Assembly (NCBI RefSeq): GCF_003342675.1
Contig: NZ_CP031147.1
Location: 1-64,000 of the forward strand
DNA length: 64,000 nt
Direction: 5' to 3'
DNA from: Haloplanus rubicundus
GTDB lineage: Archaea; Halobacteriota; Halobacteria; Halobacteriales; Haloferacaceae
Shown here piece by piece: positions 1 to 64,000 of this stretch. The notes beneath the pieces were generated by a model. It saw only the letters and a list, made by a program, of their open reading frames with translations, did no database searches and had not been told where the DNA came from. Position 1 is the stretch's first letter; the number at the start of each line of letters is the position of its first letter. Both the position numbers and the translations under genes were made by a program.

Positions 1-35
1 AAAGACTATACGTCCGTGAAATATGATCTAACACT

Positions 36-1004
36 ATGTCAAATAGCCAGCGTGGTTGTGAATACGAATTGGATCCGCCTGAACCGAACTGTTTGACCGA
101 AGAGGATCTTGATGAAGACGGAGTATGGTGTTGTCCGCATGATGCTAGGGCAGGAGAGAATCTGTGTATTTTTCACAAATCTAAATCAAAAAAGGAAAGC
201 GAAGAGGTGACCCGAGCAGTACTGAAAGCAATTAACGACTCTCCGATAAAATCGGACCAATCAAACGGATATCGAGGGACTGAGTTTATCGGGGCAAAAT
301 TTGGCCAATTAGAACTGAGTGATCAAAATATAAAATCTCAATCGACAATAGATTTTAGATGTGCAGTCTTTCATGATGAACTATCGGCTGAAGAGGCTGT
401 TTTTGAGGGTCCGGTTGATTTTGGTGGGGCGTCGTTCTATTCAAGGGTGAATTTCAACGGGTCATCTTTTGAATCGGATGTTTGTTTTAGTAATTCTAAA
501 TTTAGAGACTTGGCACAATTCAAATCTATATCAGCCAGGCATCATGTGGATTTCACAGATGTTGTGTTTGATGATGCGGTTCTTTTCCGTGGATCGGTTT
601 TTCAAGAACCAGTAGATTTCAGTGGCTCAGAATTCAACCATACCGTTTCCGGAAATTTCATGGAATCAGAATTTGAATGTGGCTTGGTTTTTGAAAGGGT
701 GAATGTCCGTGGTGATTTTGGGTTTGAAAGGGCAAAATTCAATTCAGATGTTTCACTTAGGATGACTAGATTTAATTCTAGTGTTGCATTCGAGGAGATG
801 AAAATAAACGGCAATCTCAATCTTGATGGGGCAGAATTTAAAGATCATATATATTTCACAAATAAATCGCCCTATTCTTATGAGGAAATATCAGATGCCG
901 TGGGAGAAGTTCAAATTAGCGGTGAGGTTACTCCTAGCCACCGGCGGAACTATAAATACCCGTACGAGAGGGTCTTATTTTCTCATGCGTCAGACAATGA
1001 GTGA
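36..1004 (+). CDS. Pentapeptide-repeat protein
   Basis: The 322-residue protein opens with a Cys/His-rich segment (C8, C19, WCCPH at about 31-35, CIFH at about 44-47) that looks metal-binding. From about residue 80 onward it carries degenerate pentapeptide repeats with Phe at the central position (for example VDFGGASF, VNFNGSSF, VDFSGSEF), which in this superfamily build a right-handed quadrilateral beta-helix. The catalytic role, if any, is unknown; such proteins are usually scaffolds or DNA-mimic proteins. Base composition is clearly more AT-rich than the rest of the window, which suggests a separate origin. The gene ends at a TGA, and further pentapeptide coding sequence follows in the same frame downstream, so this may be the 5' part of a once longer gene. 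Confidence 0.8.
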   Translation: MSNSQRGCEYELDPPEPNCLTEEDLDEDGVWCCPHDARAGENLCIFHKSKSKKESEEVTRAVLKAINDSPIKSDQSNGYRGTEFIGAKFGQLELSDQNIKSQSTIDFRCAVFHDELSAEEAVFEGPVDFGGASFYSRVNFNGSSFESDVCFSNSKFRDLAQFKSISARHHVDFTDVVFDDAVLFRGSVFQEPVDFSGSEFNHTVSGNFMESEFECGLVFERVNVRGDFGFERAKFNSDVSLRMTRFNSSVAFEEMKINGNLNLDGAEFKDHIYFTNKSPYSYEEISDAVGEVQISGEVTPSHRRNYKYPYERVLFSHASDNE

Positions 1005-1079
1005 TCAGGCTATTGCTTAATTGGTGTCCAGCCAGTTTACCAGAGAGATGCACCGCAGTATCGAGACTGAAATGATTAA

Positions 1080-1433
1080 GCTCCTGTCTCTCTTGGAACT
1101 CCCCACCGATTACACTCTTGGCAGAATACTTCCTACTCAAACATCAGTCTCACGAAAGGAGCCCTTACGCGCGCCAACCTATCAAATACTAATTTTTCAG
1201 TGACAGATCTTACGGGAGTGGATCCTCGCCACGCTGACTTATCGGGAATAGAGTCCGCCGTGTCAATTGATCTTGAAGATGCTGACCTCCCTCATGCGAA
1301 CCTAGAGGACACGTTCCTCAAAGACGCAAAATATCTAATGGGAATGAAGGTAACGAGCGAGGATTTAGACCAGATCTCGATAAATAAAGAAACACTTGAG
1401 AATGAAAGAATTGAGATTGAATCCGAAGAATAA
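1080..1433 (+). pseudogene. Remnant of a pentapeptide-repeat gene
   Basis: After the stop of the preceding gene the same frame has two more stops (about 1068 and 1077) and then stays open to 1433. From about 1149 it encodes repeats of the type ALTRANLSNTNF and ADLSGIESAV, a canonical A(D/N)LxX pentapeptide pattern. A GTG at 1200 could start a 77-residue product, but repeats extend upstream of it without a start codon. The best reading is the C-terminal remnant of a pentapeptide gene, either the decayed end of the upstream gene or of a second copy. Confidence 0.55.
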
Positions 1434-1760
1434 ACACAAAATATCAAAAATAATACCTATTTGAATAATAGTGTCAGAAAATATAATCAAACCAAAAAGA
1501 AACTGCGATTAATACCAAGATATTAGAGTGTGCAACTAATCATGGATTCTCGCCTGCTGATACTGGGGATGTACGAGGCGATCTGTCCGAACTGCAACTG
1601 GTTGCCACCCGTCCGCCGAGAGTGAGTCTCGGCTGGCAGTAGCGCGGTAGCGGAGAGCTTCGAGATTGCTCTTTAGCGAATGCAAAGGGGCGAGGGGTCA
1701 TCGAACGAATGCCTGAACTCGGTTGGTCAAGGCTCGCTCGACTGATCCCGCACACCTGCT
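1434..1760. other. Intergenic region with a sharp composition change
   Basis: The first roughly 100 bases (to about 1540) are strongly AT-rich; from about 1540 the sequence becomes GC-rich and stays so. No gene is supported. A tiny reading frame at 1575-1631 (ATG, containing CPNCNW) is too short to call. The change of composition marks a likely insertion boundary. Confidence 0.4.
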
Positions 1761-1854
1761 ATGAGTACTGATTCAGATACTGAACCGGACCGCGAGCCCG
1801 AACCCACCCCCGAACAGCCTGAAACAGAGCCCTCGACACCGGCTGACGACGACG

Positions 1855-2715
1855 GTGAGACCACGCCGAACGACCACCCCGAACGACCACCCCGAATCGG
1901 CAGCGAGCCCCGATGACGAGGACTCGACTGAGGAAACAACTCCTGCCGATGGCGTTCCCGACGAGCCACCGGCCTCGTTCCGGGCGACGATTCAAGCCGC
2001 TTACCTGATGACCGTCCTCTCCTCGCTGCGGGCACTCGTCGATGAGGCCCGAATCCGCGTCACCGAGGACGGTCTGACTGTCCGGGCGGTCGACTCCGCG
2101 AACGTCGCGATGGACGACCTCGAACTCGAGGCAGCGGCGTTCGAGTCCTTCGAGGCCAGCCCAGGGACGCTGGGACTGAATCTCGACCGGCTCGCCGATC
2201 CCGTCCGCCTCGCCAGTAAAGACGACCTCGTGCAGTTGTTCCTCGACCCGGAATCGGGAAAGCTGATCGTCGTGGTCGACGGACTCCGTTACTCGATGGC
2301 TTGTATCGACTCGAAGACCGTCCGGGCGGAACCGACGCCCCCCGAATTCGACCTGCCAGCAGCGGTGACCGTCGACCGCGACGCCCTCCAACGAGGAGTG
2401 AAGGCGGCTGATCTGGTCAGTGACCACGTTCGACTCCGGATGGAGGCTGGCGCCGATGCACTTGTCATTGAGGCCGAAGGCGATACCGACGCCGTCACGC
2501 TCGAACTCGACGGTGACGACATCGAGGTCCTCGCTGCCGGGGATGCGAGTACGCTCTTCAGTCTGGACTACTGCAAGAAGCTCGTCCGGACGATTCCGGC
2601 GAGGACGCCAGTAACGCTCGACCTCGGCGAGGATTTCCCGCTGATCCTCTCCTACGAACTCGCCGACGGTGATGGCACCATCACCCGGATGCTCGCGCCG
2701 CGGATCGAGACCTGA
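1855..2715 (+). CDS. PCNA-like DNA sliding clamp (paralogue), 5' end disrupted
   Basis: This is a PCNA-family sliding clamp, the homotrimeric ring that tethers replicative polymerases and other DNA enzymes. The clamp core starts at about 1978 (FRATIQAAYL) and shows the archaeal landmarks: IRVTEDGLTVRAVDSANVAM, the central LDPESGKLIV segment, and C-terminal LDLGEDFPLILSYELADGDG near the ring interface. The core is complete. The 5' end is odd. An ATG at 1761 opens an acidic Pro/Glu-rich tail in another frame and runs into a stop at about 1914, because a 13-bp unit is duplicated at 1868-1893. Deleting one unit fuses that ATG in frame with the clamp. As it stands the clamp would need the GTG at 1855 or an internal start. 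It is probably an element-borne second clamp rather than the main cellular PCNA. Confidence 0.8.
   Translation: MRPRRTTTPNDHPESAASPDDEDSTEETTPADGVPDEPPASFRATIQAAYLMTVLSSLRALVDEARIRVTEDGLTVRAVDSANVAMDDLELEAAAFESFEASPGTLGLNLDRLADPVRLASKDDLVQLFLDPESGKLIVVVDGLRYSMACIDSKTVRAEPTPPEFDLPAAVTVDRDALQRGVKAADLVSDHVRLRMEAGADALVIEAEGDTDAVTLELDGDDIEVLAAGDASTLFSLDYCKKLVRTIPARTPVTLDLGEDFPLILSYELADGDGTITRMLAPRIET
1868..1893. repeat. 13-bp tandem duplication
   Basis: The unit GAACGACCACCCC occurs twice in a row (1868-1880 and 1881-1893). Thirteen is not a multiple of three, so the duplication shifts the reading frame that begins at the ATG at 1761 and separates it from the sliding-clamp coding sequence. Removing one unit gives a continuous 314-codon frame from 1761 to 2715. 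Confidence 0.9.
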
Positions 2716-2766
2716 TTGCCTCGAACCAGACGGGGCCCGTACCCGATTTAGACCACACCAACACCG

Positions 2767-3573
2767 ATGTCAACCAACTATCGAAGATCCACGCATCGCG
2801 CCCGACGGTACCGCGGCGAGCGAACCGTCGGCGGCTGTCTCGTCTACGCCGGCGACGACATCCTCGACAAACACCTGTTCGTCCATCCAGTCTCGCCGGG
2901 CGGGTTCGACTGGGGGCCGGATGCCGATGACGACCGCGCCTGCCAGCTGGCAATCGCCCTGCTCGCTCCGAAGTTCGGGCTCGAAGTCGCCGTCGACGAC
3001 TACCACCTCTTCGCGACGAACTTCGTGAAACGGGAACTGACCGGCGATACCTGGACAGTCCGGTCGCAGGACCTCAAGGCGGACGGCCTTCGGACGAAGT
3101 TCGCCCACCGGGAGTACCCGGAGAACACGGCACCGTCACCGTCGGACGTCGATATCGAGACAGCCGACATCGACGGGCTGACCTACGCCGAAGAGATCGC
3201 GCTCGCCCGCCGATACGATGACATCCTGTGGAAGAAGGGGAATCGTCGGGGCAACCTACGTCGTCTGCAGAAGATCCACGCCGGGGCGCTCGATCCGGCC
3301 GACGAACCCGTCTCGAAGCAGTGGATCGCGACCCACCTCGGCCTGACCGCGGCGGCGAAGCGAGCACTGGCTGAGAAGTTCAAGACGATGGGGGAACTCG
3401 CCGGGTGGGTGCTGTACGCGACCACGCTCTCAGACCTAGAGCATATCGGCGAGACGACTGCCGAGCGCCTTCGGTCCCGCCGTGACGTCTTCATCCGGTG
3501 GTTCGGCGGCGAGGAGTACATCCCCCGTTGTGACGACGACCAGCAGACCCTTTCGGGACAGCCAGGTCGATAG
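2767..3573 (+). CDS. DUF6166-like protein with C-terminal helical domain
   Basis: The N-terminal third (about residues 18-85) contains a pattern seen in haloarchaeal DUF6166 proteins: VYAGD..LD.HL..H.VSPGGFDWG followed by CQLAIALLA. The family has no assigned reaction. The C-terminal part (about 180-255) is basic and helical, with segments such as LEHIGETTAERLRSRRDVF that resemble a helix-hairpin-helix, hinting at nucleic-acid contact. It lies 51 bases downstream of the sliding-clamp gene in the same direction, so the two may be co-transcribed. The ATG at 2767 gives a natural start (MSTNYRR). Confidence 0.7.
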   Translation: MSTNYRRSTHRARRYRGERTVGGCLVYAGDDILDKHLFVHPVSPGGFDWGPDADDDRACQLAIALLAPKFGLEVAVDDYHLFATNFVKRELTGDTWTVRSQDLKADGLRTKFAHREYPENTAPSPSDVDIETADIDGLTYAEEIALARRYDDILWKKGNRRGNLRRLQKIHAGALDPADEPVSKQWIATHLGLTAAAKRALAEKFKTMGELAGWVLYATTLSDLEHIGETTAERLRSRRDVFIRWFGGEEYIPRCDDDQQTLSGQPGR

Positions 3574-3584
3574 CAGATTGGGCG

Positions 3585-3622
3585 CTATTTAGCAGCATCT
3601 GACAAGGCTGGCTGTTAAATAG
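3585..3622. terminator. Inverted repeat in a convergent gap, possible terminator
   Basis: Twelve-base arms CTATTTAGCAGC (3585-3596) and GCTGTTAAATAG (3611-3622) pair with one mismatch around a 14-base loop. The hairpin sits 11 bases after the stop of the DUF6166-like gene, and the next gene is convergent. A transcription-end or protein-binding role is inferred from position only. Confidence 0.35.
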
Positions 3623-3698
3623 AGGGGGTGTACGCGGTACTCGAGGCTGTTGATTCCGCGCAGCTTTCCGTAAATCGATCACCATTCCTGTGGCTGAC

Positions 3699-4346
3699 TC
3701 AAACTATCTGAACCTGCATGGAGTCCTGGAGACGTTTCTTCACCCCGGCACGGTGAAGAGCACCGATAACAAGCAATGCCTCCTCAACAGAGTTCTCCTC
3801 GCTGTACTCCTCAACGTCGTAGGCCATCCTCATGTCTCTGGCAGCCATCGTCCCAGCGGCGAAAGCACCGAATATCAGAACAGCAGCGGCGACAAAGACT
3901 GAGGGGATTAGTATAGGAACAGCCACCCACTGAAACGTTGCGACGAACTTCGGTAAAGCGAATATCCCCAACATCACGATGCCGTGGTGGACCAGCATCC
4001 ACAACAATCGGTACTCAACAATCACATCGAAAAGATCCATGTCTACCTCAACGATCTCCGCGTCGTATTCCTCCGCTAAGTCATATACGAGATGGGAATC
4101 GTGAAGACCTGCGATCTTGAATAATTTCTGGCCCAGCAGCATCAGGTAGAGTGCTGCGACCAGTAGAGGGACCATAACTAGGTTCGCCAAGTGCTCAAAT
4201 TTTGCGGGTCTCTTCGCCAAGGGCGCCTCAACAAAGATGACATCAAGCCGGTCAAAGTCATTAGCATCTGAATCTTTTCTCCGAGAAGGTAGGGTGATAT
4301 GATTCCCGCCGGAGATATGAAGCTCCGTTGCTGTTCCAACCATCAC
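3699..4346 (-). CDS. Small membrane protein, weakly TraB-like
   Basis: The 215-residue protein has three predicted membrane spans: one at about 52-70 (MVPLLVAALYLML) and a long hydrophobic stretch at about 118-165 that probably crosses twice. The C-terminal cytoplasmic part includes RDMRMAYDVEEY and ALLVIGALHRAGVKKRL. The combination of an early VGT..E, VIFVEAP and a late LVIGALHRAGV recalls the TraB/PrgY family, which contains membrane protease-like proteins, but catalytic residues cannot be assigned. It is divergently placed against the gene at 4400, and the 53-base gap must hold both promoters. Function unknown; the family link is tentative. Confidence 0.6.
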   Translation of the reverse strand: MMVGTATELHISGGNHITLPSRRKDSDANDFDRLDVIFVEAPLAKRPAKFEHLANLVMVPLLVAALYLMLLGQKLFKIAGLHDSHLVYDLAEEYDAEIVEVDMDLFDVIVEYRLLWMLVHHGIVMLGIFALPKFVATFQWVAVPILIPSVFVAAAVLIFGAFAAGTMAARDMRMAYDVEEYSEENSVEEALLVIGALHRAGVKKRLQDSMQVQIV

Positions 4347-4370
4347 CAGAATATGTCTACGGGAAATGGT

Positions 4371-4376
4371 TTATAA
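4371..4376 (+). promoter_or_regulatory. TATA-like box for the gene at 4400
   Basis: TTATAA begins 29 bases before the ATG at 4400 with no Shine-Dalgarno motif between, the spacing expected for a leaderless haloarchaeal transcript. It supports choosing 4400 over the longer upstream start at 4328. Confidence 0.5.
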
Positions 4377-4399
4377 GTCCATCTTCGGTCTATTCTATT

Positions 4400-4882
4400 A
4401 TGCCAATCGACGCAGATTCTAAAGAGTGGAAGGAAGGCCGCCTACTAGATCCACTTGAAGTCCACATCACCGACTTTCTACGTAACAACGACGAGCAGGC
4501 CTTCACACTGGAAGAGATAACAAATCACATTATCGAGGACGAGGCAGATGCCCTGTTCCTATTAGACGGCGTCAACGAAGAGCAGGCACTCGAAGAAGTA
4601 GACGAGGAGACATATGGACTGATCAAGTCCCGTATCGCGATGAAACTGGAAGATCTCGGTTGGCGAAACTTCATCGAATGGAAGGTCATAGGGTATGATG
4701 ACGCCGATGTCGGCACGGTTTACTTCACGAACTCGGACAAGGAACCGGTTTCCCCGCTTGCCAAGATTCAGGACGTCTATCCACGCAAGTTCAGTAGTAT
4801 AGAAGAAGACATCGAGGATCTTGCTGACGATGTCGAGGAACTACAGTACGCGGTTAACAATCTTCGCAGAGAGAACTACTGA
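4400..4882 (+). CDS. Small acidic protein of unknown family
   Basis: The 160-residue product starts MPIDADSKEW. It has an N-terminal helical region with LEEITNHIIEDEAD, which may be a winged-helix-like fold, a central segment with LIKSRIAMKLEDLGW, and a C-terminal coiled-coil-like stretch (SSIEEDIEDLADDVEELQ). I do not recognise the family. It is the first gene of an apparent operon: the next gene begins 9 bases after its stop and the third overlaps the second. The start is set by the TATA-like box 29 bases upstream. It may be a regulatory or adaptor subunit of the PLD-like protein encoded next. Confidence 0.7.
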   Translation: MPIDADSKEWKEGRLLDPLEVHITDFLRNNDEQAFTLEEITNHIIEDEADALFLLDGVNEEQALEEVDEETYGLIKSRIAMKLEDLGWRNFIEWKVIGYDDADVGTVYFTNSDKEPVSPLAKIQDVYPRKFSSIEEDIEDLADDVEELQYAVNNLRRENY

Positions 4883-4891
4883 CCCCAGGGC

Positions 4892-5917
4892 ATGAATGAA
4901 TCCGACCGGAAAATCCGTCGAGAGATCCTAAAGTACATCTACGACAAGTTCGAGGAATCGGTCCTCGACAGGGCAGGTACAGAAGGCCTCTACAAAAAAC
5001 TGGACGAGGTTGACCAGAACGAAATCAATTACAACCTTGTGCGCTTGAGAGATGAGAGGCAGATCGGCTTCGATGTCTCGATGGGCGGTGTCCACGGAAT
5101 GGAGCTAACTGCGGAAGGAATCGAGAGGTTGGATCAAGACGGCTATGACACCGTCTTAGAGGACGAAATCCGGTACGATATACTACAGCTGCTGTATGAA
5201 ATCGGCCGCGAATATCCGTTTGGCTCGGCTAAGCTCTCCAGCGAAGACATAGCTGAAGAATTGGATGTCGACGAGGACCGAGTTCTCCCTGCGATTGGGT
5301 ACCTCAATCTGAAGGAACTCGTCGACGCAGCTGTAGGATCCAAGCCTGAGGCCACTTACCGGAGAGTGGAAATAACGGGAAGAGGTCGGAACAAGTACGA
5401 ACTATACGTGGAGGAAGGAACCTCCATTCCGAATACGCAGCCGCTGACACGGTGGACACAGCATTCGGTAGGACCAAATGAACCCGAGAAGGCCCAAAAC
5501 CTGTTCCAGAGCGTAGTCGAGGTCGCCCAGGAGAAGATCACTATCGTCGACTGGTACTTCAAAGAGCCTGCCTACGATCTTTTGGAGGAAGTTCCGGACA
5601 CGGTCGATATTGAAATTCTCACATCGGAGAGGGCGTTCGATGATGAAGACGAGTACCGCGACTTGGTAGCTGACTTTTCGGAAGGCAGATCCGGCGAGGT
5701 TGACGTAAGGTATGTCGAGTACTACGATTTCGAAGCCCGATTGTTCCATGCCAGGTATCTCGTGAGGGATGAGATCGAGGGATGGACGTGGGATCAGTCC
5801 TTCAAAGATGCAGGTGATACTCAGCATACAGTCAGTGAAGTCAGGCCTGTGAACCTAGAGTCTACAATGGAGACCTTCCAGGAAGCTTGGAGGCAAGGTG
5901 AGTTGATCAATGGTTAG
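4892..5917 (+). CDS. Winged-helix protein with degenerate phospholipase D-like domain
   Basis: The first about 165 residues hold two winged-helix-like units (for example KLDEVDQNEINYNLVRLRDE, then LSSEDIAEELDVDEDRVLPAIGYL). The C-terminal half (about 195-330) resembles the PLD-like phosphodiesterase fold: ITIVDWYF..., then LFHARYLVRDEIEGWTWDQSFKDAG at about 283-307, the pattern H-x-R/K-(hydrophobic)...GW...SFKDAG common in PLD-like domains of nuclease and defence proteins. The classical HxK is HxR here, so catalysis is uncertain. It lies 9 bases after the previous gene and overlaps the next by 8 bases. A DNA/RNA-sensing nuclease or regulator is plausible but unproven. Confidence 0.7.
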   Translation: MNESDRKIRREILKYIYDKFEESVLDRAGTEGLYKKLDEVDQNEINYNLVRLRDERQIGFDVSMGGVHGMELTAEGIERLDQDGYDTVLEDEIRYDILQLLYEIGREYPFGSAKLSSEDIAEELDVDEDRVLPAIGYLNLKELVDAAVGSKPEATYRRVEITGRGRNKYELYVEEGTSIPNTQPLTRWTQHSVGPNEPEKAQNLFQSVVEVAQEKITIVDWYFKEPAYDLLEEVPDTVDIEILTSERAFDDEDEYRDLVADFSEGRSGEVDVRYVEYYDFEARLFHARYLVRDEIEGWTWDQSFKDAGDTQHTVSEVRPVNLESTMETFQEAWRQGELING

Positions 5918-6365
5918 TAAGCCAGTCACAATCGCCTTACCGAGAAGTGAGGATGGAATGACTGGACGTCAGTGCCCCCGCTGTGAGGGGAAATTCAGGG
6001 TTCATCTTCCGACTGTTGAGGACCAGTGTTATCTGAACCTGCGGTGTCCGTACTGTAGGTTTATCGATCGCTTGGACCGGTTCTTGACTGGTGAGCAACG
6101 AGCATACTGGACAGCAATCGGACGTGATGAAACCCTTCAATTAGCGTCCGAAGTCACGGAGGAGGTCTTCTCAGAGGCCTTTGATGATCTGGATGGCGGC
6201 GGTCTTCTTGACTTTGAGGTAGAGACAGGAAGTGTAAATTTTGGCGGTGCTCATATCCCTTCCTGGCAGCTGGATGTGGTGACTGAGGAGGTTATCTGCG
6301 GTGAATGTTCTTTCCGCTATGCAGTACAGGATGACCGGGATGGCGTTTGTCCACTCTGTCGCTGA
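5910..6365 (+). CDS. Double zinc-ribbon protein
   Basis: The 151-residue protein carries two pairs of CxxC motifs, CPRC and CPYC at about 22-49 and CGEC and CPLC at about 130-150. These most simply form one N-terminal and one C-terminal zinc ribbon. The middle (about 60-115) is acidic and helical. The ATG lies within the last codons of the PLD-like gene (8-base overlap), so translation is probably coupled and the two proteins likely work together. No enzyme motif is visible. Confidence 0.75.
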   Translation: MVSKPVTIALPRSEDGMTGRQCPRCEGKFRVHLPTVEDQCYLNLRCPYCRFIDRLDRFLTGEQRAYWTAIGRDETLQLASEVTEEVFSEAFDDLDGGGLLDFEVETGSVNFGGAHIPSWQLDVVTEEVICGECSFRYAVQDDRDGVCPLCR

Positions 6366-6478
6366 GTTTCTCGGCTGGCCATTCGATAACGGTTTCGAGG
6401 ATTGGGACAAGGTTGCTCTCGAAGGTCTTCTCGTTCGTATCTTTGATGCCGGCTAACTGGGTACGGATAACGTGATAT
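6366..6478 (-). pseudogene. Possible gene fragment
   Basis: The minus strand from about 6478 down to 6366 reads as fluent protein (VIRTQLAGIKDTNEKTF, then VPILETVIEWPAEKLSD) and continues into the 3' part of the zinc-ribbon gene, but has a stop at its 5' side and no start codon. It looks like a piece of a gene cut by rearrangement. It could also be chance. Confidence 0.25.
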
Positions 6479-6631
6479 TCTCACGCGTTTCCTCTACCCT
6501 CAGCTAAAGACAGTTGGCTGGGTAGTCGTCACGCGTTTCTCTCCGACAAGAGAATGAGGAGTTCGAGAACGGTCGAGTGACCGTCTCGGTTGGCGCCCGC
6601 GGCGCCGAACGCTCTTCATCCAGACCCGATC

Positions 6632-8128
6632 ATGGCTACTGACCAGCAACCACAGCGACGCGAGCGGAGCACCGACTCGACGACCGACAGCACTCCAGCA
6701 GCCGACCACGTCCCCGTGACGGCGCTCATCGCCGAAGAACACACGCTTCAGTTCGCCGGGCTCACCGATGGTGACGCGGAGACGGTCCTCGGGACCGACG
6801 AGCGTTCACCGGAAGCCTGGTGTGGAGACGACAGCGTGACGGCACTTGAGCAGGCCATCGCGGTGCTGCCACGAGCCAGTTCCGGGGAACTCTGGGCGAC
6901 CAACGAGTTCGTTGAAACCGACGGCACCGTCGACGTCACCGCTATCGAGTCGGTTCACGGGCTCGATACGGATGCGCTCGAACAGACGGCCGAACGTTCG
7001 CTGGACGAGCTAGCCGCCCGGACCGACGCCGAGCCAATCGTTCCCGTCGACGATCATCAAGACATCGTCGACCGGCGCCGGAAGGCGCTATGCGCGCTGG
7101 GCTACGACGTACGGTTCCGCTGGCAGATCGCCTCCGACCGCTACTCGATCATCAACCCACAGGAAGCCTACCAGCCGATCATCACTGCCCTCCAGCGTCG
7201 AGGTGAAACCGACGCGTTCGGCTGGCTGAGCTACCGCGACTGGGGTGGGCTGCTCAAGCTGTTCGTCGTCTGTCCCGGCCTCCGGCAGGTCGTCGGCCCG
7301 CCTGAGGAGGCGGTCGACATCAACGACGAGGACGATATCGATGCCCTCGGGGGAAGTCGCGTTCGGAAGGCCGAAACGGCGGATTCAGACGGGGAACTGG
7401 TCGTGTACGGCGGCTTCGAGACGGGGTACGACTTCCGGGGAACGCAGACGCTGTGGGCGAAGCCGGTCCTGTACTTCCCCGATAGCGAAATGATCGTTCC
7501 GGATACGGGCCAGCGGTACACGCGCCGGCACTACGGACAGGCGACCAACGCCGATCACGAGCGGGCGAACGACCGGGTACCCATCAGCGAGTGGTGGGCG
7601 TCGATCTACGACGACGTCGAGACGCGAATGGTCGATGTCGACGAAACACTCCGGCGGGCCCGGGCGATCACCTACGATTTCGAGGTGCTACCGTTCTCGG
7701 CTGCCGACTGCTACCGATACTGGGGTATTGCCGACACGTATGCCGCTGTCGCGGCTGACCGGGCGACCAGCCTCGCCGATCCCACGTCCCGACCGACGGT
7801 GTTCAACCTCCAGCTATCGTTGCTGATCGCGCTGCTGGAGGAGTACACCGGGTCGTGGGCCTCGAACACCTATCAGGAGTATCTCGAGGTAGCTGGCGAA
7901 TTGCTCCGGACGCCGGCGATGATGATCCAACTGGCCATGCAGGAGCACGACAGGCAGGTCGAAGACGCAGCCGAACGGGTCCTCGCAGGGGGCCAGCAGA
8001 CGTTGAGCGACGCCCTCGAGGATATCGTCGACATTCCGGGCATCGACGTCGACACCGAGGCCGCGCTCTCGGATAGGGAGGCCCAGCGGCTCAACGATCA
8101 AATCCAGCAACAACTGGACGACATTTGA
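6632..8128 (+). CDS. Large plasmid-type protein of unknown function
   Basis: The 498-residue protein begins MATDQQPQRRE at the ATG at 6632; a longer in-frame TTG start at 6590 is less likely. A central segment (RFRWQIASDRYSIINPQEAY) recalls the DUF932 phage/plasmid family, where an R..YSI(V/I)NP motif opens the conserved region, but the match is weak. The rest is acidic and mostly helical, ending in SDREAQRLNDQIQQQLDD. I cannot name its function. Two copies of TCACGCGTTTC lie upstream (6481 and 6529, 48 bases apart) and may be regulatory. The gene is oriented like the clamp and AAA+ genes and may belong to the same element backbone. Confidence 0.75.
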   Translation: MATDQQPQRRERSTDSTTDSTPAADHVPVTALIAEEHTLQFAGLTDGDAETVLGTDERSPEAWCGDDSVTALEQAIAVLPRASSGELWATNEFVETDGTVDVTAIESVHGLDTDALEQTAERSLDELAARTDAEPIVPVDDHQDIVDRRRKALCALGYDVRFRWQIASDRYSIINPQEAYQPIITALQRRGETDAFGWLSYRDWGGLLKLFVVCPGLRQVVGPPEEAVDINDEDDIDALGGSRVRKAETADSDGELVVYGGFETGYDFRGTQTLWAKPVLYFPDSEMIVPDTGQRYTRRHYGQATNADHERANDRVPISEWWASIYDDVETRMVDVDETLRRARAITYDFEVLPFSAADCYRYWGIADTYAAVAADRATSLADPTSRPTVFNLQLSLLIALLEEYTGSWASNTYQEYLEVAGELLRTPAMMIQLAMQEHDRQVEDAAERVLAGGQQTLSDALEDIVDIPGIDVDTEAALSDREAQRLNDQIQQQLDDI

Positions 8129-8330
8129 GGATCTTCCCCAGTCTGCAATTAGTGATATTTTTTCCTAATAATCTCGTGAACACGCAGCGCAAGTCGGTTA
8201 CGAGTTTCAACCTGACCGACACATCTCCTGTAATCAGCATGGTCGGCTATCGCCGTATGTGGGCATCAATGAGGCCTGTCTGCTTGAACCGTACGCCACT
8301 TAGTTCGCGTGTTAAATGGTGAGCTAACTG

Positions 8331-10018
8331 TTAAAATCGGACTCCCGTGTCGAACGGTGATTCTTCGAAGTCTTTTATAGCATCGTGTGTCTCAGTCAGA
8401 GGGTCGTCGAAGGTAACATCCGGGAAGGGTTCGGTGTCTTTGAAGTGATTAGCTGCGTCACTAACGCCGAACGGATCACTGAATTGCTCCGGCGGTTCAG
8501 TCTCTGACCATGAATCCTGGCCCCTACTCAGGCCATCGAATCCGCAGTGAGTACTGTTGATTCCGATAACGTCCAGTCCGTGCGTCAGGTCTTTGACTGG
8601 GTCCTGTGGTTCGCCTTCTGGTAGTGCTGGGCTGAGCGTGTCTTCGCCGGGTCGGTATTCTCCGGTCTTGGTTAGACTGGGGACCCCGACTTGTTGATGC
8701 AGGTCTGTCTGGATTGGGCGATCAGCAAGCGGTTCCGGGCGCCGGTCGGTCTGTTGGCCCTTCTGTAAGGCGGTCTCATTTTTCGCCGGCGCCGGCTCAG
8801 TATCGAGTAACGGATGAAAGACTTGGTTATCGGTAGGAGTCCCAAGCTGGGAGTGGTTATTAGATGCCTCTCTCAGTGAGATATCTGGAGTGCCGAACGA
8901 TTCGTTTACTGCCATCGCCTTGTCTGTGACTGGGTCATCGGGTTGGATTCGCCGAGTAGCTCCTGTGTGGCAATTCCCACCTGACGCATTTGTGGAGAGT
9001 GATTTCTGAGTGTCTGTCTGGGTGTTGAACTGAGGATTGAAGTCTGGGATTGGTTTTGATGATCGCGGCTCAACGTGGGGGAATTCTGTGGTGAAGGATC
9101 TAGAACCGAGTTGAGTGGGATCTTCTATTGTCTCGTCGTGCGAATATGTCCGAGTCTGGTACTCCCCTGTATTCTGGTCTGCTCTATGTTTTTGATGCTG
9201 CCGTTGGGTATTGACCGCTGAGTGTCGCGCAGCAGACTGCCGGTCTGAACTGGACGAGGATGCGGAAGTTCCGAGCAGGTGCCGGACCAGGGAGGTAGTA
9301 GTAATCTCAATGGGATTCTTGAACGGCTTGATGTTGACTGGGGATGGGAGTGCACTGATGTAGATGAGTTCACCACCAGTGTCTACGTCGACACCGGTCA
9401 GGCTGAAGTCGGCCTGGATGAATCCTCAACTGGAATCCCAGCTGACAGGGTCGGTTCCGGTTTCAATTTGAACGGGATCGATGAGGTGTCTCCGTAGTCG
9501 GGTAGGAGTGGTAGGGAATCAGTACTGTTTCTGATGGAACGGCGCTGCTGCAACCGTCTCGAGAATGTGGAGTAGTTTGCCGTGCGCGTCTTTTCCAGTG
9601 CTACCGGTTCGCGTTCTGGTCGCTCGTTTACCGTAGTATTGACACTCAGTTGTGCCTCCGATGGGGGTGATGTGGTCTGCTTGGGTCGTCCTCGGAGTTC
9701 GGTTTCCGCGGGCGGAGAGGAGGCTATGTTCTCAGAAGACGTGTCCGGTGATTGCTCTCTGGTAACCTGCGCTTCAGTGGGCTTGCTACCGCCTGATTGA
9801 CTGGTGTGGGAATTAGTAGTGGACCAAGATGATGTCGGCCGATCGACGGTCGGTGTTGGATTATTACCCGCCGCCCGGTTCGGTGCGAGTAACGCGGTGG
9901 AAACGAATACGATTGCGAGAGCGCCAATACTGTAGACCAGAACATTGGGGAGTGATGCTAAGATACCTGACGCTTTCTGTAAGATTGAATTGACGAATTC
10001 GGGGGCAGCCCCGTTCAT
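8331..10018 (-). pseudogene. Single-span membrane protein gene, frameshifted
   Basis: The 5' part (10018 to about 9430) starts MNGAAPEFVNS, has one membrane span at about residues 26-44 (VYSIGALAIVFVSTALLA) and then a long Ser/Thr/Pro/Gln-rich tail. It meets a stop at 9398. A second minus-strand frame is open without a stop from about 9425 to 8331 and continues the same composition (FIQADFSLTGVDVDTGG..., then PIEITTTSLVRHLLG). A one-base shift at about 9425-9440 joins the two into one protein of about 560 residues. The in-frame Met at 8915 is internal, not a real start. The simplest reading is one gene broken by a single-base deletion. A programmed -1 shift is possible, but no canonical slippery heptamer is present. 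Function unknown; it could be an anchored surface or conjugation-type protein. Confidence 0.55.
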
Positions 10019-10301
10019 TACGTGACAATTTAGCGTCTAATTGTAAGTATCTGCTTCTGGAATCGATAGATAGACAACGTGACGAGTGTCGGTTGCAGAG
10101 ATGTACCGTACAGGTCGACTCACCGAGACATACGCCGCTTTCTTGGACTTGGTCGGTGAGGTACTCGTGGACTCTTTGTCTTCGAAGGAGTACGGTATCC
10201 TCTATATTGGCACACGATTACCGACCGCGACCGAGTAGTTAGCGAAGAGATTGCTACATACTGAGCGCTTATCAGTCAAGTAGCATCGGGAGTACGGCGA
10301 A

Positions 10302-10772
10302 TCAAGTGCAGTGAGGATTATCCAGTTGTTGATCGATACACCACTCGTACAACTCTTCTTTGAGATTTTCTGAAATTTCACTGAATAATTCACCGAGCTG
10401 CCAGCCAGAGCCCTCTAAGTAATCAAGTTAACACTTTTTCGTCCAATTCAGCAACATCGACAGCGTTGCTCCACCCGACTTTGAACCGTCCTCGATGGTA
10501 ATTGGCACCTCAGGATTTACCGTTCGGATATCACTCCCATAGCCCAGTCCGTCATTCGATAAGGAGGGGCTGGACGCCTCGACAGTTTGATTCTCAGGCG
10601 GAGTGACGTTTCTACGCTCGCTTGCTTCAACCTCCTCATGCAAGCCATCGTGCGGGGTAAAGACGACTTCCAGCGGTGTATGGTCCGAGAATTCGTCGTA
10701 CTCATGAAGATAGGTCGCCTCGGCCTTGATCCAGCGGACGGAACTGAACCGTGAGAGCAGAGGCGTCGTCAA
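10302..10772 (-). pseudogene. Small gene interrupted by an in-frame stop
   Basis: The minus-strand frame from the ATG at 10772 (MTTPLLSRFSSVRW) runs 114 codons to TAA at 10428-10430, then continues in the same frame with protein-like sequence (LEGSGWQLGELFSEI, ELYEWCIDQQLDNPHC) to a TGA at 10302. Because coding quality continues past the stop, this looks like a roughly 155-residue gene with a nonsense mutation. No family is recognised. It lies between the frameshifted gene at 8.3-10.0 kb and the tubulin-like cluster, in a stretch of decayed sequence. Confidence 0.4.
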
Positions 10773-10832
10773 CGTGTTTCACTCTATCGACATCGAGCGG
10801 ATGCGCCGCGAGACGCTGGTAGGGTTCTACGT

Positions 10833-11042
10833 GTGAGCTGGCGTAACCGCGACACTCATCGAGGCAGCAAACATGACGAAAGAGGAGTACCTAGCGAGAA
10901 CTTCGACCGCGGCCTTCCTGACGTGTTCTGGGACGCGTTCGAGGAGGCGATCAGCGGTGCGTGGACTGACTTCGACGACGGTATCGATGCGACCGGCGAC
11001 AAGACACGGGAGTGGTTGCGGGACCTGAAGTATCTGGCGTAG
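10833..11042 (+). CDS. Possible small protein or fragment
   Basis: This 69-codon frame starts with GTG and encodes VFWDAFEEAISGAWTDF and DATGDKTREWLRDLKYL, which is compositionally protein-like and acidic/amphipathic. No promoter or family is evident. It ends 12 bases from the stop of the convergent 1184-residue protein gene. It may be the C-terminal piece of a lost gene. Confidence 0.3.
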   Translation: MSWRNRDTHRGSKHDERGVPSENFDRGLPDVFWDAFEEAISGAWTDFDDGIDATGDKTREWLRDLKYLA

Positions 11043-11054
11043 GCCACCCCAATA

Positions 11055-14000
11055 TCAGTCGATTGTCCAGGTTTCGATGGTGCCAAAATTCCCGACGACG
11101 ACCAGTTTATCACCGGCGTGGGCGGGTTGTGTCGCTATCGAGTTTTTTGGCCCGGTTTTCCCTATTTCCCGATTCCAACACGCTTCGAGCGAGTCGCTGT
11201 CGTAAGCGTGAACTTCCCACTTGAACGGAACGTACACGCATCCCTCGTCGGTGACGAACGGCGTCTTGAGTTCAAGTCCTTCGCTATCGTCGGCACCGCT
11301 CGCCGACAGCGTCCTCTCCAGTTTCATTTCCTCTGGGTCGAACATGTATCCGAATATTCCAGTCCTAACCCCGACGAAGACCCGGTCGGCGACCACGGTC
11401 GGCGCCACGGGAGATGTTCCTTGCAGATCTTTTTGAGCGAACTGTTTTCCATTATCCTCCGGGTTTAGGCCGACCAATCTTCCTTCTTCTGCCCGTTCCG
11501 TCACGACGAACACCGCATCTTCGGTGACCGAAACCGGTGCGACGATATCTTCGCCCACGTTCGTGGTCCATCCCCACTCCTCGTCAATGGGCATTCCTCT
11601 TGCTTCGACCAACTGATTGCCGGCCACGTACACGGTCCCGGAGTGCACGGCCGGTTTGGTGGTAACCGTTTCTAGGCCGTCGTACACTCTGTAATCCCCG
11701 CTCTCGCTCTCGAAAGACCACAACTCCCCTTCGGTCGAACCGACAAATACCCGCCCCTCCCACACCGTCGGTGTGCTGATTTCACCGTCTATCTCCTTGC
11801 TCCACGCCACCTCCTTTGAGGTCACGTTAAACGCGCACACGGCATCGTCGGTTCCGAAGTAAAGCCGGTCGCCGTCGGTCGTGGGTTCCGTCCTGATGTC
11901 TTCGATGTGGGTCGGGTCATCCCAGACCTCCTCGCCATTCTCCGCGTCAAGGGCCACTATCCTGCCGTTCTCGCTCACGATGTACACTGTGTCGTCGATA
12001 ACAACCGGTGATAAGGGGGTGCCCGATATGCGGAACGTCCACTTTCCCTCTACCGTTCCTTCGGTCTTCCCGTCGACGTATCCCGTGTTGGCCGCGTTAC
12101 ACCGGAACTGGGATAACGACAGCAAGTTGCGTGATCCCTCAATTCCGTCGAGACCGGAACTCGACGACTCGCTTCCGACATCGCCCCGATCTGTCCCGTC
12201 TTTCGCCGTCGTCCCCGCGTCGTCCGAACCGCCCGTCTCTTGATCGCCCCCGCTTGCCGCTGGGGTGCCACCCGCCACGGCTCCACCGCCGTTCGACTCG
12301 TTGGACAGGGCCCGTTCGACGTGTCTCCACTCCTCGCCGTCCCGCTCCAGGGCGGGGAAGATGGGCCCGTCCGACTCCTTACAGTCCCTGATGAACTTGG
12401 CGATATCGGTCCGGCCGGGGTTCTCCTCGAGCGCCGAGATCAGAGTTCCGGCGTCGGGTGTGACGATCTGGCTCTCATAGATCTCATCGAAATTCTCGTT
12501 CCGCAGCTCCGAACGGAGAGTTGCTATCTCGTCTTTGGACACCGTCGACTTCTCGGAGCCCATTGCCCAACCAACGACGTCTTTGTTCCTAGTGAGAACG
12601 ACGGCAACGACGGCAACCACCGCGACAGCGCCACCGCCGACGAGAGCCATCCGCGTCGATGTCACCTCCGGAATGCCAATACTGCTCGGGACCACTCCCA
12701 AAGACGGAAAGCCTCGCCGCCACACGAAGAACGTCCCGAAAACCAGCACAACCGCGCCTGCGGCTATCAGTCTTAACCCCACCGTCCCGAAGCCGGTTTT
12801 GCCCGGTTTCACGGAGGTGTTCTTTCCACCACGGAAGTCGGTGACTTTCTTCCGCCAGTCGGCGAACCGGGGTCGGGCGTCGACGGCCCGCCACACCAAG
12901 ACGGCTACGAGTCCGAGGCCGCCGGCGAGAATCAACCACACCGATATCCCTTGGAGGATACCCGGACGGGTCGGAACGGGGATGTCGGTTCCCAGCATCA
13001 CGGCGCCTGCGACGCCTGCGGCGACGAGGGCCACGAGGAGCACGACACCCCGCAGCTTCGATCCGACGTCCGACTCTTGGGGAGTTGAGGCCGACCGAGC
13101 CGACACCGTCTCTTCGAGGCGGTCCGCGACGGCCCCCGTCTCGTCTACGAGTCGGTGAGCGATCCGCCGCACCGGGGAGGCGGCGGCCCGTACCACGGTC
13201 ACCGCGAGGACGACGCCGCCGAGCAGCGTTGCCCACAACAAGACCTCGAGAACCACCAGCCAGTACTGCTCGACGACGCCGACCACGACCGCGACCGGCG
13301 ACGAGAGATAGTAGAGCGCTGCGGTGGCCGCTAGGCCGAGCGCCACGGGTCCGTACCGGTACCCAACGTCCGCCGGCTTCGAGATGATCCAGACCTCGTC
13401 GAACGCGTCTTTCAGGACCGCCCTCGCACGGTCCCGACCGTCCATCTCGTTGCGTTCCCGACCGGCCACGTCGGCGATGTCTCGGAGGGCCTCCTGGAGC
13501 TTCCCGACGGCCCCAGCCCCGCCGGACAACTCTGACTCGGTGTCGTCGTCCCCTTCCGCGTCGTCCTCGCCGGAACCGCCGACCGAACCGACGGCGGGCC
13601 GTAACGTGCGCCACGCCAAGGTCGCCAGTGCGGCCACGACAACGACGACCGCGACGGCACTCGCTACGATGTACCACGCGGGGAACGGAGTTCCGGTCGG
13701 GACGACCATCCCCAGCGTTCCCCGCATCGGCAACCAAGTAGGCACGACAATCTCCAGTTCGCGCGTGAGGAGTTCGGACGCGTCGTCGAGATGGAAGTAT
13801 GCGAGGACCACGATACCGACTAGGAGGGCGCTCACCCCGGTCGTTTTCGCGAACAGTTCGACGAGCGGCGTCCACGACGCCGGCCGGAACACGACTCCGA
13901 CCGCGTCGTCGATGTCGGCCTCTCGCAGGGCGTCGACCGGCTCCGGGGACTCGTCGCGCAACTGGTTCGTGGCGTTCACCATCTCGGTTTCTAGTTCGTC

Positions 14001-14609
14001 GATACGTTCCGCGTCGAAGCGCTCGAGGGTCGCCTCGGTCAACCCCGTGTGTGACCCGCCCGGTCTGATGACGATGTCCGCATCCGCCACTGCTCGGGCG
14101 TTCCGTCCGTAACTGCTGATCGCGATGCTGTACTCGTCGTCGAGTTCGTCCCGCAGGTATCTGAACAGCCTACCGGCTTCTTTGCGGGTCGTCGCTACGA
14201 AGTCGACTGCTTTGTCCTTCCTCCGAAGCGTCGTCACCAGTTCGTCGAGCGAGGTTCCGGGGCTCGGCGGTTCGACTGCGACCGTTCCCTCGGCTTCCCC
14301 CTCGTGCAATGCCTCGTACTCCGGGGAGTCGTCCCACTGGATGCGCCACGTGGTGTCCTCGAGTGCGTCCTCGGCGTCGGCTAGGAACGAGTCGAAGACG
14401 TCCCCTTCGTCGTCTAAGTACTCGAAGATTATCTGTTCCGGTGCGGTGGAGATGCGAACCTGCGCGTAGCAGCGGAACCGCCCCTGACCGGGTTCGTAGA
14501 ACAGTTTCACCCCGTTCTCGTGGAGACTGCGGATCGTGTCGGCATCACCCACTCCACCGGACTTCAACAGGGCGTCGCCCTTCTCGGTGTAGGCCTGAAA
14601 CCCGCTCAT
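11055..14609 (-). CDS. Giant multi-span membrane protein with C-terminal PQQ-type beta-propeller
   Basis: The 1184-residue protein has an N-terminal soluble region (about 1-235), several membrane spans scattered between about 240 and 710 (for example VSALLVGIVVLAYF, VASAVAVVVVVAALATLAW, VVLLVALVAAGVAGAVML, MALVGGGAVAVVAVVAVVL), an acidic linker, and from about 870 to the end repeated beta-propeller blades of the PQQ/quinoprotein type (WTFRISGTPLSPVVIDDTVYI, VALDAENGEEVW, RTEPTTDGDRLYFGTDD, STPTVWEGRVFVGSTEGELW). Such propellers usually bind proteins or ligands; PQQ-enzyme residues are not evident. Its ATG overlaps the stop of the upstream membrane GTPase gene (ATGA), so the two are translationally coupled. 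It is the last gene of the operon that begins with the tubulin-like gene. A scaffold or sensor role is inferred. Confidence 0.8.
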   Translation of the reverse strand: MSGFQAYTEKGDALLKSGGVGDADTIRSLHENGVKLFYEPGQGRFRCYAQVRISTAPEQIIFEYLDDEGDVFDSFLADAEDALEDTTWRIQWDDSPEYEALHEGEAEGTVAVEPPSPGTSLDELVTTLRRKDKAVDFVATTRKEAGRLFRYLRDELDDEYSIAISSYGRNARAVADADIVIRPGGSHTGLTEATLERFDAERIDELETEMVNATNQLRDESPEPVDALREADIDDAVGVVFRPASWTPLVELFAKTTGVSALLVGIVVLAYFHLDDASELLTRELEIVVPTWLPMRGTLGMVVPTGTPFPAWYIVASAVAVVVVVAALATLAWRTLRPAVGSVGGSGEDDAEGDDDTESELSGGAGAVGKLQEALRDIADVAGRERNEMDGRDRARAVLKDAFDEVWIISKPADVGYRYGPVALGLAATAALYYLSSPVAVVVGVVEQYWLVVLEVLLWATLLGGVVLAVTVVRAAASPVRRIAHRLVDETGAVADRLEETVSARSASTPQESDVGSKLRGVVLLVALVAAGVAGAVMLGTDIPVPTRPGILQGISVWLILAGGLGLVAVLVWRAVDARPRFADWRKKVTDFRGGKNTSVKPGKTGFGTVGLRLIAAGAVVLVFGTFFVWRRGFPSLGVVPSSIGIPEVTSTRMALVGGGAVAVVAVVAVVLTRNKDVVGWAMGSEKSTVSKDEIATLRSELRNENFDEIYESQIVTPDAGTLISALEENPGRTDIAKFIRDCKESDGPIFPALERDGEEWRHVERALSNESNGGGAVAGGTPAASGGDQETGGSDDAGTTAKDGTDRGDVGSESSSSGLDGIEGSRNLLSLSQFRCNAANTGYVDGKTEGTVEGKWTFRISGTPLSPVVIDDTVYIVSENGRIVALDAENGEEVWDDPTHIEDIRTEPTTDGDRLYFGTDDAVCAFNVTSKEVAWSKEIDGEISTPTVWEGRVFVGSTEGELWSFESESGDYRVYDGLETVTTKPAVHSGTVYVAGNQLVEARGMPIDEEWGWTTNVGEDIVAPVSVTEDAVFVVTERAEEGRLVGLNPEDNGKQFAQKDLQGTSPVAPTVVADRVFVGVRTGIFGYMFDPEEMKLERTLSASGADDSEGLELKTPFVTDEGCVYVPFKWEVHAYDSDSLEACWNREIGKTGPKNSIATQPAHAGDKLVVVGNFGTIETWTID

Positions 14610-16633
14610 CGCTGGAGTCGTTCAAGTAGCTTCTTCGATCCCCGGAGTGCCGGAATGTTGTCGTCGCTGAGGTCGATTCGCAGATCATCGTCCTCCTCGT
14701 CTTCGTCGTCCTCAGTCTCGTGCTCCTCTTCGTACTCGATTTCCGGCCGTTCTTCGACTTTGTACCACACCGGCCAGAAGTCAGCGGTGCCGTAGAATCC
14801 GCTGTTTTCGGTGTCGAAGTGTCCGGTCGCCTCGGCCAGTACGTCCGTGACGACGTAGTTTCGGAACTGGGGGTAGTTGCTCCACGCCGTCGTACCGTTC
14901 TTGTTCTTGAATCCCTCGACCGCGTAGTCGGCCTTCGTTATGGACAGCAGGAAGTCCGTACTGGCGAACTGGTCGTCGCCCTGTAACTGCTCGTACCACG
15001 TGAGGTAGTCTTGGGGAACATCCCGTCGCTCCTTCTTGTAGTACCATCGCTCACCCTCGTGGTCGATCATCCAGTGGCTTTTGATCTGCTCGTTCTCGCC
15101 GATGTCGAGTACGTTCCGTATCTCGTCCTCGGATGCGTCGGCGGACACGACGCGGCTGTCGAGATACTCGGGTGGGTTGCCCTTGGCGAGTATCGGCCCG
15201 AAAAAGTCGTCCAGTGGGACGGTCAACACGATGCGGTCGGCGTGGCGCACGCAGTCCCAGATCGCCCCGGCAATTTTGTCGGAGACGTCGTAGCCCTCGT
15301 CTAAATCGAGGCTGGCGTCGTCGTCGGCTAGTATCTCGGTCGTCTCCTTGAGTTCTCGCTCGGCGTCCCGCCAGTTCGTGGCCTCGGTCACGAGGTCCGT
15401 CTCGCTGTCTTCCCGTACCTCCGCGAGTACCTCTCCGAGGAGTGCGCCACCGTAATCGACGGTCTGGAGGGTGACCTTCTCCCGGAGGAGTTCCCCGACC
15501 ATATACTCGATCTCGATGAACGTGATCTCCTCGTTCCCCGTTGATGGAGGGAACTTCCCGTCCAAGATGCGACCGCGTGGTACCGAGATGCCCTCGGATT
15601 CGGCAGGATCGAGTTCGTGCGTGTCCTCAAGCGTAATGTGGAGCCCGGCGAACTCGGCGGTCTTTCCGCTCCGTGCCGGTCCGATCTGGATCACGTTCCG
15701 CGTGCTCTCGTAACTCGTGAACTTGTACAGGGCGAACAGGAAGACGGCACTCGCCGGAATGCCTCGAAGTGCCGTATTGTGGAAAATCAACCGCTCGAAT
15801 TCGAATCCAGCTGCCCGCCAAGTCAATCCGTTCGGGGCCCGCAAGAGCCACGGGTGGTAGGCGACGAGCGCTTCCACGGCCGAGTACCCGATGATAAGGA
15901 GCGTTACGACGAAGAGCATCCGCGGGGGGTTCACCCGCACCGGGCTGATCGTTATCCACCTGACTCCTGGAACCGGGATGTCGAGGATCAGGCGCCGGTC
16001 TCCGACTGTAATCCACTCGAGTCGTGGCGCGGGAATCTGGATCCGGGGTCCCACGGAGTGGTTGATCTCGATCGGCCCGTCGTCTCCGCCCGACCCGGCG
16101 CGTTCGTCCGGTTCGTCGAAGAACTGGCTTTTCACCTTGCTCACCAGCGATTCGAGGTGATCGGACCGCACGCCTGCGACGAACATCCCGACGAGGACGA
16201 GGGGGGCCACCAAGACGAGTCCCCACGAGGCGCTGGTAGCCAACTCGACAAACCTATCGACCAGCCCCGTCTGCTCTATCAGCACCTCCGTGCTTCCGAA
16301 GAGGAGAGCGAGCCAGAAGAGCACCCCTTGGACCCGCTTGTACGTGTCGACCAGCATGGCGAGTGCGATGCCGAGGTAGATGCTGATGCCGACGGCGAGC
16401 GGGACGTTCCGGTTCAGATACGGTTGGCCGAAGTTGATCACTCCTTGGTGGATCTCCCGGACTAGCCCCCACGGCTGGTCGTTCCACCCCCACACGATCA
16501 TCTCGAAGATCGGCAACACCATCAGCGCGAGCACGACCGCATAGACGACAAGCCAGAAGAGTTCCTTTTGCTCGCGGTCCGACATAGACAACGTGATGCC
16601 CACGCCCATGTCGCCATCCATGTCGGAATTCAT
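14606..16633 (-). CDS. Membrane-anchored P-loop GTPase-like protein
   Basis: From the ATG at 16633 the protein is about 675 residues. Membrane spans occur at about 25-48, 77-95, 103-115, 133-153, 238-260 and 290-305. Immediately after comes a P-loop domain: Walker A/G1 GPARSGKT at about 318-325, a G3-like DYGG at about 393-396 and a G4-like TKAD at about 566-569, so it is most likely a TRAFAC-type GTPase. The C-terminus is very acidic. The gene lies 43 bases downstream of its partner gene at 16677 and overlaps the propeller gene by 4 bases. In membrane-linked GTPase systems such proteins control assembly at the membrane; that role is inferred here from its place beside a tubulin-like protein. 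Confidence 0.8.
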   Translation of the reverse strand: MNSDMDGDMGVGITLSMSDREQKELFWLVVYAVVLALMVLPIFEMIVWGWNDQPWGLVREIHQGVINFGQPYLNRNVPLAVGISIYLGIALAMLVDTYKRVQGVLFWLALLFGSTEVLIEQTGLVDRFVELATSASWGLVLVAPLVLVGMFVAGVRSDHLESLVSKVKSQFFDEPDERAGSGGDDGPIEINHSVGPRIQIPAPRLEWITVGDRRLILDIPVPGVRWITISPVRVNPPRMLFVVTLLIIGYSAVEALVAYHPWLLRAPNGLTWRAAGFEFERLIFHNTALRGIPASAVFLFALYKFTSYESTRNVIQIGPARSGKTAEFAGLHITLEDTHELDPAESEGISVPRGRILDGKFPPSTGNEEITFIEIEYMVGELLREKVTLQTVDYGGALLGEVLAEVREDSETDLVTEATNWRDAERELKETTEILADDDASLDLDEGYDVSDKIAGAIWDCVRHADRIVLTVPLDDFFGPILAKGNPPEYLDSRVVSADASEDEIRNVLDIGENEQIKSHWMIDHEGERWYYKKERRDVPQDYLTWYEQLQGDDQFASTDFLLSITKADYAVEGFKNKNGTTAWSNYPQFRNYVVTDVLAEATGHFDTENSGFYGTADFWPVWYKVEERPEIEYEEEHETEDDEDEEDDDLRIDLSDDNIPALRGSKKLLERLQR

Positions 16634-16676
16634 GATAAACCCTTTGTGCCATGTCCACTCGACCCGTGGGTGGCGA

Positions 16677-18152
16677 TCATAGGTCGTCGAGGATGTCGTC
16701 CGCCCCGGACGGGTCGGTGTCATCCTCGAGCACACAGTCGAATGCCCGCACGGTACACTCCTCGATGCCGACCGCTCCGGCCACCTTGTCGAGATCGGCG
16801 CTCCCCGGCTGTAGCGTGACGCTACTGCCCTCCTGTCGTTCCAGCAGTTCCCGTGCTGTTTCCGACCCCGTCAGCACGACGACGACGTCCTTATTCGGCA
16901 CGTCCTCGTACGCCTCCCCGATTCTGTCGTACAGTTCGGTGTACGGGTCGTTGTCCCCGTACCCGGCCGGTGGATCCACGTCGTTCAGTTTCTCGTCGTC
17001 CGGGTCGACGAGTTCGTCGAACGGCACGACCAAGAGGAGTACGTCGGCCCGGTCGAGTCGCGCCAGAAACAGTTGCTCCCGCCCGCGACCGGGCCGAAGC
17101 CAGTTCGGAACCGCCATCCTCAGCGCCACAGACACGTAGGAGCCGGCTTTCCAGTACCACTTCTTCCGACGCTCGGCCTTCGTCTCGAGGTACTCCACGT
17201 CGCCGGGTTGGGGCGGGTCGTGGATGTCGAGTCGGATGACCTTGCGGCGTGAAAACCAACCCCCCCGTCTGAACTTGAACTCCGCGGGACCGATATCGTC
17301 CGACACGTCGTCGCGGCTGTCGGCTCTGACCACTTTCTTCAGATCTCTGGCGCCACTCTCCGAATCGGCCGTTCCCGCAACGCCGCTGTAGTCGTCGTCG
17401 TCTTCCGCGTACGCGAAGAGGCCGCCGAGCAGGAGCGTCCCTGCCACGTCCGAGGGACTTACGACCCTGATCGTTGTGTTGCTCGAGTACTGCGTGAAAA
17501 CGCCGAGAACGCCTATCAGAAGGAGGCTTCCGAGGATATCGCGCGCCAGACCGGCGGTGCGAAACGACACCTCTCCAACTGGGCCGGTCGCCAACTGTTC
17601 GGTCCGGCGGTTCCACAGCCACGGACTCGTGTAGTCGAGGTGGACCTCCCAGAACCCGACGAAGAGGACCAGTGCCGTGACGAGATACAGACCAGCCGTC
17701 GCCGCCGGGAACTGACGCGGGTCCAAGTCCGTTCCCGTGGACCCCCGGAGTATCCCCGTGAGGACCCCGACGACGATGCCGAGAAGGCCCGCCCACCAGT
17801 GGTCGAGCCACGAAACCTCTTCCAACCAGACGCCCTCGAGCCAGAGCAACGCCACGAACGCCGGGAATCCGAAAAATAGCAGGATGAGTCCTTGGGTCGT
17901 CTTGTACCCGTCGGTCGCAAAGAGGACGATCCATATCAAGAGCATCCCGGTCGGCCCAACTACGGCGATGTCGATGTCTTGGCCAAGCAACCCCTCGACA
18001 ACCAAGTACGTCGCGTTCCAGACGAAGGCGTCCCTGGTCCATGCGGCGGCCAGCATGGGCGCAACGAGCCAGAGCGACACCCCGATGACCAACAGCGATC
18101 CGAGCACGACGAACACGTCCCGGCCCCGCTCGGTGAGCCTGATCTGGACCAT
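16677..18152 (-). CDS. Multi-span membrane protein with degenerate GTPase-like domain
   Basis: The start is the ATG at 18152 (MVQIRLTERGRDVF), 4 bases after the stop of the tubulin-like gene. The first 280 residues hold about seven membrane spans. The C-terminal soluble part (about 300-490) has the layout of the neighbouring membrane GTPase (IRLDIHDPPQPG where G3 would be, DRADVLLLVVPFDE, KDVVVVLTGSET where G4 would be) but no Walker A motif. I infer a paralogue that has lost nucleotide hydrolysis and pairs with the intact GTPase, a common arrangement in heterodimeric GTPases. No homologue is named with confidence. Confidence 0.75.
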   Translation of the reverse strand: MVQIRLTERGRDVFVVLGSLLVIGVSLWLVAPMLAAAWTRDAFVWNATYLVVEGLLGQDIDIAVVGPTGMLLIWIVLFATDGYKTTQGLILLFFGFPAFVALLWLEGVWLEEVSWLDHWWAGLLGIVVGVLTGILRGSTGTDLDPRQFPAATAGLYLVTALVLFVGFWEVHLDYTSPWLWNRRTEQLATGPVGEVSFRTAGLARDILGSLLLIGVLGVFTQYSSNTTIRVVSPSDVAGTLLLGGLFAYAEDDDDYSGVAGTADSESGARDLKKVVRADSRDDVSDDIGPAEFKFRRGGWFSRRKVIRLDIHDPPQPGDVEYLETKAERRKKWYWKAGSYVSVALRMAVPNWLRPGRGREQLFLARLDRADVLLLVVPFDELVDPDDEKLNDVDPPAGYGDNDPYTELYDRIGEAYEDVPNKDVVVVLTGSETARELLERQEGSSVTLQPGSADLDKVAGAVGIEECTVRAFDCVLEDDTDPSGADDILDDL

Positions 18153-18156
18153 TCGC

Positions 18157-21100
18157 TCAGCTTGAGTCGTTGAGGTCGACCGTGCTCTCGAAATCCTCGC
18201 TCTCCGTCTTCCGTTCGAAGATCTCCATCCGTTCCTCCTCGGTGGCGTCAACAAACGCTGACCGCTCCGTGGGGTCGTCCAGATCGATGAGCGGATCCCG
18301 GTAGACGAACGCTCCTTTGCCCGTATCGGGCGTCAGACTCTTGTCGAGTCCGTCCAGGCCGTGGGTGTGTCGGACTCGGATGCTCTGTGCGAGTTTTTCG
18401 CGCTGCTCCTCGTGGGCTAGGTGGTATCCCTTGCTCGAGTTCTGGACCGGGGCCAAGTTGTCGAGGAAGATCCCGCCGACGAACGTGACAAGCGAGATGT
18501 CCCACGGTGCCCCGTACGGAACGGTTGCCGACGCGTACCCATTATCGTCGGGCCTGAGCGAAAGGAGACCGTCTAGTGTCTCCTCAACATCCTCGGCGCC
18601 GTACTCTTCCGGGTCCCGCTCTCCGAACGCCCGTCCCATGAACGCCTGCACGGCGACGTGTTCGTATATCGTATCCTCAGTACCCTCGGTCACGTCCCTA
18701 TTGATCTTTATCTCTCTCTCCTTTAGCGGAAGTCGAACGTCATTGGCGTTGTCCCTGAAATTATTCGTGATTTGATTCTCTAGTTTCTCCGCCTCGTCGA
18801 GATGTAACTCCGCGTCGACCATGTCCGACCTGTTGACCAACCGGTCAGAGTCGGACGCGCTGATGCGACTGACGTAGTTGCCGTTCGTGGTAGTGGTGTC
18901 GAAGTTGATGTTCGGTCGTCTCTGGCCCTCTTCGTACGACTCGCCTTCCTCGCCGATGATGTCGAGGAGTTCGTGGTACCGCTCGTACATTTCGTTTGCC
19001 TCTTCGAAGGCGTCTTCGAGTTGCGACTCGAGATCGTCGACGGGGCCGAAGATGCCGGCCTCCAGTATCCGGTGGCTCACACCCGCGTCGGTGTTGCCGA
19101 GTCCCCCCTCATCCTCGCTCTGGAGGAGTGCGTCGAGCAAGTCGCTGGCGTCGTCTGCGTCGGTCGTTTTCAGTTCCGTTTTAAGATCGTCCACGTGTTT
19201 GTCCACGTCGCCCGGCCACGAGATGTCCGGTTCACCGTCCGCTTCCCACTCGGCATCGACCTTCTCCAAGAACCACTCCCGGTCGAAGGAGAGATCAGCC
19301 AGTCGGTCCTCCAGCGCCCCCGCCACCGCCTTGACGTGTTCGTCCAGTGTCCCGTCGAGCATGTCGGCCTTGTTGGTGAACTCGCCCTTCGCGGTGAAGC
19401 GGCAGTAGAACGACTCGCCGAAGTCATCCTGATAGTTGAACAGGTTGTCGTCGACCGAGTTGAGTTCGGCCTCGTACTCCCCTCCTCCCTCGGTCTCAAC
19501 CGTGATGAGCGGGACTAGGGACACCAATTTTTGCCCGATGGACATCCCTTTCGCATTCAACTTGATCCTTTTTGCCTCCCTGAGTGCGTCGATGGACGGA
19601 CGGATATCCGACTTCTCGATCTGCTCTTCCTCCATCCCGACGTCGGCCAACTTTTCGTTCAGGTCATCGAACTCGTCGAACCCGAAGATATCGGGCATGT
19701 CCTGCTCGCGGAGTTCGTTCGTCCGGTCGGCGTCATCTATGGCCTGGATCGCGTCGTCGATCGCGCCCTCGAGGTTCTTGAGCAAGTTCTGTACCTCGTC
19801 GCCTTCGTGCCTGATCGCGAGGATCTTCTCGACGGTGCTCTGGACGTCCGCCTTCCACGCCTTGCCCTCCCGTTCAAGCACGCCTTCACCCTGCATCTCC
19901 GCCGCGACGGCCTCAACAGCTTCTTTTTTCACCTCGAGATCGTTCCGCCGTTCCCTTGCGTCGCTCTCACTCTGGCGTAATTCGGCGGGGACGGTCGTGT
20001 TGTCCGACTGCATCGCGTTGTCGAGGCCGCTGTCGATCGCGTCGTCGTCGACAAGCGAGCGAGCGCGCTTCAGGTTCGCACGCGCCCGGATGGCGAGCAG
20101 TTCCCGCCGAACGAACCGGTCCAATTCCTCGTCCTTATCCTCACGTTGATACCGCTGCTCCGGCGTCTGGTTGAGGGTCTCGGCCTGGAGAGAAGCCTCC
20201 AGCACGGTTCGCTCGTCTCGTGCCGCTCCTTCCAAGTCGTCAGGGACCTCACCGAGCTGGCTGTCGATGTCTCCTTTCCACTCGTCGTGGGCCTCGTAAT
20301 TGAGGGCGTCGAAGATAGGCTCTTCTAAGATCTCGTACCGCAGTCGGTCGAAGCGACTCCGCAGTTCCGTCGCTTCCGTCTCGGAGAGGTTGAACTGGTT
20401 GTTTGTGACGTCCCCGCCATCCTGAGCGGTCTGGAGCGGGTCGGAAACGTCGTTGTTCAGGTGCGCGTCGATATACGTGTCGAGCCTATCGTACAGCTTG
20501 AGTTCGGTCTCCAGTTCGGAGAGTTTGTCGTCTACGAAGTCGTCGATTTTGTCTTTCGCCGTTTCGGCCTTGCCGATCTCGAATCGGATGGTCTGCGGAA
20601 CCGCGACGGTGAACGGCGCATACTTAGGCAGGTCGTGGCTGGGAGATAGCAACTGCGCCTGGTCGTTTGAATCGAAGTTCAGACTTGAGACGATGACGTT
20701 GGCCGCCGCCTCGTCGAACTCGTCTTTCTGTCCATTACTGTTCCGGTTGTCGAGTGCCCCGAACGGCATCAGGATGGTGTTGTGGAACGGACCCTCATCC
20801 TCGTCTGTGCGTGCGAGGTATTCGAGTTCGGACAGCGCGCCGTGAGCGTTCGCACGCCGCCTCGTCTGCTCGCCTATCGCCGGAATGATCCCGAGGAGAT
20901 AGAGGCGACCGACCTCTTCCTTGATTTTTTTCGCGATGTCGAGGAATATCCCCGATCCGGTTCCCCCGCCCAAGCCGACGACCATATACGCGACGCTCTC
21001 GTCTCCTTCCCCCGTCAGTATCGGATCGAGTGGGTTGTCCGTTCCCGTATCGCTGGCATGAAACAGCGCCTTGCTCAGGGCCCGTCGACGGAGTACGCCC

Positions 21101-21594
21101 TTCGAGTAATTGTCGACGAGTAGGTCGTCGTCATCTTCCAACCACCACGCCCGCAGCCCGGAGGCGATTTCCTCAACCCTCGCCGGCGCAGTCAGTCCCA
21201 CCTTGTCGGTGTACCTGTTTCCGATGCTGTCGATCAGATTGATGTAGGTGAGTTCGGTGTTCACCAGATCCTTGTCGACATCGCTTTTGCCCGCCAGCGC
21301 GTCGACCTTCTTGTTGATTTGATTCACCCGAGCTTTGTCGGAGTCTCGGTCGTCTGTGTCCGTGTCGACGATATACGCGTCGACATCTGGTCCGGAGTTG
21401 CCCTCTCGTTCCTCAATCGCCTCGCGCAGGATCCACTCCGTCTCCATGAACTCGTAGACGACCTGCTTCCCGGCGTTCCCCAGTCCAATCAGCATGTCGG
21501 GAAGAGTAGCCCGGATGTCGTCTGTACCCCCACCGCCATCGGTGAGGATCGTCCGACTGCCGTCCTCCCCCCTACCTCCTTCCTCTTCGGACAT
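18157..21594 (-). CDS. Tubulin/FtsZ-like GTPase with long C-terminal extension
   Basis: The N-terminal about 400 residues are a tubulin-superfamily domain: LIGLGNAGKQVV at about 35-46 (first nucleotide loop), YIVDTDTDDRD at about 74-84, and the signature GLGGGTGSG at about 207-215, followed by LYLLGIIPAIGEQTRRRANAHGAL. This matches the Tubulin_2 type (the FtsZ-like families proposed by comparative genomics to act in membrane remodelling) better than cell-division FtsZ. The remaining about 740 residues are acidic and helical with coiled-coil character, giving 1145 residues against about 350-400 for FtsZ. It heads a four-gene minus-strand operon (tubulin-like, inactive-looking membrane partner, membrane GTPase, propeller) with spacings of 4, 43 and -4 bases. 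It should bind GTP and form filaments or rings in the cytoplasm; this is inferred from the family. Confidence 0.85.
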   Translation of the reverse strand: MSEEEGGRGEDGSRTILTDGGGGTDDIRATLPDMLIGLGNAGKQVVYEFMETEWILREAIEEREGNSGPDVDAYIVDTDTDDRDSDKARVNQINKKVDALAGKSDVDKDLVNTELTYINLIDSIGNRYTDKVGLTAPARVEEIASGLRAWWLEDDDDLLVDNYSKGVLRRRALSKALFHASDTGTDNPLDPILTGEGDESVAYMVVGLGGGTGSGIFLDIAKKIKEEVGRLYLLGIIPAIGEQTRRRANAHGALSELEYLARTDEDEGPFHNTILMPFGALDNRNSNGQKDEFDEAAANVIVSSLNFDSNDQAQLLSPSHDLPKYAPFTVAVPQTIRFEIGKAETAKDKIDDFVDDKLSELETELKLYDRLDTYIDAHLNNDVSDPLQTAQDGGDVTNNQFNLSETEATELRSRFDRLRYEILEEPIFDALNYEAHDEWKGDIDSQLGEVPDDLEGAARDERTVLEASLQAETLNQTPEQRYQREDKDEELDRFVRRELLAIRARANLKRARSLVDDDAIDSGLDNAMQSDNTTVPAELRQSESDARERRNDLEVKKEAVEAVAAEMQGEGVLEREGKAWKADVQSTVEKILAIRHEGDEVQNLLKNLEGAIDDAIQAIDDADRTNELREQDMPDIFGFDEFDDLNEKLADVGMEEEQIEKSDIRPSIDALREAKRIKLNAKGMSIGQKLVSLVPLITVETEGGGEYEAELNSVDDNLFNYQDDFGESFYCRFTAKGEFTNKADMLDGTLDEHVKAVAGALEDRLADLSFDREWFLEKVDAEWEADGEPDISWPGDVDKHVDDLKTELKTTDADDASDLLDALLQSEDEGGLGNTDAGVSHRILEAGIFGPVDDLESQLEDAFEEANEMYERYHELLDIIGEEGESYEEGQRRPNINFDTTTTNGNYVSRISASDSDRLVNRSDMVDAELHLDEAEKLENQITNNFRDNANDVRLPLKEREIKINRDVTEGTEDTIYEHVAVQAFMGRAFGERDPEEYGAEDVEETLDGLLSLRPDDNGYASATVPYGAPWDISLVTFVGGIFLDNLAPVQNSSKGYHLAHEEQREKLAQSIRVRHTHGLDGLDKSLTPDTGKGAFVYRDPLIDLDDPTERSAFVDATEEERMEIFERKTESEDFESTVDLNDSS

Positions 21595-21862
21595 ATATCA
21601 GTCATGTTCTGCTGCTGTAATGAATGTTGTGTGTAGTGACCCTTCTGGGCATCGCCGCCGGAGCGGCCGCCGTCGGCCACTGCGTACCACGCTGACACAG
21701 GTGTGAACGCGGATTTCAGTCGAAGCTGGAGACTGTCCACCGCCCATATGATAAAATTTTTGATATTCTGGTCGAGTGCTTCCCACGCTCGACCGACTCA
21801 CCCTCGTCCTCGGGCGCACCGGCGGGCACGATATGGTTGTTCGACTGCCACTGCCGGCCGGC
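21595..21862. promoter_or_regulatory. Gap upstream of the tubulin-like operon
   Basis: This 268-base gap separates the tubulin-like gene from the upstream exported-protein gene. An AT-rich block at about 21743-21772 (minus-strand TTTTAT within it) lies roughly 150 bases before the tubulin-like ATG and is the only promoter-like segment. If used, the transcript would have an unusually long leader for a haloarchaeon. No gene is supported here. Confidence 0.35.
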
Positions 21863-23935
21863 TCACACGAGTGCGGCCTGCCTGAATTTCTCTACCGCGC
21901 GGTTCGCTGCCTCCTGCTCCGCCTCGTTGCCGGTGAACCTGAGGTCACGGACAGGGCCGACCGCACCGGCGTCGGATACCAGATCCGGCCGGGCGACCGC
22001 TAAGTCACCGAGGCACTCGGTGGCTTGGACCACCGTCTCGGTGTCGTCGGCGTCGATGGCCTCAACGAGTCGTTCGGCGTCGTGCACGTCGAACTCGTCT
22101 GGATCGAGGGATACGAGTTCGCCGAGTGACCGCATCTTCTCGGTCGTGTCGGGGCCGGTCGCACCGGCGGCACCCGCGTCCGAGTCGTCCAAAGAGGCGT
22201 ACGGACGGCGTTCCGTCCTGTCGTCCTCCTTCGAGGAGTTCACGCGGTCAGCGTCGAGTCCCGACAGTCTCTCGCCCACGAGACCCCCGATTGCGCTCCT
22301 AGCCTCGCCGACGACCCACGCTGTCCAGTCGGTGAGCGCGGCCGCCCCCCCGCCAATCCACAGCCCCACGTTCCAAGCCTGCTCGGCCACGCCCTTGCCG
22401 ACCGCTGCGAGTTCCGCCCTCGCCTTCCACCCGACGGTGAAAACGGACACCAAGACCGTAAGTGCGACCAGCACGGGGAGTCCGGGGAGTCCCGACAGTA
22501 GTGAGGATCCGCCCCCCTCCTCGGTCGGGGTTGGGGTCTCCGTGGCCATCGCCGCCGCGCCGTCGCTAGCCGGGGTCGCCGTCTGCGTGGACGTAAGCGT
22601 GGGTGTGAGTGTGGGCGCAGGCGTCGATGCCGCCGTCGGCGTCAGCAACCCGGTCGTGTCGACCCGGAACGCCTCCCGGTGTTCGCCGCCGCGGACATCG
22701 GTCACGTACACGACCAGCGTCGTCTCGTCCGGGGCCGCGCCGATGCGTCCTTGGAAGCCGACGCGCTCTCGTGTGTCACCCTCGTAGGGAGTGAGTGTCT
22801 CGATCGTCTCGCCGTCCGGACCGACCGACTCGAGGACGACTCGCGTGACGCGACTGTCGCTCACCTCGCCCGAGAACGCCACTTCTCCCTCGTATCCGGT
22901 GGCGATCTCGTGCTCCAGTTCGACCGTCGGTTCCAAGTGACCGCGGTAATCGAAAGGCAGCTCGCGAACCCGCTCGTTCCCGGCCACGTCCGTCGCGACG
23001 ATCCGAACCGTCTCTCCCTCCCCGACATCGGCCGTGAACTCGAAGTCGGTCGCCAGCCGCTCCCGAGCCGGCTCTTTCGTCGTGGGGTTCAGCACGAACG
23101 ACTCTTGGCTCGTCCCCACGAGCCGGTAGCTCAGAGAGTTGAACTTCACGTTGTCGGTGACCGTCCCGGCGACGTGGATGCGCCCGCCGTCCTGCTCGAA
23201 CCGGTCGATGTCGATCGCCGGCAGCTGCGCGTCGACCACGTCGATCGTCATCTCGTGGCGCCGTCGCTGACCGTTCACGTCGACTGCCTCCACGACGACC
23301 GTGTTTTCGCCCAGCCCGAGCAACATCGGCTGCGAGAACCGCTCGCCAGGGTCGTCGATGCGGTACGTGTCGCGTGTCACTTCGGACTGGCCCGCGAATA
23401 TCCACTCGTAGGTGTGGCGGATCCGGACCCTCTTGATTCCGCTCTGATCCTCCAGATCCGCCGCGAGCGTGACGTTGGCGTGGTCGACGGTCTCTGTCCC
23501 CGGGTTCGTGCTGGACTGGAACGGTGACGTGTACAGTATCTTCGGCCCCGTCGAGTCCTTCGTCACCGTGACCGTCAGCTGTCGCTCCTCGCCGCTCTCG
23601 GTCACCGTGCGCACCGAAATCTCGTGTTTACCATCGTCCAGATCGAGTTCGACGAGCTCCATGACCGACTCCGAATCGGGCGTGAACGACTGCCGGACGC
23701 TCCGGTTCACTAGAATTTCGACCCTGCGGAGCGATCCGTTCGCCGTCGCCTCCACGCGAACGCTCGGGTCCCCTGTCACCACGAGTTCGTCACCGTCTCT
23801 CACGTCCTGTCCGTCGATACGAACGTCGAGCGTCGGTGTCCCCGCCGCCGTCGTGACGAGCGCCGCGACGACCACGAGCGTCACGGCCACCACTCTGACG
23901 CCCCGAAGTGTCCGTCCGTCCCTCATCGGCCACAT
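21863..23935 (-). CDS. Exported Ig-like surface protein with membrane anchor and cytoplasmic tail
   Basis: The 690-residue protein starts with a signal peptide (VVAVTLVVVAALVTTAAGTP, residues about 14-33). Several beta-sandwich domains of Ig/cadherin type follow to about residue 420 (SVRVEATANGSLRRVEILV, DQSGIKRVRIRH, NTVVVEAVDVNGQ, TVRIVATDVAGNERVRELPFDY). Then comes a Thr/Pro-rich stalk, a membrane span at about 485-503 (LPGLPVLVALTVLVSVFTV) and a cytoplasmic tail of about 185 residues whose end (LVEAIDADDTETVVQATECLGDLA) looks like HEAT/ARM-type helical repeats. The topology suggests an outside sensor or adhesin that contacts cytoplasmic partners. It is divergent from the J-associated gene at 24119 and lies upstream of the tubulin-like gene in the same direction. 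Confidence 0.75.
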   Translation of the reverse strand: MWPMRDGRTLRGVRVVAVTLVVVAALVTTAAGTPTLDVRIDGQDVRDGDELVVTGDPSVRVEATANGSLRRVEILVNRSVRQSFTPDSESVMELVELDLDDGKHEISVRTVTESGEERQLTVTVTKDSTGPKILYTSPFQSSTNPGTETVDHANVTLAADLEDQSGIKRVRIRHTYEWIFAGQSEVTRDTYRIDDPGERFSQPMLLGLGENTVVVEAVDVNGQRRRHEMTIDVVDAQLPAIDIDRFEQDGGRIHVAGTVTDNVKFNSLSYRLVGTSQESFVLNPTTKEPARERLATDFEFTADVGEGETVRIVATDVAGNERVRELPFDYRGHLEPTVELEHEIATGYEGEVAFSGEVSDSRVTRVVLESVGPDGETIETLTPYEGDTRERVGFQGRIGAAPDETTLVVYVTDVRGGEHREAFRVDTTGLLTPTAASTPAPTLTPTLTSTQTATPASDGAAAMATETPTPTEEGGGSSLLSGLPGLPVLVALTVLVSVFTVGWKARAELAAVGKGVAEQAWNVGLWIGGGAAALTDWTAWVVGEARSAIGGLVGERLSGLDADRVNSSKEDDRTERRPYASLDDSDAGAAGATGPDTTEKMRSLGELVSLDPDEFDVHDAERLVEAIDADDTETVVQATECLGDLAVARPDLVSDAGAVGPVRDLRFTGNEAEQEAANRAVEKFRQAALV

Positions 23936-24118
23936 CTACAACCCCGACGTGCAAAAAGTAGTCCGTCTATCCCGCCGGCCTCAGCCCTCCGTCCCGTGAT
24001 AGATCCTTCCGTGGCACACCGAAGTCGAGCACCCGTCGGTGACCTCCACGCGTCACCGACGGCATCGGAGGTTCGTGCACCACAAGTTTATTTCCGCGTT
24101 TCCAGTTATTATGTCACG
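23936..24118. promoter_or_regulatory. Divergent promoter region at the cluster centre
   Basis: This 183-base gap lies between the minus-strand surface-protein gene and the plus-strand gene at 24119. AGTTTATTT at 24085-24093, about 30 bases before the ATG at 24119, is a good TATA-like box. It is the control point from which the two halves of the cluster diverge. Confidence 0.4.
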
Positions 24119-24520
24119 ATGCCAATCGACTGGCCCGAGGGATTCGACCGTACCCCGCCGGAACGGCGGGAGCCGTACCCGCACAACTTTCGCGTCTCGC
24201 GGCGTGACGCCTTCGAGAATATTCTCACCCAACTCAAACGCATGCAAGGGGCCTCGAACGTCCGCATCTCGTCCGAAGCCGAGCACCTCACTCGCGACAT
24301 AGATGTCCCGCGGGCGGACGCATCGCCGGACGACCCAGGGGTGGTCGTTCGGTTCGAACGGGACAGCAAGGAGTACGTACTGCCGTGTGACCGCTGGTCG
24401 TCGCTCCGCGACAACGCACAGGCGATCGCGAAGTACGTTGAGGCCAAGCGCGCCCTCGACCGCTACGGTGTCAAGACGTACGAGGACGAGTTCGAGGCCC
24501 AAAAGGTTCGCGTCGACTAA
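24119..24520 (+). CDS. Small protein of the family usually fused to a J domain
   Basis: The 133-residue protein starts MPIDWPEGFDRTPPERRE. Its features (a WP.GF.RTP opening, a central PDDPGVVVRF.RD.KEYVLPCDRW..LRDNAQAIA.YVEAKRALDR block) match the N-terminal region of haloarchaeal and haloviral proteins that, as I recall them, often carry a C-terminal J domain. No HPD motif is present, so the J domain itself is missing. Because the same cluster encodes Hsp70 and GrpE, a substrate-recognition or co-chaperone role is plausible. It is the first gene of a plus-strand unit; the transglutaminase-like gene begins 7 bases after its stop. The ATG at 24111 is out of frame. Confidence 0.7.
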   Translation: MPIDWPEGFDRTPPERREPYPHNFRVSRRDAFENILTQLKRMQGASNVRISSEAEHLTRDIDVPRADASPDDPGVVVRFERDSKEYVLPCDRWSSLRDNAQAIAKYVEAKRALDRYGVKTYEDEFEAQKVRVD

Positions 24521-24527
24521 CCACTAC

Positions 24528-25604
24528 ATGACGCCCGAAGAGAACGACTCGAGTGGACGGCCCCTCAACCCGACGAGAGCGGACGGCCCGGTGCTTCGGC
24601 CCGACGGCGGTCGGTCGACCGATCGCACGTCAGCACCGGGGTTCGATGGGTGGAGCGGGCAGTCCAAGCCGGGCAACACCGACGCGACGTACACCAGGAC
24701 GTTCGAGTGGTCGTTCCGCGGTGACCGCCTCGAGTGGGACATCGAGATCCCGATCTCGACCTACGAGTACTGCACCAACCGGGCCCGCACCGGCCAGTAC
24801 GCGATCTACCTCGCGGACCCGCTTCAGCGACCGTTCGTCGACTCTCTCGTCGAGCGATTCGAGAACCACTGTCGCGATCGCTCGCTCGGCGAGCACTCCC
24901 GACTGTACGCAGCACTCAGGTTCGTCCAGCACCTCGAGTACACCCGCGATGTCGACGACACCGGACACGAGACGTATCCGAAGTACGCCATCGAGACGCT
25001 CGTCCACCGACGCGGGGACTGCGAAGACGGGACGATACTCCTCGGGACCCTCCTGTGGGCGATGGGCTACGACATCGCCGTGCTCCTTCTCCCCGACGCC
25101 CAGCACATGGTCTTGGGTGTGGCCGGCGAGGAGTTCTCGGGTTCCAGCGTCGAGTACGAGGGAACTTCGTACTACGTCGTCGAGACGACGGATGTGGGCT
25201 GGGACGTCGGCGAGTTCCCCCCGCGGTACGCGAACACGTCTGTTCGTCCCCATCACCCCGAAGCACAGCCCATCCTCCTCCACGAGTGGGAGGCGACACC
25301 CCGGAACGAAGATTCCGCCGAGACACTATCTGGGAACGGAAACCTCGTCGACGTGACCGTCCACGTCTCGAATTTCGGAGACGCTCCAGCGGACGATATC
25401 AGCGTCCAGATGGAGTTCGAACGCCGGGATGGCGATGTCGTCGGTCGCCGGGCACTCACGGTCGACGACGGTCCACTCCTCCCGAGCGACTTCACGAAGT
25501 ACGAGGGCACCCTCCGGGTCGACACCGAGCGGAAGGTTCGCGGACGCTGCCAACTCGGTATCGGCAGGCAACTCCACGACGAAAGCGAGAGCGACTGGCA
25601 GTGA
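24528..25604 (+). CDS. Transglutaminase-like cysteine peptidase-fold protein
   Basis: The 358-residue protein holds a transglutaminase-like (papain-fold) core: YAIETLVHRRGDCEDGTILLGTLLWAMGYD with the nucleophile Cys at residue 165, then HMVLGV with His at residue 193, and a downstream YYVVETTD that offers the third Asp. These are the three catalytic landmarks of the superfamily, so an active amidase, protease or cross-linking enzyme is likely. The N-terminal 60 residues are Pro/Gly-rich and disordered. The C-terminal about 100 residues form a beta-rich domain (VTVHVSNFGDAPADDISVQMEF) of CARDB-like type. There is no signal peptide, so it is probably cytoplasmic. It is co-directional with, and 7 bases after, the J-associated gene. 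Confidence 0.8.
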   Translation: MTPEENDSSGRPLNPTRADGPVLRPDGGRSTDRTSAPGFDGWSGQSKPGNTDATYTRTFEWSFRGDRLEWDIEIPISTYEYCTNRARTGQYAIYLADPLQRPFVDSLVERFENHCRDRSLGEHSRLYAALRFVQHLEYTRDVDDTGHETYPKYAIETLVHRRGDCEDGTILLGTLLWAMGYDIAVLLLPDAQHMVLGVAGEEFSGSSVEYEGTSYYVVETTDVGWDVGEFPPRYANTSVRPHHPEAQPILLHEWEATPRNEDSAETLSGNGNLVDVTVHVSNFGDAPADDISVQMEFERRDGDVVGRRALTVDDGPLLPSDFTKYEGTLRVDTERKVRGRCQLGIGRQLHDESESDWQ

Positions 25605-25617
25605 CGCTCAGCCCCCG

Positions 25618-25626
25618 AGTTTTATT
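25618..25626 (+). promoter_or_regulatory. TATA-like box for the GrpE gene
   Basis: AGTTTTATT lies about 35-40 bases before the ATG at 25659 and only about 15 bases before the ATG at 25638. That spacing favours 25659 as the true start. Confidence 0.4.
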
Positions 25627-25658
25627 GACTGTCAGAAATGTTAGTCGCGTACCGACCG

Positions 25659-26765
25659 ATGACAGGGAACGACTCGACGGACGACGAGGATGGTGCTCGG
25701 CGGGTTCCGATCGAAAATCACGACGACGAGAAAGCGGAGTCGGAAGAGGAGACCGGTGAGGACGAAGACGGTCCCACGGCGATTCCGGTCGAGCGCCCCG
25801 ACGACGAGAAAGCGGAGCCGAGCGACGAGGCAGGCTCGAGCAACGATGACGGGGCAGGTGAGGGCACCGTCGACTTCACCCCCGACGCGGACCGATGGCT
25901 GGGGAAGCTCGACGACATCAGGAAGCGGTGGCGAGAGGCAAAAGAGGAGGAACAGAAGCAGAAACTCCGCGACAAATTCGAGAAGCTATCATCCGAACTT
26001 CATGATAAAGGTGTTCTCGACGACGACGAAATGGCGGACCTAGGCGAATCCGACCAACCGGAGGAGACGAACGACGACGCCGAAAGTGACCGACAGGCCG
26101 AGGCAGACAACACCGTGGAAGCCGTCGAACCGGAGGAAACGGAGCCAGACGAACCGGATAGCACCGACGACGTCGAAAGTGACCGACAGGCCGAGGCGGA
26201 CGACACCGTGGAAGCCGTCGAACCGGAGGAAACGGAGCCAGACGAACCGGACGAGTCCGTCGGGATTGACGATGCCGCGGAGGGTGATGAACAGGCCGAA
26301 ACGGAGGCGGGCGAGCCGGCCGACGCCGAGGAACTCAGGGCCGACTTGGAGGAGGCGCTCAACCGAATCGATGACTTAGAGGAGTTGATGTCCGAGTACC
26401 AGCGGAAGAACGAGCGCGAACACAGGCTACTGGAGAAAGACGCGCTGGAGAGTTTCGCGACGCGGATGTTCGGAGTTCGGGACACGCTCGAACGGCTGCT
26501 CGAGTACGGCGAATGGGACGACGAGTCCGCCGACCAGCTCCGTTCGCTCCTCCGTCAGTTCGACCAGCAGCTCACGGCGAAGCGCATCGACGCGATCGAC
26601 CCCGACCGCGGCGACGAGGTCGACAGCAGCAAACACCGAATCGAAGGGCAAGAGGAGGCCGAGGACGTCGGTCCGGGCCGCATCCTCCGCGTCGAGAGCA
26701 AGGGATACGAAATATCCGGGTACCCGCTCCGACCGGCCGAGGTTGTCGTGACGAAAGGCGAGTGA
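25659..26765 (+). CDS. grpE: GrpE-type nucleotide exchange factor with long acidic N-terminus
   Basis: GrpE releases ADP from Hsp70. The C-terminal about 150 residues contain the family pattern: a long dimerisation helix (LRADLEEALNRIDDLEELMSEYQ), then ALESFATRMFGVRDTLERLLEY, and the beta-wing near the end (GRILRVESKGYEISGYPLRPAEVVVTKGE). The first about 220 residues are extremely acidic and include a 31-residue tandem repeat (about 142-172 and 173-203), so the protein is 368 residues against about 200 for ordinary GrpE. An in-frame ATG at 25638 would add 7 residues. The gene is convergent with the Hsp70 gene, their stops separated by about 9 bases. It appears to be a dedicated, cluster-specific paralogue rather than the housekeeping grpE. 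Confidence 0.85.
   Translation: MTGNDSTDDEDGARRVPIENHDDEKAESEEETGEDEDGPTAIPVERPDDEKAEPSDEAGSSNDDGAGEGTVDFTPDADRWLGKLDDIRKRWREAKEEEQKQKLRDKFEKLSSELHDKGVLDDDEMADLGESDQPEETNDDAESDRQAEADNTVEAVEPEETEPDEPDSTDDVESDRQAEADDTVEAVEPEETEPDEPDESVGIDDAAEGDEQAETEAGEPADAEELRADLEEALNRIDDLEELMSEYQRKNEREHRLLEKDALESFATRMFGVRDTLERLLEYGEWDDESADQLRSLLRQFDQQLTAKRIDAIDPDRGDEVDSSKHRIEGQEEAEDVGPGRILRVESKGYEISGYPLRPAEVVVTKGE
26081..26253 (+). repeat. 93-bp tandem repeat inside the GrpE gene
   Basis: The segment starting CGAAAGTGACCGACAGG at 26081 recurs at 26174, exactly 93 bases later, with only a few differences over about 80 bases. It preserves the frame and duplicates an acidic 31-residue block. Near identity at the DNA level points to a recent duplication. 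Confidence 0.85.
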
Positions 26766-26774
26766 ATCGGGGCG

Positions 26775-28523
26775 TCAGTCGTCGTCGCCGGCTGCCTGCT
26801 GCTTGCTCGTTCCCGACCGGCCGTCGGCGCTACCACCCTCGACGTGAATCTTGCCGAGTTCGTCGTCGTCGAGTTTCGATTCCTCGGGCTTGACGAGCTC
26901 CGCATTTACCGACAGGACGCCATCCTTGTCGACGGCGAACGTGACTTCGACAACCGGTTTGCGGGCGGGGAGTTCCGGAATCCCCGCGACTTTCCAGTCT
27001 CTGAGCTGTTCGTTTTTCGAACGGTCCTCCTCGTGTTCACCCTGGTAGACCTTGATTGGCAGTTCGGTCTGATTGTCCTCTTTCGTGGTGTACTTGGCCG
27101 ATTCATCGACGACTTCACCCTCCTCGTCGGGCAACACCGTGTTGTGGGGGAGGAGGATGTCCATCTTATCCGTCCCGAGGTCGGTACCCAGTGACTGTCC
27201 GAGAATACCCTTTGTTTTGATCGGCCCCTCACCACCACCGCCGCCTTCGATATCGTGTTCCTCCGCGATGTGCCGGTCGCGCTCGCCCTTGGTGTCGAAC
27301 GACGCGTCGCAGTGCCCCTTGGGGCACGTGAACTGCTCGTCGTTGCCGTCCTGAGAGTGGTCGTCAATGTGGTCGGCGAGTTTCCCCCAGAGTTCGAACG
27401 TCTCGTCGCAGTCCGAGACGGGACAGGCAAACGACTCCCCCGCGACGTCCCCGTCTTGGTCGGCCATGATGGCCGCTCCTTTGGCGACGGCCCAGTCTAG
27501 GTCGCTCATCTGGGTCGGTTCGAAGCCGAACCTGTCCTTGACTCGCTCTTTGACGGCGGGCATCTGGGACGACCCACCGACGAGCAACACCGTGTCGACG
27601 TCTCCGGTGTCGATTCTCGCCTTGTCGAGCGCCTCGTCGATTGGGGCCATCGCGTCGTCGAGGAGGTCCGACACCTCGTCCTCGAATTCGCTTCGTTCGA
27701 TCACCCGTTCGGTGATCCCGATGGGGTGGGCGTCGACCATTCCGAGCATCGTCGCGTTGACCTCGGTCTGCTCGTGGCCCGAGAGGCTGATCTTCGCATC
27801 CTCTGCAACTTCCCGGAGGTTCTCCCGCGTCTCGTCGTTCTGCAGGGGGTCGACACCCTCCTCGTCTTCGATTTCCTCGGCGAGGAGATCGACCAGTCGC
27901 TGGGTGAAGTCCTGCCCCCCGAGGTGGTTATCGCCGGCGGTCGCCAGTATCTGGTACTCGTTCTCATCGATCTCCATCACCGAAATGTCGAGGGTTCCCC
28001 CGCCGAAGTCGTAGACGAAGACCGTACCGTTCTGGTTCTTGTCGAATCCATGAGAGATGGCCGCCGCCGTCGGCTCGTGGAGGAGATCGATGTTCTCGGC
28101 CTCGAATCCGGCCTGCTTGGCCGCCGCACGGGTATCCGACTTCTGATCGACGGTGAAATACGCCGGAACCGTGATCTGTGCCCCCGTGATGTCCTCACTG
28201 CCGTCGCCGTAGTCCTCCGCGATGGATCGCAGTTGCTTCAGGATCTCCGCAGAGACGTCAACCGGCGTGGGTTCGACGCCGTCGATGGGATAAGCGTGAT
28301 CCTCTCCCATCTCCCGCTTGGCGTTCCGGATCACCTGGTCGGGGTTATTTTTCGCCTTGTTTTTCGCCCGCTTCCCCACGCGCACCTCCTCGCCGTCCTC
28401 GGAAAAGTACACGACCGACGGAGTGAGTCGGTCACCCTCGTTGTTCACCATGAGTTCTGGGCTGCCAGCCTCGACGATGCTCACTGCGCTCCGTGTCGTC
28501 CCGAGGTCGATTCCGATCCTCAT
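26775..28523 (-). CDS. Hsp70/DnaK-family chaperone with two C2H2 zinc fingers inserted at the interdomain linker
   Basis: From the ATG at 28523 the protein is 582 residues. The nucleotide-binding domain is complete (IGIDLGTTRSAVSI at 3-16, PAYFTVDQKSDTRAAAKQAG at 120-139, YDFGGGTLDISVMEI at 171-185, LVGGSSQMPAV at 314-324). The substrate-binding beta domain follows at about 435-545 (TEDNQ-like TKEDNQTELPIKVYQGE, VEVTFAVDKDGVLSVNA). Between them, where DnaK has its short hydrophobic linker, sit two C2H2 fingers: C367-x4-C372-x12-H385-x3-H389 and C400-x4-C405-x12-H418-x4-H423, then a Gly-rich stretch. The helical lid is largely absent. The start was chosen because Hsp70s begin with the IGIDLGTT strand. 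The fingers would add nucleic-acid or protein binding at the allosteric hinge. It is convergent with grpE and downstream of the VWA gene. Confidence 0.9.
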   Translation of the reverse strand: MRIGIDLGTTRSAVSIVEAGSPELMVNNEGDRLTPSVVYFSEDGEEVRVGKRAKNKAKNNPDQVIRNAKREMGEDHAYPIDGVEPTPVDVSAEILKQLRSIAEDYGDGSEDITGAQITVPAYFTVDQKSDTRAAAKQAGFEAENIDLLHEPTAAAISHGFDKNQNGTVFVYDFGGGTLDISVMEIDENEYQILATAGDNHLGGQDFTQRLVDLLAEEIEDEEGVDPLQNDETRENLREVAEDAKISLSGHEQTEVNATMLGMVDAHPIGITERVIERSEFEDEVSDLLDDAMAPIDEALDKARIDTGDVDTVLLVGGSSQMPAVKERVKDRFGFEPTQMSDLDWAVAKGAAIMADQDGDVAGESFACPVSDCDETFELWGKLADHIDDHSQDGNDEQFTCPKGHCDASFDTKGERDRHIAEEHDIEGGGGGEGPIKTKGILGQSLGTDLGTDKMDILLPHNTVLPDEEGEVVDESAKYTTKEDNQTELPIKVYQGEHEEDRSKNEQLRDWKVAGIPELPARKPVVEVTFAVDKDGVLSVNAELVKPEESKLDDDELGKIHVEGGSADGRSGTSKQQAAGDDD

Positions 28524-28619
28524 CCCTATTGACCAATCCTCATGCTGGTTATTATATATTTCCACCAGCCAGACGGGTCAGTACGATTTCAAGAGGACGC
28601 GTCGGCTGTGAACGAGTCG

Positions 28620-29882
28620 CTACCTAATCGACACCGAGTTCGCATCGTCGTCATCGGCGTCATCGTCGTCTTGATCCACCCTAGACTTGCGAATCTTGTC
28701 CCCTGTATCCTCGATGTCGTCGAGGTCCGCGCGGAGTTTCTCGGCAGTGTCCTCGAAGCCCTGCTTTTCGAGGTCGTCGATCTGGTCTTTGACCGCCGCT
28801 TCGTCCGCGTCGGGTTCGGACATCTCGGCCCGCACTTTCGCCGCCTCGCGTTCCTTCTCGATGTGCGCTCTCTTCTCCGGGTCGTCCGTGTACGTCGCTT
28901 CGACGCTCGCGGTCGCAATCGTGCGGTCGTCGTCGTCGCGCAGTTTGACGTCGGCGAGCGAGTACGTGATCCCGGTCTGGTTGGGCGTTCCCAGCACCTC
29001 GAAAGTCAGCCGGTGCTCCTCTCCGGCGATGAGCTTGTCGGGGAACGGAATCACGACGTCGTCGCCGTCGAAGGAGAGCGGCACGGACTGCCTGCTCGGC
29101 GCGGCGAAGACCGCCTGTTCCTCCTCGTACGCGTAGAACGGGTTGCCGAAGTCGACCCGGAGCGTCGGGTTGGTCGCGATGGTGTCGCCGGCCTCCCGGA
29201 TCCGGTCCTCCAGGAACCCCTGGATGTCGTCGCCGTCGACGATGTGAGCCGGCTTGCCACCTGAGTTCTTCGTCAGCGAGAGGAGTACGTCCTCCTTGTA
29301 GTCCTCGCCGATACCGCCCGCACTGATCGAGATGCCATCGACACTCATCTCGGCGGCGAGGTCCTCGAAGTCGTCGAGGTCGCGGTTGTCCAGTCCGTCC
29401 GACAGGAGGACAACATCGCGGCTGACGATTCCTGACCCCGACAGGTCGGTGAACTGTGACCGGGCCTCGACGAGGGCGTCGTAGATGTCGGTGCCCCCAC
29501 GAGCGTGTATCTCCGCATCCTCGTCGCTCTCTGCCACCATCTCCTGGACGTCCTGCTGGTCGGCGTCGCCCCAGCGCGTCATCTCGAGATGGACCTCCGA
29601 GGAGCTGGCGAACGAGACGATGCTCACGAGATCGTCCGATTCGAGCTCGTCGAGAACCGAGAGCATCCCCTCGCGCGCCCAGTCCATCTTCGCCTCCCCA
29701 TCGGGCGGGTTCCTCGTACCGTCCACACCCCAGTCCATCGACCCACTCGCGTCGACGACGAGGACCACCTGTCGCCTCGTCTGCCGCTCCTTGACGAGAG
29801 GTTCGACGACGACTTCGACGACCGATTTCCCGCCGTTTTTCGGGAACTCCCGGTCGACTTCAGCTCGTAGAGTCGCGGTCAT
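28620..29882 (-). CDS. VWA-domain protein
   Basis: The 420-residue protein has a von Willebrand factor A domain with a full MIDAS: VVLVVDASGSMDW at about 38-50, the Thr in GGTDIYDAL and the Asp in LLSDGLDN. A metal-dependent protein-binding function is therefore expected. The middle is a beta-rich domain of the type seen in Ca-activated chloride channel-like proteins (LRVDFGNPFYAYEEEQ, IPFPDKLIAGEEHRLTFEV). The C-terminus is a charged helix ending in an Asp-rich tail. It lacks a signal peptide and is likely cytoplasmic. It is 96 bases upstream of the Hsp70 gene in the same direction and probably shares its transcript. Confidence 0.85.
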   Translation of the reverse strand: MTATLRAEVDREFPKNGGKSVVEVVVEPLVKERQTRRQVVLVVDASGSMDWGVDGTRNPPDGEAKMDWAREGMLSVLDELESDDLVSIVSFASSSEVHLEMTRWGDADQQDVQEMVAESDEDAEIHARGGTDIYDALVEARSQFTDLSGSGIVSRDVVLLSDGLDNRDLDDFEDLAAEMSVDGISISAGGIGEDYKEDVLLSLTKNSGGKPAHIVDGDDIQGFLEDRIREAGDTIATNPTLRVDFGNPFYAYEEEQAVFAAPSRQSVPLSFDGDDVVIPFPDKLIAGEEHRLTFEVLGTPNQTGITYSLADVKLRDDDDRTIATASVEATYTDDPEKRAHIEKEREAAKVRAEMSEPDADEAAVKDQIDDLEKQGFEDTAEKLRADLDDIEDTGDKIRKSRVDQDDDDADDDDANSVSIR

Positions 29883-30003
29883 CCCACGTACCTTCTGGAC
29901 GCAGTGTCAAGTTTCTTGTCCAGCACTCGAAAGCGCCCTGCCGTCGACCTTCGGACCACGGCGTGCCGACCCATCTGGTCGGGATCAATTGTCCTCGGTC
30001 GCG

Positions 30004-30449
30004 TTAACTTTGGCGTGAGTTGTACCGGACGGCGAGGGCTCGGAGATATGATTCTGCTGTTTGAGGTTCGACATGGCTGAAACTATCTGCACATGAGAAT
30101 GTTCGTCTCCCTATCTCCCAAAATACACGTTTGACGACATTCCGATTCCCGTGTGAAATCATCTGGAATCGGTATCCATCTTCGTCGAGAACGTTCACCA
30201 AGTAATCGACATCATCGACGAGAAACTCGACATCATTGAGTCGAATCACGGTTTCGTCAAGCACGACGTGATTCGGACTCGCTCCGCCATCGGACTAGAT
30301 CGGCATCGTGTACTACTCGTGGACAACAGTTCGAGAACGCTCGACACCAACCTCTCAAGAGTCGAGGGGATATTCGAAAGTGATAGTCCTGCCAGATACA
30401 TCTGAATACCGAGTCGCATCGCGAACTCGGGTGTCCGCTGGCGCTTCAC
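30004..30449 (-). pseudogene. IS6-family transposase remnant
   Basis: Three minus-strand pieces in different frames resemble a haloarchaeal IS6-type transposase: an N-terminal helix-turn-helix part (MRLGIQMYLAGLSLSNIPSTLERL), a segment with LDETVIRLND (first catalytic Asp) and a C-terminal part (HGNRNVVKRVFWEIGRRT, then SFSHVEPQTAESYLRALAV). Frameshifts and an internal deletion separate them, so the element is dead. It flanks the VWA end of the tubulin/Hsp70 cluster. Confidence 0.6.
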
Positions 30450-30544
30450 AAACGAAAGTCGATCCAGTCGCTAATGCAACTGAGTCGGCTGATTTTGGCC
30501 ATGGATCACGCGGAAATCAGAACGCCTAACTCTTCCCGCTTAAC

Positions 30545-30934
30545 CTAACACGATCCGAACGGACATCTGGAACTATTCCCTGAATCGTCAATTCTAAAGT
30601 CGTGACTATAAGCGGTACATTCGAACCCGTGCTGGCATAGCAATTGCCGCGGCCGGTGACTTACCTTCAAACCAACTTCCTGCAACGCAACGATGTCCGG
30701 GGTCCGTTCTCTGAGAGCAGTCAGTTGATCCGCGAATCGACTAACTGAGGCCCGCTTGACGTGCCACGTGACGAGCCTCAATTGTTCATCTGACTCGAAA
30801 CGAGTCATACAGCGAACCCTAAAAAGGTCCTCCCGACGATTGCTGCAGACATCCTCTATATTCAGTAGACCAATTCTATCAGAAAATAAGGAATTCAGCC
30901 AAGTGTCTTCGAGAGTGTTCCGGGCGTGACGCAC
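30545..30934 (-). pseudogene. Fragment of an endonuclease/exonuclease/phosphatase-family gene
   Basis: In the minus-strand frame, LRLVTWHVKRASVSRFADQL and ALRERTPDIVALQEVG match the N-terminus of EEP (Mg-dependent) nucleases, including the metal-binding Glu in LQEVG. The open frame extends upstream without similarity and stops soon after, so only the first about 65 residues of the domain remain. It lies beside the transposase remnant and is probably debris. Confidence 0.5.
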
Positions 30935-31024
30935 GCCGATTTCTCGCGTACAATCGAGCGACGGAGGCTCTGAGGACGGCGGTCAGTGCGTCTCAACTCA
31001 GACTCTCCAGAACGCACCCGTACC

Positions 31025-32584
31025 ATGTCATCCACTACTCCCGACGACGCGGACAGCCAGCCCGACGAACAGGCCGTCTTGAGCCACCTCGTACAGCGAC
31101 TCCTCCAGCGCGAAGGCGGCCAAATCCCCCTCGAACGAGTCACCCTCCGGGTGAGCGACTACGTCGACATCGGCGAGCAGGCCGCTGCTGACCTCATCGA
31201 CGAGGGTGCCGACGCCGGAATCTACACGCTGGAGCGAGGTGCGGGTGGAACGACGACGATCACCGGGGTTAGCCCGCAGGGACCCGAACCTGATATTATC
31301 GTCGCGGCCTTCGGGGCTGCGGCGGACACGCCTGATTTCACCGTCATCAGCGTCGTCACCGAGAGCATCGACCAGGCGGTGCGTGACGCGGGCTACGAGA
31401 CGTTCAGTTCCCTTGCTGATGCCGGCGCTGACGACCTCACCGGGCTGACCGGGACGCTCACCCAGAGCCGCGCAGCGGCCATCCTCCAGGAGGCACCCCA
31501 GCACGTCCCCGTCGGGACTCGCCTTGCGACTGCCGCCGCCCGGCGATACGCGCGTCGGCTCGACGCCGAGACGGACCGTGGTGTGGCCCGGGTTGTCGAC
31601 CTCGCGACCACCGACATCGCCGTGGGCGAACCGGTCTACCGAACTGCGGGACTCGATCCCGACTCCCTCGAGGCGCAGTACGTCAGTGCCGTCGGTCGCA
31701 ACGCCGACGACCCCGTGGCGACCGGCCTGCACGTTCTCGACGACCCGGATTACCCCGACGTGCCAAAGGCCGCGACGCACCCCGACGCCGGCGACGACGC
31801 GCTCCCCGTCGACGACACCGGGCACGTCGTCCCGCCGGCGGTCCCGGTCGAACCGCGACTCCAGCTTCCTCTTGACGAACTGCTCGCGAAGAAACTCGCA
31901 CGAGGGCTGGTTCCCGTCCGCCTCGTCGGGCCGCGCGGCTCGGGAAAGAACTACCTGATCAAGTACCTCTGCCACGAGACAAACCGCGGCTATGTCTCGA
32001 TCGATTGTGACGAGGCGACCCACACGGAGGACCTGTTTGGGCCGCTGACGCCCACCGAGGACGGCCTGATCGTCCCACGGACCGGGCCCGCCAAGCAGGC
32101 ACTCCTGAACGGGTCCGTGTTGGTGCTCAACGAGTTCCCGGTGATGCGAGCCGGTGCTGCGATGGCGCTCCATCGCCTGCTCAACGAGGGGAAGTTACTG
32201 GTGAAGGCCCACGGGGAACTGGTCGAGCCGCACCCATCGGCGCGGATCGTGATCACGATGAATCCGCCCACCCGGGAGTACCGCGACTCCGAACCGATGA
32301 ACTCCGCTACCCGTGGGCGGTTCCGCGCGCTCGAACAGACCTATATCCAGGACATCGAAGTCGAACTCGACACGCTTGACGCGCAGGTCAACGGTGGCTC
32401 CCGCGTCGTTGACCGTGGGACGCTCCGGAAGGTCGTTCAGTTCGCCCACCAGACTCGCCAGAACGAGAACTGGCCGACGCTGTCGACACGGAACCTCGTG
32501 ATCGTCTGTGAGCACATCGAGGACGGCGCCGCGCCGAAGGCCGCGGTGAAAAACGAGGTGTGGGCAGTTGCGGAACCGAATTAG
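31025..32584 (+). CDS. MoxR/CbbQ-type AAA+ ATPase
   Basis: The 519-residue protein starts MSSTTPDDADS. Residues 120-170 contain a helix-hairpin-helix-like stretch (LADAGADDLTGLTGTLTQSRAAAIL). The AAA+ module starts at about 280, with Walker A GPRGSGKN at 302-309, a Walker B-like VLVLNEFPV, and sensor/arginine segments ITMNPPTREYRDSEPMNSATRGRF typical of the MoxR/CbbQ group. The residue after the P-loop Lys is Asn rather than Thr/Ser, which may reduce hydrolysis. MoxR ATPases act as chaperones with VWA proteins that load metals or remodel complexes; its likely partner is the VWA protein at 34272, from which it is now separated by three small genes. Confidence 0.8.
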   Translation: MSSTTPDDADSQPDEQAVLSHLVQRLLQREGGQIPLERVTLRVSDYVDIGEQAAADLIDEGADAGIYTLERGAGGTTTITGVSPQGPEPDIIVAAFGAAADTPDFTVISVVTESIDQAVRDAGYETFSSLADAGADDLTGLTGTLTQSRAAAILQEAPQHVPVGTRLATAAARRYARRLDAETDRGVARVVDLATTDIAVGEPVYRTAGLDPDSLEAQYVSAVGRNADDPVATGLHVLDDPDYPDVPKAATHPDAGDDALPVDDTGHVVPPAVPVEPRLQLPLDELLAKKLARGLVPVRLVGPRGSGKNYLIKYLCHETNRGYVSIDCDEATHTEDLFGPLTPTEDGLIVPRTGPAKQALLNGSVLVLNEFPVMRAGAAMALHRLLNEGKLLVKAHGELVEPHPSARIVITMNPPTREYRDSEPMNSATRGRFRALEQTYIQDIEVELDTLDAQVNGGSRVVDRGTLRKVVQFAHQTRQNENWPTLSTRNLVIVCEHIEDGAAPKAAVKNEVWAVAEPN

Positions 32585-32724
32585 TATCCTGGAGACACCT
32601 ACGAGACGCTTGATGATTATCTGTGAACCCCGCGATCGCTCAGTTCTGTCGTTGCTGACTGGTGAATGCGATATATTCAGTTTGGGTGCCAAACTATTAG
32701 TGCACAGATCGAGAAAGACGGTTC

Positions 32725-33276
32725 ATGAGTGAGAAACAGCCTGCCTGGCCAGCGGGGATGGACGCCGGCGAGCGCGTCCGGCACGTTGCGTTCACCCGGA
32801 CAACGCCACGGAATGCCGGGTGGATCGCGACTGAAGCCGACGTCTCCCGCGATACGGCCGTGAAGTACCTCTCGCGGATGGCCGAGCAGGGCGATCTCGA
32901 AGTCGTCGAGACTGCCGAGGGGACGTGCTACAAACCAGATCCCGTTACCCAGTTCCTCGACGAGGTCCGCGACCTCGCAGAAACACACTCGCAGGAGGAA
33001 CTCACCGCGGAACTCCGAGACATCGCCGACGAGATCGACCGCTGGAAGCACGAGTTCGACGTGGAGTCGCTTGCCGAACTCCGCCAGTCAGTCGGCGACG
33101 ACGACCTCTCGGCCGAACAGCGCCGCGAGCGCCTCGACGTCGTCGAAGAGTGGGAGTACGATGTCGAGATGCGCGAGGCGATCCGGCTGGCCATCGGGCT
33201 CAAGGACTCACTCACCGAACTCGGCGCGGGGACGGACTCAGGATTCACCCCGGACAGCCAACCCCAGGAAGGCTGA
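32725..33276 (+). CDS. DUF7342-family HTH protein, possible antitoxin/regulator
   Basis: The 183-residue protein has an N-terminal winged helix-turn-helix (TPRNAGWIATEADVSRDTAVKYLSRMAEQGDLEVVE), then a helical region. It resembles haloarchaeal DUF7342 regulators. It lies 6 bases upstream of a TumE-like gene, and the same gene pair recurs at 53.7-52.7 kb, so a two-component antitoxin/toxin-type module is likely. A TATA-like ACTATTAG lies about 30 bases before the ATG. Binding target unknown. Confidence 0.75.
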   Translation: MSEKQPAWPAGMDAGERVRHVAFTRTTPRNAGWIATEADVSRDTAVKYLSRMAEQGDLEVVETAEGTCYKPDPVTQFLDEVRDLAETHSQEELTAELRDIADEIDRWKHEFDVESLAELRQSVGDDDLSAEQRRERLDVVEEWEYDVEMREAIRLAIGLKDSLTELGAGTDSGFTPDSQPQEG

Positions 33277-33282
33277 CTCCGG

Positions 33283-33729
33283 ATGGTCCTCTTTCTCGCA
33301 GGCGGCAGTGGATACACCCGACGACAGGGACTTCGTCGACTCAAGGAGCGATTGGAGAACGTCCCTGGGGCGTCGAACATCCGGTATGAACCATCCGCGA
33401 TCAAGCCAACGGCTGTCGTCATCGATGTCGACATCGAGATGTTCCTTGAAGAGCCGTTCCCGCGAGACACGGGGCGGCTCGAAGTCGTCTGGCGTCCACG
33501 TGAAGAGACGGACCTCCAGCGGGTCCAGTGGATCGACGACGCCATCAGTCTGGGCTGGCACAAGGACCGCGACCATCCCGACCTCGGAACGACGCACTTC
33601 CAGCGCGAGACGGGCGACGAGACGACTCCGCACCGGGAGCCGGCACACATCGAGGTAGAAGCCCCGGTGAGCTTTCTTGAGGTCTGTCTCAACCGACTGC
33701 CAGAGCATATTAAAGAGACTGGCGACTGA
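33283..33729 (+). CDS. TumE-like protein, putative toxin partner
   Basis: The 148-residue protein contains LGWHKDRDHPDLGTTHFQRE, a motif shared with the protein at 52703-53161 (AGWHQDEDHPNLGQAHFQ). The arrangement of a small protein with a conserved W-H-x-D-x-D-H-P core after an HTH gene resembles the TumE (DUF6516) toxin family. Assignment to TumE is inferred, not proven. It overlaps nothing and is spaced 6 bases from the HTH gene, consistent with one transcript. Confidence 0.6.
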   Translation: MVLFLAGGSGYTRRQGLRRLKERLENVPGASNIRYEPSAIKPTAVVIDVDIEMFLEEPFPRDTGRLEVVWRPREETDLQRVQWIDDAISLGWHKDRDHPDLGTTHFQRETGDETTPHREPAHIEVEAPVSFLEVCLNRLPEHIKETGD

Positions 33730-33739
33730 TTATCTTCCT

Positions 33740-34063
33740 ATGGGCAGGGAGTACGACCTCTCCCAGAGCGAATATCTCGCTCAAGAGATCGAGTCCACGC
33801 CGCATATCCGCAGTCGCCGGATCACCGTCCGGGATATCGGGGCGCTGGTCCACAAACGTAAGCTCATGCCGGCGACTATCGCCGATCGATTCGAGCTACC
33901 TGAGGCAGCCGTCCACGAGGCACTCGTGTGCTATCACCTGAATCATGAGTACTTCGCTGAACTCGACGTGTCCCGTCGGCGTTCAAACGAGGCCGCCATC
34001 ACGCCCGACGACATCAGCATAGAGGAGCCTGTTGACGCGAGCGAACTTGATGTGGACTGCTAG
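33740..34063 (+). CDS. DUF433-family protein
   Basis: The 107-residue protein starts MGREYDLSQSEYL at the ATG at 33740, 10 bases after the previous gene. It carries the DUF433 pattern (SRRITVRDIGALVHKRKLMPATIADRFELPEAAVHEALVCYHLNHE), a small HTH-like fold often encoded beside PIN-type toxins as an antitoxin. No PIN gene follows here. It forms a three-gene set with the HTH and TumE-like genes and may be a second regulator of that module. Confidence 0.75.
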   Translation: MGREYDLSQSEYLAQEIESTPHIRSRRITVRDIGALVHKRKLMPATIADRFELPEAAVHEALVCYHLNHEYFAELDVSRRRSNEAAITPDDISIEEPVDASELDVDC

Positions 34064-34166
34064 TAAACAGCATAGCATTGCGAGTCCGAATTGAATCTAA
34101 GCGCACCCGCGTTCGGTGAACCAGCCTGAAGCAGGCGTTGAAATTGGTTCGGGGCTGGTCGTGGGC

Positions 34167-34209
34167 AGTTACCCCACGCCAGTATAATATTCCGGACAGT
34201 GGGGTAACT
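34167..34209. promoter_or_regulatory. Inverted repeat, copy 1 of 4 (candidate operator)
   Basis: AGTTACCCCAC (34167-34177) and GTGGGGTAACT (34199-34209) are perfect 11-base arms around a 21-base spacer. The spacer holds a TATA-like TATAATAT. The element ends 63 bases before the ATG of the VWA gene at 34272. The arms are 32 bases apart start to start, about three helical turns, so both would face the same side of DNA. Confidence 0.65.
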
Positions 34210-34271
34210 ACACCCACGGGATTTAGCTCACCCAAGGGAACAGAGAGGTCCGACACCTCTCGTTCCTCATC

Positions 34272-36899
34272 ATGTCCGATACCAATTCCTCGATCACTTC
34301 GAACGCCTCCGTCGAGACGTTCACTCCCGACGTCCACGCCCGGGTGCGGGCGTCAGCCGGTCGACGCGACCGGCTCCGGGCGTTCCTGCAAGGCCATCTC
34401 CCGACCGGCGTTGACATCGAAGTCGTCCTCACCCCTGCGGTACAGACGGCGGCGGTTCTGCCTGCCGACATCGACGCGCTGGTCAGCAGTGAGGCAACCG
34501 ACCTCGAACGACAACAGGCCGCTCAGTTGCTCGAGGGCATCGACGCAGCGTTTCTCGTACTCGTCACGACCGCGCCAGCCCCGCTGGAGCGGGTGCCGCT
34601 GAACGATCAGCTCACCGCCGACCACGCCCACCAGTTCGGGCTCGCCTTCCACGAACTCCTCCACATCCTCAAGACCGCGATCGCCTCAATCGCCGCGCTG
34701 CTCGATGCCGAAGTCGACCCGGAATACCATCAGCACGTCCACGAGTTGATCAACATCGTCGAGGACGGCGCAATCGAGTATGAGGCCATCCATGGCGCGA
34801 ACTTCAGCGACACGGCCGAGATCCGGCTCGAACTCACCCGCCGAATCCACTCGCAGACTCCCGACGACCTCGGAGATGGGCAGCAGGCACGGCTCTCGTT
34901 CTGGGACGCGGTGACCACCGCTCTGTACGACGCCGCGGTGTACCCGACCGGCATCACCGAGGTCCTGCTCGACGGGGACGACGACCGCATCGGGTTCGTC
35001 TCCGAAGCCGACGAGATCGCCTTTCGGTCGGTACGAGATGCGGTGACTCAGCTCGCCGTCGATGCCCTCGCTATTCGAGGTGTCGACCTCGACGACGCGA
35101 CCCACAGGCACGACAAGACCGCCTCGGTCGAGCGGGCCCGCCGCGTCATCGACACCTGGACGTCGACGCTCCAGCCGGTCGTCGCGAGCGCCGTCGAGCC
35201 AACAGGCGACTCGCAGAGCCATTGTGGCGCTGACCCGGGAACTGATGGGCACGACCACTTGTCGCAGGAGGAGGGACCTGCGAGTACTCCCGAGGCAACT
35301 GGGGTCTCGGTCGATCGCGAGGCAACGGCGGACCCGTATCAGGACGTGTTCGACCATCCCGCGGTGACGCCGGATCCCGGCATAGATGATACGGACGGCA
35401 CGGTCAGCTCTCCCGGCCCGGATACCGAGGATTCCACTGGTAACACCGCATCGACTCCAGTCCACCAGAAGGAGGACGATCAGAAACGTGACCAAGAGCC
35501 GTCGATAGCGGACGGCGATTCAGCGTCGCGAGCAGACTCATCCATCGAGAGCAGCGAGGAGCCAGCGGAGCACCCGTCGAGATCCCACGCACTCGAGGCG
35601 GCTGTCAAGCGTGCTCGCGAAAATCGGGGCGATTCGGGAGACAGGACTGATCCATCGTCCCCATCAGCTACAATAAATGAACGAGCCACTCCCGACGACC
35701 AGTCGGTCCAGACACCACTCGATGCGTTCGACGCCGGAGCGAGAGCCACCGAATCTGCGGGGACTAACAACCTGAGCGGCCCCTCGAACGATCCAATCCC
35801 GTCTGGCGAGGATGATCAGATAGAGCATCGCGATGGAGATGTCGAGACCGCAGCAACGGACGAACCGGTGCCGGGGCCAGCTCACGAGCGCGTCGAGCGG
35901 GCCGCACCGTCGCCGACAGAGTACGGACAGGCGCTCAAACACGACCGTGAGGTCGCCACACAAGAGGCGGCCCGAGAGCAGGTCGACCGGGAGGCTGTCA
36001 AGCGAGAGCTTCGCGACCTCGGTGATGTCTTCGATCGGCACCACCAAGGCGACGAGGATCACCGGGAGGACGGGGCCGAGTCATCGACCGAGACGGGTGC
36101 AGGTGGAAACGGTGCCGGACCGGAGCGTCTCGACGACGTCGTGTTCGTCCCGGTCAGCGACGACCTCGCCCCACCGGGGCAATGGAGTGCGGTCGAGGAC
36201 GGCGCCGCCCGCGTCGCGAAGGTCCTCGAAAAGGAGCTCGCGCTCGAACGGCAGCGGGGAACCCGGAGCGGACTGACCGCTGGTCAGTACGATACCCGCG
36301 CCGGTCATCGGCTCGCCATCGGCGATCCACGGGTCTGTGAAACTCCGACGCCTGGCCGCGAGAAACGCTACGCCCTCGTGCTCGTGCTAGATCGGTCGGG
36401 GTCGATGCGCAACGGTAGCCCCCCGAAAATCGAAGTTGCAACACAGGCGGTCGCCCGACTCGCCGTCGCTGCCGAGAAACTGGGGATTCGTGTTGCCATC
36501 ATTGATTTCATCGACGGTCAGGCTCGCCTTGCGAAGCCGTTCGCCGTCGAGTCGCGTCACGTCCAGACGACGCTGCTCGATACTGACTGCGGTGGTGGGA
36601 CACCGCTAGCCGAGGCAATCGGGCTCGCCCGGACGGTTGTCGAGACACAGCGTGACGACCCACTGATCATCACCGTCACCGACGACCGCCCCAGCGACAT
36701 CGAGGCGGTCACGCGCGAGCTCCAGGCATCGTACGCTCCGGTGTGCTCGTTGACCATCGCGACCGACTGTGACCCTGGGACGTTAGCTCCTGATGCATCG
36801 GCGCTGGCGCCGTACTATGAACGACAGGCGGCGGTCTACGACGTCGACGCCATCGACGATCGTCTCGACCAGTTCGCGAGTCTTCTGACCGGACTGTGA
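34272..36899 (+). CDS. Large VWA protein with HExxH motif, partner of the MoxR ATPase
   Basis: The 875-residue protein has an N-terminal domain with FHELLH at about 126-131, a metallopeptidase-like HExxH, in an otherwise helical region. A long Asp/Ser/Gly-rich disordered middle spans about 300-560. A C-terminal VWA domain begins at about 700 with MIDAS LVLDRSGSM, then GGGTPLAEA and ITVTDDRPSD. The arrangement (metallopeptidase-like N-terminus plus CoxE/CobT-type VWA) is typical of the VWA partner of MoxR ATPases, here at 31025. The HTH, TumE-like and DUF433 genes separate the two. It is preceded by inverted repeat copy 1, so it may be regulated independently of the ATPase. Confidence 0.8.
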   Translation: MSDTNSSITSNASVETFTPDVHARVRASAGRRDRLRAFLQGHLPTGVDIEVVLTPAVQTAAVLPADIDALVSSEATDLERQQAAQLLEGIDAAFLVLVTTAPAPLERVPLNDQLTADHAHQFGLAFHELLHILKTAIASIAALLDAEVDPEYHQHVHELINIVEDGAIEYEAIHGANFSDTAEIRLELTRRIHSQTPDDLGDGQQARLSFWDAVTTALYDAAVYPTGITEVLLDGDDDRIGFVSEADEIAFRSVRDAVTQLAVDALAIRGVDLDDATHRHDKTASVERARRVIDTWTSTLQPVVASAVEPTGDSQSHCGADPGTDGHDHLSQEEGPASTPEATGVSVDREATADPYQDVFDHPAVTPDPGIDDTDGTVSSPGPDTEDSTGNTASTPVHQKEDDQKRDQEPSIADGDSASRADSSIESSEEPAEHPSRSHALEAAVKRARENRGDSGDRTDPSSPSATINERATPDDQSVQTPLDAFDAGARATESAGTNNLSGPSNDPIPSGEDDQIEHRDGDVETAATDEPVPGPAHERVERAAPSPTEYGQALKHDREVATQEAAREQVDREAVKRELRDLGDVFDRHHQGDEDHREDGAESSTETGAGGNGAGPERLDDVVFVPVSDDLAPPGQWSAVEDGAARVAKVLEKELALERQRGTRSGLTAGQYDTRAGHRLAIGDPRVCETPTPGREKRYALVLVLDRSGSMRNGSPPKIEVATQAVARLAVAAEKLGIRVAIIDFIDGQARLAKPFAVESRHVQTTLLDTDCGGGTPLAEAIGLARTVVETQRDDPLIITVTDDRPSDIEAVTRELQASYAPVCSLTIATDCDPGTLAPDASALAPYYERQAAVYDVDAIDDRLDQFASLLTGL

Positions 36900-37065
36900 C
36901 TCGTCCGCTCTGAATTGGTGAGAGAACAGTCAGCATGGCTCTGTTGAAAATCACCGCAAATTGAAAACAAGCGGCGCGCTGAATGTAGAGGATATAATCA
37001 ACAACAGGGGTGGCATTCGTTCGTCAACTACGGAGTGAGACGGGTATTCGGGTACCTCGGAGCAT

Positions 37066-38094
37066 TCAATTATCGGAGTCCAATTCCCAAAGCAATTCAA
37101 AACCGCCGATGATGAGAGAAACGGAGATATTGAACCACTCGATAACGGACTCCCGGTCGATCTCCTCCAGTGATTCATCACCGGGATGAATAACTGCGTT
37201 TCTGAACCCTCGATTGCCGTGTTCACCGTGGAACTCGTGCCACAACGTGCCGTACGGGCCGTGAGCATCGGTGAGAGATGAACCCGTAATCTCGTTCAGG
37301 GCGTCCTTTGCGAGATCCTTGGAGTAGACGTTGCCGTATTTGTCTCCGAACTTCTCTCTAATTCGGTTTCCCGCCTCACCTTGATCACAGCCGTTCAACA
37401 CATAGTAAAGAGAAATCAACCGGAAGAGACCACCATCTACAGCGGAGGTAAGTGGGGGTACAGCTGAGATGAGATTCCCGCGAAGAATTGCCTGCTCCGC
37501 CTCACGAAGGAGATCAACCCACGCGGGGTTCGTCCCATTCGCCCGCGAGAGCTTCGCATCGTACACCACTTCCAGTTCGTCGCCCGTCTCAACCACCGAA
37601 TCAGCTTTCTCTTGAAGATTGGCGGTCACGACTATCTCTTGTGGCCCGATGGGATGGAGAGCAACAAGGACGGATTCACCCAGAGAAGCGCGCGTGTAAG
37701 AGTCGTCGAGCCGCTCTATTGGGAGTCGATTGTCGCCGCTTGCATCTTTACGCTCGGCACCGAGAAGCTGGACAGTTTCGAATTCGTCTCCGGAGAAGAG
37801 GTCGTTGACGATATGACGGCGTGTCTCGCCGACCGTCACAGTGGTAAGATTTCGCATCTTGCTACCGCCGAGAGCAAACGGGAAGCCGAAGTAGGCGTTT
37901 CCGTCCAATTTGTAAAGCGTGTAGAGCAGACCATTCTCCGGAAAAAACCATGTCTCGCAATAAGGGCAGACAAGATACGTGTCAGGATTGATGCTCTCGC
38001 CTGTCGGTTGGAGATGAAGCGTGTCTATTCGATCTTCGCACTGGGGGCATGTTAGATTCGTGTTCCCTACACTAAGCTCGCTTGAGGGAGTCAT
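37066..38094 (-). CDS. Zinc-ribbon protein with HEPN-like C-terminal domain
   Basis: The 342-residue protein starts with a zinc ribbon (CPQC at about 15-18 and CPYC at about 43-46). The C-terminal about 150 residues are helical and contain RGNLISAVPPLTSAVDGGL and, at about 296-301, RNAVIH, which fits the Rx4-6H motif of HEPN ribonuclease/nucleotide-binding domains, with the frequent Asn after the Arg. HEPN domains serve as RNase toxins in many defence and toxin-antitoxin systems. No MNT nucleotidyltransferase partner lies beside it. It is a single gene convergent with the VWA gene. The HEPN assignment rests on one motif and helical content and needs a profile search. Confidence 0.6.
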   Translation of the reverse strand: MTPSSELSVGNTNLTCPQCEDRIDTLHLQPTGESINPDTYLVCPYCETWFFPENGLLYTLYKLDGNAYFGFPFALGGSKMRNLTTVTVGETRRHIVNDLFSGDEFETVQLLGAERKDASGDNRLPIERLDDSYTRASLGESVLVALHPIGPQEIVVTANLQEKADSVVETGDELEVVYDAKLSRANGTNPAWVDLLREAEQAILRGNLISAVPPLTSAVDGGLFRLISLYYVLNGCDQGEAGNRIREKFGDKYGNVYSKDLAKDALNEITGSSLTDAHGPYGTLWHEFHGEHGNRGFRNAVIHPGDESLEEIDRESVIEWFNISVSLIIGGFELLWELDSDN

Positions 38095-38321
38095 AGATAG
38101 TTGAATTCCAGGGACCCGTCTACTTAGTCATACAGTGGGGCTAGTGACAATATCAACCGCTCATCCCAAAAAGTGATGACGACCAACCGATAGCAGATTC
38201 GCGCCCTGTATTCAGCAGGACCGCCCAAACTTGTCAGATGTTGAGAATTTCAAGAGCGCCGTCTGACCGAGCCACCCGGTACGGCCTCGTACTGGTTTAT
38301 CAACCACAGGGGAGTGAGGCC

Positions 38322-39338
38322 ATGACGACACGACGAATTCAATCCAGCAAGGGGAGCCTTCCGCCGCTCTCGCTCCCGCCAGGAGCGCTCGCGAAGACCG
38401 ATCAGCAGCACCGCTACGACGTCGACGACGAGCCGCCGACCATCGAACCGATCGAACATCGCATCCGACTCGATTTCATGACCGCGGGTCCAGTTCATCG
38501 CTCACAGCTCCTCGACCAGCACAACCCGTGGACGGCCGACTCCAGCGAGGCTGACCCGTGGCGGGAGGCTGGCCAATCGAAGCCATTCGGCTTGCTGTAC
38601 GCCGAGGAATCATGTCGGCGAACTCTCGCCGAGGAACGACGGTACTACAACCGTGTCGAGGCAGACCCGTCAGCAGAGTTGGACGACGTCCCCGCATTTC
38701 TCGCTCACCGGTTACAGATGTGCCGGGAAACTGATGATCCGTCTGCCGCCCTCGAGGAAGAACGAGCACGTCGCGAACGCTGGTACTCGACGGTCATCCC
38801 ATGGATGAACCTCTATCACGTCCTCAAACGTTCCTCATACGGCTCGCTCCTACCGCCGTCGGTCGGGCGTAGCGCCGACATCGACGAACTTACTGAGCAC
38901 AACGCATTCGTCGGAATGGTCGTCGTCGACGACGGGGCTGACATCCGGACGGTCGCACGAGAACACGAGATCCCCGGTCGATTCGTTGTTCACGAACGCG
39001 ATCTCTCCTCGAGCGCCGTCGAGTGTGCACCGTCGCCGAGCGACTTCGGAATCGACCTCCCGGCTCCGCTGCTGGTCGGTGAGTACGCCAGCGGAAGCCG
39101 ATATCCGCTATTGCCCTGGTCGGACGGGCTGGTCTGCTCGTGTCCGTATAAACACGATCGGCCCTGGCGGGTACTGTGTAAACACGAGCTGCTGGCGTCT
39201 ATCATTGCCGGCGGCGTCGACTCGATTTTCCTGCCGGTCACTCGGGGACTGGACATCCCGCATCGGGCGCGACGGTTCGTGAGTCCGGCCATCGCCAGCC
39301 GTCACACGCCTCGGACCAACTCGGAACTTCACCGATGA
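38322..39338 (+). CDS. SWIM zinc-finger protein
   Basis: The 338-residue protein starts at the ATG at 38322, with TTTATC about 27 bases upstream. Its C-terminal part has a SWIM finger: CSCPYK, then VLCKHELLAS, i.e. CxC...CxH, at about residues 275-295. SWIM domains bind DNA or proteins. The remaining sequence is acidic with no enzyme motif. Such proteins are frequent in haloarchaeal plasmid gene sets with sliding clamps and VWA/AAA+ pairs, so this may be part of the element backbone. Confidence 0.75.
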   Translation: MTTRRIQSSKGSLPPLSLPPGALAKTDQQHRYDVDDEPPTIEPIEHRIRLDFMTAGPVHRSQLLDQHNPWTADSSEADPWREAGQSKPFGLLYAEESCRRTLAEERRYYNRVEADPSAELDDVPAFLAHRLQMCRETDDPSAALEEERARRERWYSTVIPWMNLYHVLKRSSYGSLLPPSVGRSADIDELTEHNAFVGMVVVDDGADIRTVAREHEIPGRFVVHERDLSSSAVECAPSPSDFGIDLPAPLLVGEYASGSRYPLLPWSDGLVCSCPYKHDRPWRVLCKHELLASIIAGGVDSIFLPVTRGLDIPHRARRFVSPAIASRHTPRTNSELHR

Positions 39339-39378
39339 GTCTCCAGCGAGAGGATCTGCGCACGTAGATCGCCACGAG

Positions 39379-39419
39379 GTTACCCCACAAACTGATCCTG
39401 TTCGTCTCTGTGGGGTAAC
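39379..39419. promoter_or_regulatory. Inverted repeat, copy 2 of 4 (candidate operator)
   Basis: GTTACCCCACA (39379-39389) and TGTGGGGTAAC (39409-39419) are perfect arms with a 19-base spacer. It lies 41 bases after the SWIM gene stop and 106 bases before the next ATG at 39525. Confidence 0.65.
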
Positions 39420-39524
39420 TCAGCGACAGTTAAAATTCAAACTCTCGGGACCCGGCCAGACTCGGACCAGAGAATTTTTCGTCGCGAGCGGAGTTATTAA
39501 TCGGTCTCCCCGTCAAGAGATCAC

Positions 39525-39902
39525 ATGTCTCCATCTGGTGAGGAGTCTCCAAACGACGGCGACGTCGATCTCGACGCGATCCAGTCCGATCTATCGGACA
39601 TGCAATCCAGCCTCGCTGACCACTACGCCCTGCTCGAACGTGGCCCCGAAATCCGGGACGAGCACGTCATCGAGAGTGAAGTCGAGGTCGTTGTCCCGCC
39701 AATTATTGCTGATTACGTCCGGGCGGTTGTCCGCGAAGCTGCCGCGATGACCGTCGAGGAACGTGACCAGTTCCTGTACGAGGAGTTAGTTGGGTTCGAA
39801 GTGCGGACCACACGGTACCGCTTCCCTGACGGGGATGTTCTCGAAGTTGGTCCGGATAGGGTCGTGCTCAGGCACCCACCTGATGGGAGTGTCGAAGGAT
39901 AG
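39525..39902 (+). CDS. Small acidic protein of unknown function
   Basis: The 125-residue protein has an acidic N-terminus (DLDAIQSDLSDMQSSLADHY), a central stretch PIIADYVRAVVREAAAMTVEERD and a C-terminal beta-rich end (TTRYRFPDGDVLEVGPDRVVL). I do not recognise the family. TTATTAA lies 31 bases before the ATG. It sits between inverted repeat copies 2 and 3, which suggests shared control with its neighbours. Confidence 0.65.
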   Translation: MSPSGEESPNDGDVDLDAIQSDLSDMQSSLADHYALLERGPEIRDEHVIESEVEVVVPPIIADYVRAVVREAAAMTVEERDQFLYEELVGFEVRTTRYRFPDGDVLEVGPDRVVLRHPPDGSVEG

Positions 39903-39948
39903 TGGCCGGTACAGGAATCTCGGTGTCATCGATCGATGGAATGTCGTA

Positions 39949-39992
39949 ATTACCCCACGGTGCAGGATGCAATTCTGAATTCGTGGGGTAAC
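39949..39992. promoter_or_regulatory. Inverted repeat, copy 3 of 4 (candidate operator)
   Basis: ATTACCCCACG (39949-39959) and CGTGGGGTAAC (39982-39992) pair apart from one end base, around a 22-base spacer. It lies 135 bases before the ATG at 40127. Confidence 0.6.
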
Positions 39993-40126
39993 TCATACCC
40001 TCTGGACCGCTCTAGCCGAACACAGCTCATTGGAGGCGTTCGTCAGCCACACGTCAGACAGTCTGCGATTATTTAACATGAGTAGAGAACGAATTGAGGC
40101 CACGAGTGATTCGAGCGTGAGGAGTC

Positions 40127-40375
40127 ATGTTTTCAGATGAACCGCGGTCGTTACCCGACTGGATCGAGCGGGGATACGACATCCTCTCGACGGAGATCAC
40201 CGAAGGCGATCACGACGAGGGGATTCCCCGCAATCGCGCTCGCGATGAGTTAGTTTCCCACGAGGATTTCCCGGACAATCCGGATGATGCGGACTATGCG
40301 ATTGACCAGCTTCTGAACTCAGGGTGGCTGTACGAGGTTGCCGGGAACCTTCGAGTCACGATACCCGAGGAGTAG
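40127..40375 (+). CDS. Small winged-helix-like protein
   Basis: The 82-residue protein ends in a segment ADYAIDQLLNSGWLYEVAGNLRVT that has the helix-turn-beta-wing look of a small winged helix, and starts MFSDEPRSLPDWIERGYD. No family is recognised. A TATA-like ATTATTTAA lies about 60 bases upstream and inverted repeat copy 3 is 135 bases upstream. A regulatory role is possible. Confidence 0.6.
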   Translation: MFSDEPRSLPDWIERGYDILSTEITEGDHDEGIPRNRARDELVSHEDFPDNPDDADYAIDQLLNSGWLYEVAGNLRVTIPEE

Positions 40376-40593
40376 GCACGACGACGGCCGTCCTTGTGGC
40401 CAATCGGGAAATCTCCTAGCGAGTCGGTTCTATGAGAGTTCGAATTTTGGCTGTTGAGGGGACGGGTCGACCCAGGGACGTTCGAGACAGCCTCCCGCGA
40501 GGGACGAAAAATCCGTCTCAACAGTCGCCGAGCCACCGTTAACCACCGTTCTCCGAGCAGAATATCCCGGATCTCTGAGCCAGTAGTTAGGAC

Positions 40594-40610
40594 TGTGCGC
40601 AGTGCGCACA
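40594..40610. promoter_or_regulatory. Short palindrome upstream of the DUF192 gene
   Basis: TGTGCGC-AGT-GCGCACA is a perfect 7-base inverted repeat with a 3-base centre, 50 bases before the ATG at 40660. Its shape is that of a dimeric repressor site. Nothing else supports it. Confidence 0.35.
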
Positions 40611-40659
40611 CTCTGAATGTTCATGCTCCTGAACGACTGATTATCGGTCTCACAGGGCG

Positions 40660-41313
40660 ATGTACAACCCAACCCACGCTGAGCCGACTGTCGACTCGCC
40701 TGATTGCGAGAAGACAGCCGAGGCTCCCATCCCAATATTCGAACGCCGAGCGACGGTCGTCTCGGCGTTGGTGATTGGTGTGACGGTCTTCGCTGTCGCC
40801 GGTGCCGTCTTCCTGTTGGGAGTTGGAGCTTCCTCAACGGAACTCAAGTCGCCGGTGATCGACGATAATCCGCCAACTCACCGGGTGTTCTTTGAGAACC
40901 AGCGTGGGCAGATCCTGTGGGTGTATGATGTCTGGGTGGCCGACACGGATCCCGAGCGCTATCAGGGCCTGAGCGGGACCGAGACACTCGCCGAGGATAC
41001 CGGTCTGCTGTTTGTCTACGACCAGGAAGCTGCCGACCGGACAATCGTGATGCGTGAGATGCACTATCCAATCGATGTCGTCTTCATCGACGGATCGGGA
41101 ACCGTCACGGCGGTCCACTCGGCAGCCTCCGAACCCGGAGTTCGCGACGACGAGCTCACGCACTACTCCGGACGAGCGCGATGGATCCTTGAAATTCCTC
41201 ACGGAACCGCGGAGCGCCACGCCATCGTCCCGGGGACTTCGATTCAGATTACTGGGCCGACGCATGCGTTCGACCCGCAGTCAGCATCCCATCAGGAAGG
41301 TAGTTCGAGATGA
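40660..41313 (+). CDS. Membrane-anchored DUF192 protein
   Basis: The 217-residue protein has one membrane span at about 36-56 (VSALVIGVTVFAVAGAVFLLGVG), with the rest outside. It carries the DUF192 pattern: WVADTDPERYQGLSGTETL, LLFVYDQEA.RTIVMREMHYPIDVVFID, then WILEIPHG. The family forms small secreted beta-barrels of unknown role. Its stop overlaps the start of the next lipoprotein gene by 4 bases (ATGA), so the two are coupled and probably act together at the cell surface. Confidence 0.8.
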   Translation: MYNPTHAEPTVDSPDCEKTAEAPIPIFERRATVVSALVIGVTVFAVAGAVFLLGVGASSTELKSPVIDDNPPTHRVFFENQRGQILWVYDVWVADTDPERYQGLSGTETLAEDTGLLFVYDQEAADRTIVMREMHYPIDVVFIDGSGTVTAVHSAASEPGVRDDELTHYSGRARWILEIPHGTAERHAIVPGTSIQITGPTHAFDPQSASHQEGSSR

Positions 41314-42050
41314 AGACACCGACACGATCGCCTTCCGAGACATCCCCGTCAAGTCGGCTGTCGCCCCGATCCGGACCTTGCCGCCGACATGTGCTGAGTG
41401 CCGTCGCAGCTGCCGGGGTCAGCGGGCTCGCTGGCTGTATGAACATCCTCGGTTCTGAGGATCGTCGAAACGAGCCGCCATCGGCAGAGATTTCAATGAC
41501 GACCACTCCTGACGAGGGTTCAACCTCGACGACGCCATCTGACACGTTATCGGTGGGTTCGGCGGATACCGACGAACAGTCCACAGCTGAGGCGCCGACG
41601 CCTGCAATTCAGACCGACGGGCCGGTCGACAGTTCTTCGACGAACGACGCCCCCTATGACGATCCCGTCGATGGGCTCGCGTTAACAGGGGTAACCGTCC
41701 GGATGGGCGAGGAACGCCAGCGTGACAGTATGCTCCGACTAGACGATCAACTCTCCGTCGATATTGAAGGCTCTCGATTCGAGATCCATGGGCGGGGCCA
41801 CATTGAGTGGGAGTGCGACACCATCAGGCTCAAAACCGTGATTGTCGACGGTCACCATGCTCGGGTGTACGCTGAGACCCGCGAAGTGGATTCCTGCCGG
41901 ACTCCGGACAATCCGGCGGGGCTGGGTCCGTGGGCGATTTCGTTCAGCATCACGGGACGATTCGAGGGAGGCCAGCCCGACGCACTAACGGCGAGTATTC
42001 AGGGGCCCTTCATTCACGACTCGGGCGTGTTCGTCACCGAGCCGCTGTGA
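41310..42050 (+). CDS. Tat-exported lipoprotein
   Basis: The 246-residue protein has a twin-arginine signal (CRRHVLSAVAAAGVSGLAGC at about 24-43) ending in a lipobox with Cys at about 43. The mature part starts with a Ser/Thr/Pro-rich stretch and then a beta-rich domain (DDQLSVDIEGSRFEIHGRGHIEW, DTIRLKTVIVDGHHARVYAETREVDSC). It overlaps the DUF192 gene by 4 bases. Substrate unknown. Confidence 0.75.
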   Translation: MKTPTRSPSETSPSSRLSPRSGPCRRHVLSAVAAAGVSGLAGCMNILGSEDRRNEPPSAEISMTTTPDEGSTSTTPSDTLSVGSADTDEQSTAEAPTPAIQTDGPVDSSSTNDAPYDDPVDGLALTGVTVRMGEERQRDSMLRLDDQLSVDIEGSRFEIHGRGHIEWECDTIRLKTVIVDGHHARVYAETREVDSCRTPDNPAGLGPWAISFSITGRFEGGQPDALTASIQGPFIHDSGVFVTEPL

Positions 42051-42248
42051 TGCTTGTGGATTGATCGACTGATCTCTGTTTGCTGGCGGTTTATCGATGG
42101 CAACGGGACGAGGAGGCTCACCAGACGCGGCCTCCAGATAACTGATGACCCATTCCACCAACCAGACGGATCTCTCTAACCGATTATCGCAGCCCAGCCA
42201 CCCGTCCCGACAGATCGGTTCGCGAGCAGGATGCGCTCCTGAGAGCTT

Positions 42249-42291
42249 CGTTACCCCACGCATCCGAGTAATTCGCTTCTGTGGGGTAACG
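42249..42291. promoter_or_regulatory. Inverted repeat, copy 4 of 4 (candidate operator)
   Basis: CGTTACCCCAC (42249-42259) and GTGGGGTAACG (42281-42291) are perfect 11-base arms with a 21-base spacer, ending 45 bases before the GTG start at 42336. Confidence 0.65.
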
Positions 42292-42335
42292 TTAATCGAA
42301 CGGAGCGAGCCAATTGAGTCGCTTGGGCGGTACAC

Positions 42336-42569
42336 GTGAGCAGAACGAATGTCGGCGGAATTCTCGAGGAACTCCCGCCGGAAACGCTCCTCGAGACTGA
42401 CCACTTACGACTCATCCGCGCCGGCGTCGCCTGTATGCACGACATCGAGACTGTTCGGGCGTATGTTGCTCACGAGAACCAGCATCGACGCCGACGTTGG
42501 ATACTCCAAATGCTTGCCGATCGTGCTGCGTCGCTTCGGGAATCTGCCCTAAAGGACCACTCATCGTAG
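42336..42569 (+). CDS. Small protein of unknown function
   Basis: The 77-residue product starts with GTG and encodes NVGGILEELPPETLLETDH, then ACMHDIETVRAYVAHENQHRRRRWILQML. It is helical and rather basic at the centre. The start follows inverted repeat copy 4 by 45 bases. A frame starting at the ATG at 42349 is basic and random-looking, and was rejected. Family unknown. Confidence 0.55.
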   Translation: MSRTNVGGILEELPPETLLETDHLRLIRAGVACMHDIETVRAYVAHENQHRRRRWILQMLADRAASLRESALKDHSS

Positions 42570-42627
42570 GGCCAGACTCATAGTCCATACTGACGAATTG
42601 CTATCACATACCAGAAGGTGACGACTG

Positions 42628-43209
42628 ATGGGAGCACATCCACCCAGTGGCGGCGACCGTGATTTCGTGACGATCTTCAAGACCGGCTCGGTCGACCGAG
42701 ACGACTATCCAGAATTGACTGAGAACCTGCTCGAAGGGCGGACGCAACTCGCCTCGGAGACAGGATACTTGATGAAATTCGGCGATGTCTCACACCGAGG
42801 CCTGACCCCCTTCGATGTCGCTTCACTCCACGACGTTCCTGCGTATCCTCTTCCGGAGGCTGCGTTGGAGGCACTCCCGGCGCACGTTCGGGCCGACCTA
42901 GAGCGCGACGGCGCAGTCCAGATGTTCGCTGTCTACGATCGGGACCAGCACCGGTTCGAAGATGTCGCCCTCGCCTGGGAGGAGCAGGATTTCCTCGAAC
43001 GGATCGCCGAACTGGTGGCTGGCGATTGCTCGCTTCACGAAGCGGTCGACTGGACCGTCGTCGAAGAGGCCGAGCGCTACACCATCGCTCAGTGGGCCGA
43101 CATCAGAGGCGTCACCGAGGACGCTGTTCGGTCGAATGTCAACTCTGCTCGCGAGAAGTTGCTTGCGGAGGAAGATCGTGAATCGAGTGAAGAATCGCCC
43201 CTAGGGTGA
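42628..43209 (+). CDS. HTH protein of unknown family
   Basis: The 193-residue protein has an N-terminal alpha/beta part (VTIFKTGSVDRDDYPEL, LERDGAVQMFAVYDRD) and a C-terminal HTH of the sigma-region-4 type (YTIAQWADIRGVTEDAVRSNVNSAREKL). It resembles phage or plasmid-type DNA-binding proteins of haloarchaea. It follows the small gene at 42336 by 58 bases and could be the regulator that reads the nearby inverted repeats, but that is speculation. Confidence 0.65.
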   Translation: MGAHPPSGGDRDFVTIFKTGSVDRDDYPELTENLLEGRTQLASETGYLMKFGDVSHRGLTPFDVASLHDVPAYPLPEAALEALPAHVRADLERDGAVQMFAVYDRDQHRFEDVALAWEEQDFLERIAELVAGDCSLHEAVDWTVVEEAERYTIAQWADIRGVTEDAVRSNVNSAREKLLAEEDRESSEESPLG

Positions 43210-43384
43210 TTTTCGCTTTCCGGCTCCCAGCAGCATCGACAGAGTAGCGCTCGAATAGGTTTGAGGCATCCCGAGCGGAAGCTACTTCGACGATAGCGCG
43301 AGTAAGTCCGATTCGGTCGAAAGTAGCCTATTCTCGAGTAGCACCCTTTATCAACAGAATCAAGACAGCCCTCGCAGCAAAGAA

Positions 43385-43897
43385 CTACTCAGAGAATTCT
43401 TGATCGTCGAGTTCCTCATTTGCGAACTCAATCAACTTCTGTAATCTGTCGTTGAACTGGTCCTCGAATTCGGTGTGGAGCGCATCATCGTACATCCGAA
43501 GAGTTCGTCCTAGCCCGATGGCGGCAAGCCAGTCTCGGAACTGATTGCTGTTCATATCGTCGACGGACATACTCAGCGCATCCGTGTTCGAACCAGCAGC
43601 CCATAGTTGGAGAAGATCGAGGTCATTCACCATCGCTAATCGAGCAAAATCAGCAAATGCTGCGCTCACATCCCGAGATAACTGCGTGTAGGAGACTGAG
43701 TCATGGTCAAGTTCTCGCTCTCCCTCCAGCAGTTCGTTGACGTAAGAAAGCGAGCGCACCGACAGGAATCCCTCTCTATCAATCGCCATCGGTGGATCGG
43801 TTTCCGACTCTGCAATATCGGATAACGCCCGTCCGCAGGATCCGCAATAGTGGTGAACTTCTTTGGCCTGACTTCCGCAATTCGGGCAGTGGAGCAT
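43385..43897 (-). CDS. Zinc-ribbon protein of unknown function
   Basis: The 170-residue protein begins MLHCPNCGSQAKEVHHYCGSCG, a compact zinc ribbon with two CxxC pairs in the first 22 residues. The rest is helical and acidic (SYTQLSRDVSAAFADFARLAM, FRDWLAAIGLGRTLRMYDD). No catalytic motif. It is divergent from the CoiA-like nuclease gene at 44048; the AT-rich gap holds promoters for both. Confidence 0.7.
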   Translation of the reverse strand: MLHCPNCGSQAKEVHHYCGSCGRALSDIAESETDPPMAIDREGFLSVRSLSYVNELLEGERELDHDSVSYTQLSRDVSAAFADFARLAMVNDLDLLQLWAAGSNTDALSMSVDDMNSNQFRDWLAAIGLGRTLRMYDDALHTEFEDQFNDRLQKLIEFANEELDDQEFSE

Positions 43898-44047
43898 ACT
43901 GCAAGCTACGGGTTAGAGGTACTGAGACTTTGCTGGTGGAGATAGCGCAGCATTGGGCCAATAGCATCCGCAGGGTGAGATTGAAATTTGGTGGCTGTAG
44001 GAGAAGATTATATTTAAATCACAAACGAAGTCGGGATATCGGAATAG

Positions 44048-45121
44048 ATGCCCTTCATCGCCCTATCCTCTGCCGAAGAAGGTCGTACTACAGTTCTTCC
44101 AGAGAACGTAGAGGACGGAACGGATGTCATCTGCCCAGCTTGTGGGGGAACAATGCGACCGCGGGGCCCATTCGAGGATGGTCGTGCCCGTCATTTCTAC
44201 CATGTTATCTCTGATCCAGGTATCTCGACAGTCAATTGCTCCGGAGACGAGTCGGATCCGCATCGGAAAATGAAGTCTCTCGCAGTATCAGCGCTACGAC
44301 AGCGGTTTGAACAATACGCTCGCTGCGAACCTGAGGTTACCGTTGATGTTTCCAATACCCCGACGCTTACTGATTCCCGCCGTGCGGATGCTCTCGTCGA
44401 GTTCGCCTCTGATGACGCAAATAACTACCTGGGGCGTGGATTGATCGTTGAGGTGCAATACGCACACGACGACAAGGATCTCGACGCGGTTACGCACGAC
44501 TATCTCTCGGCCGGATATAGCGTCTACTGGGCCAGCCCTGACGATTTTACGAACGATCGATTCCGTATTGAGGAGATGGTCGTCGCATTCGACCAACAAG
44601 CCGAGACTGCCTTTGCAGCTTCGTGGGCAGACCCCCCAAAGGTCGATCCGCCTGAAGAGTATTTGGAGGGTTTCGTGAACTCTGAACCCCTGACCTTCAC
44701 CGACCCGAATCCGGACTGTAACCATACCTGGAAATACGGAGGGAGTGACCTCCACGACCGGTATTTCTGCAAACACTGTCGGCTTGAGCGCTGGAAAGAC
44801 ACTGCTGTAGAGGCGTACATCTACGATGAGTCAACGATCAAGACAAGTTCCGATCTTGCTGACAGAGCTGCTCAAGCAGCGTTCGAACAGCGACAAAAGG
44901 AGAATCATCAACACGTCTGGGAACCCCGCGGCGAGAATCGCTATCGATGCCGGTGTGGCGCCCGACTCAACGAGCACAAGGGAAAGCAGATAATCTCAAA
45001 TGATCCGTTCAAAGATTCCCCCGAAATGACGACCACAGATCCCCGGTACTGCGACCACATCTGGGAACGTGGGGACGGGTGCATGCGCTGTATCTCCTGT
45101 GGCCTCGAGGATCCGCTCTAA
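44048..45121 (+). CDS. CoiA-like nuclease, copy 1
   Basis: The 357-residue protein contains the CoiA-type restriction-endonuclease-like fold: a zinc-binding CPACGG region at about 33-38, ARHFYHV, C..GDESDPHRKMKSLAV, RRADALVEF (Asp of the active site), GLIVEVQYAHDDKDLDAVTHDYLSAGYSVYW (Glu-x-Gln variant of the (D/E)xK signature). The C-terminal third adds zinc-binding pairs (CNH...CKHC, CRCG, CMRCISCG). ATTATATTTAAAT about 40 bases before the ATG is the promoter-like element. The next gene encodes a paralogue. CoiA-like nucleases occur in natural transformation and in phage-defence settings; the neighbouring CBASS genes favour defence. Confidence 0.75.
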   Translation: MPFIALSSAEEGRTTVLPENVEDGTDVICPACGGTMRPRGPFEDGRARHFYHVISDPGISTVNCSGDESDPHRKMKSLAVSALRQRFEQYARCEPEVTVDVSNTPTLTDSRRADALVEFASDDANNYLGRGLIVEVQYAHDDKDLDAVTHDYLSAGYSVYWASPDDFTNDRFRIEEMVVAFDQQAETAFAASWADPPKVDPPEEYLEGFVNSEPLTFTDPNPDCNHTWKYGGSDLHDRYFCKHCRLERWKDTAVEAYIYDESTIKTSSDLADRAAQAAFEQRQKENHQHVWEPRGENRYRCRCGARLNEHKGKQIISNDPFKDSPEMTTTDPRYCDHIWERGDGCMRCISCGLEDPL

Positions 45122-45189
45122 CTAGTTTCATCTTGCTCTGATCTGCAGGCAGGAGAGATTATTTGCTCACTGAGATATTCTTTGCCGGT

Positions 45190-46413
45190 ATGCCCTTCCG
45201 CGGTCGTCGTGACGGTCGACCGGTCGTCCCCGCCATTATCGACAATGGAGAAGCCGTCACCTGTCCGGTATGCGGCGGGACGATGTACCCCCGATCGGCG
45301 CCGGGCAAGTCCCGACACTTCTACCACGTATCAGACGACGCCGGCCAGCGCTGCTCGAATAGCGGCGAGTCGGAGACCCACGAACATGCAGTCGCTCGTG
45401 TCGAGGTCGCTCTGCACCAGCAATTCGGAGAAAACGCCCTCATCGAGACAGAGGTGGACGTCGACATATCCGAAGTGCCGACACCTGTGACCGAACGCCG
45501 GGCCGACGCACTCGCGACCTTTGACGATTGGAACCCTTACTTCGGGGAAGGGATCGCCGTTGAGGTACAGCACAGCCACGAGGACAAGGACGTCCATCAG
45601 GTGACGCATGACTACTTGACCGCTGGGTACTCGGTCGTCTGGATACGCGCGGCAACAGTCCTTCTCGATACGTTCAACTACGACACGGTCGGTGCCGAAT
45701 TTGAGCAAGATGACGGCTCTGGATACGCCCAACGGACGAGCAAAGCATGCCGATTTACGAACTGCCAAGCGCTCCTCTACGACGGGGAACATGCGTGGGG
45801 GCGCGTGCCGCCCTATGCCCATCCCCGCGGACGGGATGACCTGATTACGTACGATATCTGTACTGCTCAGGGTTGCGAGCTACGCCGGCTTCACGAGCCC
45901 GACGGCAGTTACACCTACACCGCGAGCGACGAGCACGGCCCCGACTTTCCCCTGAAAGCGCTCAAGAACGCAATTGTCCGTGAGTACGACCGAGACCCGT
46001 TCTGGAAGTGGGCAGGAAGCCAATATCATAACGCGCAGGTGGAGAAACTGCTTGCGACACGACCTGAGATAGAGCGCTGTCGGGGGCCGAAGGGGTTTCA
46101 CGAATGGGGACGGCGAGAAACACTCTGGACGAACCATTTCGACCAGCCGTTAATCGAACTCCGCGAGTGTATGTACTGTCCCGTTCGGTTAGTGACGAAC
46201 CATCGAGGGCGGTCAGGACACAGTACATTCTGTCTCTACGGTCGAGAGCCCGATGTGGACTGGGACGACGTGTATTTCCAGGCCAGCCCTCCCGAGTGCG
46301 ACCACTATCTCTACGACGAGGATGCGATCGAAGATTACTGCCCTAAGTGCGGTGCGACGATGGAATCCTCAGATACAACTCTCCGCGACCACACAAGTTG
46401 GATTCCACCATAA
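45190..46413 (+). CDS. CoiA-like nuclease, copy 2
   Basis: Starting at the ATG at 45190 (TATA-like ATTATTTG about 30 bases upstream), the 407-residue protein repeats the layout of the preceding gene: CPVCGG at the N-terminus, SRHFYHVSDD, SGESETHEHAVARVEVAL, TERRADALATF, GIAVEVQHSHEDKDVHQVTHDYLTAGYSVVW, then zinc-binding motifs near the end (CMYCPVRL, CPKCGATM). The two genes are tandem paralogues separated by 68 bases with separate promoters, and differ mainly in their C-terminal thirds. The shared active-site residues Asp and Glu-x-Gln are preserved. Confidence 0.75.
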   Translation: MPFRGRRDGRPVVPAIIDNGEAVTCPVCGGTMYPRSAPGKSRHFYHVSDDAGQRCSNSGESETHEHAVARVEVALHQQFGENALIETEVDVDISEVPTPVTERRADALATFDDWNPYFGEGIAVEVQHSHEDKDVHQVTHDYLTAGYSVVWIRAATVLLDTFNYDTVGAEFEQDDGSGYAQRTSKACRFTNCQALLYDGEHAWGRVPPYAHPRGRDDLITYDICTAQGCELRRLHEPDGSYTYTASDEHGPDFPLKALKNAIVREYDRDPFWKWAGSQYHNAQVEKLLATRPEIERCRGPKGFHEWGRRETLWTNHFDQPLIELRECMYCPVRLVTNHRGRSGHSTFCLYGREPDVDWDDVYFQASPPECDHYLYDEDAIEDYCPKCGATMESSDTTLRDHTSWIPP

Positions 46414-46608
46414 ATTAGGGTCCAATCATACGATCCAATTCACTAGCCTAAAATGGTTAGAAGCGCTTGCGAGTAAAGAGAACGCGGGTCCGAGAGACTC
46501 ACTTGCTCCAGTAGATGGTGAGTCTACACTTTGAGAACGCCTTGATATTGATACAACAACAAGAGATCCATCTATTTGTGTAGGGATTAGAAGACCCATC
46601 TTCTGCTA

Positions 46609-47901
46609 TTATGATAGCTGCGCTGCAGTTTCATAGGTTCTGCTTCCGCTTTCGGTGTCAAGGATATACGTCTGAATTGTGGGAGAAGTGTTAGTCATCT
46701 GTCCAAATAAGAACGCAAGTCCAGCTGGCGTGGCCATAAAGAGATGAATGGTAGACGTTTCTGGAAGGCGATTCATCGCATCCCGAAGGTCCTGCTGGAA
46801 TACTTTTGCCGCATGTGCTGCTTCAGGAGCTGTTAATCGGTCTTTTGAGTCCTCCTCAAATCCGAATTCCAGAATACCATTAAAGTCCGGTAGTTTGGAT
46901 TTCGTTTTTCCGACTTCCGGCTTCACATCATCGGTGATGTTCACTAGAACCGCAAGGTCTGAAGCAGTTCGATCAATCTCTTCGAGGTCGCTCTGTAAGT
47001 TGCTCTCTTCCAGGTTTAGATTGAGCCGCCATGACGAAAAATTCCCATCCTGATCTGGTTGCATCCACGCAGTACTAATCCCTCGTGTCTCCGGAAGGCA
47101 GTATCCGAGCGAGAATACTGCCGGGAGATTGGCCCGCCCTCGAAAACGAAGCTCTCTTCCTGGAGTCTCTTGCTGAAGATAATCGGTCGTTGTACGTAAC
47201 GCTGGGAGTAACTGCTCATTCCATAGGGATCCATCTGGTATACCGTCGTCAAAGTGGGGTGACCAATCAATACTCACGGCTAGCTGAATATCATGGGAAG
47301 GTTTAACATACGTGTCCAGAGAGCATTCTACTGGTGAATTAGACGACAGACGATTGTGGATACATTGTAGTCGACGCTCCAACACAGCATCAACTACAGC
47401 ATCAAGAGGCGGAAGCTGACTGCTGGTCTTCTGGTTCTGTCCCAATTTGTCTAATATCGAGTTAATGATTCGGCCAATAGCTGAGGAGGAAGAAGAAGTC
47501 TCCTCCACTTCCAAAGACTCCATATACCAATGGGAAAGGTCGTATGGGGATTCTGCTTTGGACAAGATTGTTTCCGCCTCGTCATAATCAACACCCGGAG
47601 CTAGAACAACAACGACAAAGAACTCATCATCACCCCGCCACCGTTTGTGAAGTTCAGGGAGTTCTGTCTTGAGAATGACCGGGGACTGAGTAACATCACT
47701 ACTTATAATTGCGACACCACCAGCCAGGTTCGAGTCTTGGAGATCTTCTCGGATTTGTTGCTCTAATGGATCTGGACCGATGTCGTGAACGTCACGCCAA
47801 ACAGGTATCCCGTGATTCCGGAGGGCAATTTCCAGCTTTTCGGCTAAATTCTGTTGTGAATGTTTGTAGCTAATGAAGACATCCCCAGCTGGATTAGTCA
47901 T
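46609..47901 (-). CDS. TIR-SAVED effector of CBASS
   Basis: The 430-residue protein starts with a TIR domain (VFISYKHSQQNLAEKLEIALRNHGIPVWRD, then GGVAIISSDVTQSPVILKTEL) at about 7-150. The C-terminal half (about 195-425) is a SAVED domain, recognisable by the late segment IHLFMATPAGLAFLFGQM and the preceding LAVLVNI. In CBASS such proteins bind the cyclic oligonucleotide and the TIR cleaves NAD+, killing the infected cell. The ATG overlaps the stop of the E2-E1-JAB gene by 4 bases, as expected for a coupled operon. Confidence 0.85.
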   Translation of the reverse strand: MTNPAGDVFISYKHSQQNLAEKLEIALRNHGIPVWRDVHDIGPDPLEQQIREDLQDSNLAGGVAIISSDVTQSPVILKTELPELHKRWRGDDEFFVVVVLAPGVDYDEAETILSKAESPYDLSHWYMESLEVEETSSSSSAIGRIINSILDKLGQNQKTSSQLPPLDAVVDAVLERRLQCIHNRLSSNSPVECSLDTYVKPSHDIQLAVSIDWSPHFDDGIPDGSLWNEQLLPALRTTTDYLQQETPGRELRFRGRANLPAVFSLGYCLPETRGISTAWMQPDQDGNFSSWRLNLNLEESNLQSDLEEIDRTASDLAVLVNITDDVKPEVGKTKSKLPDFNGILEFGFEEDSKDRLTAPEAAHAAKVFQQDLRDAMNRLPETSTIHLFMATPAGLAFLFGQMTNTSPTIQTYILDTESGSRTYETAAQLS

Positions 47902-50264
47902 TGAGAGTCACCTACTCTCGCATTCGGGAAGTTAATATCTAAATCAAAACTACTCGTCGGTCTACTTGGACCATCTGGCGGTCCGATATGCTCAAGTTCC
48001 TCATAATCACGATTTCGGTGGAAGAGATAGGCTCTGACGGCAAGCGTCTCTGACGGGTTTCCGCCGACAAGGAACATAATCGGATGGGGACATCCATACT
48101 CATCAGTCGAAGCAATTTCGTTCATTTGAGCCCGGTCTGAAGAACTCAGCTCCGCAGATCCGCCGGGGTGATAGTGCCATTCTCCCAGATAGTGAATACC
48201 CAGACTATCACGAGCCTCTCGCAACCACTCGTCGACGCGTTCAGTACCTCTGGTGAAAGTTGTGGATCCTTGATTGGAATCTCGTGGCGGATCACTGGCA
48301 CGGATAATCCGTGCGACCGTTTGCTCTAGAGCAGTCCCAGCTAAAATTCCCCCTGTCTCAAGCGGATCTGCCTCGACGCAGATATCAACAATCGCTCTTA
48401 AACAACTAGCAGGTATCTCTACCGACACCTCAGAATCTGGGGCCACCCATTTTTCAATATCCTGAAATGGCGGCTCTGCCTCTGAAATCGTAGGCGTGCC
48501 ATCGTCCCCAGACTCAAGGACTCTGAATTCAGTTCCCCGAAGACCTAACGATGTATCCTGTTCAAGTAGGCGTGTAATCGTTCCAGCCCATATCATGACT
48601 TGATCCATACGAATCACTGATGCTGGATGCCAGCAGCCAACGCGCTCAGGAACTGCGTCTTCACCAGGTTGCCACTCAATCTGTTCCTGCAACCGCCACG
48701 GTTCGAATTCTTCTTGAAACTGACTAGCCGGAAAACTCAGAGAGTATGATGCGAAATAGAATAACCGGTTTGCTCGTCTACCCATAGACGCCGAACAGAA
48801 GAGAACCGGCTCCTCCCACCTACAGGAATTCAGCGCTTGAAGAACAGAATTTGAGGCCGTACAATCGATTACCACATCTACAGATTCAACCACCTCTAAT
48901 TGGTCGTCTTCCTCCAAAGGAAATGAAACAGAAAATCCATCAACATCGATATGCGGTGATACCGAGTTAAGCCTATTCGCGAGCGCCTCAGCTTTATTCT
49001 CTCCCACTTCAGGGAGGGTTAACGTGTGTCTCGCTAGATTGCCAATTTCAAAGGTTTCCCCATCGACAATAGTGAGGTCGTGACATCCGTCCCGTACTAA
49101 TCCCTCAACAACGGTACTCCCGAGTGCACCGGCACCAATAAGAAGAACACTAGCTTCACGAAGCGGATCTTGGATATGCCCCCGACGAGAGAGCTGTTCG
49201 CGAGCCCAGTTGTCTGAATCAAGCCAACGGATAGAATCTCGAGAAAGATCTACTCTAGCCGCGATTTCCTTTCCTCTGGGGGTTTCCCTAAACCCGGGTA
49301 ACTCAGATGCGGATCTAACATCAGAGAGTTCGATACCCTGCCAATGGATGAGTTCCGAGGATCCTCCGACCTCACTAGGAATTGGAAACCCTAAGAGGAG
49401 ACAATTGAACGCATCATCTTCGACGATAGAATCTATATTTGCCCGGAGTTCAAATGGATCAATAGAGGAATCCTCCAGTAAGTTTGCCAAATCACTCCAA
49501 GTTTCAGGCACCTCCCAAGGAGGCTCGATTGGGGGATCCTCCAGTAACAGCCATGCTCCACGAGTCTGAGAACAGATATGTGAACTAATGTATTCTCCCC
49601 ACTCCGGATGATACACGACATTGTCGTCTTCATCTCGGAACTGCTCCGTAAGGAAGACATCTGACGGCTCGGTAAGCCCCACGAAGTCAACGAACCCCCA
49701 ATTACCAAACTCGGATCGCCAAAGTTCGAGGGATTCCGCTGTTTCATTGAATGCGACTCGATTCTGAGGAGCAGTGTTCGTGCTGAATATCGGAAGTTCA
49801 AATGGCTCTCCTTCCTGACGGAGTTCTCCCTTAGATGCTGCTTCTAACCACGACAGAGCCCGTTCCAAGTGCCATCGAAGACGTCCATCCGGAGAATTTG
49901 GTTCCCCCGTTGCGCCCGATCGCCCGATAATATGTCCGTAGCGAGCCACACAGATGTTCCCTCTTCTCCAAGGAGTATCTTCGTCGCCTGCTACGTTGAG
50001 GCGTTGGTGAGGGTAAGTGGCTGTGGTACTCCCTTCTTCAGCAGGGTAAATCCGAATGCTACCTCCAGGATAGGTCGGGTCGATAAGAACGAACCACGTG
50101 GACTCCTGTGGAATTTGAGAGGTGGCCTCAATTTCGTCTGGTTGAAGCTTGACTTCAAGAACCCATTTTGATCCCTCTTCGTGCTGAAACGGGCCTTCAA
50201 CAACCGTGACACCATCAAGGGAATCGAGCGAAGAGACAGCTGCTGTGAGTTCAGAGGGTGGCAT
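47898..50264 (-). CDS. Fused E2-E1-JAB protein of CBASS (Cap2-Cap3 type)
   Basis: One 788-residue polypeptide joins three ubiquitin-pathway domains: an N-terminal E2-like domain (about 1-160; H..RLN and GNICVARYG with the candidate Cys at about 105), an E1-like ThiF domain (about 355-590; VLLIGAGALGSTVVEGL, then LTIVDGETFEIGNLARH) and a C-terminal JAB/JAMM protease (about 630-760; GGILAG, HYHPGGSAELSSSD). In type II CBASS, Cap2 conjugates the CD-NTase to targets and Cap3 removes it, usually as separate genes; here they are one protein. A GTG at 50267 gives an alternative start one codon upstream. It lies 17 bases after the CD-NTase gene and overlaps the TIR-SAVED gene. Confidence 0.85.
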   Translation of the reverse strand: MPPSELTAAVSSLDSLDGVTVVEGPFQHEEGSKWVLEVKLQPDEIEATSQIPQESTWFVLIDPTYPGGSIRIYPAEEGSTTATYPHQRLNVAGDEDTPWRRGNICVARYGHIIGRSGATGEPNSPDGRLRWHLERALSWLEAASKGELRQEGEPFELPIFSTNTAPQNRVAFNETAESLELWRSEFGNWGFVDFVGLTEPSDVFLTEQFRDEDDNVVYHPEWGEYISSHICSQTRGAWLLLEDPPIEPPWEVPETWSDLANLLEDSSIDPFELRANIDSIVEDDAFNCLLLGFPIPSEVGGSSELIHWQGIELSDVRSASELPGFRETPRGKEIAARVDLSRDSIRWLDSDNWAREQLSRRGHIQDPLREASVLLIGAGALGSTVVEGLVRDGCHDLTIVDGETFEIGNLARHTLTLPEVGENKAEALANRLNSVSPHIDVDGFSVSFPLEEDDQLEVVESVDVVIDCTASNSVLQALNSCRWEEPVLFCSASMGRRANRLFYFASYSLSFPASQFQEEFEPWRLQEQIEWQPGEDAVPERVGCWHPASVIRMDQVMIWAGTITRLLEQDTSLGLRGTEFRVLESGDDGTPTISEAEPPFQDIEKWVAPDSEVSVEIPASCLRAIVDICVEADPLETGGILAGTALEQTVARIIRASDPPRDSNQGSTTFTRGTERVDEWLREARDSLGIHYLGEWHYHPGGSAELSSSDRAQMNEIASTDEYGCPHPIMFLVGGNPSETLAVRAYLFHRNRDYEELEHIGPPDGPSRPTSSFDLDINFPNARVGDSQ

Positions 50265-50281
50265 CACTAGTCTAAGAATTG

Positions 50282-51397
50282 TTATGCAAATCGCTGGTCC
50301 GAGACACTCGTTGATTTTGAGGAGGAGTCGAGATTGACAGATTTTTCTCCACCATCATCAGAATCGCCATTTCCGTATTCAGGGAAGGAATCGCCAAGAA
50401 GATCAGACCACAGATCCCGTGATACCGACTTATCGTCTTCTTCGTATGCTTCTCGAGCTAACGTTGCTGCCTCCCCAGCTGCTTCATGGAAGGCAGCAAA
50501 GTCGTCTCCGTCAATTCGAGCAAACACGTCGATCTGCGGAAGTCCTCGAGCAGGGAGAGTGGGTGTGTCATTCATCCGAGCTTCATTTGCATAGCGCTGT
50601 TCAATAGTTTCGAAAGTACAAACGATCCCCTCAGCAACGCTATCGATATAATCAGGACAGCACTCGCCGACTAAATGCTCGAGGGGGTATCCCTTTGGGC
50701 GTTCAGGTTCAGGAATCTGAGTTCTTCGCCACCATTTGATTGCTTTGACGACGTTTACGTAATGACCGTCTGTTAGGTCGTTCTTTTTTAGGGTCCACTC
50801 GATTGTGGCGATGGGGTGTGTTTTATCCCACTCTTCGAGCCGTCGGTCCGGAATATCAAGTGGCTCGTCTCGCCACTCTTCCTCATTCTCGTCAAGAGTC
50901 AGTCCAAATGCTTCAGCAACTCGGCTTGATTGGTTTGTGTCCAATCCTTCGCCGACCTCTAAACCGCCAACCGAACCGTCTGGCCGAAGGGCTGCTTTAG
51001 CTGCCTCACTGGGGGACGCAGTCAACACTAGATCAATCTCAATACGGTCTTGGTCAATCTCATAGGCCCGATCCTTCCTGGTCCACTGGCCTTCATAGTG
51101 CTCTTCTAAGAAAGGCTCACATTTTTCCATAGCTTCTCGTGGGGTTACCTCGTCTTTGTCCAGGTCTGTAACGAATACAATATCAACATCCGATTTTTCA
51201 TCTCCAATAGGTCTGACGGCAGTCCACCGCCGATAACTCCCTTGAAGGAAATCCCCAACATAGAATTCAGTTATTGGGTCGTCATTTCGGAGTAATTCAC
51301 GCAGGGTTTCGTGCCCCTCCTTGTAATCCTCAATATGCTGGTCTGAGGGACGGATATTCGTCAGAAAAGTCTCAAAAAGCGACGGAAGGGTTGACAT
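50282..51397 (-). CDS. CD-NTase (cGAS-like cyclic nucleotide synthase) of CBASS
   Basis: The 371-residue protein shows the nucleotidyltransferase signature GSYRRWT at 53-59 followed by a D-x-D (SDVDIVFV, D70 and D72) and a third carboxylate in IEIDLVL (D122), the catalytic triad of the Pol-beta-like CD-NTase family. It synthesises a cyclic oligonucleotide alarm signal on infection. The C-terminal about 50 residues are acidic and Ser-rich, with a tail ending in DQRFA that may be the site conjugated by the E1-E2 partner, as described for Cap2 systems; this is inference. It is the first gene of the three-gene operon. Confidence 0.85.
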   Translation of the reverse strand: MSTLPSLFETFLTNIRPSDQHIEDYKEGHETLRELLRNDDPITEFYVGDFLQGSYRRWTAVRPIGDEKSDVDIVFVTDLDKDEVTPREAMEKCEPFLEEHYEGQWTRKDRAYEIDQDRIEIDLVLTASPSEAAKAALRPDGSVGGLEVGEGLDTNQSSRVAEAFGLTLDENEEEWRDEPLDIPDRRLEEWDKTHPIATIEWTLKKNDLTDGHYVNVVKAIKWWRRTQIPEPERPKGYPLEHLVGECCPDYIDSVAEGIVCTFETIEQRYANEARMNDTPTLPARGLPQIDVFARIDGDDFAAFHEAAGEAATLAREAYEEDDKSVSRDLWSDLLGDSFPEYGNGDSDDGGEKSVNLDSSSKSTSVSDQRFA

Positions 51398-51461
51398 ATA
51401 GTAACAACACTCCTACTGGCTCATAATGGTCACGAGAGAGGAGTGAAAGTGGAATGGTTTT

Positions 51462-52706
51462 CTATAAGCCAGAATCGATTTCTTCGAGAGCTTCAGTAGC
51501 CACATCGCCTAGTTCGCCCGCTTCGATGTGCGAATACCGTTCACGAACCATTTCTTCGGAGTTGTCGAGATATCGAGCAGCGACCGTATACCCGAACGCG
51601 CGAACTAGCACCTCGCCCATCCCACGACGGCCACCGTGCGGAGCAAGATAATCGTGTTTCGGATGGTCGATATCGATTTCTGCGGCCCCCGAGAGCCGTT
51701 GGAGAATGGACCGTGCGCCGTCGGTCGTAATCGACGGCGGTCGAATATCCTCATCGAGCGCTAGCAGGAGGTCACGAGCGTACTCCTCACGACGCTCAGT
51801 AATTGCTTCCGAGCGTTCCCCTCGTTCGGCTAGCTCTTCGCGGACGAGTTCTGCGAGCGTCCGTTGGTCGAACGTCGGAAACACGGGCCAGCGCTCCGTC
51901 GGCGGGTCCATCAGCTGGCGGTAGCTTCGCAGCGGCGAGATCACCGGGTCGGGGAGACTCGCGGCGTCCCACTGCTGTTTCTTCCGGTAGACATCCATAC
52001 TCCCGTCCTCGAGCGAGAGATCCTCCCAGCGGACGCCGCGCCGGCGCGGGTCGTTCGGGTCCCGAAGGAACTCCCCAACCCGAACGGCGGTGTACGCGAG
52101 GACGAACACGAGGGTTCGGTCACGGGCCGCCTTCAGCGCCGCGTAGCGCGCTCGCTGTTTGTCGAGGGGGGCAGTATCCTCCGGGAATGTCGTGTACGCC
52201 TCGATGGCGTCGCGGGATCGTTCGTCGACGTGGCGGGTGAGGGCGTGGCGCTGTTCGGACGTCCAGGCCTGCTGATCGCCGGGCTTGCGGCCGTCGTCCT
52301 CCGGCAGTGGCGCCATCGCACTCGCTCGTTGTGCGTAATGCGCTTCGAGATACCCCTCGTTGACGCACCAGCCACACCACGCAGAGATATAGCGATAATA
52401 GGTTTGTACCGTGTTCTGTTTGAGTCCCCGATCGCCGGCAAGATGCCGGGCGTACTCCCGGAACACGCGTTCGTCGAGATCGTCGAACGTGGGGTCGCGG
52501 TCGACATCATCGGGGACGACCCCGGTCCAGTCGTCGTTACTCCGGTCGCCAGCGGCCCACTCGGCGAACCGCTCGAGTTCGCGAGCGGCGTTTCGTCGAT
52601 AGTTCCCACCGTCCCCACCGCGGCCTTTCCCCTTGTCCTGGAGGTAGCGCTCGAAGGAATTCGCGAGTGGCTGATCGGCACGGTTTCGAGGTGTACCCGG
52701 AGTCAT
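51462..52706 (-). CDS. Tyrosine recombinase (integrase)
   Basis: From the ATG at 52706 the 414-residue protein has a SAM-like N-terminal core-binding domain (SFERYLQDKGKG..., KQNTVQTYYRYISAWCGWCVNEGYL) and a C-terminal catalytic domain with Arg in TAVRVGEFL, HGGRRGMGEVLVR (His-x-x-Arg) and a Tyr in RYSHIEAGE. Such enzymes integrate or excise mobile elements. The ATG overlaps the stop of the TumE-like gene by 4 bases, so the enzyme is translated from the toxin-like/HTH operon. No tRNA-type attachment site was seen beside it. Confidence 0.8.
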   Translation of the reverse strand: MTPGTPRNRADQPLANSFERYLQDKGKGRGGDGGNYRRNAARELERFAEWAAGDRSNDDWTGVVPDDVDRDPTFDDLDERVFREYARHLAGDRGLKQNTVQTYYRYISAWCGWCVNEGYLEAHYAQRASAMAPLPEDDGRKPGDQQAWTSEQRHALTRHVDERSRDAIEAYTTFPEDTAPLDKQRARYAALKAARDRTLVFVLAYTAVRVGEFLRDPNDPRRRGVRWEDLSLEDGSMDVYRKKQQWDAASLPDPVISPLRSYRQLMDPPTERWPVFPTFDQRTLAELVREELAERGERSEAITERREEYARDLLLALDEDIRPPSITTDGARSILQRLSGAAEIDIDHPKHDYLAPHGGRRGMGEVLVRAFGYTVAARYLDNSEEMVRERYSHIEAGELGDVATEALEEIDSGL

Positions 52707-53161
52707 GATTCTTCGTTCGCGTACTGGTAGGTCGGACGGACGTCCTCGAGAAGTTCTTCGATGATTTCCCAAAGGATCAGGGAGGGGGTCTCGTGCTTGA
52801 ATCTAATTCCCCAGCGGTCCTCCGTATTGGCGGTTGAGTATTGAAAATGCGCCTGTCCGAGATTGGGATGGTCCTCGTCTTGGTGCCAGCCGGCGTGAAA
52901 GCCCGTGTTCGGATCCGTGTAGTTGATACGGAACCAATCGTCTGGATCCTGTCGATACCACTTGATGGTGAGTTCCGGTGAATCAGGACCTGTCGGGGGA
53001 TCAAGACGGCCCGGAGCGAAAATCGCTCGCAGCTGCTTGGCCTCGATATCATCAGGAACGAACTCGACCGCCGTGATCTGTGGCACACGATCGAGGACAT
53101 CCCGCTTTAGCTGCGCATAGAGGTTCGCGTTCGGATCACCACCTGGATGCGGGACAGACAT
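52703..53161 (-). CDS. TumE-like protein, second copy
   Basis: The 152-residue protein contains WFRINYTDPNTGFHAGWHQDEDHPNLGQAHFQ, the same core motif as the protein at 33283-33729. It is 3 bases after the HTH gene and overlaps the integrase by 4 bases. The recurrence of the same pairing supports a toxin-type function linked to an HTH antitoxin or regulator. Family assignment to TumE is tentative. Confidence 0.6.
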   Translation of the reverse strand: MSVPHPGGDPNANLYAQLKRDVLDRVPQITAVEFVPDDIEAKQLRAIFAPGRLDPPTGPDSPELTIKWYRQDPDDWFRINYTDPNTGFHAGWHQDEDHPNLGQAHFQYSTANTEDRWGIRFKHETPSLILWEIIEELLEDVRPTYQYANEES

Positions 53162-53164
53162 CCG

Positions 53165-53704
53165 TTAGCTGTTGGCCTCAGCAGGTTCTGTCGTCGGAGC
53201 GAGGAAGTCCCATTCGCGGATGGCGAAGCCAACGATCTGGATCCGTCGCTGCAGGTGCTCCCACTCACGGGCAATCTCACGGCGACGGTCTTCCTCGTCA
53301 GCGTCAAGGGACTCGTCAGCGAGCGTTCCGCGAAGTTGGTTCGGTGACTCAACGCCGAATTCGTCCTCCCAGTCGCGGATCTGCGTCTTCATATCGGCGA
53401 GACGGTCCGTGAGTTCCTCGACAGTGTGCCCGCTGTCCCGAAGACGCATCGCCTCCTGCATCGCCTGACGGCGATAATCAGGGTAGTACGTCGTGTGGGT
53501 GCCGCTCTCGTCACGATGGAGAATACCGTCGTCGACGAGTCGTTCGAGGACGCGCTTGGTTGGTTCGTGTGACCAGCCCGCTTCGGAGGCGATCCAGTTG
53601 GCCGTCCGCGGCTCCGACAGCTGCCGGGCGGTCATTCGAACCCGGTCTTCACCCGTAGTCTGGCGTTCCATCAGGCTCTCGGAGTTCGATCCGTCTTCGG
53701 TCAT
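53165..53704 (-). CDS. DUF7342-family HTH protein, second copy
   Basis: Starting at the ATG at 53704 (MTEDGSNSESLMERQ; TATATT about 30 bases upstream on the minus strand), the 179-residue protein has a winged HTH (SEPRTANWIASEAGWSHEPTKRVLERLVDDGILHRDES) and a helical tail with EDEFGVESPNQLRGTL, similar in layout to the protein at 32725. A longer in-frame start at 53791 adds 29 residues but sits upstream of the TATA box. It heads the operon HTH, TumE-like, integrase. Confidence 0.75.
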   Translation of the reverse strand: MTEDGSNSESLMERQTTGEDRVRMTARQLSEPRTANWIASEAGWSHEPTKRVLERLVDDGILHRDESGTHTTYYPDYRRQAMQEAMRLRDSGHTVEELTDRLADMKTQIRDWEDEFGVESPNQLRGTLADESLDADEEDRRREIAREWEHLQRRIQIVGFAIREWDFLAPTTEPAEANS

Positions 53705-53932
53705 ACAACATCGTTCGAGCTGCGTCTTAATATAGATTGAGGCCATTAGTTCTATATCGAATTCTTTTCCTCGGTATCGTCCCGAGTTCATCTGAGGAGA
53801 CTCAGAGAAACCCCGAACCTCGGTCTTGGCGGCTCTACCCTGGGGGAAGCGGCGTCGTGAGGCGGTTACAGCGTTCGTGCTTCACCGACGGCGTCGGGGT
53901 ACTTCAAAGTAGTCATGATTATTGGGGTAATC

Positions 53933-54091
53933 ATGAGCAAATTTAAATCAGAGCAAAAATACAGAAATCTTGAGGTAGAAGGCCTTGAGAAGAGGAATTC
54001 GTGCATTACAGAAGTTAATAAACTGTATGTCGCTATACAAATTGCGGATTCTGTGGGAGTTGAGACTACGGCGGGTTTAGCGGGGCTGTAA
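53933..54091 (+). CDS. Possible small protein (52 residues)
   Basis: An ATG at 53933 opens 52 codons ending TAA at 54091. The sequence (MSKFKSEQKYRNLEVEGLEKRN, then INKLYVAI-like VNKLYVAIQIADS) is more AT-rich than its neighbours and lies between the HTH operon and the transposase gene. It could be an element-borne small gene or a fragment. Nothing confirms expression. Confidence 0.25.
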   Translation: MSKFKSEQKYRNLEVEGLEKRNSCITEVNKLYVAIQIADSVGVETTAGLAGL

Positions 54092-54245
54092 TGCGTGGTT
54101 TCGGGCGAATTTTCGAGGCGAATCTGCTCCAGATTTCCTCTCGATGGCCATCTCGTGTCGTACTACCAACTAGATCGGTGAATTTCCAAGAATCCCGACA
54201 GCGTTGCCACTCAGGAATCCGCATTGCCCCGGACAGAGTACCGCC

Positions 54246-55922
54246 CTATCCAATTCCGGTCTCCTTCTTCAGCAGCGTCAGCGTATTGTCCGCCGTCACA
54301 ATGGGCGAGTGTTCGTACTCATCCGTCAACTCGGCTTGGACGAGTAGATCGACAGCTCGCCAAATCGAGTAGAGCAGACACGCGAATGCGAAGTAGAAGA
54401 ACCGCAGCCCGAAATCGATCGACGTCGTCGCGGCCATGAACCGCTTAATCGATCGATAGCCACTCTCGATCTCCCACCGATACCCATACTCAGTGAGGAA
54501 TCCACCGCCACGGTTGGACATGAACACCGAGTACTGTCGGTGGTCGTCATGCTCTGAGTCTTCTTTCCGGCGGTAGATCAGCGTCGTCTCATGCCACTCG
54601 TTCTTGCCGAGATGGAGCTTCCGGTCGGTCTCGTACCGGTCTTGGTCGCGCTGGAGTAACCGCTTCGCCTGGGCTTTCTCGCTGGTCTGCATCCGCTTCG
54701 GCACGACGTAGGACAGTCTCCGCTGGCTAATCATCTCCAGGACGTGTTGGCTATCGAACTCCCGATCCATCAGGACGTTATCGACGTGAACAAGGTCCTC
54801 AGCCGAATCCAGCAAGTCCTCGACGATCTCCTTCCGACTCTCACCTTTCCGTACCGGGCGAGCATCAAGGACAAGCGGGACAGCGTTGCCGACCAGCTGG
54901 ACTGTCGCCCACTGGTAGGCGTATTCGTCGTTCTTCTCCTTCGTCCCGATAATCTCATCCTCGTGTCCCGTCCTATCGCCGGTAAAGGGATCGTCCTCAG
55001 TGATGTCGATGGCGACAATACCCGCTCGGAAGAACTCCTCTGTCTCCGCGAGCTCGTTGATGAGCTGCCGGAGTGCCTGTCGGTACATCTCGCGGATCTG
55101 CTCGATGGAGAGATCGCGAATCTGGTCGCGATGACCGTGTCCGAGTGGTGTTCGCTCACGCGTTGACTCATGGATGAAGCTCCGGGCGCCTTCGTTGGCA
55201 GCCAAGTTCTCACGGAGTCCGAGATAGGTCTGTAAGCCCCAGTAGGCGTTTTCGGGAATCTCACAGCCCTCGCCACGATTGAGCGAGAACGCGGGGAACA
55301 CGACGCGACTGACGTGCTTGGTAATCGTCCCAGCCTTGTCGAGGATGGTCTGATCGTCAGGGTCCGATTCAGCGGTGTCGTGGCCTCGATCCGGGAAGTT
55401 TCGTTCTGGTTCGCGTGGTACGGCGACATCCGCGTTCTGCGCTTTGATGAGGATCGTTCGAGCCGCTTTCTGGACCGTCTCGCGGAGATCTCGCGTGAAG
55501 CGCTCGTCCCAGCTGCGCCACAGTGTCGATTGGTTGGGGAGTGACTCCAAACCCAGGCGTTCACAAAGTCCGGGGTGACTATCGAGATACTCGAGGAGTG
55601 CTGTTTCGTGCTTCCATCCGTGGAGTTCTTTCAGCACGAACACGCGAAAGAGGGTGTCCATCTCATAGCGTGTGGAACTTCCGTAGCGATCATGGGGGTC
55701 GAAAATAAAATAGGCCAACGGGAGCGAACAGACGAACTGCTCAAGCGATCCATGCTCGTCGTGTGCGAACCACGTTTTCGCGACAGACCGCACATCTGAC
55801 TCCAATCCGACTAACGAGCTTCGGTCGTGCAAAGGTGTTGAGTCGTACACCGGCCATTCAACGTATGGTCGCCGGGAGATCCGTCGAAAGACAGTTCGGT
55901 GAGATACAGGTGTCGAAGCCAC
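54246..55922 (-). CDS. DDE transposase of a haloarchaeal insertion sequence
   Basis: The 558-residue protein shows an IS4-like DDE catalytic core: VAIDITEDDPF (first Asp), VLMDREFDS (second Asp) and YRWEIESGYRSIKRFM (Glu in the YREK-like region). The N-terminal part (LEYLDSHPGLCERLGLESLPNQSTLWR) is the DNA-binding region. The frame is intact, so it may be active. Terminal inverted repeats and target duplications could not be identified by eye, and the family name is left open. Confidence 0.8.
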   Translation of the reverse strand: MASTPVSHRTVFRRISRRPYVEWPVYDSTPLHDRSSLVGLESDVRSVAKTWFAHDEHGSLEQFVCSLPLAYFIFDPHDRYGSSTRYEMDTLFRVFVLKELHGWKHETALLEYLDSHPGLCERLGLESLPNQSTLWRSWDERFTRDLRETVQKAARTILIKAQNADVAVPREPERNFPDRGHDTAESDPDDQTILDKAGTITKHVSRVVFPAFSLNRGEGCEIPENAYWGLQTYLGLRENLAANEGARSFIHESTRERTPLGHGHRDQIRDLSIEQIREMYRQALRQLINELAETEEFFRAGIVAIDITEDDPFTGDRTGHEDEIIGTKEKNDEYAYQWATVQLVGNAVPLVLDARPVRKGESRKEIVEDLLDSAEDLVHVDNVLMDREFDSQHVLEMISQRRLSYVVPKRMQTSEKAQAKRLLQRDQDRYETDRKLHLGKNEWHETTLIYRRKEDSEHDDHRQYSVFMSNRGGGFLTEYGYRWEIESGYRSIKRFMAATTSIDFGLRFFYFAFACLLYSIWRAVDLLVQAELTDEYEHSPIVTADNTLTLLKKETGIG

Positions 55923-56094
55923 TACGAGACATTGAGCAACAGCCGTTCAAGAACGCGTCCACCATACGGTGGTACCCATCCAATGGGTGGTAGCGTCACA
56001 GTGATACAGGTAGCTTCCTGACCCATCACTCGTATACACCTCTTACCTCCTAATTGTAGCACCATTTATCCCGTGCGCATGAGTCGGTATTTTC

Positions 56095-57396
56095 ATGGCT
56101 CGGCTGGTTTTCGTGACTATTCCGACCGGAAAACGCGAGGCTGTTCTTGATGTTCTTGATGAGGAAGGTATAGATTATACGCTTGCTGACGAAACGAGCG
56201 GGCGCGAATACACCTGTGCGGTTCATTTCCCCCTTCCAACGAGTGCTGTTGAGCCGGTGTTAGACAGCCTTCGAGAAACCGGTCTAAACGAGGATGCCAT
56301 TACAGTGACCGTCGAGACGGAATCGGTCGCCTCTCGTGATTACGACCAGCTCGAAGAGCGATTTACAGAGGATTCTGAAAGCCCTGAACAGATTGCCAGG
56401 GAAGAACTTCAAAGCGCTGCCAAGGATCTCGTCCCAGCTTCCATACCGATATATGCTGGCATGACTATCGTGAGTGCGATCATTGCAACGGCAGGATTGC
56501 TTCTAGACTCTGCTGCAGTCGTCGTGGGTTCGATGGTAATCGCACCGCTCATTGGTCCCGCAATGGCCGCAAGTGTCGGCACCGTGTTTCGGGATCGTGA
56601 TCTCTTTAGAGACGGTGTCAAGCTGCAGATCATCGGGGCCACACTCACGATTGCGAGTGCGGCTCTGTTCGCGATTCTCGTCAGAACAGGGAATCTCGTT
56701 CCTCCGGGATTGGATATCCTATCTATCTCGCAAATTCGAGAACGATTTCGGCCGGATGTCTTGTCACTCGTGGTCGCCCTTGGGTCCGGTGCCGCTGGAG
56801 TGATTAGCCTTGCTTCGGGACTCTCTTCGGCACTAGTTGGCGTCATGATTGCCGTGGCACTCGTTCCGCCTGCAGCGACCGTCGGCATCGCTATCGCGTG
56901 GGGAAACACGGCACTCGCCGTGGGCTCTGGCGTATTACTCCTTGTGAACGTCCTGTCGATCAATCTCGCCGCACTTCTTGTGCTCTGGTATATGGGATAC
57001 CGGCCCGAGAAATGGTTCTATGTGGAGCAGACCAGAAAGACGTTCATCAAGCGCGTTGGCATTCTCCTGATTAGCATTCTGGTTCTTTCTGCGTTTCTCG
57101 GCACGGTGACGTTCTCCTCGTATCAGACTGCCACTGTCGAACAGTCAATCCGGGACGATGTCCAGCAGATTCTCGACGAACCGGCCTATTCGGAGTTCGC
57201 TCTTCTCGAAATCCAGTTCGAATATTCGGACAATCTTCTTGCTCAAAGTCCCTCTCGCGTTACTATCTTGATAGGGGCTCCGAGAGGGGAGGCACCACCG
57301 GAACTAGGTGATCAAATCAACACCCGTATCGATCGAATCGCCGGTCGAAACGTAGCTGTACAGGTTCGGTATCTGATCATCCAGGAACCCTCATAA
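56095..57396 (+). CDS. DUF389/TIGR00341-family membrane protein, copy 1
   Basis: The 433-residue protein has an N-terminal soluble domain (VFVTIPTGKREAVLDVLDEEGIDY, a ferredoxin-like betaalphabeta segment) and six or more membrane spans from about 115 to 345 with the DUF389 pattern (SAIIATAGLLLDSAAVVVGSMVIAPLIGP). The family is widespread in archaea with no known transport activity. TTTATCCC lies about 27 bases before the ATG, so the transcript is leaderless. It is followed by a Usp gene, a second DUF389 gene and an antiporter, an apparent stress/transport set. Confidence 0.8.
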   Translation: MARLVFVTIPTGKREAVLDVLDEEGIDYTLADETSGREYTCAVHFPLPTSAVEPVLDSLRETGLNEDAITVTVETESVASRDYDQLEERFTEDSESPEQIAREELQSAAKDLVPASIPIYAGMTIVSAIIATAGLLLDSAAVVVGSMVIAPLIGPAMAASVGTVFRDRDLFRDGVKLQIIGATLTIASAALFAILVRTGNLVPPGLDILSISQIRERFRPDVLSLVVALGSGAAGVISLASGLSSALVGVMIAVALVPPAATVGIAIAWGNTALAVGSGVLLLVNVLSINLAALLVLWYMGYRPEKWFYVEQTRKTFIKRVGILLISILVLSAFLGTVTFSSYQTATVEQSIRDDVQQILDEPAYSEFALLEIQFEYSDNLLAQSPSRVTILIGAPRGEAPPELGDQINTRIDRIAGRNVAVQVRYLIIQEPS

Positions 57397-57456
57397 GTCT
57401 GACCACAGCCCATATTTATCTCAACAGAGGCCAATCATCCATTAGAAAAAACCGTC

Positions 57457-58314
57457 ATGTATCAACGCATTCTACTACCGACTGACGGCAGTGAAGCCTC
57501 GGCGACCGCGGCTGAAGCAGCTGTTACACTCGCCGATCAGTTCGACGCGGAACTACACGTAATTCACGTCCTCGAACACGACCAAACCTCCACAGATACT
57601 GATGGTATCAATACCTCCGCCGGAAATGGCGAGGAAGCAGTACAAGTGGCTGTCGAATTGGCTGTTTCTTCTAGTGTCGAGGCTACGAGGAGGATCATTG
57701 AAAAGGAGAAGTCGATTCATCAAGAGATTCTCACCTACACAGCCGAACACAGTATCGACTGTATCGTGATGGGAATCCGGGGCAGGAGTGAACTCAGCCT
57801 CAGCCAGGCTGTCCTCGGGAGCGTCGCAGAACTAACCCTACGCGAGTCTCCCGTACCAGTCATGACTGTCCACGAGGAGACGGTTATCGATCCAGATATC
57901 GGTTCGGTACTCGTCCCAACTGATGGGAGCGAGTGTGCACATACTGCCGTTGACCATGCGGAGGAACTGGCGAGATCCGTCGACGCGAAACTGTATATCA
58001 TCTACGTCGTTGAGATAGGACAGGTACTCAACGGCGATAGAGTCCGGAGACTACGAGAAGCGCTTGAAGAAATCGGTGAGAAGGCGCTAGATCTCGCCCT
58101 CGAGAAGGTCCAATCGTCGACGTACTTACCGACTGAAACCTCGCTATTGACTGGCCCGCCCTATCTTGAAATTGTCAAATATGCGGAGGAGCACGATGTC
58201 GATTGTATCGTAATGGGGACTCACGGTCGAAAGGGAATACGTCGGTTCCTCCTGGGTAGTGTTACCGAACGTGTAGTTCGCCGTGCTGATGTACCTGTCA
58301 TCTCGGTGAAATAG
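57457..58314 (+). CDS. Universal stress protein with two Usp domains
   Basis: The 285-residue protein is two Usp domains in tandem. Each ends in the ATP-binding pattern: GIRGRSELSLSQAVLGSVAELTLRESPVPVMTV and GTHGRKGIRRFLLGSVTERVVRRADVPVISV (G-x2-G-x9-G-S/T). It is likely a cytoplasmic ATP-binding stress protein. It sits between two DUF389 genes. TATTTATC about 45 bases upstream is a possible promoter. Confidence 0.85.
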   Translation: MYQRILLPTDGSEASATAAEAAVTLADQFDAELHVIHVLEHDQTSTDTDGINTSAGNGEEAVQVAVELAVSSSVEATRRIIEKEKSIHQEILTYTAEHSIDCIVMGIRGRSELSLSQAVLGSVAELTLRESPVPVMTVHEETVIDPDIGSVLVPTDGSECAHTAVDHAEELARSVDAKLYIIYVVEIGQVLNGDRVRRLREALEEIGEKALDLALEKVQSSTYLPTETSLLTGPPYLEIVKYAEEHDVDCIVMGTHGRKGIRRFLLGSVTERVVRRADVPVISVK

Positions 58315-58535
58315 GTTTGTCAACAAAACTTCTACCAATGCCACAAGCACCTGAACGCCCGTACTAAAGCCACGCACCAAATTGCGATGCTAGCAGTCGT
58401 AACGGTAGCCAGTATCAGTTGTAACGGTGCGCTGACGCGTACGAAATCAGTGAACTTGTGCCCGCCTGGGCCGTAGACTATGCGGTCAAAGACAAAGTAA
58501 TTGTAGCGGCGTTGTGATGGTTCGCCTATACTGGA

Positions 58536-59921
58536 ATGCGTCTTGTTCGAATTCTCGTTCGATACGAGGACCAATACAAACTTACGTCGGTCTTGGAGGA
58601 GAAGAACGTAGACTTCGTGTTAACCCCCGCCGAGAGCCCTCAAAACTACTGTGTCGTCGAATTTCCCCTGCCCGTCGGCGCTGTCGAAGATATTCTTAAC
58701 GAGGTGCGGGACCAGGGGATTGACGTCGGAAAATATACCGTTGTTACATCTCTCGAGACAGCAACGACGCAGAACTTGGCCGAACTGGAAGAAGAGTACG
58801 TTGAGGATTCATCGGATATCAAGCGGATTTCCCATGCGGAATTGCGTGTCGAAGCCCAAGAGCATAAACCCCACATCCGGACGTTCATCATCCTCTCCGC
58901 GTTGAGTGCGATGGTCGCTGCTGCCGGTCTCCTTCTCAACTCTGCTGTTGTCATCACTGGCGCGATGGTCCTCGCACCATTCCTTAGTACGATTGTATCA
59001 GGGAGTGTTGGACTCACTATCGACGACCGGTCGCTCATCGTCGATAGTATGACCCATCAACCGATGGGGCTCGGAACAGCAATCGTCGGCGCGGGAGTTG
59101 CAGGCTTTCTTTTCAGGATATTGAATATCATACCCGCCAATCTGTATCTTCGCTCAATCGATCAGATCCACAATTTCAGCACCCCGAACGCGTTGATCGT
59201 GACGATCGCGGTTATTGCCGGGGTGGCAGTTGCGCTCACGGTCGCAGCCGACATCTCCTCCGCCTTTGCCGGGATAGCCGTTGCGGCGGCCATCGTTCCG
59301 TCAGCGGCTACAATCGGGCTCGGCCTAGTTTGGCAATCTCCATCTGTCGCATTTGGGGCGCTGGTACTCCTCCTCATCAACGTCGCGACTATCAACGTCG
59401 TCTCGTTCCTCACGTTTTTCGCTCTCGGATATCGATCTGAAGTCCTCCGATATATTCAACCAGGATTGACGTTATCCCTCCGGACAACCGGGACTGTTGT
59501 AGTCATTCTCATCACGATTCTAGTCCTCGGATTTACGACGATTACAACGTACCAGTACGTTGCGTTCGATCAGACCGTCAATCACGAGGTCGAAGAAGCC
59601 CTCGATCGGCCCACGTATACAGAATTGAGTCTCGTCGAAATCCGGACGGAAAACCAGTTAGGTTTGTTTAATCAGGAGCCACGGGTCACGATTGTCGTTG
59701 CCAGTAACTCCAACCATCGGTATCCAGCGTTACCGTCCGTGCTACAACAGGAAATCGAATCGAACCTAGAGCAGAGTGTGCAGATCCGTGTCCAGATAAT
59801 CAATTACCGGACCCCGGGAGTAGTGACGAACTCTTCGACACAAGCGAATTCGATAGATCAGCAGGTCATCTTAGGCAGGAATATCATATTGCCTACTGCT
59901 GAAACCAAAGCGACTCCCTGA
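58536..59921 (+). CDS. DUF389/TIGR00341-family membrane protein, copy 2
   Basis: The 461-residue protein has the same layout as the gene at 56095: N-terminal ferredoxin-like domain (RILVRYEDQYKLTSVLEEKNVDF), then membrane spans with SALSAMVAAAGLLLNSAVVITGAMVLAPFLS. It is clearly diverged from copy 1, so duplication is old. It is 18 bases from the antiporter gene. Confidence 0.8.
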   Translation: MRLVRILVRYEDQYKLTSVLEEKNVDFVLTPAESPQNYCVVEFPLPVGAVEDILNEVRDQGIDVGKYTVVTSLETATTQNLAELEEEYVEDSSDIKRISHAELRVEAQEHKPHIRTFIILSALSAMVAAAGLLLNSAVVITGAMVLAPFLSTIVSGSVGLTIDDRSLIVDSMTHQPMGLGTAIVGAGVAGFLFRILNIIPANLYLRSIDQIHNFSTPNALIVTIAVIAGVAVALTVAADISSAFAGIAVAAAIVPSAATIGLGLVWQSPSVAFGALVLLLINVATINVVSFLTFFALGYRSEVLRYIQPGLTLSLRTTGTVVVILITILVLGFTTITTYQYVAFDQTVNHEVEEALDRPTYTELSLVEIRTENQLGLFNQEPRVTIVVASNSNHRYPALPSVLQQEIESNLEQSVQIRVQIINYRTPGVVTNSSTQANSIDQQVILGRNIILPTAETKATP

Positions 59922-59939
59922 TAGCACTGCGTCGCTACT

Positions 59940-61154
59940 ATGGCTGAATTCACCTTCCATTTCGTACTCATTCTGGCTGTCGTTTACGGGACCAGCTATA
60001 GCCTTCGGTTCCTCGAAAGCTACGGGATTCCAGTCGTCGCAATCGAAATTCTGGCTGGAATCCTCTTTGGGTCAATTCTCGGCATCGTTGGGCCAGCATC
60101 ACCGGGGTTCGACTTCCTCGTTACGCTTGCAGCGTTTGGTCTCTTACTGATTATGTTCCAGGCGGGCTTCGAACTCGATCCAGGTCTCATCAAACGCGAA
60201 CCGTGGCGGGTAGGGTTAGTGAGCGTTCTCACGTTCTTTGTCCCGTTCCTGTCAGGGGTGGGTCTCGCTCTCTACCTCGGGTTCACGCCCTTTGCAGCGT
60301 ACCTCGTCGGTGTCGTCATCTCGACTACCTCTCTCGGACTTGTCCATCCGCTACTGTCCGATCTCGATATTCTCCAGTACGAGCAAGGGCAACTGATACT
60401 CTCCATCACAGGTCTGAACGATATTTTCTCTATCATTGCCCTTGCATACGGGATTGCTCTGACCGGTGGGAATCCCATCTTTGCTGGATTAGCTGTCACC
60501 GGGGCTCTACTGCTGTTTTTCGTAGTCATCCCGTTGTTTTTCTTGGATTGGCTCAAAGACGTCGCGCCAACGAGGCTCGCTGAAGATCCGGTAACGACCA
60601 GTATTCTGATCACGGTCGCGCTTGCACTTATCACCGAACGTCTGGGTATTCATGCAGTTCTCGGTGGCTTCTTTGCGGGACTGTTGCTTGATGAAATCAC
60701 GATCGATGGTCCAGAGATAGAGGCCCCAATGCGACCAGTCGTGACGCTCGCCGCCTCCGCATTTTTCTTCTATGTTGGAATGAATTTCGACGTCAGCGCG
60801 CTCTATTCTGCAGGTCTCACCCTCATCCTCCTCGTCGTCGTGATCGGCATCGGTTCGAAGTTCGTGAGTGGACTGGTTGGGGGATATGCGATGAATATCG
60901 GGGGTAAGACGACCATGCTTCTCGCATCCTTGATGCCTGGTCGGTTGAGTATTAGTGTGGCTGCCGCTGAGATCGGGAGAAGTCGAGGGATAATTTCCGC
61001 AGAGCTATACAACGCGTTCATTATCCTCTCGACGCTCTCTGTGTTTATCTCAACTGGAGCATTTCAGTACTTCATCCGATACTATCCCCCCGATAAGAGT
61101 GAAGAAGAGATGTCTGACGAAGCCAAAGAGCAAATTTCTTCGGAGGGCGAGTAA
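59940..61154 (+). CDS. CPA2-type cation:proton antiporter
   Basis: The 404-residue protein has about twelve membrane spans and the monovalent cation:proton antiporter-2 pattern (YGIPVVAIEILAGILFGSILG, LLIMFQAGFELDPGLIKRE, GVVISTTSLGLVHPLL, GLNDIFSIIALAYG). It probably exchanges Na+ or K+ for protons. It lacks the C-terminal TrkA domains of KefB/C and ends after an acidic tail. It is 18 bases after the second DUF389 gene and likely co-transcribed. Confidence 0.85.
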   Translation: MAEFTFHFVLILAVVYGTSYSLRFLESYGIPVVAIEILAGILFGSILGIVGPASPGFDFLVTLAAFGLLLIMFQAGFELDPGLIKREPWRVGLVSVLTFFVPFLSGVGLALYLGFTPFAAYLVGVVISTTSLGLVHPLLSDLDILQYEQGQLILSITGLNDIFSIIALAYGIALTGGNPIFAGLAVTGALLLFFVVIPLFFLDWLKDVAPTRLAEDPVTTSILITVALALITERLGIHAVLGGFFAGLLLDEITIDGPEIEAPMRPVVTLAASAFFFYVGMNFDVSALYSAGLTLILLVVVIGIGSKFVSGLVGGYAMNIGGKTTMLLASLMPGRLSISVAAAEIGRSRGIISAELYNAFIILSTLSVFISTGAFQYFIRYYPPDKSEEEMSDEAKEQISSEGE

Positions 61155-61223
61155 TTCTCACGTCGTCTTCGGAATGGTAACCTAATGGTGAGACAGTACT
61201 GAGATATCGCTATCGACGGAACG

Positions 61224-61540
61224 TCATCCAAACCCTTCAAACTGGGTGTGCTCAGGTGGGATGCCGAGTTGTTCGGCCGCCTTGACGAGGCAGGATACCG
61301 TTGCGTTGAGACCACACGCATGGACTTCGAGTGTCGCGACGGGTCAAGACGGGTATCGATCGGATAGCGAGGAGGTTCGCTCCGATAGCGCTCGAATTCT
61401 GGGGGAGAGACTGATCATCGATCGTGCCGTCTTCGAGGTATTTTGCGAGTCTGTACTGGATGTAGAAAGTCCATCGACCGCGGGTCCCCGCAGTCCGAAC
61501 AGTCACAGTTCGGCCCGTGGTCGTGTTCGACGTTACTCAT
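61224..61540 (-). pseudogene. Frameshifted small gene
   Basis: The minus strand starts at the ATG at 61540 (MSNVEHDHGPNCDCSDCGD, a Cys-rich opening) and continues in other frames with FYIQYRLAKYLEDGTIDDQ and finally VATLEVHACGLNATVSCLVKAAEQLGIPPEH to a TGA at 61224. At least two shifts are needed to join them, so it is decayed. The last part is faintly reminiscent of Alba-like nucleic-acid-binding proteins, not enough to name. Confidence 0.35.
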
Positions 61541-61670
61541 CGGCGACTTCCGGCTTTCGGGCGATAATAGTCGCGGAGACGAGGAACTCGCTCACGTGGT
61601 AGTCGTCATCCCAGTCACGGATGTCGACATGGGAGGCGTCAGCATCGAGTTCGAGCGTCGAACAGCCCAT
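61533..61670 (-). CDS. Small protein of unknown function (45 residues)
   Basis: The ATG at 61670 opens 45 codons (MGCSTLELDADASHVDIRD, DDYHVSEFLVSATIIARK) ending at a TAA that overlaps the start of the decayed gene at 61540. It is protein-like in composition but too short to assign. It could be a fragment. Confidence 0.3.
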   Translation of the reverse strand: MGCSTLELDADASHVDIRDWDDDYHVSEFLVSATIIARKPEVADE

Positions 61671-61728
61671 CGTGGCGCTCTGGGTGATTACGCCGACAAT
61701 CTCAGTCGTGGGAGCCTACCTCCTGTTT

Positions 61729-61866
61729 TCACTCCTCGTCTAAGAGAGCGCCCCAACCGCTGAGACCGAGCTGGATCGAGGTGATCCAGATAGTAGTCGT
61801 ACTGATCGGTCCCACACCGGTAACCGTGCCCGAGCCCGTCTTTCCGGCGATCTTCGTGAAAGCCAC
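61729..61866 (-). CDS. Small hydrophobic frame directly after a Usp stop codon
   Basis: Directly after the TGA of the Usp gene, in the same frame, a GTG opens 45 codons (FTKIAGKTGSGTVTGVGP, then TIWITSIQLGLSGWGALLDEE) with one hydrophobic segment. It may be a small membrane protein, or a former C-terminal extension of the Usp gene cut off by the TGA. No separate promoter is evident. Confidence 0.3.
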   Translation of the reverse strand: MAFTKIAGKTGSGTVTGVGPISTTTIWITSIQLGLSGWGALLDEE

Positions 61867-62286
61867 TCACCGAACAACAATTACAGGAACGGGCGAGTTG
61901 CGGAACACTTTCTGGGCGACGTTCCCGACGACCAGTCGATCGACCAACGAGCCGCCGTGAGTTCCGATGACGACCGCATCGAAGTCGTCGGCTCTGTTCA
62001 AAATCGCCCGAGCCGGGTGGCCCAGTTGAACCTCGGTCGTGATCTCGACATCGTACTCGGCGGCGAGGTTCCGGGCGCCATTGAATACGTCCTCCGCACG
62101 CTCTTCGGCAGCCTCTTCGAGATCTTCCTCGAGAGCGAGTGACGTGGCTGTTCCCCCCCACGGTGACGGTTCGCCCACGACGTGCATGACAGTAATCTCC
62201 GCGTCGGGGTGGTTCTCGAGGGCGTACTCAAGCGCTCGCTGGGCCATTTCCGAGTCGTCCATCGGAACGAGAATTCGTGAGAGCAT
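61867..62286 (-). CDS. Universal stress protein, single domain
   Basis: The 139-residue protein is one Usp domain (MLSRILVPMDDSEMAQRALEYALENHPDAEITVMHVV) with a C-terminal nucleotide-binding pattern GTHGGSLVDRLVVGNVAQKVFRNSPVPVIVV, where GN replaces the usual GS. It lies 75 bases after the stop of another Usp gene. Confidence 0.85.
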   Translation of the reverse strand: MLSRILVPMDDSEMAQRALEYALENHPDAEITVMHVVGEPSPWGGTATSLALEEDLEEAAEERAEDVFNGARNLAAEYDVEITTEVQLGHPARAILNRADDFDAVVIGTHGGSLVDRLVVGNVAQKVFRNSPVPVIVVR

Positions 62287-62361
62287 GAGATAGCTACGGA
62301 CGCGGAGTGATTAAAACGGTGGGGCGCTCGCTCGAATATGCACTCGGCCGCAGTGAACGTG

Positions 62362-63228
62362 TTAGGTCTCGCGAGCGACGGTAATGGCGGGGACGGGCGC
62401 AGTTCGCACGGTTTGTTCGGCGACGCTCCCGAGGAGAATCCGATCAATGCCGCTGCGACCCGTCGTCCCCATGACGATAGCGTGGATCTCGTTTGGCTGG
62501 ATGCTATCGAGGATGATATCCGCAGGTGATCCCCGTTCGACGTGTCCGATAGCGTCAAGCCCGCGAGCAGTGGCGTCAGCCACGATGTCATCAACTGCTG
62601 CAGTGGCTGCCTCTTCGAGTTCATCTCCCGACATCGCAGAACGAACGTCGAGGCGGAGTGACGACTCCTCTACGACCGACAGGGCATGGACAGTCGCGTC
62701 GAGCGACTCCGCCAGCGCAAGCCCCTGCTGGGCGGCGTACGTTGCCCCGGCACTCCCGTCCGTGGGAATGAGAATATTCTCGTAGGGGAACACCAACTGC
62801 TCGTCGGGTTGCATCCGTGCCGTAAGGACCGGCACGGACGATAGGCGGACGACCTTCTCACTCACACTTCCACGGAGATATCGCGATAGCCCCTCCCGAC
62901 CGTGGGTGGACATCACGACCAGATCGTGATCGTATCGCTTCGCGTACTCGACGATCGTCGGGGCTGGAGACCCTTGAACGACATCAGTCTCATACTCCGC
63001 ACCGAGTGTGGCCAGCGTTTCCCCGGCGTCGGCGACGATATCCTCGCCCTCTTGAACGAGTGCGTCAACCACCGTGTTTTCGACGACGGTGACGCTATCA
63101 CGGGTGGTGTCAGCCACGAAGAGAACGTGGATAGTAGCGTCCATCTGGCGTGCGATTTCGCTCGTATGATGGAGGATATCAGAACTTTCTTCGCTCCCAT
63201 CGACCGGGAGAAGGATATTCTTGTACAT
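62362..63228 (-). CDS. Universal stress protein with two Usp domains
   Basis: From the ATG at 63228 (MYKNILLPVDGSEESSD) the 288-residue protein has two Usp domains, each with the ATP-binding end pattern (STHGREGLSRYLRGSVSEKVV and GTTGRSGIDRILLGSVAEQTV). The ATG is preferred over the 63297 start because Usp proteins begin directly with the ILLPVDGS strand. It is the second two-domain Usp in the window; the other is at 57457. Confidence 0.85.
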   Translation of the reverse strand: MYKNILLPVDGSEESSDILHHTSEIARQMDATIHVLFVADTTRDSVTVVENTVVDALVQEGEDIVADAGETLATLGAEYETDVVQGSPAPTIVEYAKRYDHDLVVMSTHGREGLSRYLRGSVSEKVVRLSSVPVLTARMQPDEQLVFPYENILIPTDGSAGATYAAQQGLALAESLDATVHALSVVEESSLRLDVRSAMSGDELEEAATAAVDDIVADATARGLDAIGHVERGSPADIILDSIQPNEIHAIVMGTTGRSGIDRILLGSVAEQTVRTAPVPAITVARET

Positions 63229-63333
63229 ACCTGATACGACGTGCCCCGGGGAATAGTTTCTATGGTGATCCATTGAGACTGCTACCGGTGTTGCCACTCG
63301 ACAAAGCAGTGGTCACCCAGACTGAGCGGCCTA

Positions 63334-63430
63334 CTATCCAATTTCCGTCTCCTTCTTCGCACCCGAATGGGACTTGCCGGTTTCGTCGTCGCCCTGCTCA
63401 ACGTTGTCCTTCCCGGTGACTTCGGGTATC
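63334..63430 (-). other. Out-of-frame acidic tail after the ATPase stop
   Basis: In the minus strand, shifted by one base from the ATPase frame, the sequence reads TEIPEVTGKDNVEQGDDETG, then KSHSGAKKETEIG and a stop at 63334. It is hydrophilic and protein-like. It may be the true ATPase C-terminus beyond a one-base indel near 63431-63440. Confidence 0.3.
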
Positions 63431-64000
63431 TCAGTCAGCCGTCGTCCTCTGATTCGCGTCGCCTCGGCCGGGGTCGAATCGCCTGACGAACGCCGCGACT
63501 GCGAGGTAGAGCGGCAGACAGATGGCGACGACGCCGGCGAGCACGCCCCAATCCACCAGCGAGAGCGGGACCGTCTCGAAGTACTGGTTGAGCGGCGTGT
63601 AGATAACCGCCAGTTGCAGGGCGAGTGACGTCCCGACCGCCAGCCCGAGCCAGCGGTTCGAGAACGTGGGCGTCTCTCGCAGCCAGCGGATGACGTAGAG
63701 TTTCACGAATTCGAGCAGGACGAACCCGGTGAACACCATGGTCATCACGTACGGCGTGACACTCGCCGCGCCCGCGAGCGTGAAAAACATCAGGCCGAGC
63801 ATCACGGCTGTCGTCACGGCACCAGTACCCCCCATCACGCCGAGCATTTCCCTGTCGATGATGCCCTGGTCTGGATCGCGTGGTGGCCTGTCGAGGATGT
63901 CCTCACTTGTGGGGTCGGTTCCCAGCGCTAGCGCCGGGAGGCCGTCGGTCAGCAGGTTGATCCACAGAAGCTGGACGGCCGGCAAGACGAGGTAGCCAAA
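63431..64000 (-). CDS. P-type cation-transporting ATPase, C-terminal part (cut by window edge)
   Basis: The frame enters from the right edge and encodes about 189 residues of the last membrane domain: LVLPAVQLLWINLLTDGLPALALGTDPTSEDILDRPPR, then several membrane spans and ending RGDANQRTTAD. The WINLLTDGLPALALG block is typical of P2-type (calcium-type) ATPases. The 5' part lies outside the window. Downstream, another frame (63334-63430) reads as a fluent acidic tail, so the gene may be frameshifted near its end. Confidence 0.8.
   Translation of the reverse strand, partial: FGYLVLPAVQLLWINLLTDGLPALALGTDPTSEDILDRPPRDPDQGIIDREMLGVMGGTGAVTTAVMLGLMFFTLAGAASVTPYVMTMVFTGFVLLEFVKLYVIRWLRETPTFSNRWLGLAVGTSLALQLAVIYTPLNQYFETVPLSLVDWGVLAGVVAICLPLYLAVAAFVRRFDPGRGDANQRTTAD

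What the first reader, a model, noticed from the sequence alone, without database searches (positions are those of the whole stretch)
11055..29882. Tubulin-like/GTPase/Hsp70/VWA cluster as an envelope-associated system
Ten adjacent genes, none with a frameshift or internal stop, combine a 1145-residue tubulin-superfamily protein (GGGTGSG signature), a membrane GTPase, a membrane partner without a P-loop, a multi-span propeller protein, an exported Ig-like protein with a cytoplasmic tail, a transglutaminase-like protein, GrpE, an Hsp70 and a VWA protein. Similar associations of FtsZ-like proteins with membrane and VWA proteins were described by comparative genomics (the FtsZl families), but the full set with Hsp70/GrpE and a zinc-finger Hsp70 is unusual. 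The short or overlapping gene spacings and intact frames, against broken genes on both sides, argue that it is under selection. A filament controlled by a dedicated chaperone at the membrane is the inferred role.
Basis: partly seen in the sequence, partly recalled or inferred. Interest (0 to 1): 0.9.

Follow-up and report, generated by a model that had tools for sequence, protein, structure and literature searches.

The report
Haloarchaeal tubulin, membrane-GTPase and Hsp70 system
A plasmid-like replicon of a salt-loving archaeon carries a ten-gene, membrane-linked system built around a giant tubulin-like protein, a pair of membrane GTPases (one of them dead) and its own zinc-finger Hsp70 chaperone set; the parts list was largely foreseen in 2010 and 2020, but this combination recurs across haloarchaea and looks like a regulated, possibly antiviral, cytoskeletal switch.

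Summary
In detail: ten intact genes at 11055-29882, including a 1145-aa Tubulin_2/FtsZl1 protein, P-loop and P-loop-less membrane GTPase homologues, a propeller protein, an exported Ig protein, a transglutaminase-like protein, GrpE, a second Hsp70 and a VWA protein. The association is not chance. In haloarchaea 45 of 51 long tubulin-like genes are followed directly by a B/C-type membrane gene. Hsp70 plus GrpE lie in 10 of 71 tubulin loci examined, and the chaperone-tubulin order recurs on Halorubrum sp. BOL3-1 plasmid p117. The predicted fold of D aligns with CetZ1 over 320 of 330 residues, interrupted by a helical insert of about 600 residues; the 2010 description could not find the tubulin C-terminal domain. 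The Hsp70 has two C2H2 fingers between its domains. Novelty is reduced: FtsZl1 + GTPase + vWA was published in 2010, and double GTPases + tubulin + HSP70/GrpE in 2020 as 'conflict' systems. Here the published 'non-overlapping' tubulin and HSP70/GrpE themes are merged, in archaea, with no detectable GAP1. Verdict: new variant of a known kind. Filament formation, chaperone control and defence role are inferred.

The parts
11055..14609 (-). A: 1184 aa; N-terminal domain shared with the third gene of most FtsZl1 loci, about 8 predicted TM segments, C-terminal PQQ-type beta-propeller
   Evidence: Pfam PQQ_2 E 1.9e-20; N-domain homologues in 32 of 49 long-tubulin loci; elsewhere the C-terminal part varies: carboxypeptidase-regulatory-like, SpaA, Ig, PEGA
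14606..16633 (-). B: membrane GTPase, 675 aa, TM helices then a G domain (309-675); GPARSGKT, TKAD; Walker-B Glu of the family is Ala here (VDYGGA)
   Evidence: alignments A1/A5; AlphaFold model pLDDT 75.8; Foldseek YcjX E 8e-5, VIA Z 12.7
16677..18152 (-). C: P-loop-less full-length homologue of B (pseudo-GTPase), 491 aa, 5 TM
   Evidence: hhalign C profile against B profile, probability 100, E 1.3e-42; no P-loop in any of 11 C proteins
18157..21594 (-). D: tubulin-like FtsZl1/Tubulin_2 protein, 1145 aa; tubulin fold split by a helical insert of about 600 residues
   Evidence: PF13809 E 1.5e-9; AlphaFold pLDDT 79.9, pTM 0.62; VIA CetZ1 Z 22.8, 320/330 residues, model range 30-1066
21863..23935 (-). 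E: exported Ig-like protein with signal peptide, one further TM and a C-terminal tail, inferred cytoplasmic
   Evidence: Pfam Big_7 / Glucodextran_B; TM scan; no homologue in the other loci
24119..24520 (+). F: 133 aa; J-domain-less member of a haloarchaeal J-protein family
   Evidence: matches in 84 of 391 genomes; homologues L203, L211 carry a C-terminal DnaJ domain, Pfam E 7e-10 and 9e-7
24528..25604 (+). G: transglutaminase-like protein, with conserved Cys (GDCED), His and Glu positions
   Evidence: family alignment; its six closest relatives all lie in tubulin loci
25638..26765 (+). H: GrpE with long acidic N-terminus
   Evidence: Pfam GrpE E 2.2e-22
26775..28565 (-). I: second, divergent Hsp70 with two C2H2 zinc fingers between nucleotide-binding and substrate-binding domains
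   Evidence: Pfam HSP70 E 2e-111; fingers at 381 and 414, shared by five module homologues; tree separate from DnaK; own DnaK on C2
28620..29882 (-). J: VWA protein with intact DxSxS motif
   Evidence: Pfam VWA_2 E 1.4e-12; motif DASGS; orthologues in tubulin loci

Best explanation
This is a haloarchaeal FtsZl1-type system that is a distant relative or variant of the bacterial DO-GTPase/tubulin/HSP70 conflict systems. Most likely working: the B-C pair (active GTPase plus permanently inactive partner) sits in the cytoplasmic membrane and, with A (and here E) as sensing or anchoring subunits, holds and triggers the tubulin-like protein D, which assembles GTP-dependently at the membrane with its long helical inserts projecting from the polymer. 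The dedicated Hsp70 (I), GrpE (H), the J-family adaptor F and the VWA protein J keep D or its partners unassembled, or take the assembly apart, so that it fires only on a signal (virus entry or envelope damage). Shown: gene content, conserved linkage, homology of C to B, tubulin fold of the model, the zinc-finger Hsp70 clade. Inferred: polymerisation, the Hsp70-D client relation, membrane recruitment, and the trigger.
For: Tubulin fold nearly complete in the model. The tubulin gene is followed directly by a B/C-type gene in 45/51 cases, typical gap 0-20 bases. C is a P-loop-less homologue of B in all 11 cases, and every P-loop-less C gene accompanies a tubulin of one fast-evolving clade (SH-aLRT 100). 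Chaperone module in 10 of 71 tubulin loci, with two tubulin subtypes and at least two Hsp70 lineages. Genome-wide searches with G alone return six tubulin loci as the six best non-self hits; J returns the same six among its top eight. DnaJ-Ig fusion proteins sit next to C and Hsp70 in G217 and G011, as published for the bacterial HSP70 theme. B family shares D[YH]xGE with DO-GTPases. For conflict: Mrr-nuclease/TM proteins near three tubulins of this clade, one being the second tubulin of the same replicon; variable outer parts of A; a CBASS set in the window.
Against: No PADLOC hit among the ten genes and no recognisable effector among them. No GAP1 domain found. DO-GTPase Pfam hits of the B family are below the cut-off, and this B lacks the Walker-B Glu. 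The sister clade of long tubulins with a single GTPase is slow-evolving and widespread, which suits a standing cellular role. The predicted T7 region is not conserved across the family. Nothing here shows a polymer or a physical Hsp70-D interaction.
Confidence: 0.5

Rival explanations
1. Standing envelope or membrane-remodelling machine (the 2010 FtsZl1 proposal): the D polymer and membrane GTPases shape membrane or vesicles; the chaperones are general assembly factors.
For: Makarova & Koonin 2010; widespread, slowly evolving single-GTPase clade; membrane and exterior parts A, B, C, E.
Against: The clade that holds this copy is patchy, fast-evolving and in part plasmid-borne; nuclease-TM neighbours; content varies between loci.
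Confidence: 0.27
2. D does not polymerise; it is a GTP-switch scaffold whose helical arms bridge the membrane GTPases and Hsp70, as a signalling hub.
For: T7 acidic residues are not conserved in the family; the large insert within the activation domain could block longitudinal contacts; the 2010 paper kept this option open.
Against: T1, T2 and T4 motifs conserved; near-complete tubulin fold, best matches CetZ and FtsZ; this copy has NFDSND at the predicted T7.
Confidence: 0.13
3. A plasmid-partition cytoskeleton of the TubZ/RepX kind.
For: Located on a 225-kb contig separate from the 3.4-Mb one; Foldseek lists TubZ second.
Against: No adjacent DNA-binding adaptor; membrane GTPases as partners; many relatives on multi-megabase contigs.
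Confidence: 0.04
4. Two unrelated neighbouring operons (D-C-B-A and the chaperone/VWA/TGL set) with no shared function.
For: BOL3-1 tubulin 1 has no adjacent GTPase genes; most tubulin loci lack Hsp70.
Against: Module and tubulin co-occur within about 15 kb in seven genomes, with shuffled order and two tubulin subtypes.
Confidence: 0.06

Closest known systems
FtsZl1 family and its operons (Makarova & Koonin 2010, PMC2875224; Pfam PF13809 Tubulin_2)
   Same: N-terminal FtsZ-like domain, coiled-coil/helical centre, adjacent membrane GTPase in archaea, vWA protein; a haloarchaeal example (Huta_2051) is the type case
   Different: Here with a P-loop-less second GTPase, Hsp70/GrpE/J-family protein and TGL; the model shows the tubulin C-terminal domain, which the 2010 paper could not detect
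DO-GTPase / GAP1-N2 conflict systems (Kaur et al. 2020, PMC7159879)
   Same: Paralogous GTPases with TM helices, tubulin with helical extension, vWA, HSP70 + GrpE, beta-sandwich proteins (some fused to DnaJ), mobile neighbourhoods
   Different: Described mainly in bacteria, with tubulin and HSP70 themes non-overlapping; GAP1 not detected here; GTPases only distantly similar and one of the two dead
CetZ tubulins of haloarchaea (4B46, 4B45)
   Same: Tubulin fold; closest solved structures
   Different: CetZ lacks the helical insert of about 600 residues; its gene context was not compared here
DnaK/Hsp70
   Same: Nucleotide-binding domain and beta substrate-binding part
   Different: Two C2H2 fingers between the domains, short C-terminus, separate clade

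Membership tests
FtsZl1 / Tubulin_2 (PF13809) | Profile match over the curated cut-off | tested here: met
   38 bits against 27, E 1.5e-9
FtsZl1 / Tubulin_2 (PF13809) | GGGTG(S/T)G loop in the N-terminal domain followed by an extended helical region | tested here: met
   GGGTGSG at 209-215; helices over about 340-890 of the model
FtsZl1 / Tubulin_2 (PF13809) | Operon with GTPase and vWA genes | tested here: met
   C and B directly downstream; J about 7 kb upstream
Tubulin superfamily fold | GTP-binding plus activation domain | tested here: met
   Predicted model only: VIA Z 22.8, rmsd 3.7, 320/330 residues of CetZ1, model range 30-1066
Tubulin superfamily fold | Conserved T7 catalytic acid | tested here: inconclusive
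   NFDSND in D at the inferred T7, but the position is not conserved in homologues
Tubulin superfamily fold | Polymerises with GTP | not testable with these tools
   needs biochemistry
DO-GTPase (PF19993/PF19975) | Profile match over the cut-off | tested here: not met
   16 of 32 family members hit DO-GTPase2, best E 0.0014; the window's B gives no hit; own genome no match
DO-GTPase (PF19993/PF19975) | Conserved Glu in Walker B | tested here: inconclusive
   Family D[YH]xGE yes; this B has VDYGGA. hhalign to an archaeal DO-GTPase2 (L182): probability 93.8, E 1.8e-7, over the G domain
DO-GTPase / GAP1-N2 system | Two paralogous GTPase genes | tested here: met
   B and C are full-length homologues, though C lacks the P-loop
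DO-GTPase / GAP1-N2 system | GAP1 protein | tested here: not met
   No GAP1 Pfam hit among the ten proteins nor among the 25 families most often hit by the A family
DO-GTPase / GAP1-N2 system | FNIII/beta-sandwich repeat protein | tested here: inconclusive
   E is Ig-like; DnaJ-Ig proteins in G217/G011; no FNIII profile hit
DO-GTPase / GAP1-N2 system | HSP70 plus GrpE genes (one published theme) | tested here: met
   H and I
Hsp70 | Profile match and nucleotide-binding signatures | tested here: met
   PF00012 E 2e-111; DLGTT and GGGTLD
Known anti-phage defence system (PADLOC) | Match of its genes to a PADLOC model | tested here: not met
   no hits for the ten genes

The most novel reading that the evidence does not exclude
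A chaperone-gated tubulin switch for archaeal immunity: a tubulin whose activation domain carries a helical arm of about 600 residues, licensed by a membrane pair of live and dead GTPases and reset by a dedicated zinc-finger Hsp70, firing a membrane-bound polymer on infection.
Probability: 0.25. Interest if true: 0.9.

Novelty: new variant of a known kind. Interest (0 to 1): 0.62.

Why it matters
FtsZl1-type tubulins and the double-GTPase/HSP70 systems have been predicted from genomes, and the literature searches here found no experimental study of either. This locus and its plasmid relative give a compact archaeal version in which the two published themes are merged, with concrete predictions: a full tubulin fold with a giant insert, a conserved dead GTPase partner, and a zinc-finger Hsp70. 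They can be tested in genetically tractable haloarchaea. If the conflict reading is right it would be a cytoskeleton-based immune device run by a dedicated chaperone.

Tried and rejected
First protein-kinase motif search found nothing and a relaxed one only three proteins in two loci, so the kinase link of the 2010 paper is not typical of these loci. tblastn with an archaeal DO-GTPase2 against plasmids gave no match, so no deep DO-GTPase profile could be built. PADLOC gave nothing for the cluster. PDB sequence search with the B profile gave only weak G-alpha/P-loop hits. The idea that D lacks the tubulin C-terminal domain was rejected by the model. GAP1 as the identity of A was tested by Pfam and not supported; A may be a functional counterpart, which was not tested. 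Chromosomal VWA relatives were examined in 12 of the roughly 50 genomes that have them: they lie in another operon without tubulin. Literature searches for a later study of FtsZl1 or of zinc-finger Hsp70 found none in the held library.
Full report
Observation. The ten genes are there and intact. D-C-B-A run as one minus-strand operon (D to C 4 bases apart, C to B 43, B and A overlapping by 4), with E 268 bases upstream; F-G-H on the plus strand converge on I-J on the minus strand. Pfam names D Tubulin_2, H GrpE, I Hsp70 with C2H2 fingers, J VWA, A a PQQ propeller and E Ig-like; B, C, F and G match no family convincingly. The contig is 225,191 bases long beside a 3.4-Mb one, so it is probably a plasmid or minichromosome.

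Is the association real? PF13809 was searched in 391 haloarchaeal genomes and about 70 tubulin-like loci were fetched. Open frames were called with a composition score and compared by iterative profiles. The long (1040-1190 aa) tubulin gene is followed directly, on the same strand, by a B/C-type membrane gene in 45 of 51 cases; in 34 that gene has a P-loop and in 11 it has none. In the P-loop-less cases a P-loop-bearing B gene usually also lies in the locus. Independent, genome-wide searches with G and with J were run without reference to tubulin. The six best non-self hits of G (E 4e-98 to 2e-66) lie in G215, G204, G202, G239, G033 and G030, all within tubulin loci; the same six are among the best eight non-self hits of J. 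At about 3.5 Mb per genome, random placement within 15 kb of a tubulin gene has a probability near 1% each, although G204 and G215 are close relatives. Caveat: Hsp70 and GrpE were counted only within loci fetched for tubulin, G or J, so 10 of 71 tubulin loci is a within-sample figure.

The closest replica is plasmid p117 of Halorubrum sp. BOL3-1. Across its record start the order is VWA-Hsp70, GrpE-TGL-F on the other strand, then a membrane protein and tubulin, as in the window. A second tubulin with its own GTPase stands on the other side of the module. The window's genome also has a second tubulin_2 gene at C1:216 kb.

Fold of D. The AlphaFold model (36 homologues, pLDDT 79.9, pTM 0.62) matches CetZ2 best by Foldseek (E 1.1e-5). 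In VIA-align it covers 320 of 330 residues of CetZ1 (Z 22.8, rmsd 3.7, model range 30-1066), about 290 of 305 of FtsZ, and about 363 of 425 of tubulin. Because the aligned range ends near residue 1066 while nearly all target residues are matched, the activation domain must be supplied by the far C-terminus. The helical stretch of about residues 340-975 is therefore an insert inside the tubulin fold. I infer the insertion point (between S7 at 328-338 and S8 at 979-987) from the order of DSSP elements, not from a residue-level alignment. Makarova and Koonin could not identify T6-H7 or any C-terminal similarity; this model answers that. T1, T2 and T4 motifs are conserved. The inferred T7 reads NFDSND here but is not conserved in the family.

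B and C. The B family has GPxxSGK[ST], D[YH]xGE and, in many members, TKxD. Its model has N-terminal TM helices and a TRAFAC-like G domain (YcjX Foldseek E 8e-5; Arf, Rag, Rab; VIA Z about 12). C is homologous to B over its full length (hhalign probability 100, E 1.3e-42), and the P-loop is missing in all 11 C proteins. On the tubulin tree all loci with a C gene fall in one fast-evolving clade (SH-aLRT 100); the other clade has a single GTPase. B's affinity to DO-GTPases is distant: 16 of 32 members hit PF19993 below the cut-off, and the B profile aligns with an archaeal DO-GTPase2 at probability 93.8, E 1.8e-7, through the P-loop and the DYAGE motif.

Chaperone module. The window's Hsp70 is a second one; the housekeeping DnaK is on the main contig. 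Module Hsp70s group apart from DnaK (quick tree). Two C2H2 fingers between the nucleotide-binding and substrate-binding parts occur in the window, BOL3-1, G215, G204, G239 and G033, but not in G030. G217 and G011 carry a different Hsp70 lineage beside tubulins with C genes, together with GrpE and proteins that fuse a DnaJ domain to Ig-like repeats, which is the arrangement published for the bacterial HSP70 theme. G350 has Hsp70 and GrpE matches in one 1217-aa protein that also carries a kinase-like motif. F belongs to a family found in 84 of 391 genomes, some of whose members carry a C-terminal J-domain; F and the copies in tubulin loci lack it.

Known or new? FtsZl1 with membrane GTPase and vWA is from 2010 (PMC2875224). 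'One or two paralogous GTPases ... [quoted passage not shown]), with tubulin and HSP70/GrpE given as non-overlapping themes of GAP1-N2 neighbourhoods and 'a few archaea' mentioned. New here, as far as the searches reach: the two themes merged in one recurrent haloarchaeal locus, the dead GTPase as a conserved partner, the zinc-finger Hsp70, the F/J-protein link and the completed tubulin fold. GAP1 was not found, so I do not file this as a DO-GTPase system; it works like one in outline.

Function. For a conflict role: Mrr-type nuclease/TM proteins lie by three tubulins of the clade that has C genes, including the second one of the same replicon; the outer part of A varies between loci; the system is patchy and partly plasmid-borne; and a CBASS set lies about 17 kb away. 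Against: no effector and no PADLOC hit in the ten genes, and a conservative sister clade. I therefore put the regulated membrane-polymer reading at 0.5 and keep membrane remodelling as the main rival.

Noticed in passing
window 46609-51397 (-): A CBASS-type set: TIR-SAVED effector, E1-E2/JAB protein and oligonucleotide cyclase, all with very strong PADLOC matches (E 7e-128, 0 and 1e-138), followed by an integrase-like gene at 51462-52706.
   Followed up: partly
L052:7216-12553 (G000 C1, about 214-219 kb): Second tubulin_2 gene of the same contig (1101 aa, T4 loop GGGFGSG) next to an Mrr-nuclease protein with about 9 TM helices; the same nuclease family lies by tubulins in L042 and L077.
   Followed up: partly
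window 31025-36899 (+): MoxR/CbbQ-like AAA ATPase and an 875-aa VWA protein with three small genes between them, just beyond the cluster; may be a separate MoxR-vWA system.
   Followed up: no
L133-L147, L083-L086: A second tubulin_2 subtype (740-960 aa) in haloarchaea, sometimes in tandem pairs or beside small membrane proteins, with no B/C GTPase found in these loci.
   Followed up: partly
L162-L173: Chromosomal relatives of the VWA protein J form another conserved operon, VWA, a protein of about 415 aa, one of about 350-590 aa and sometimes a kinase-like protein, without tubulin.
   Followed up: no
L182 (G452): An archaeal protein over the cut-off for DO-GTPase2, the only one among 148 genomes sampled from the phylum.
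   Followed up: partly
L080:7239-10490 (-): The nearest relative of D (39% identity, same genus) has no B/C neighbour and appears to lack the GGG of the T4 loop; possibly decaying.
   Followed up: no
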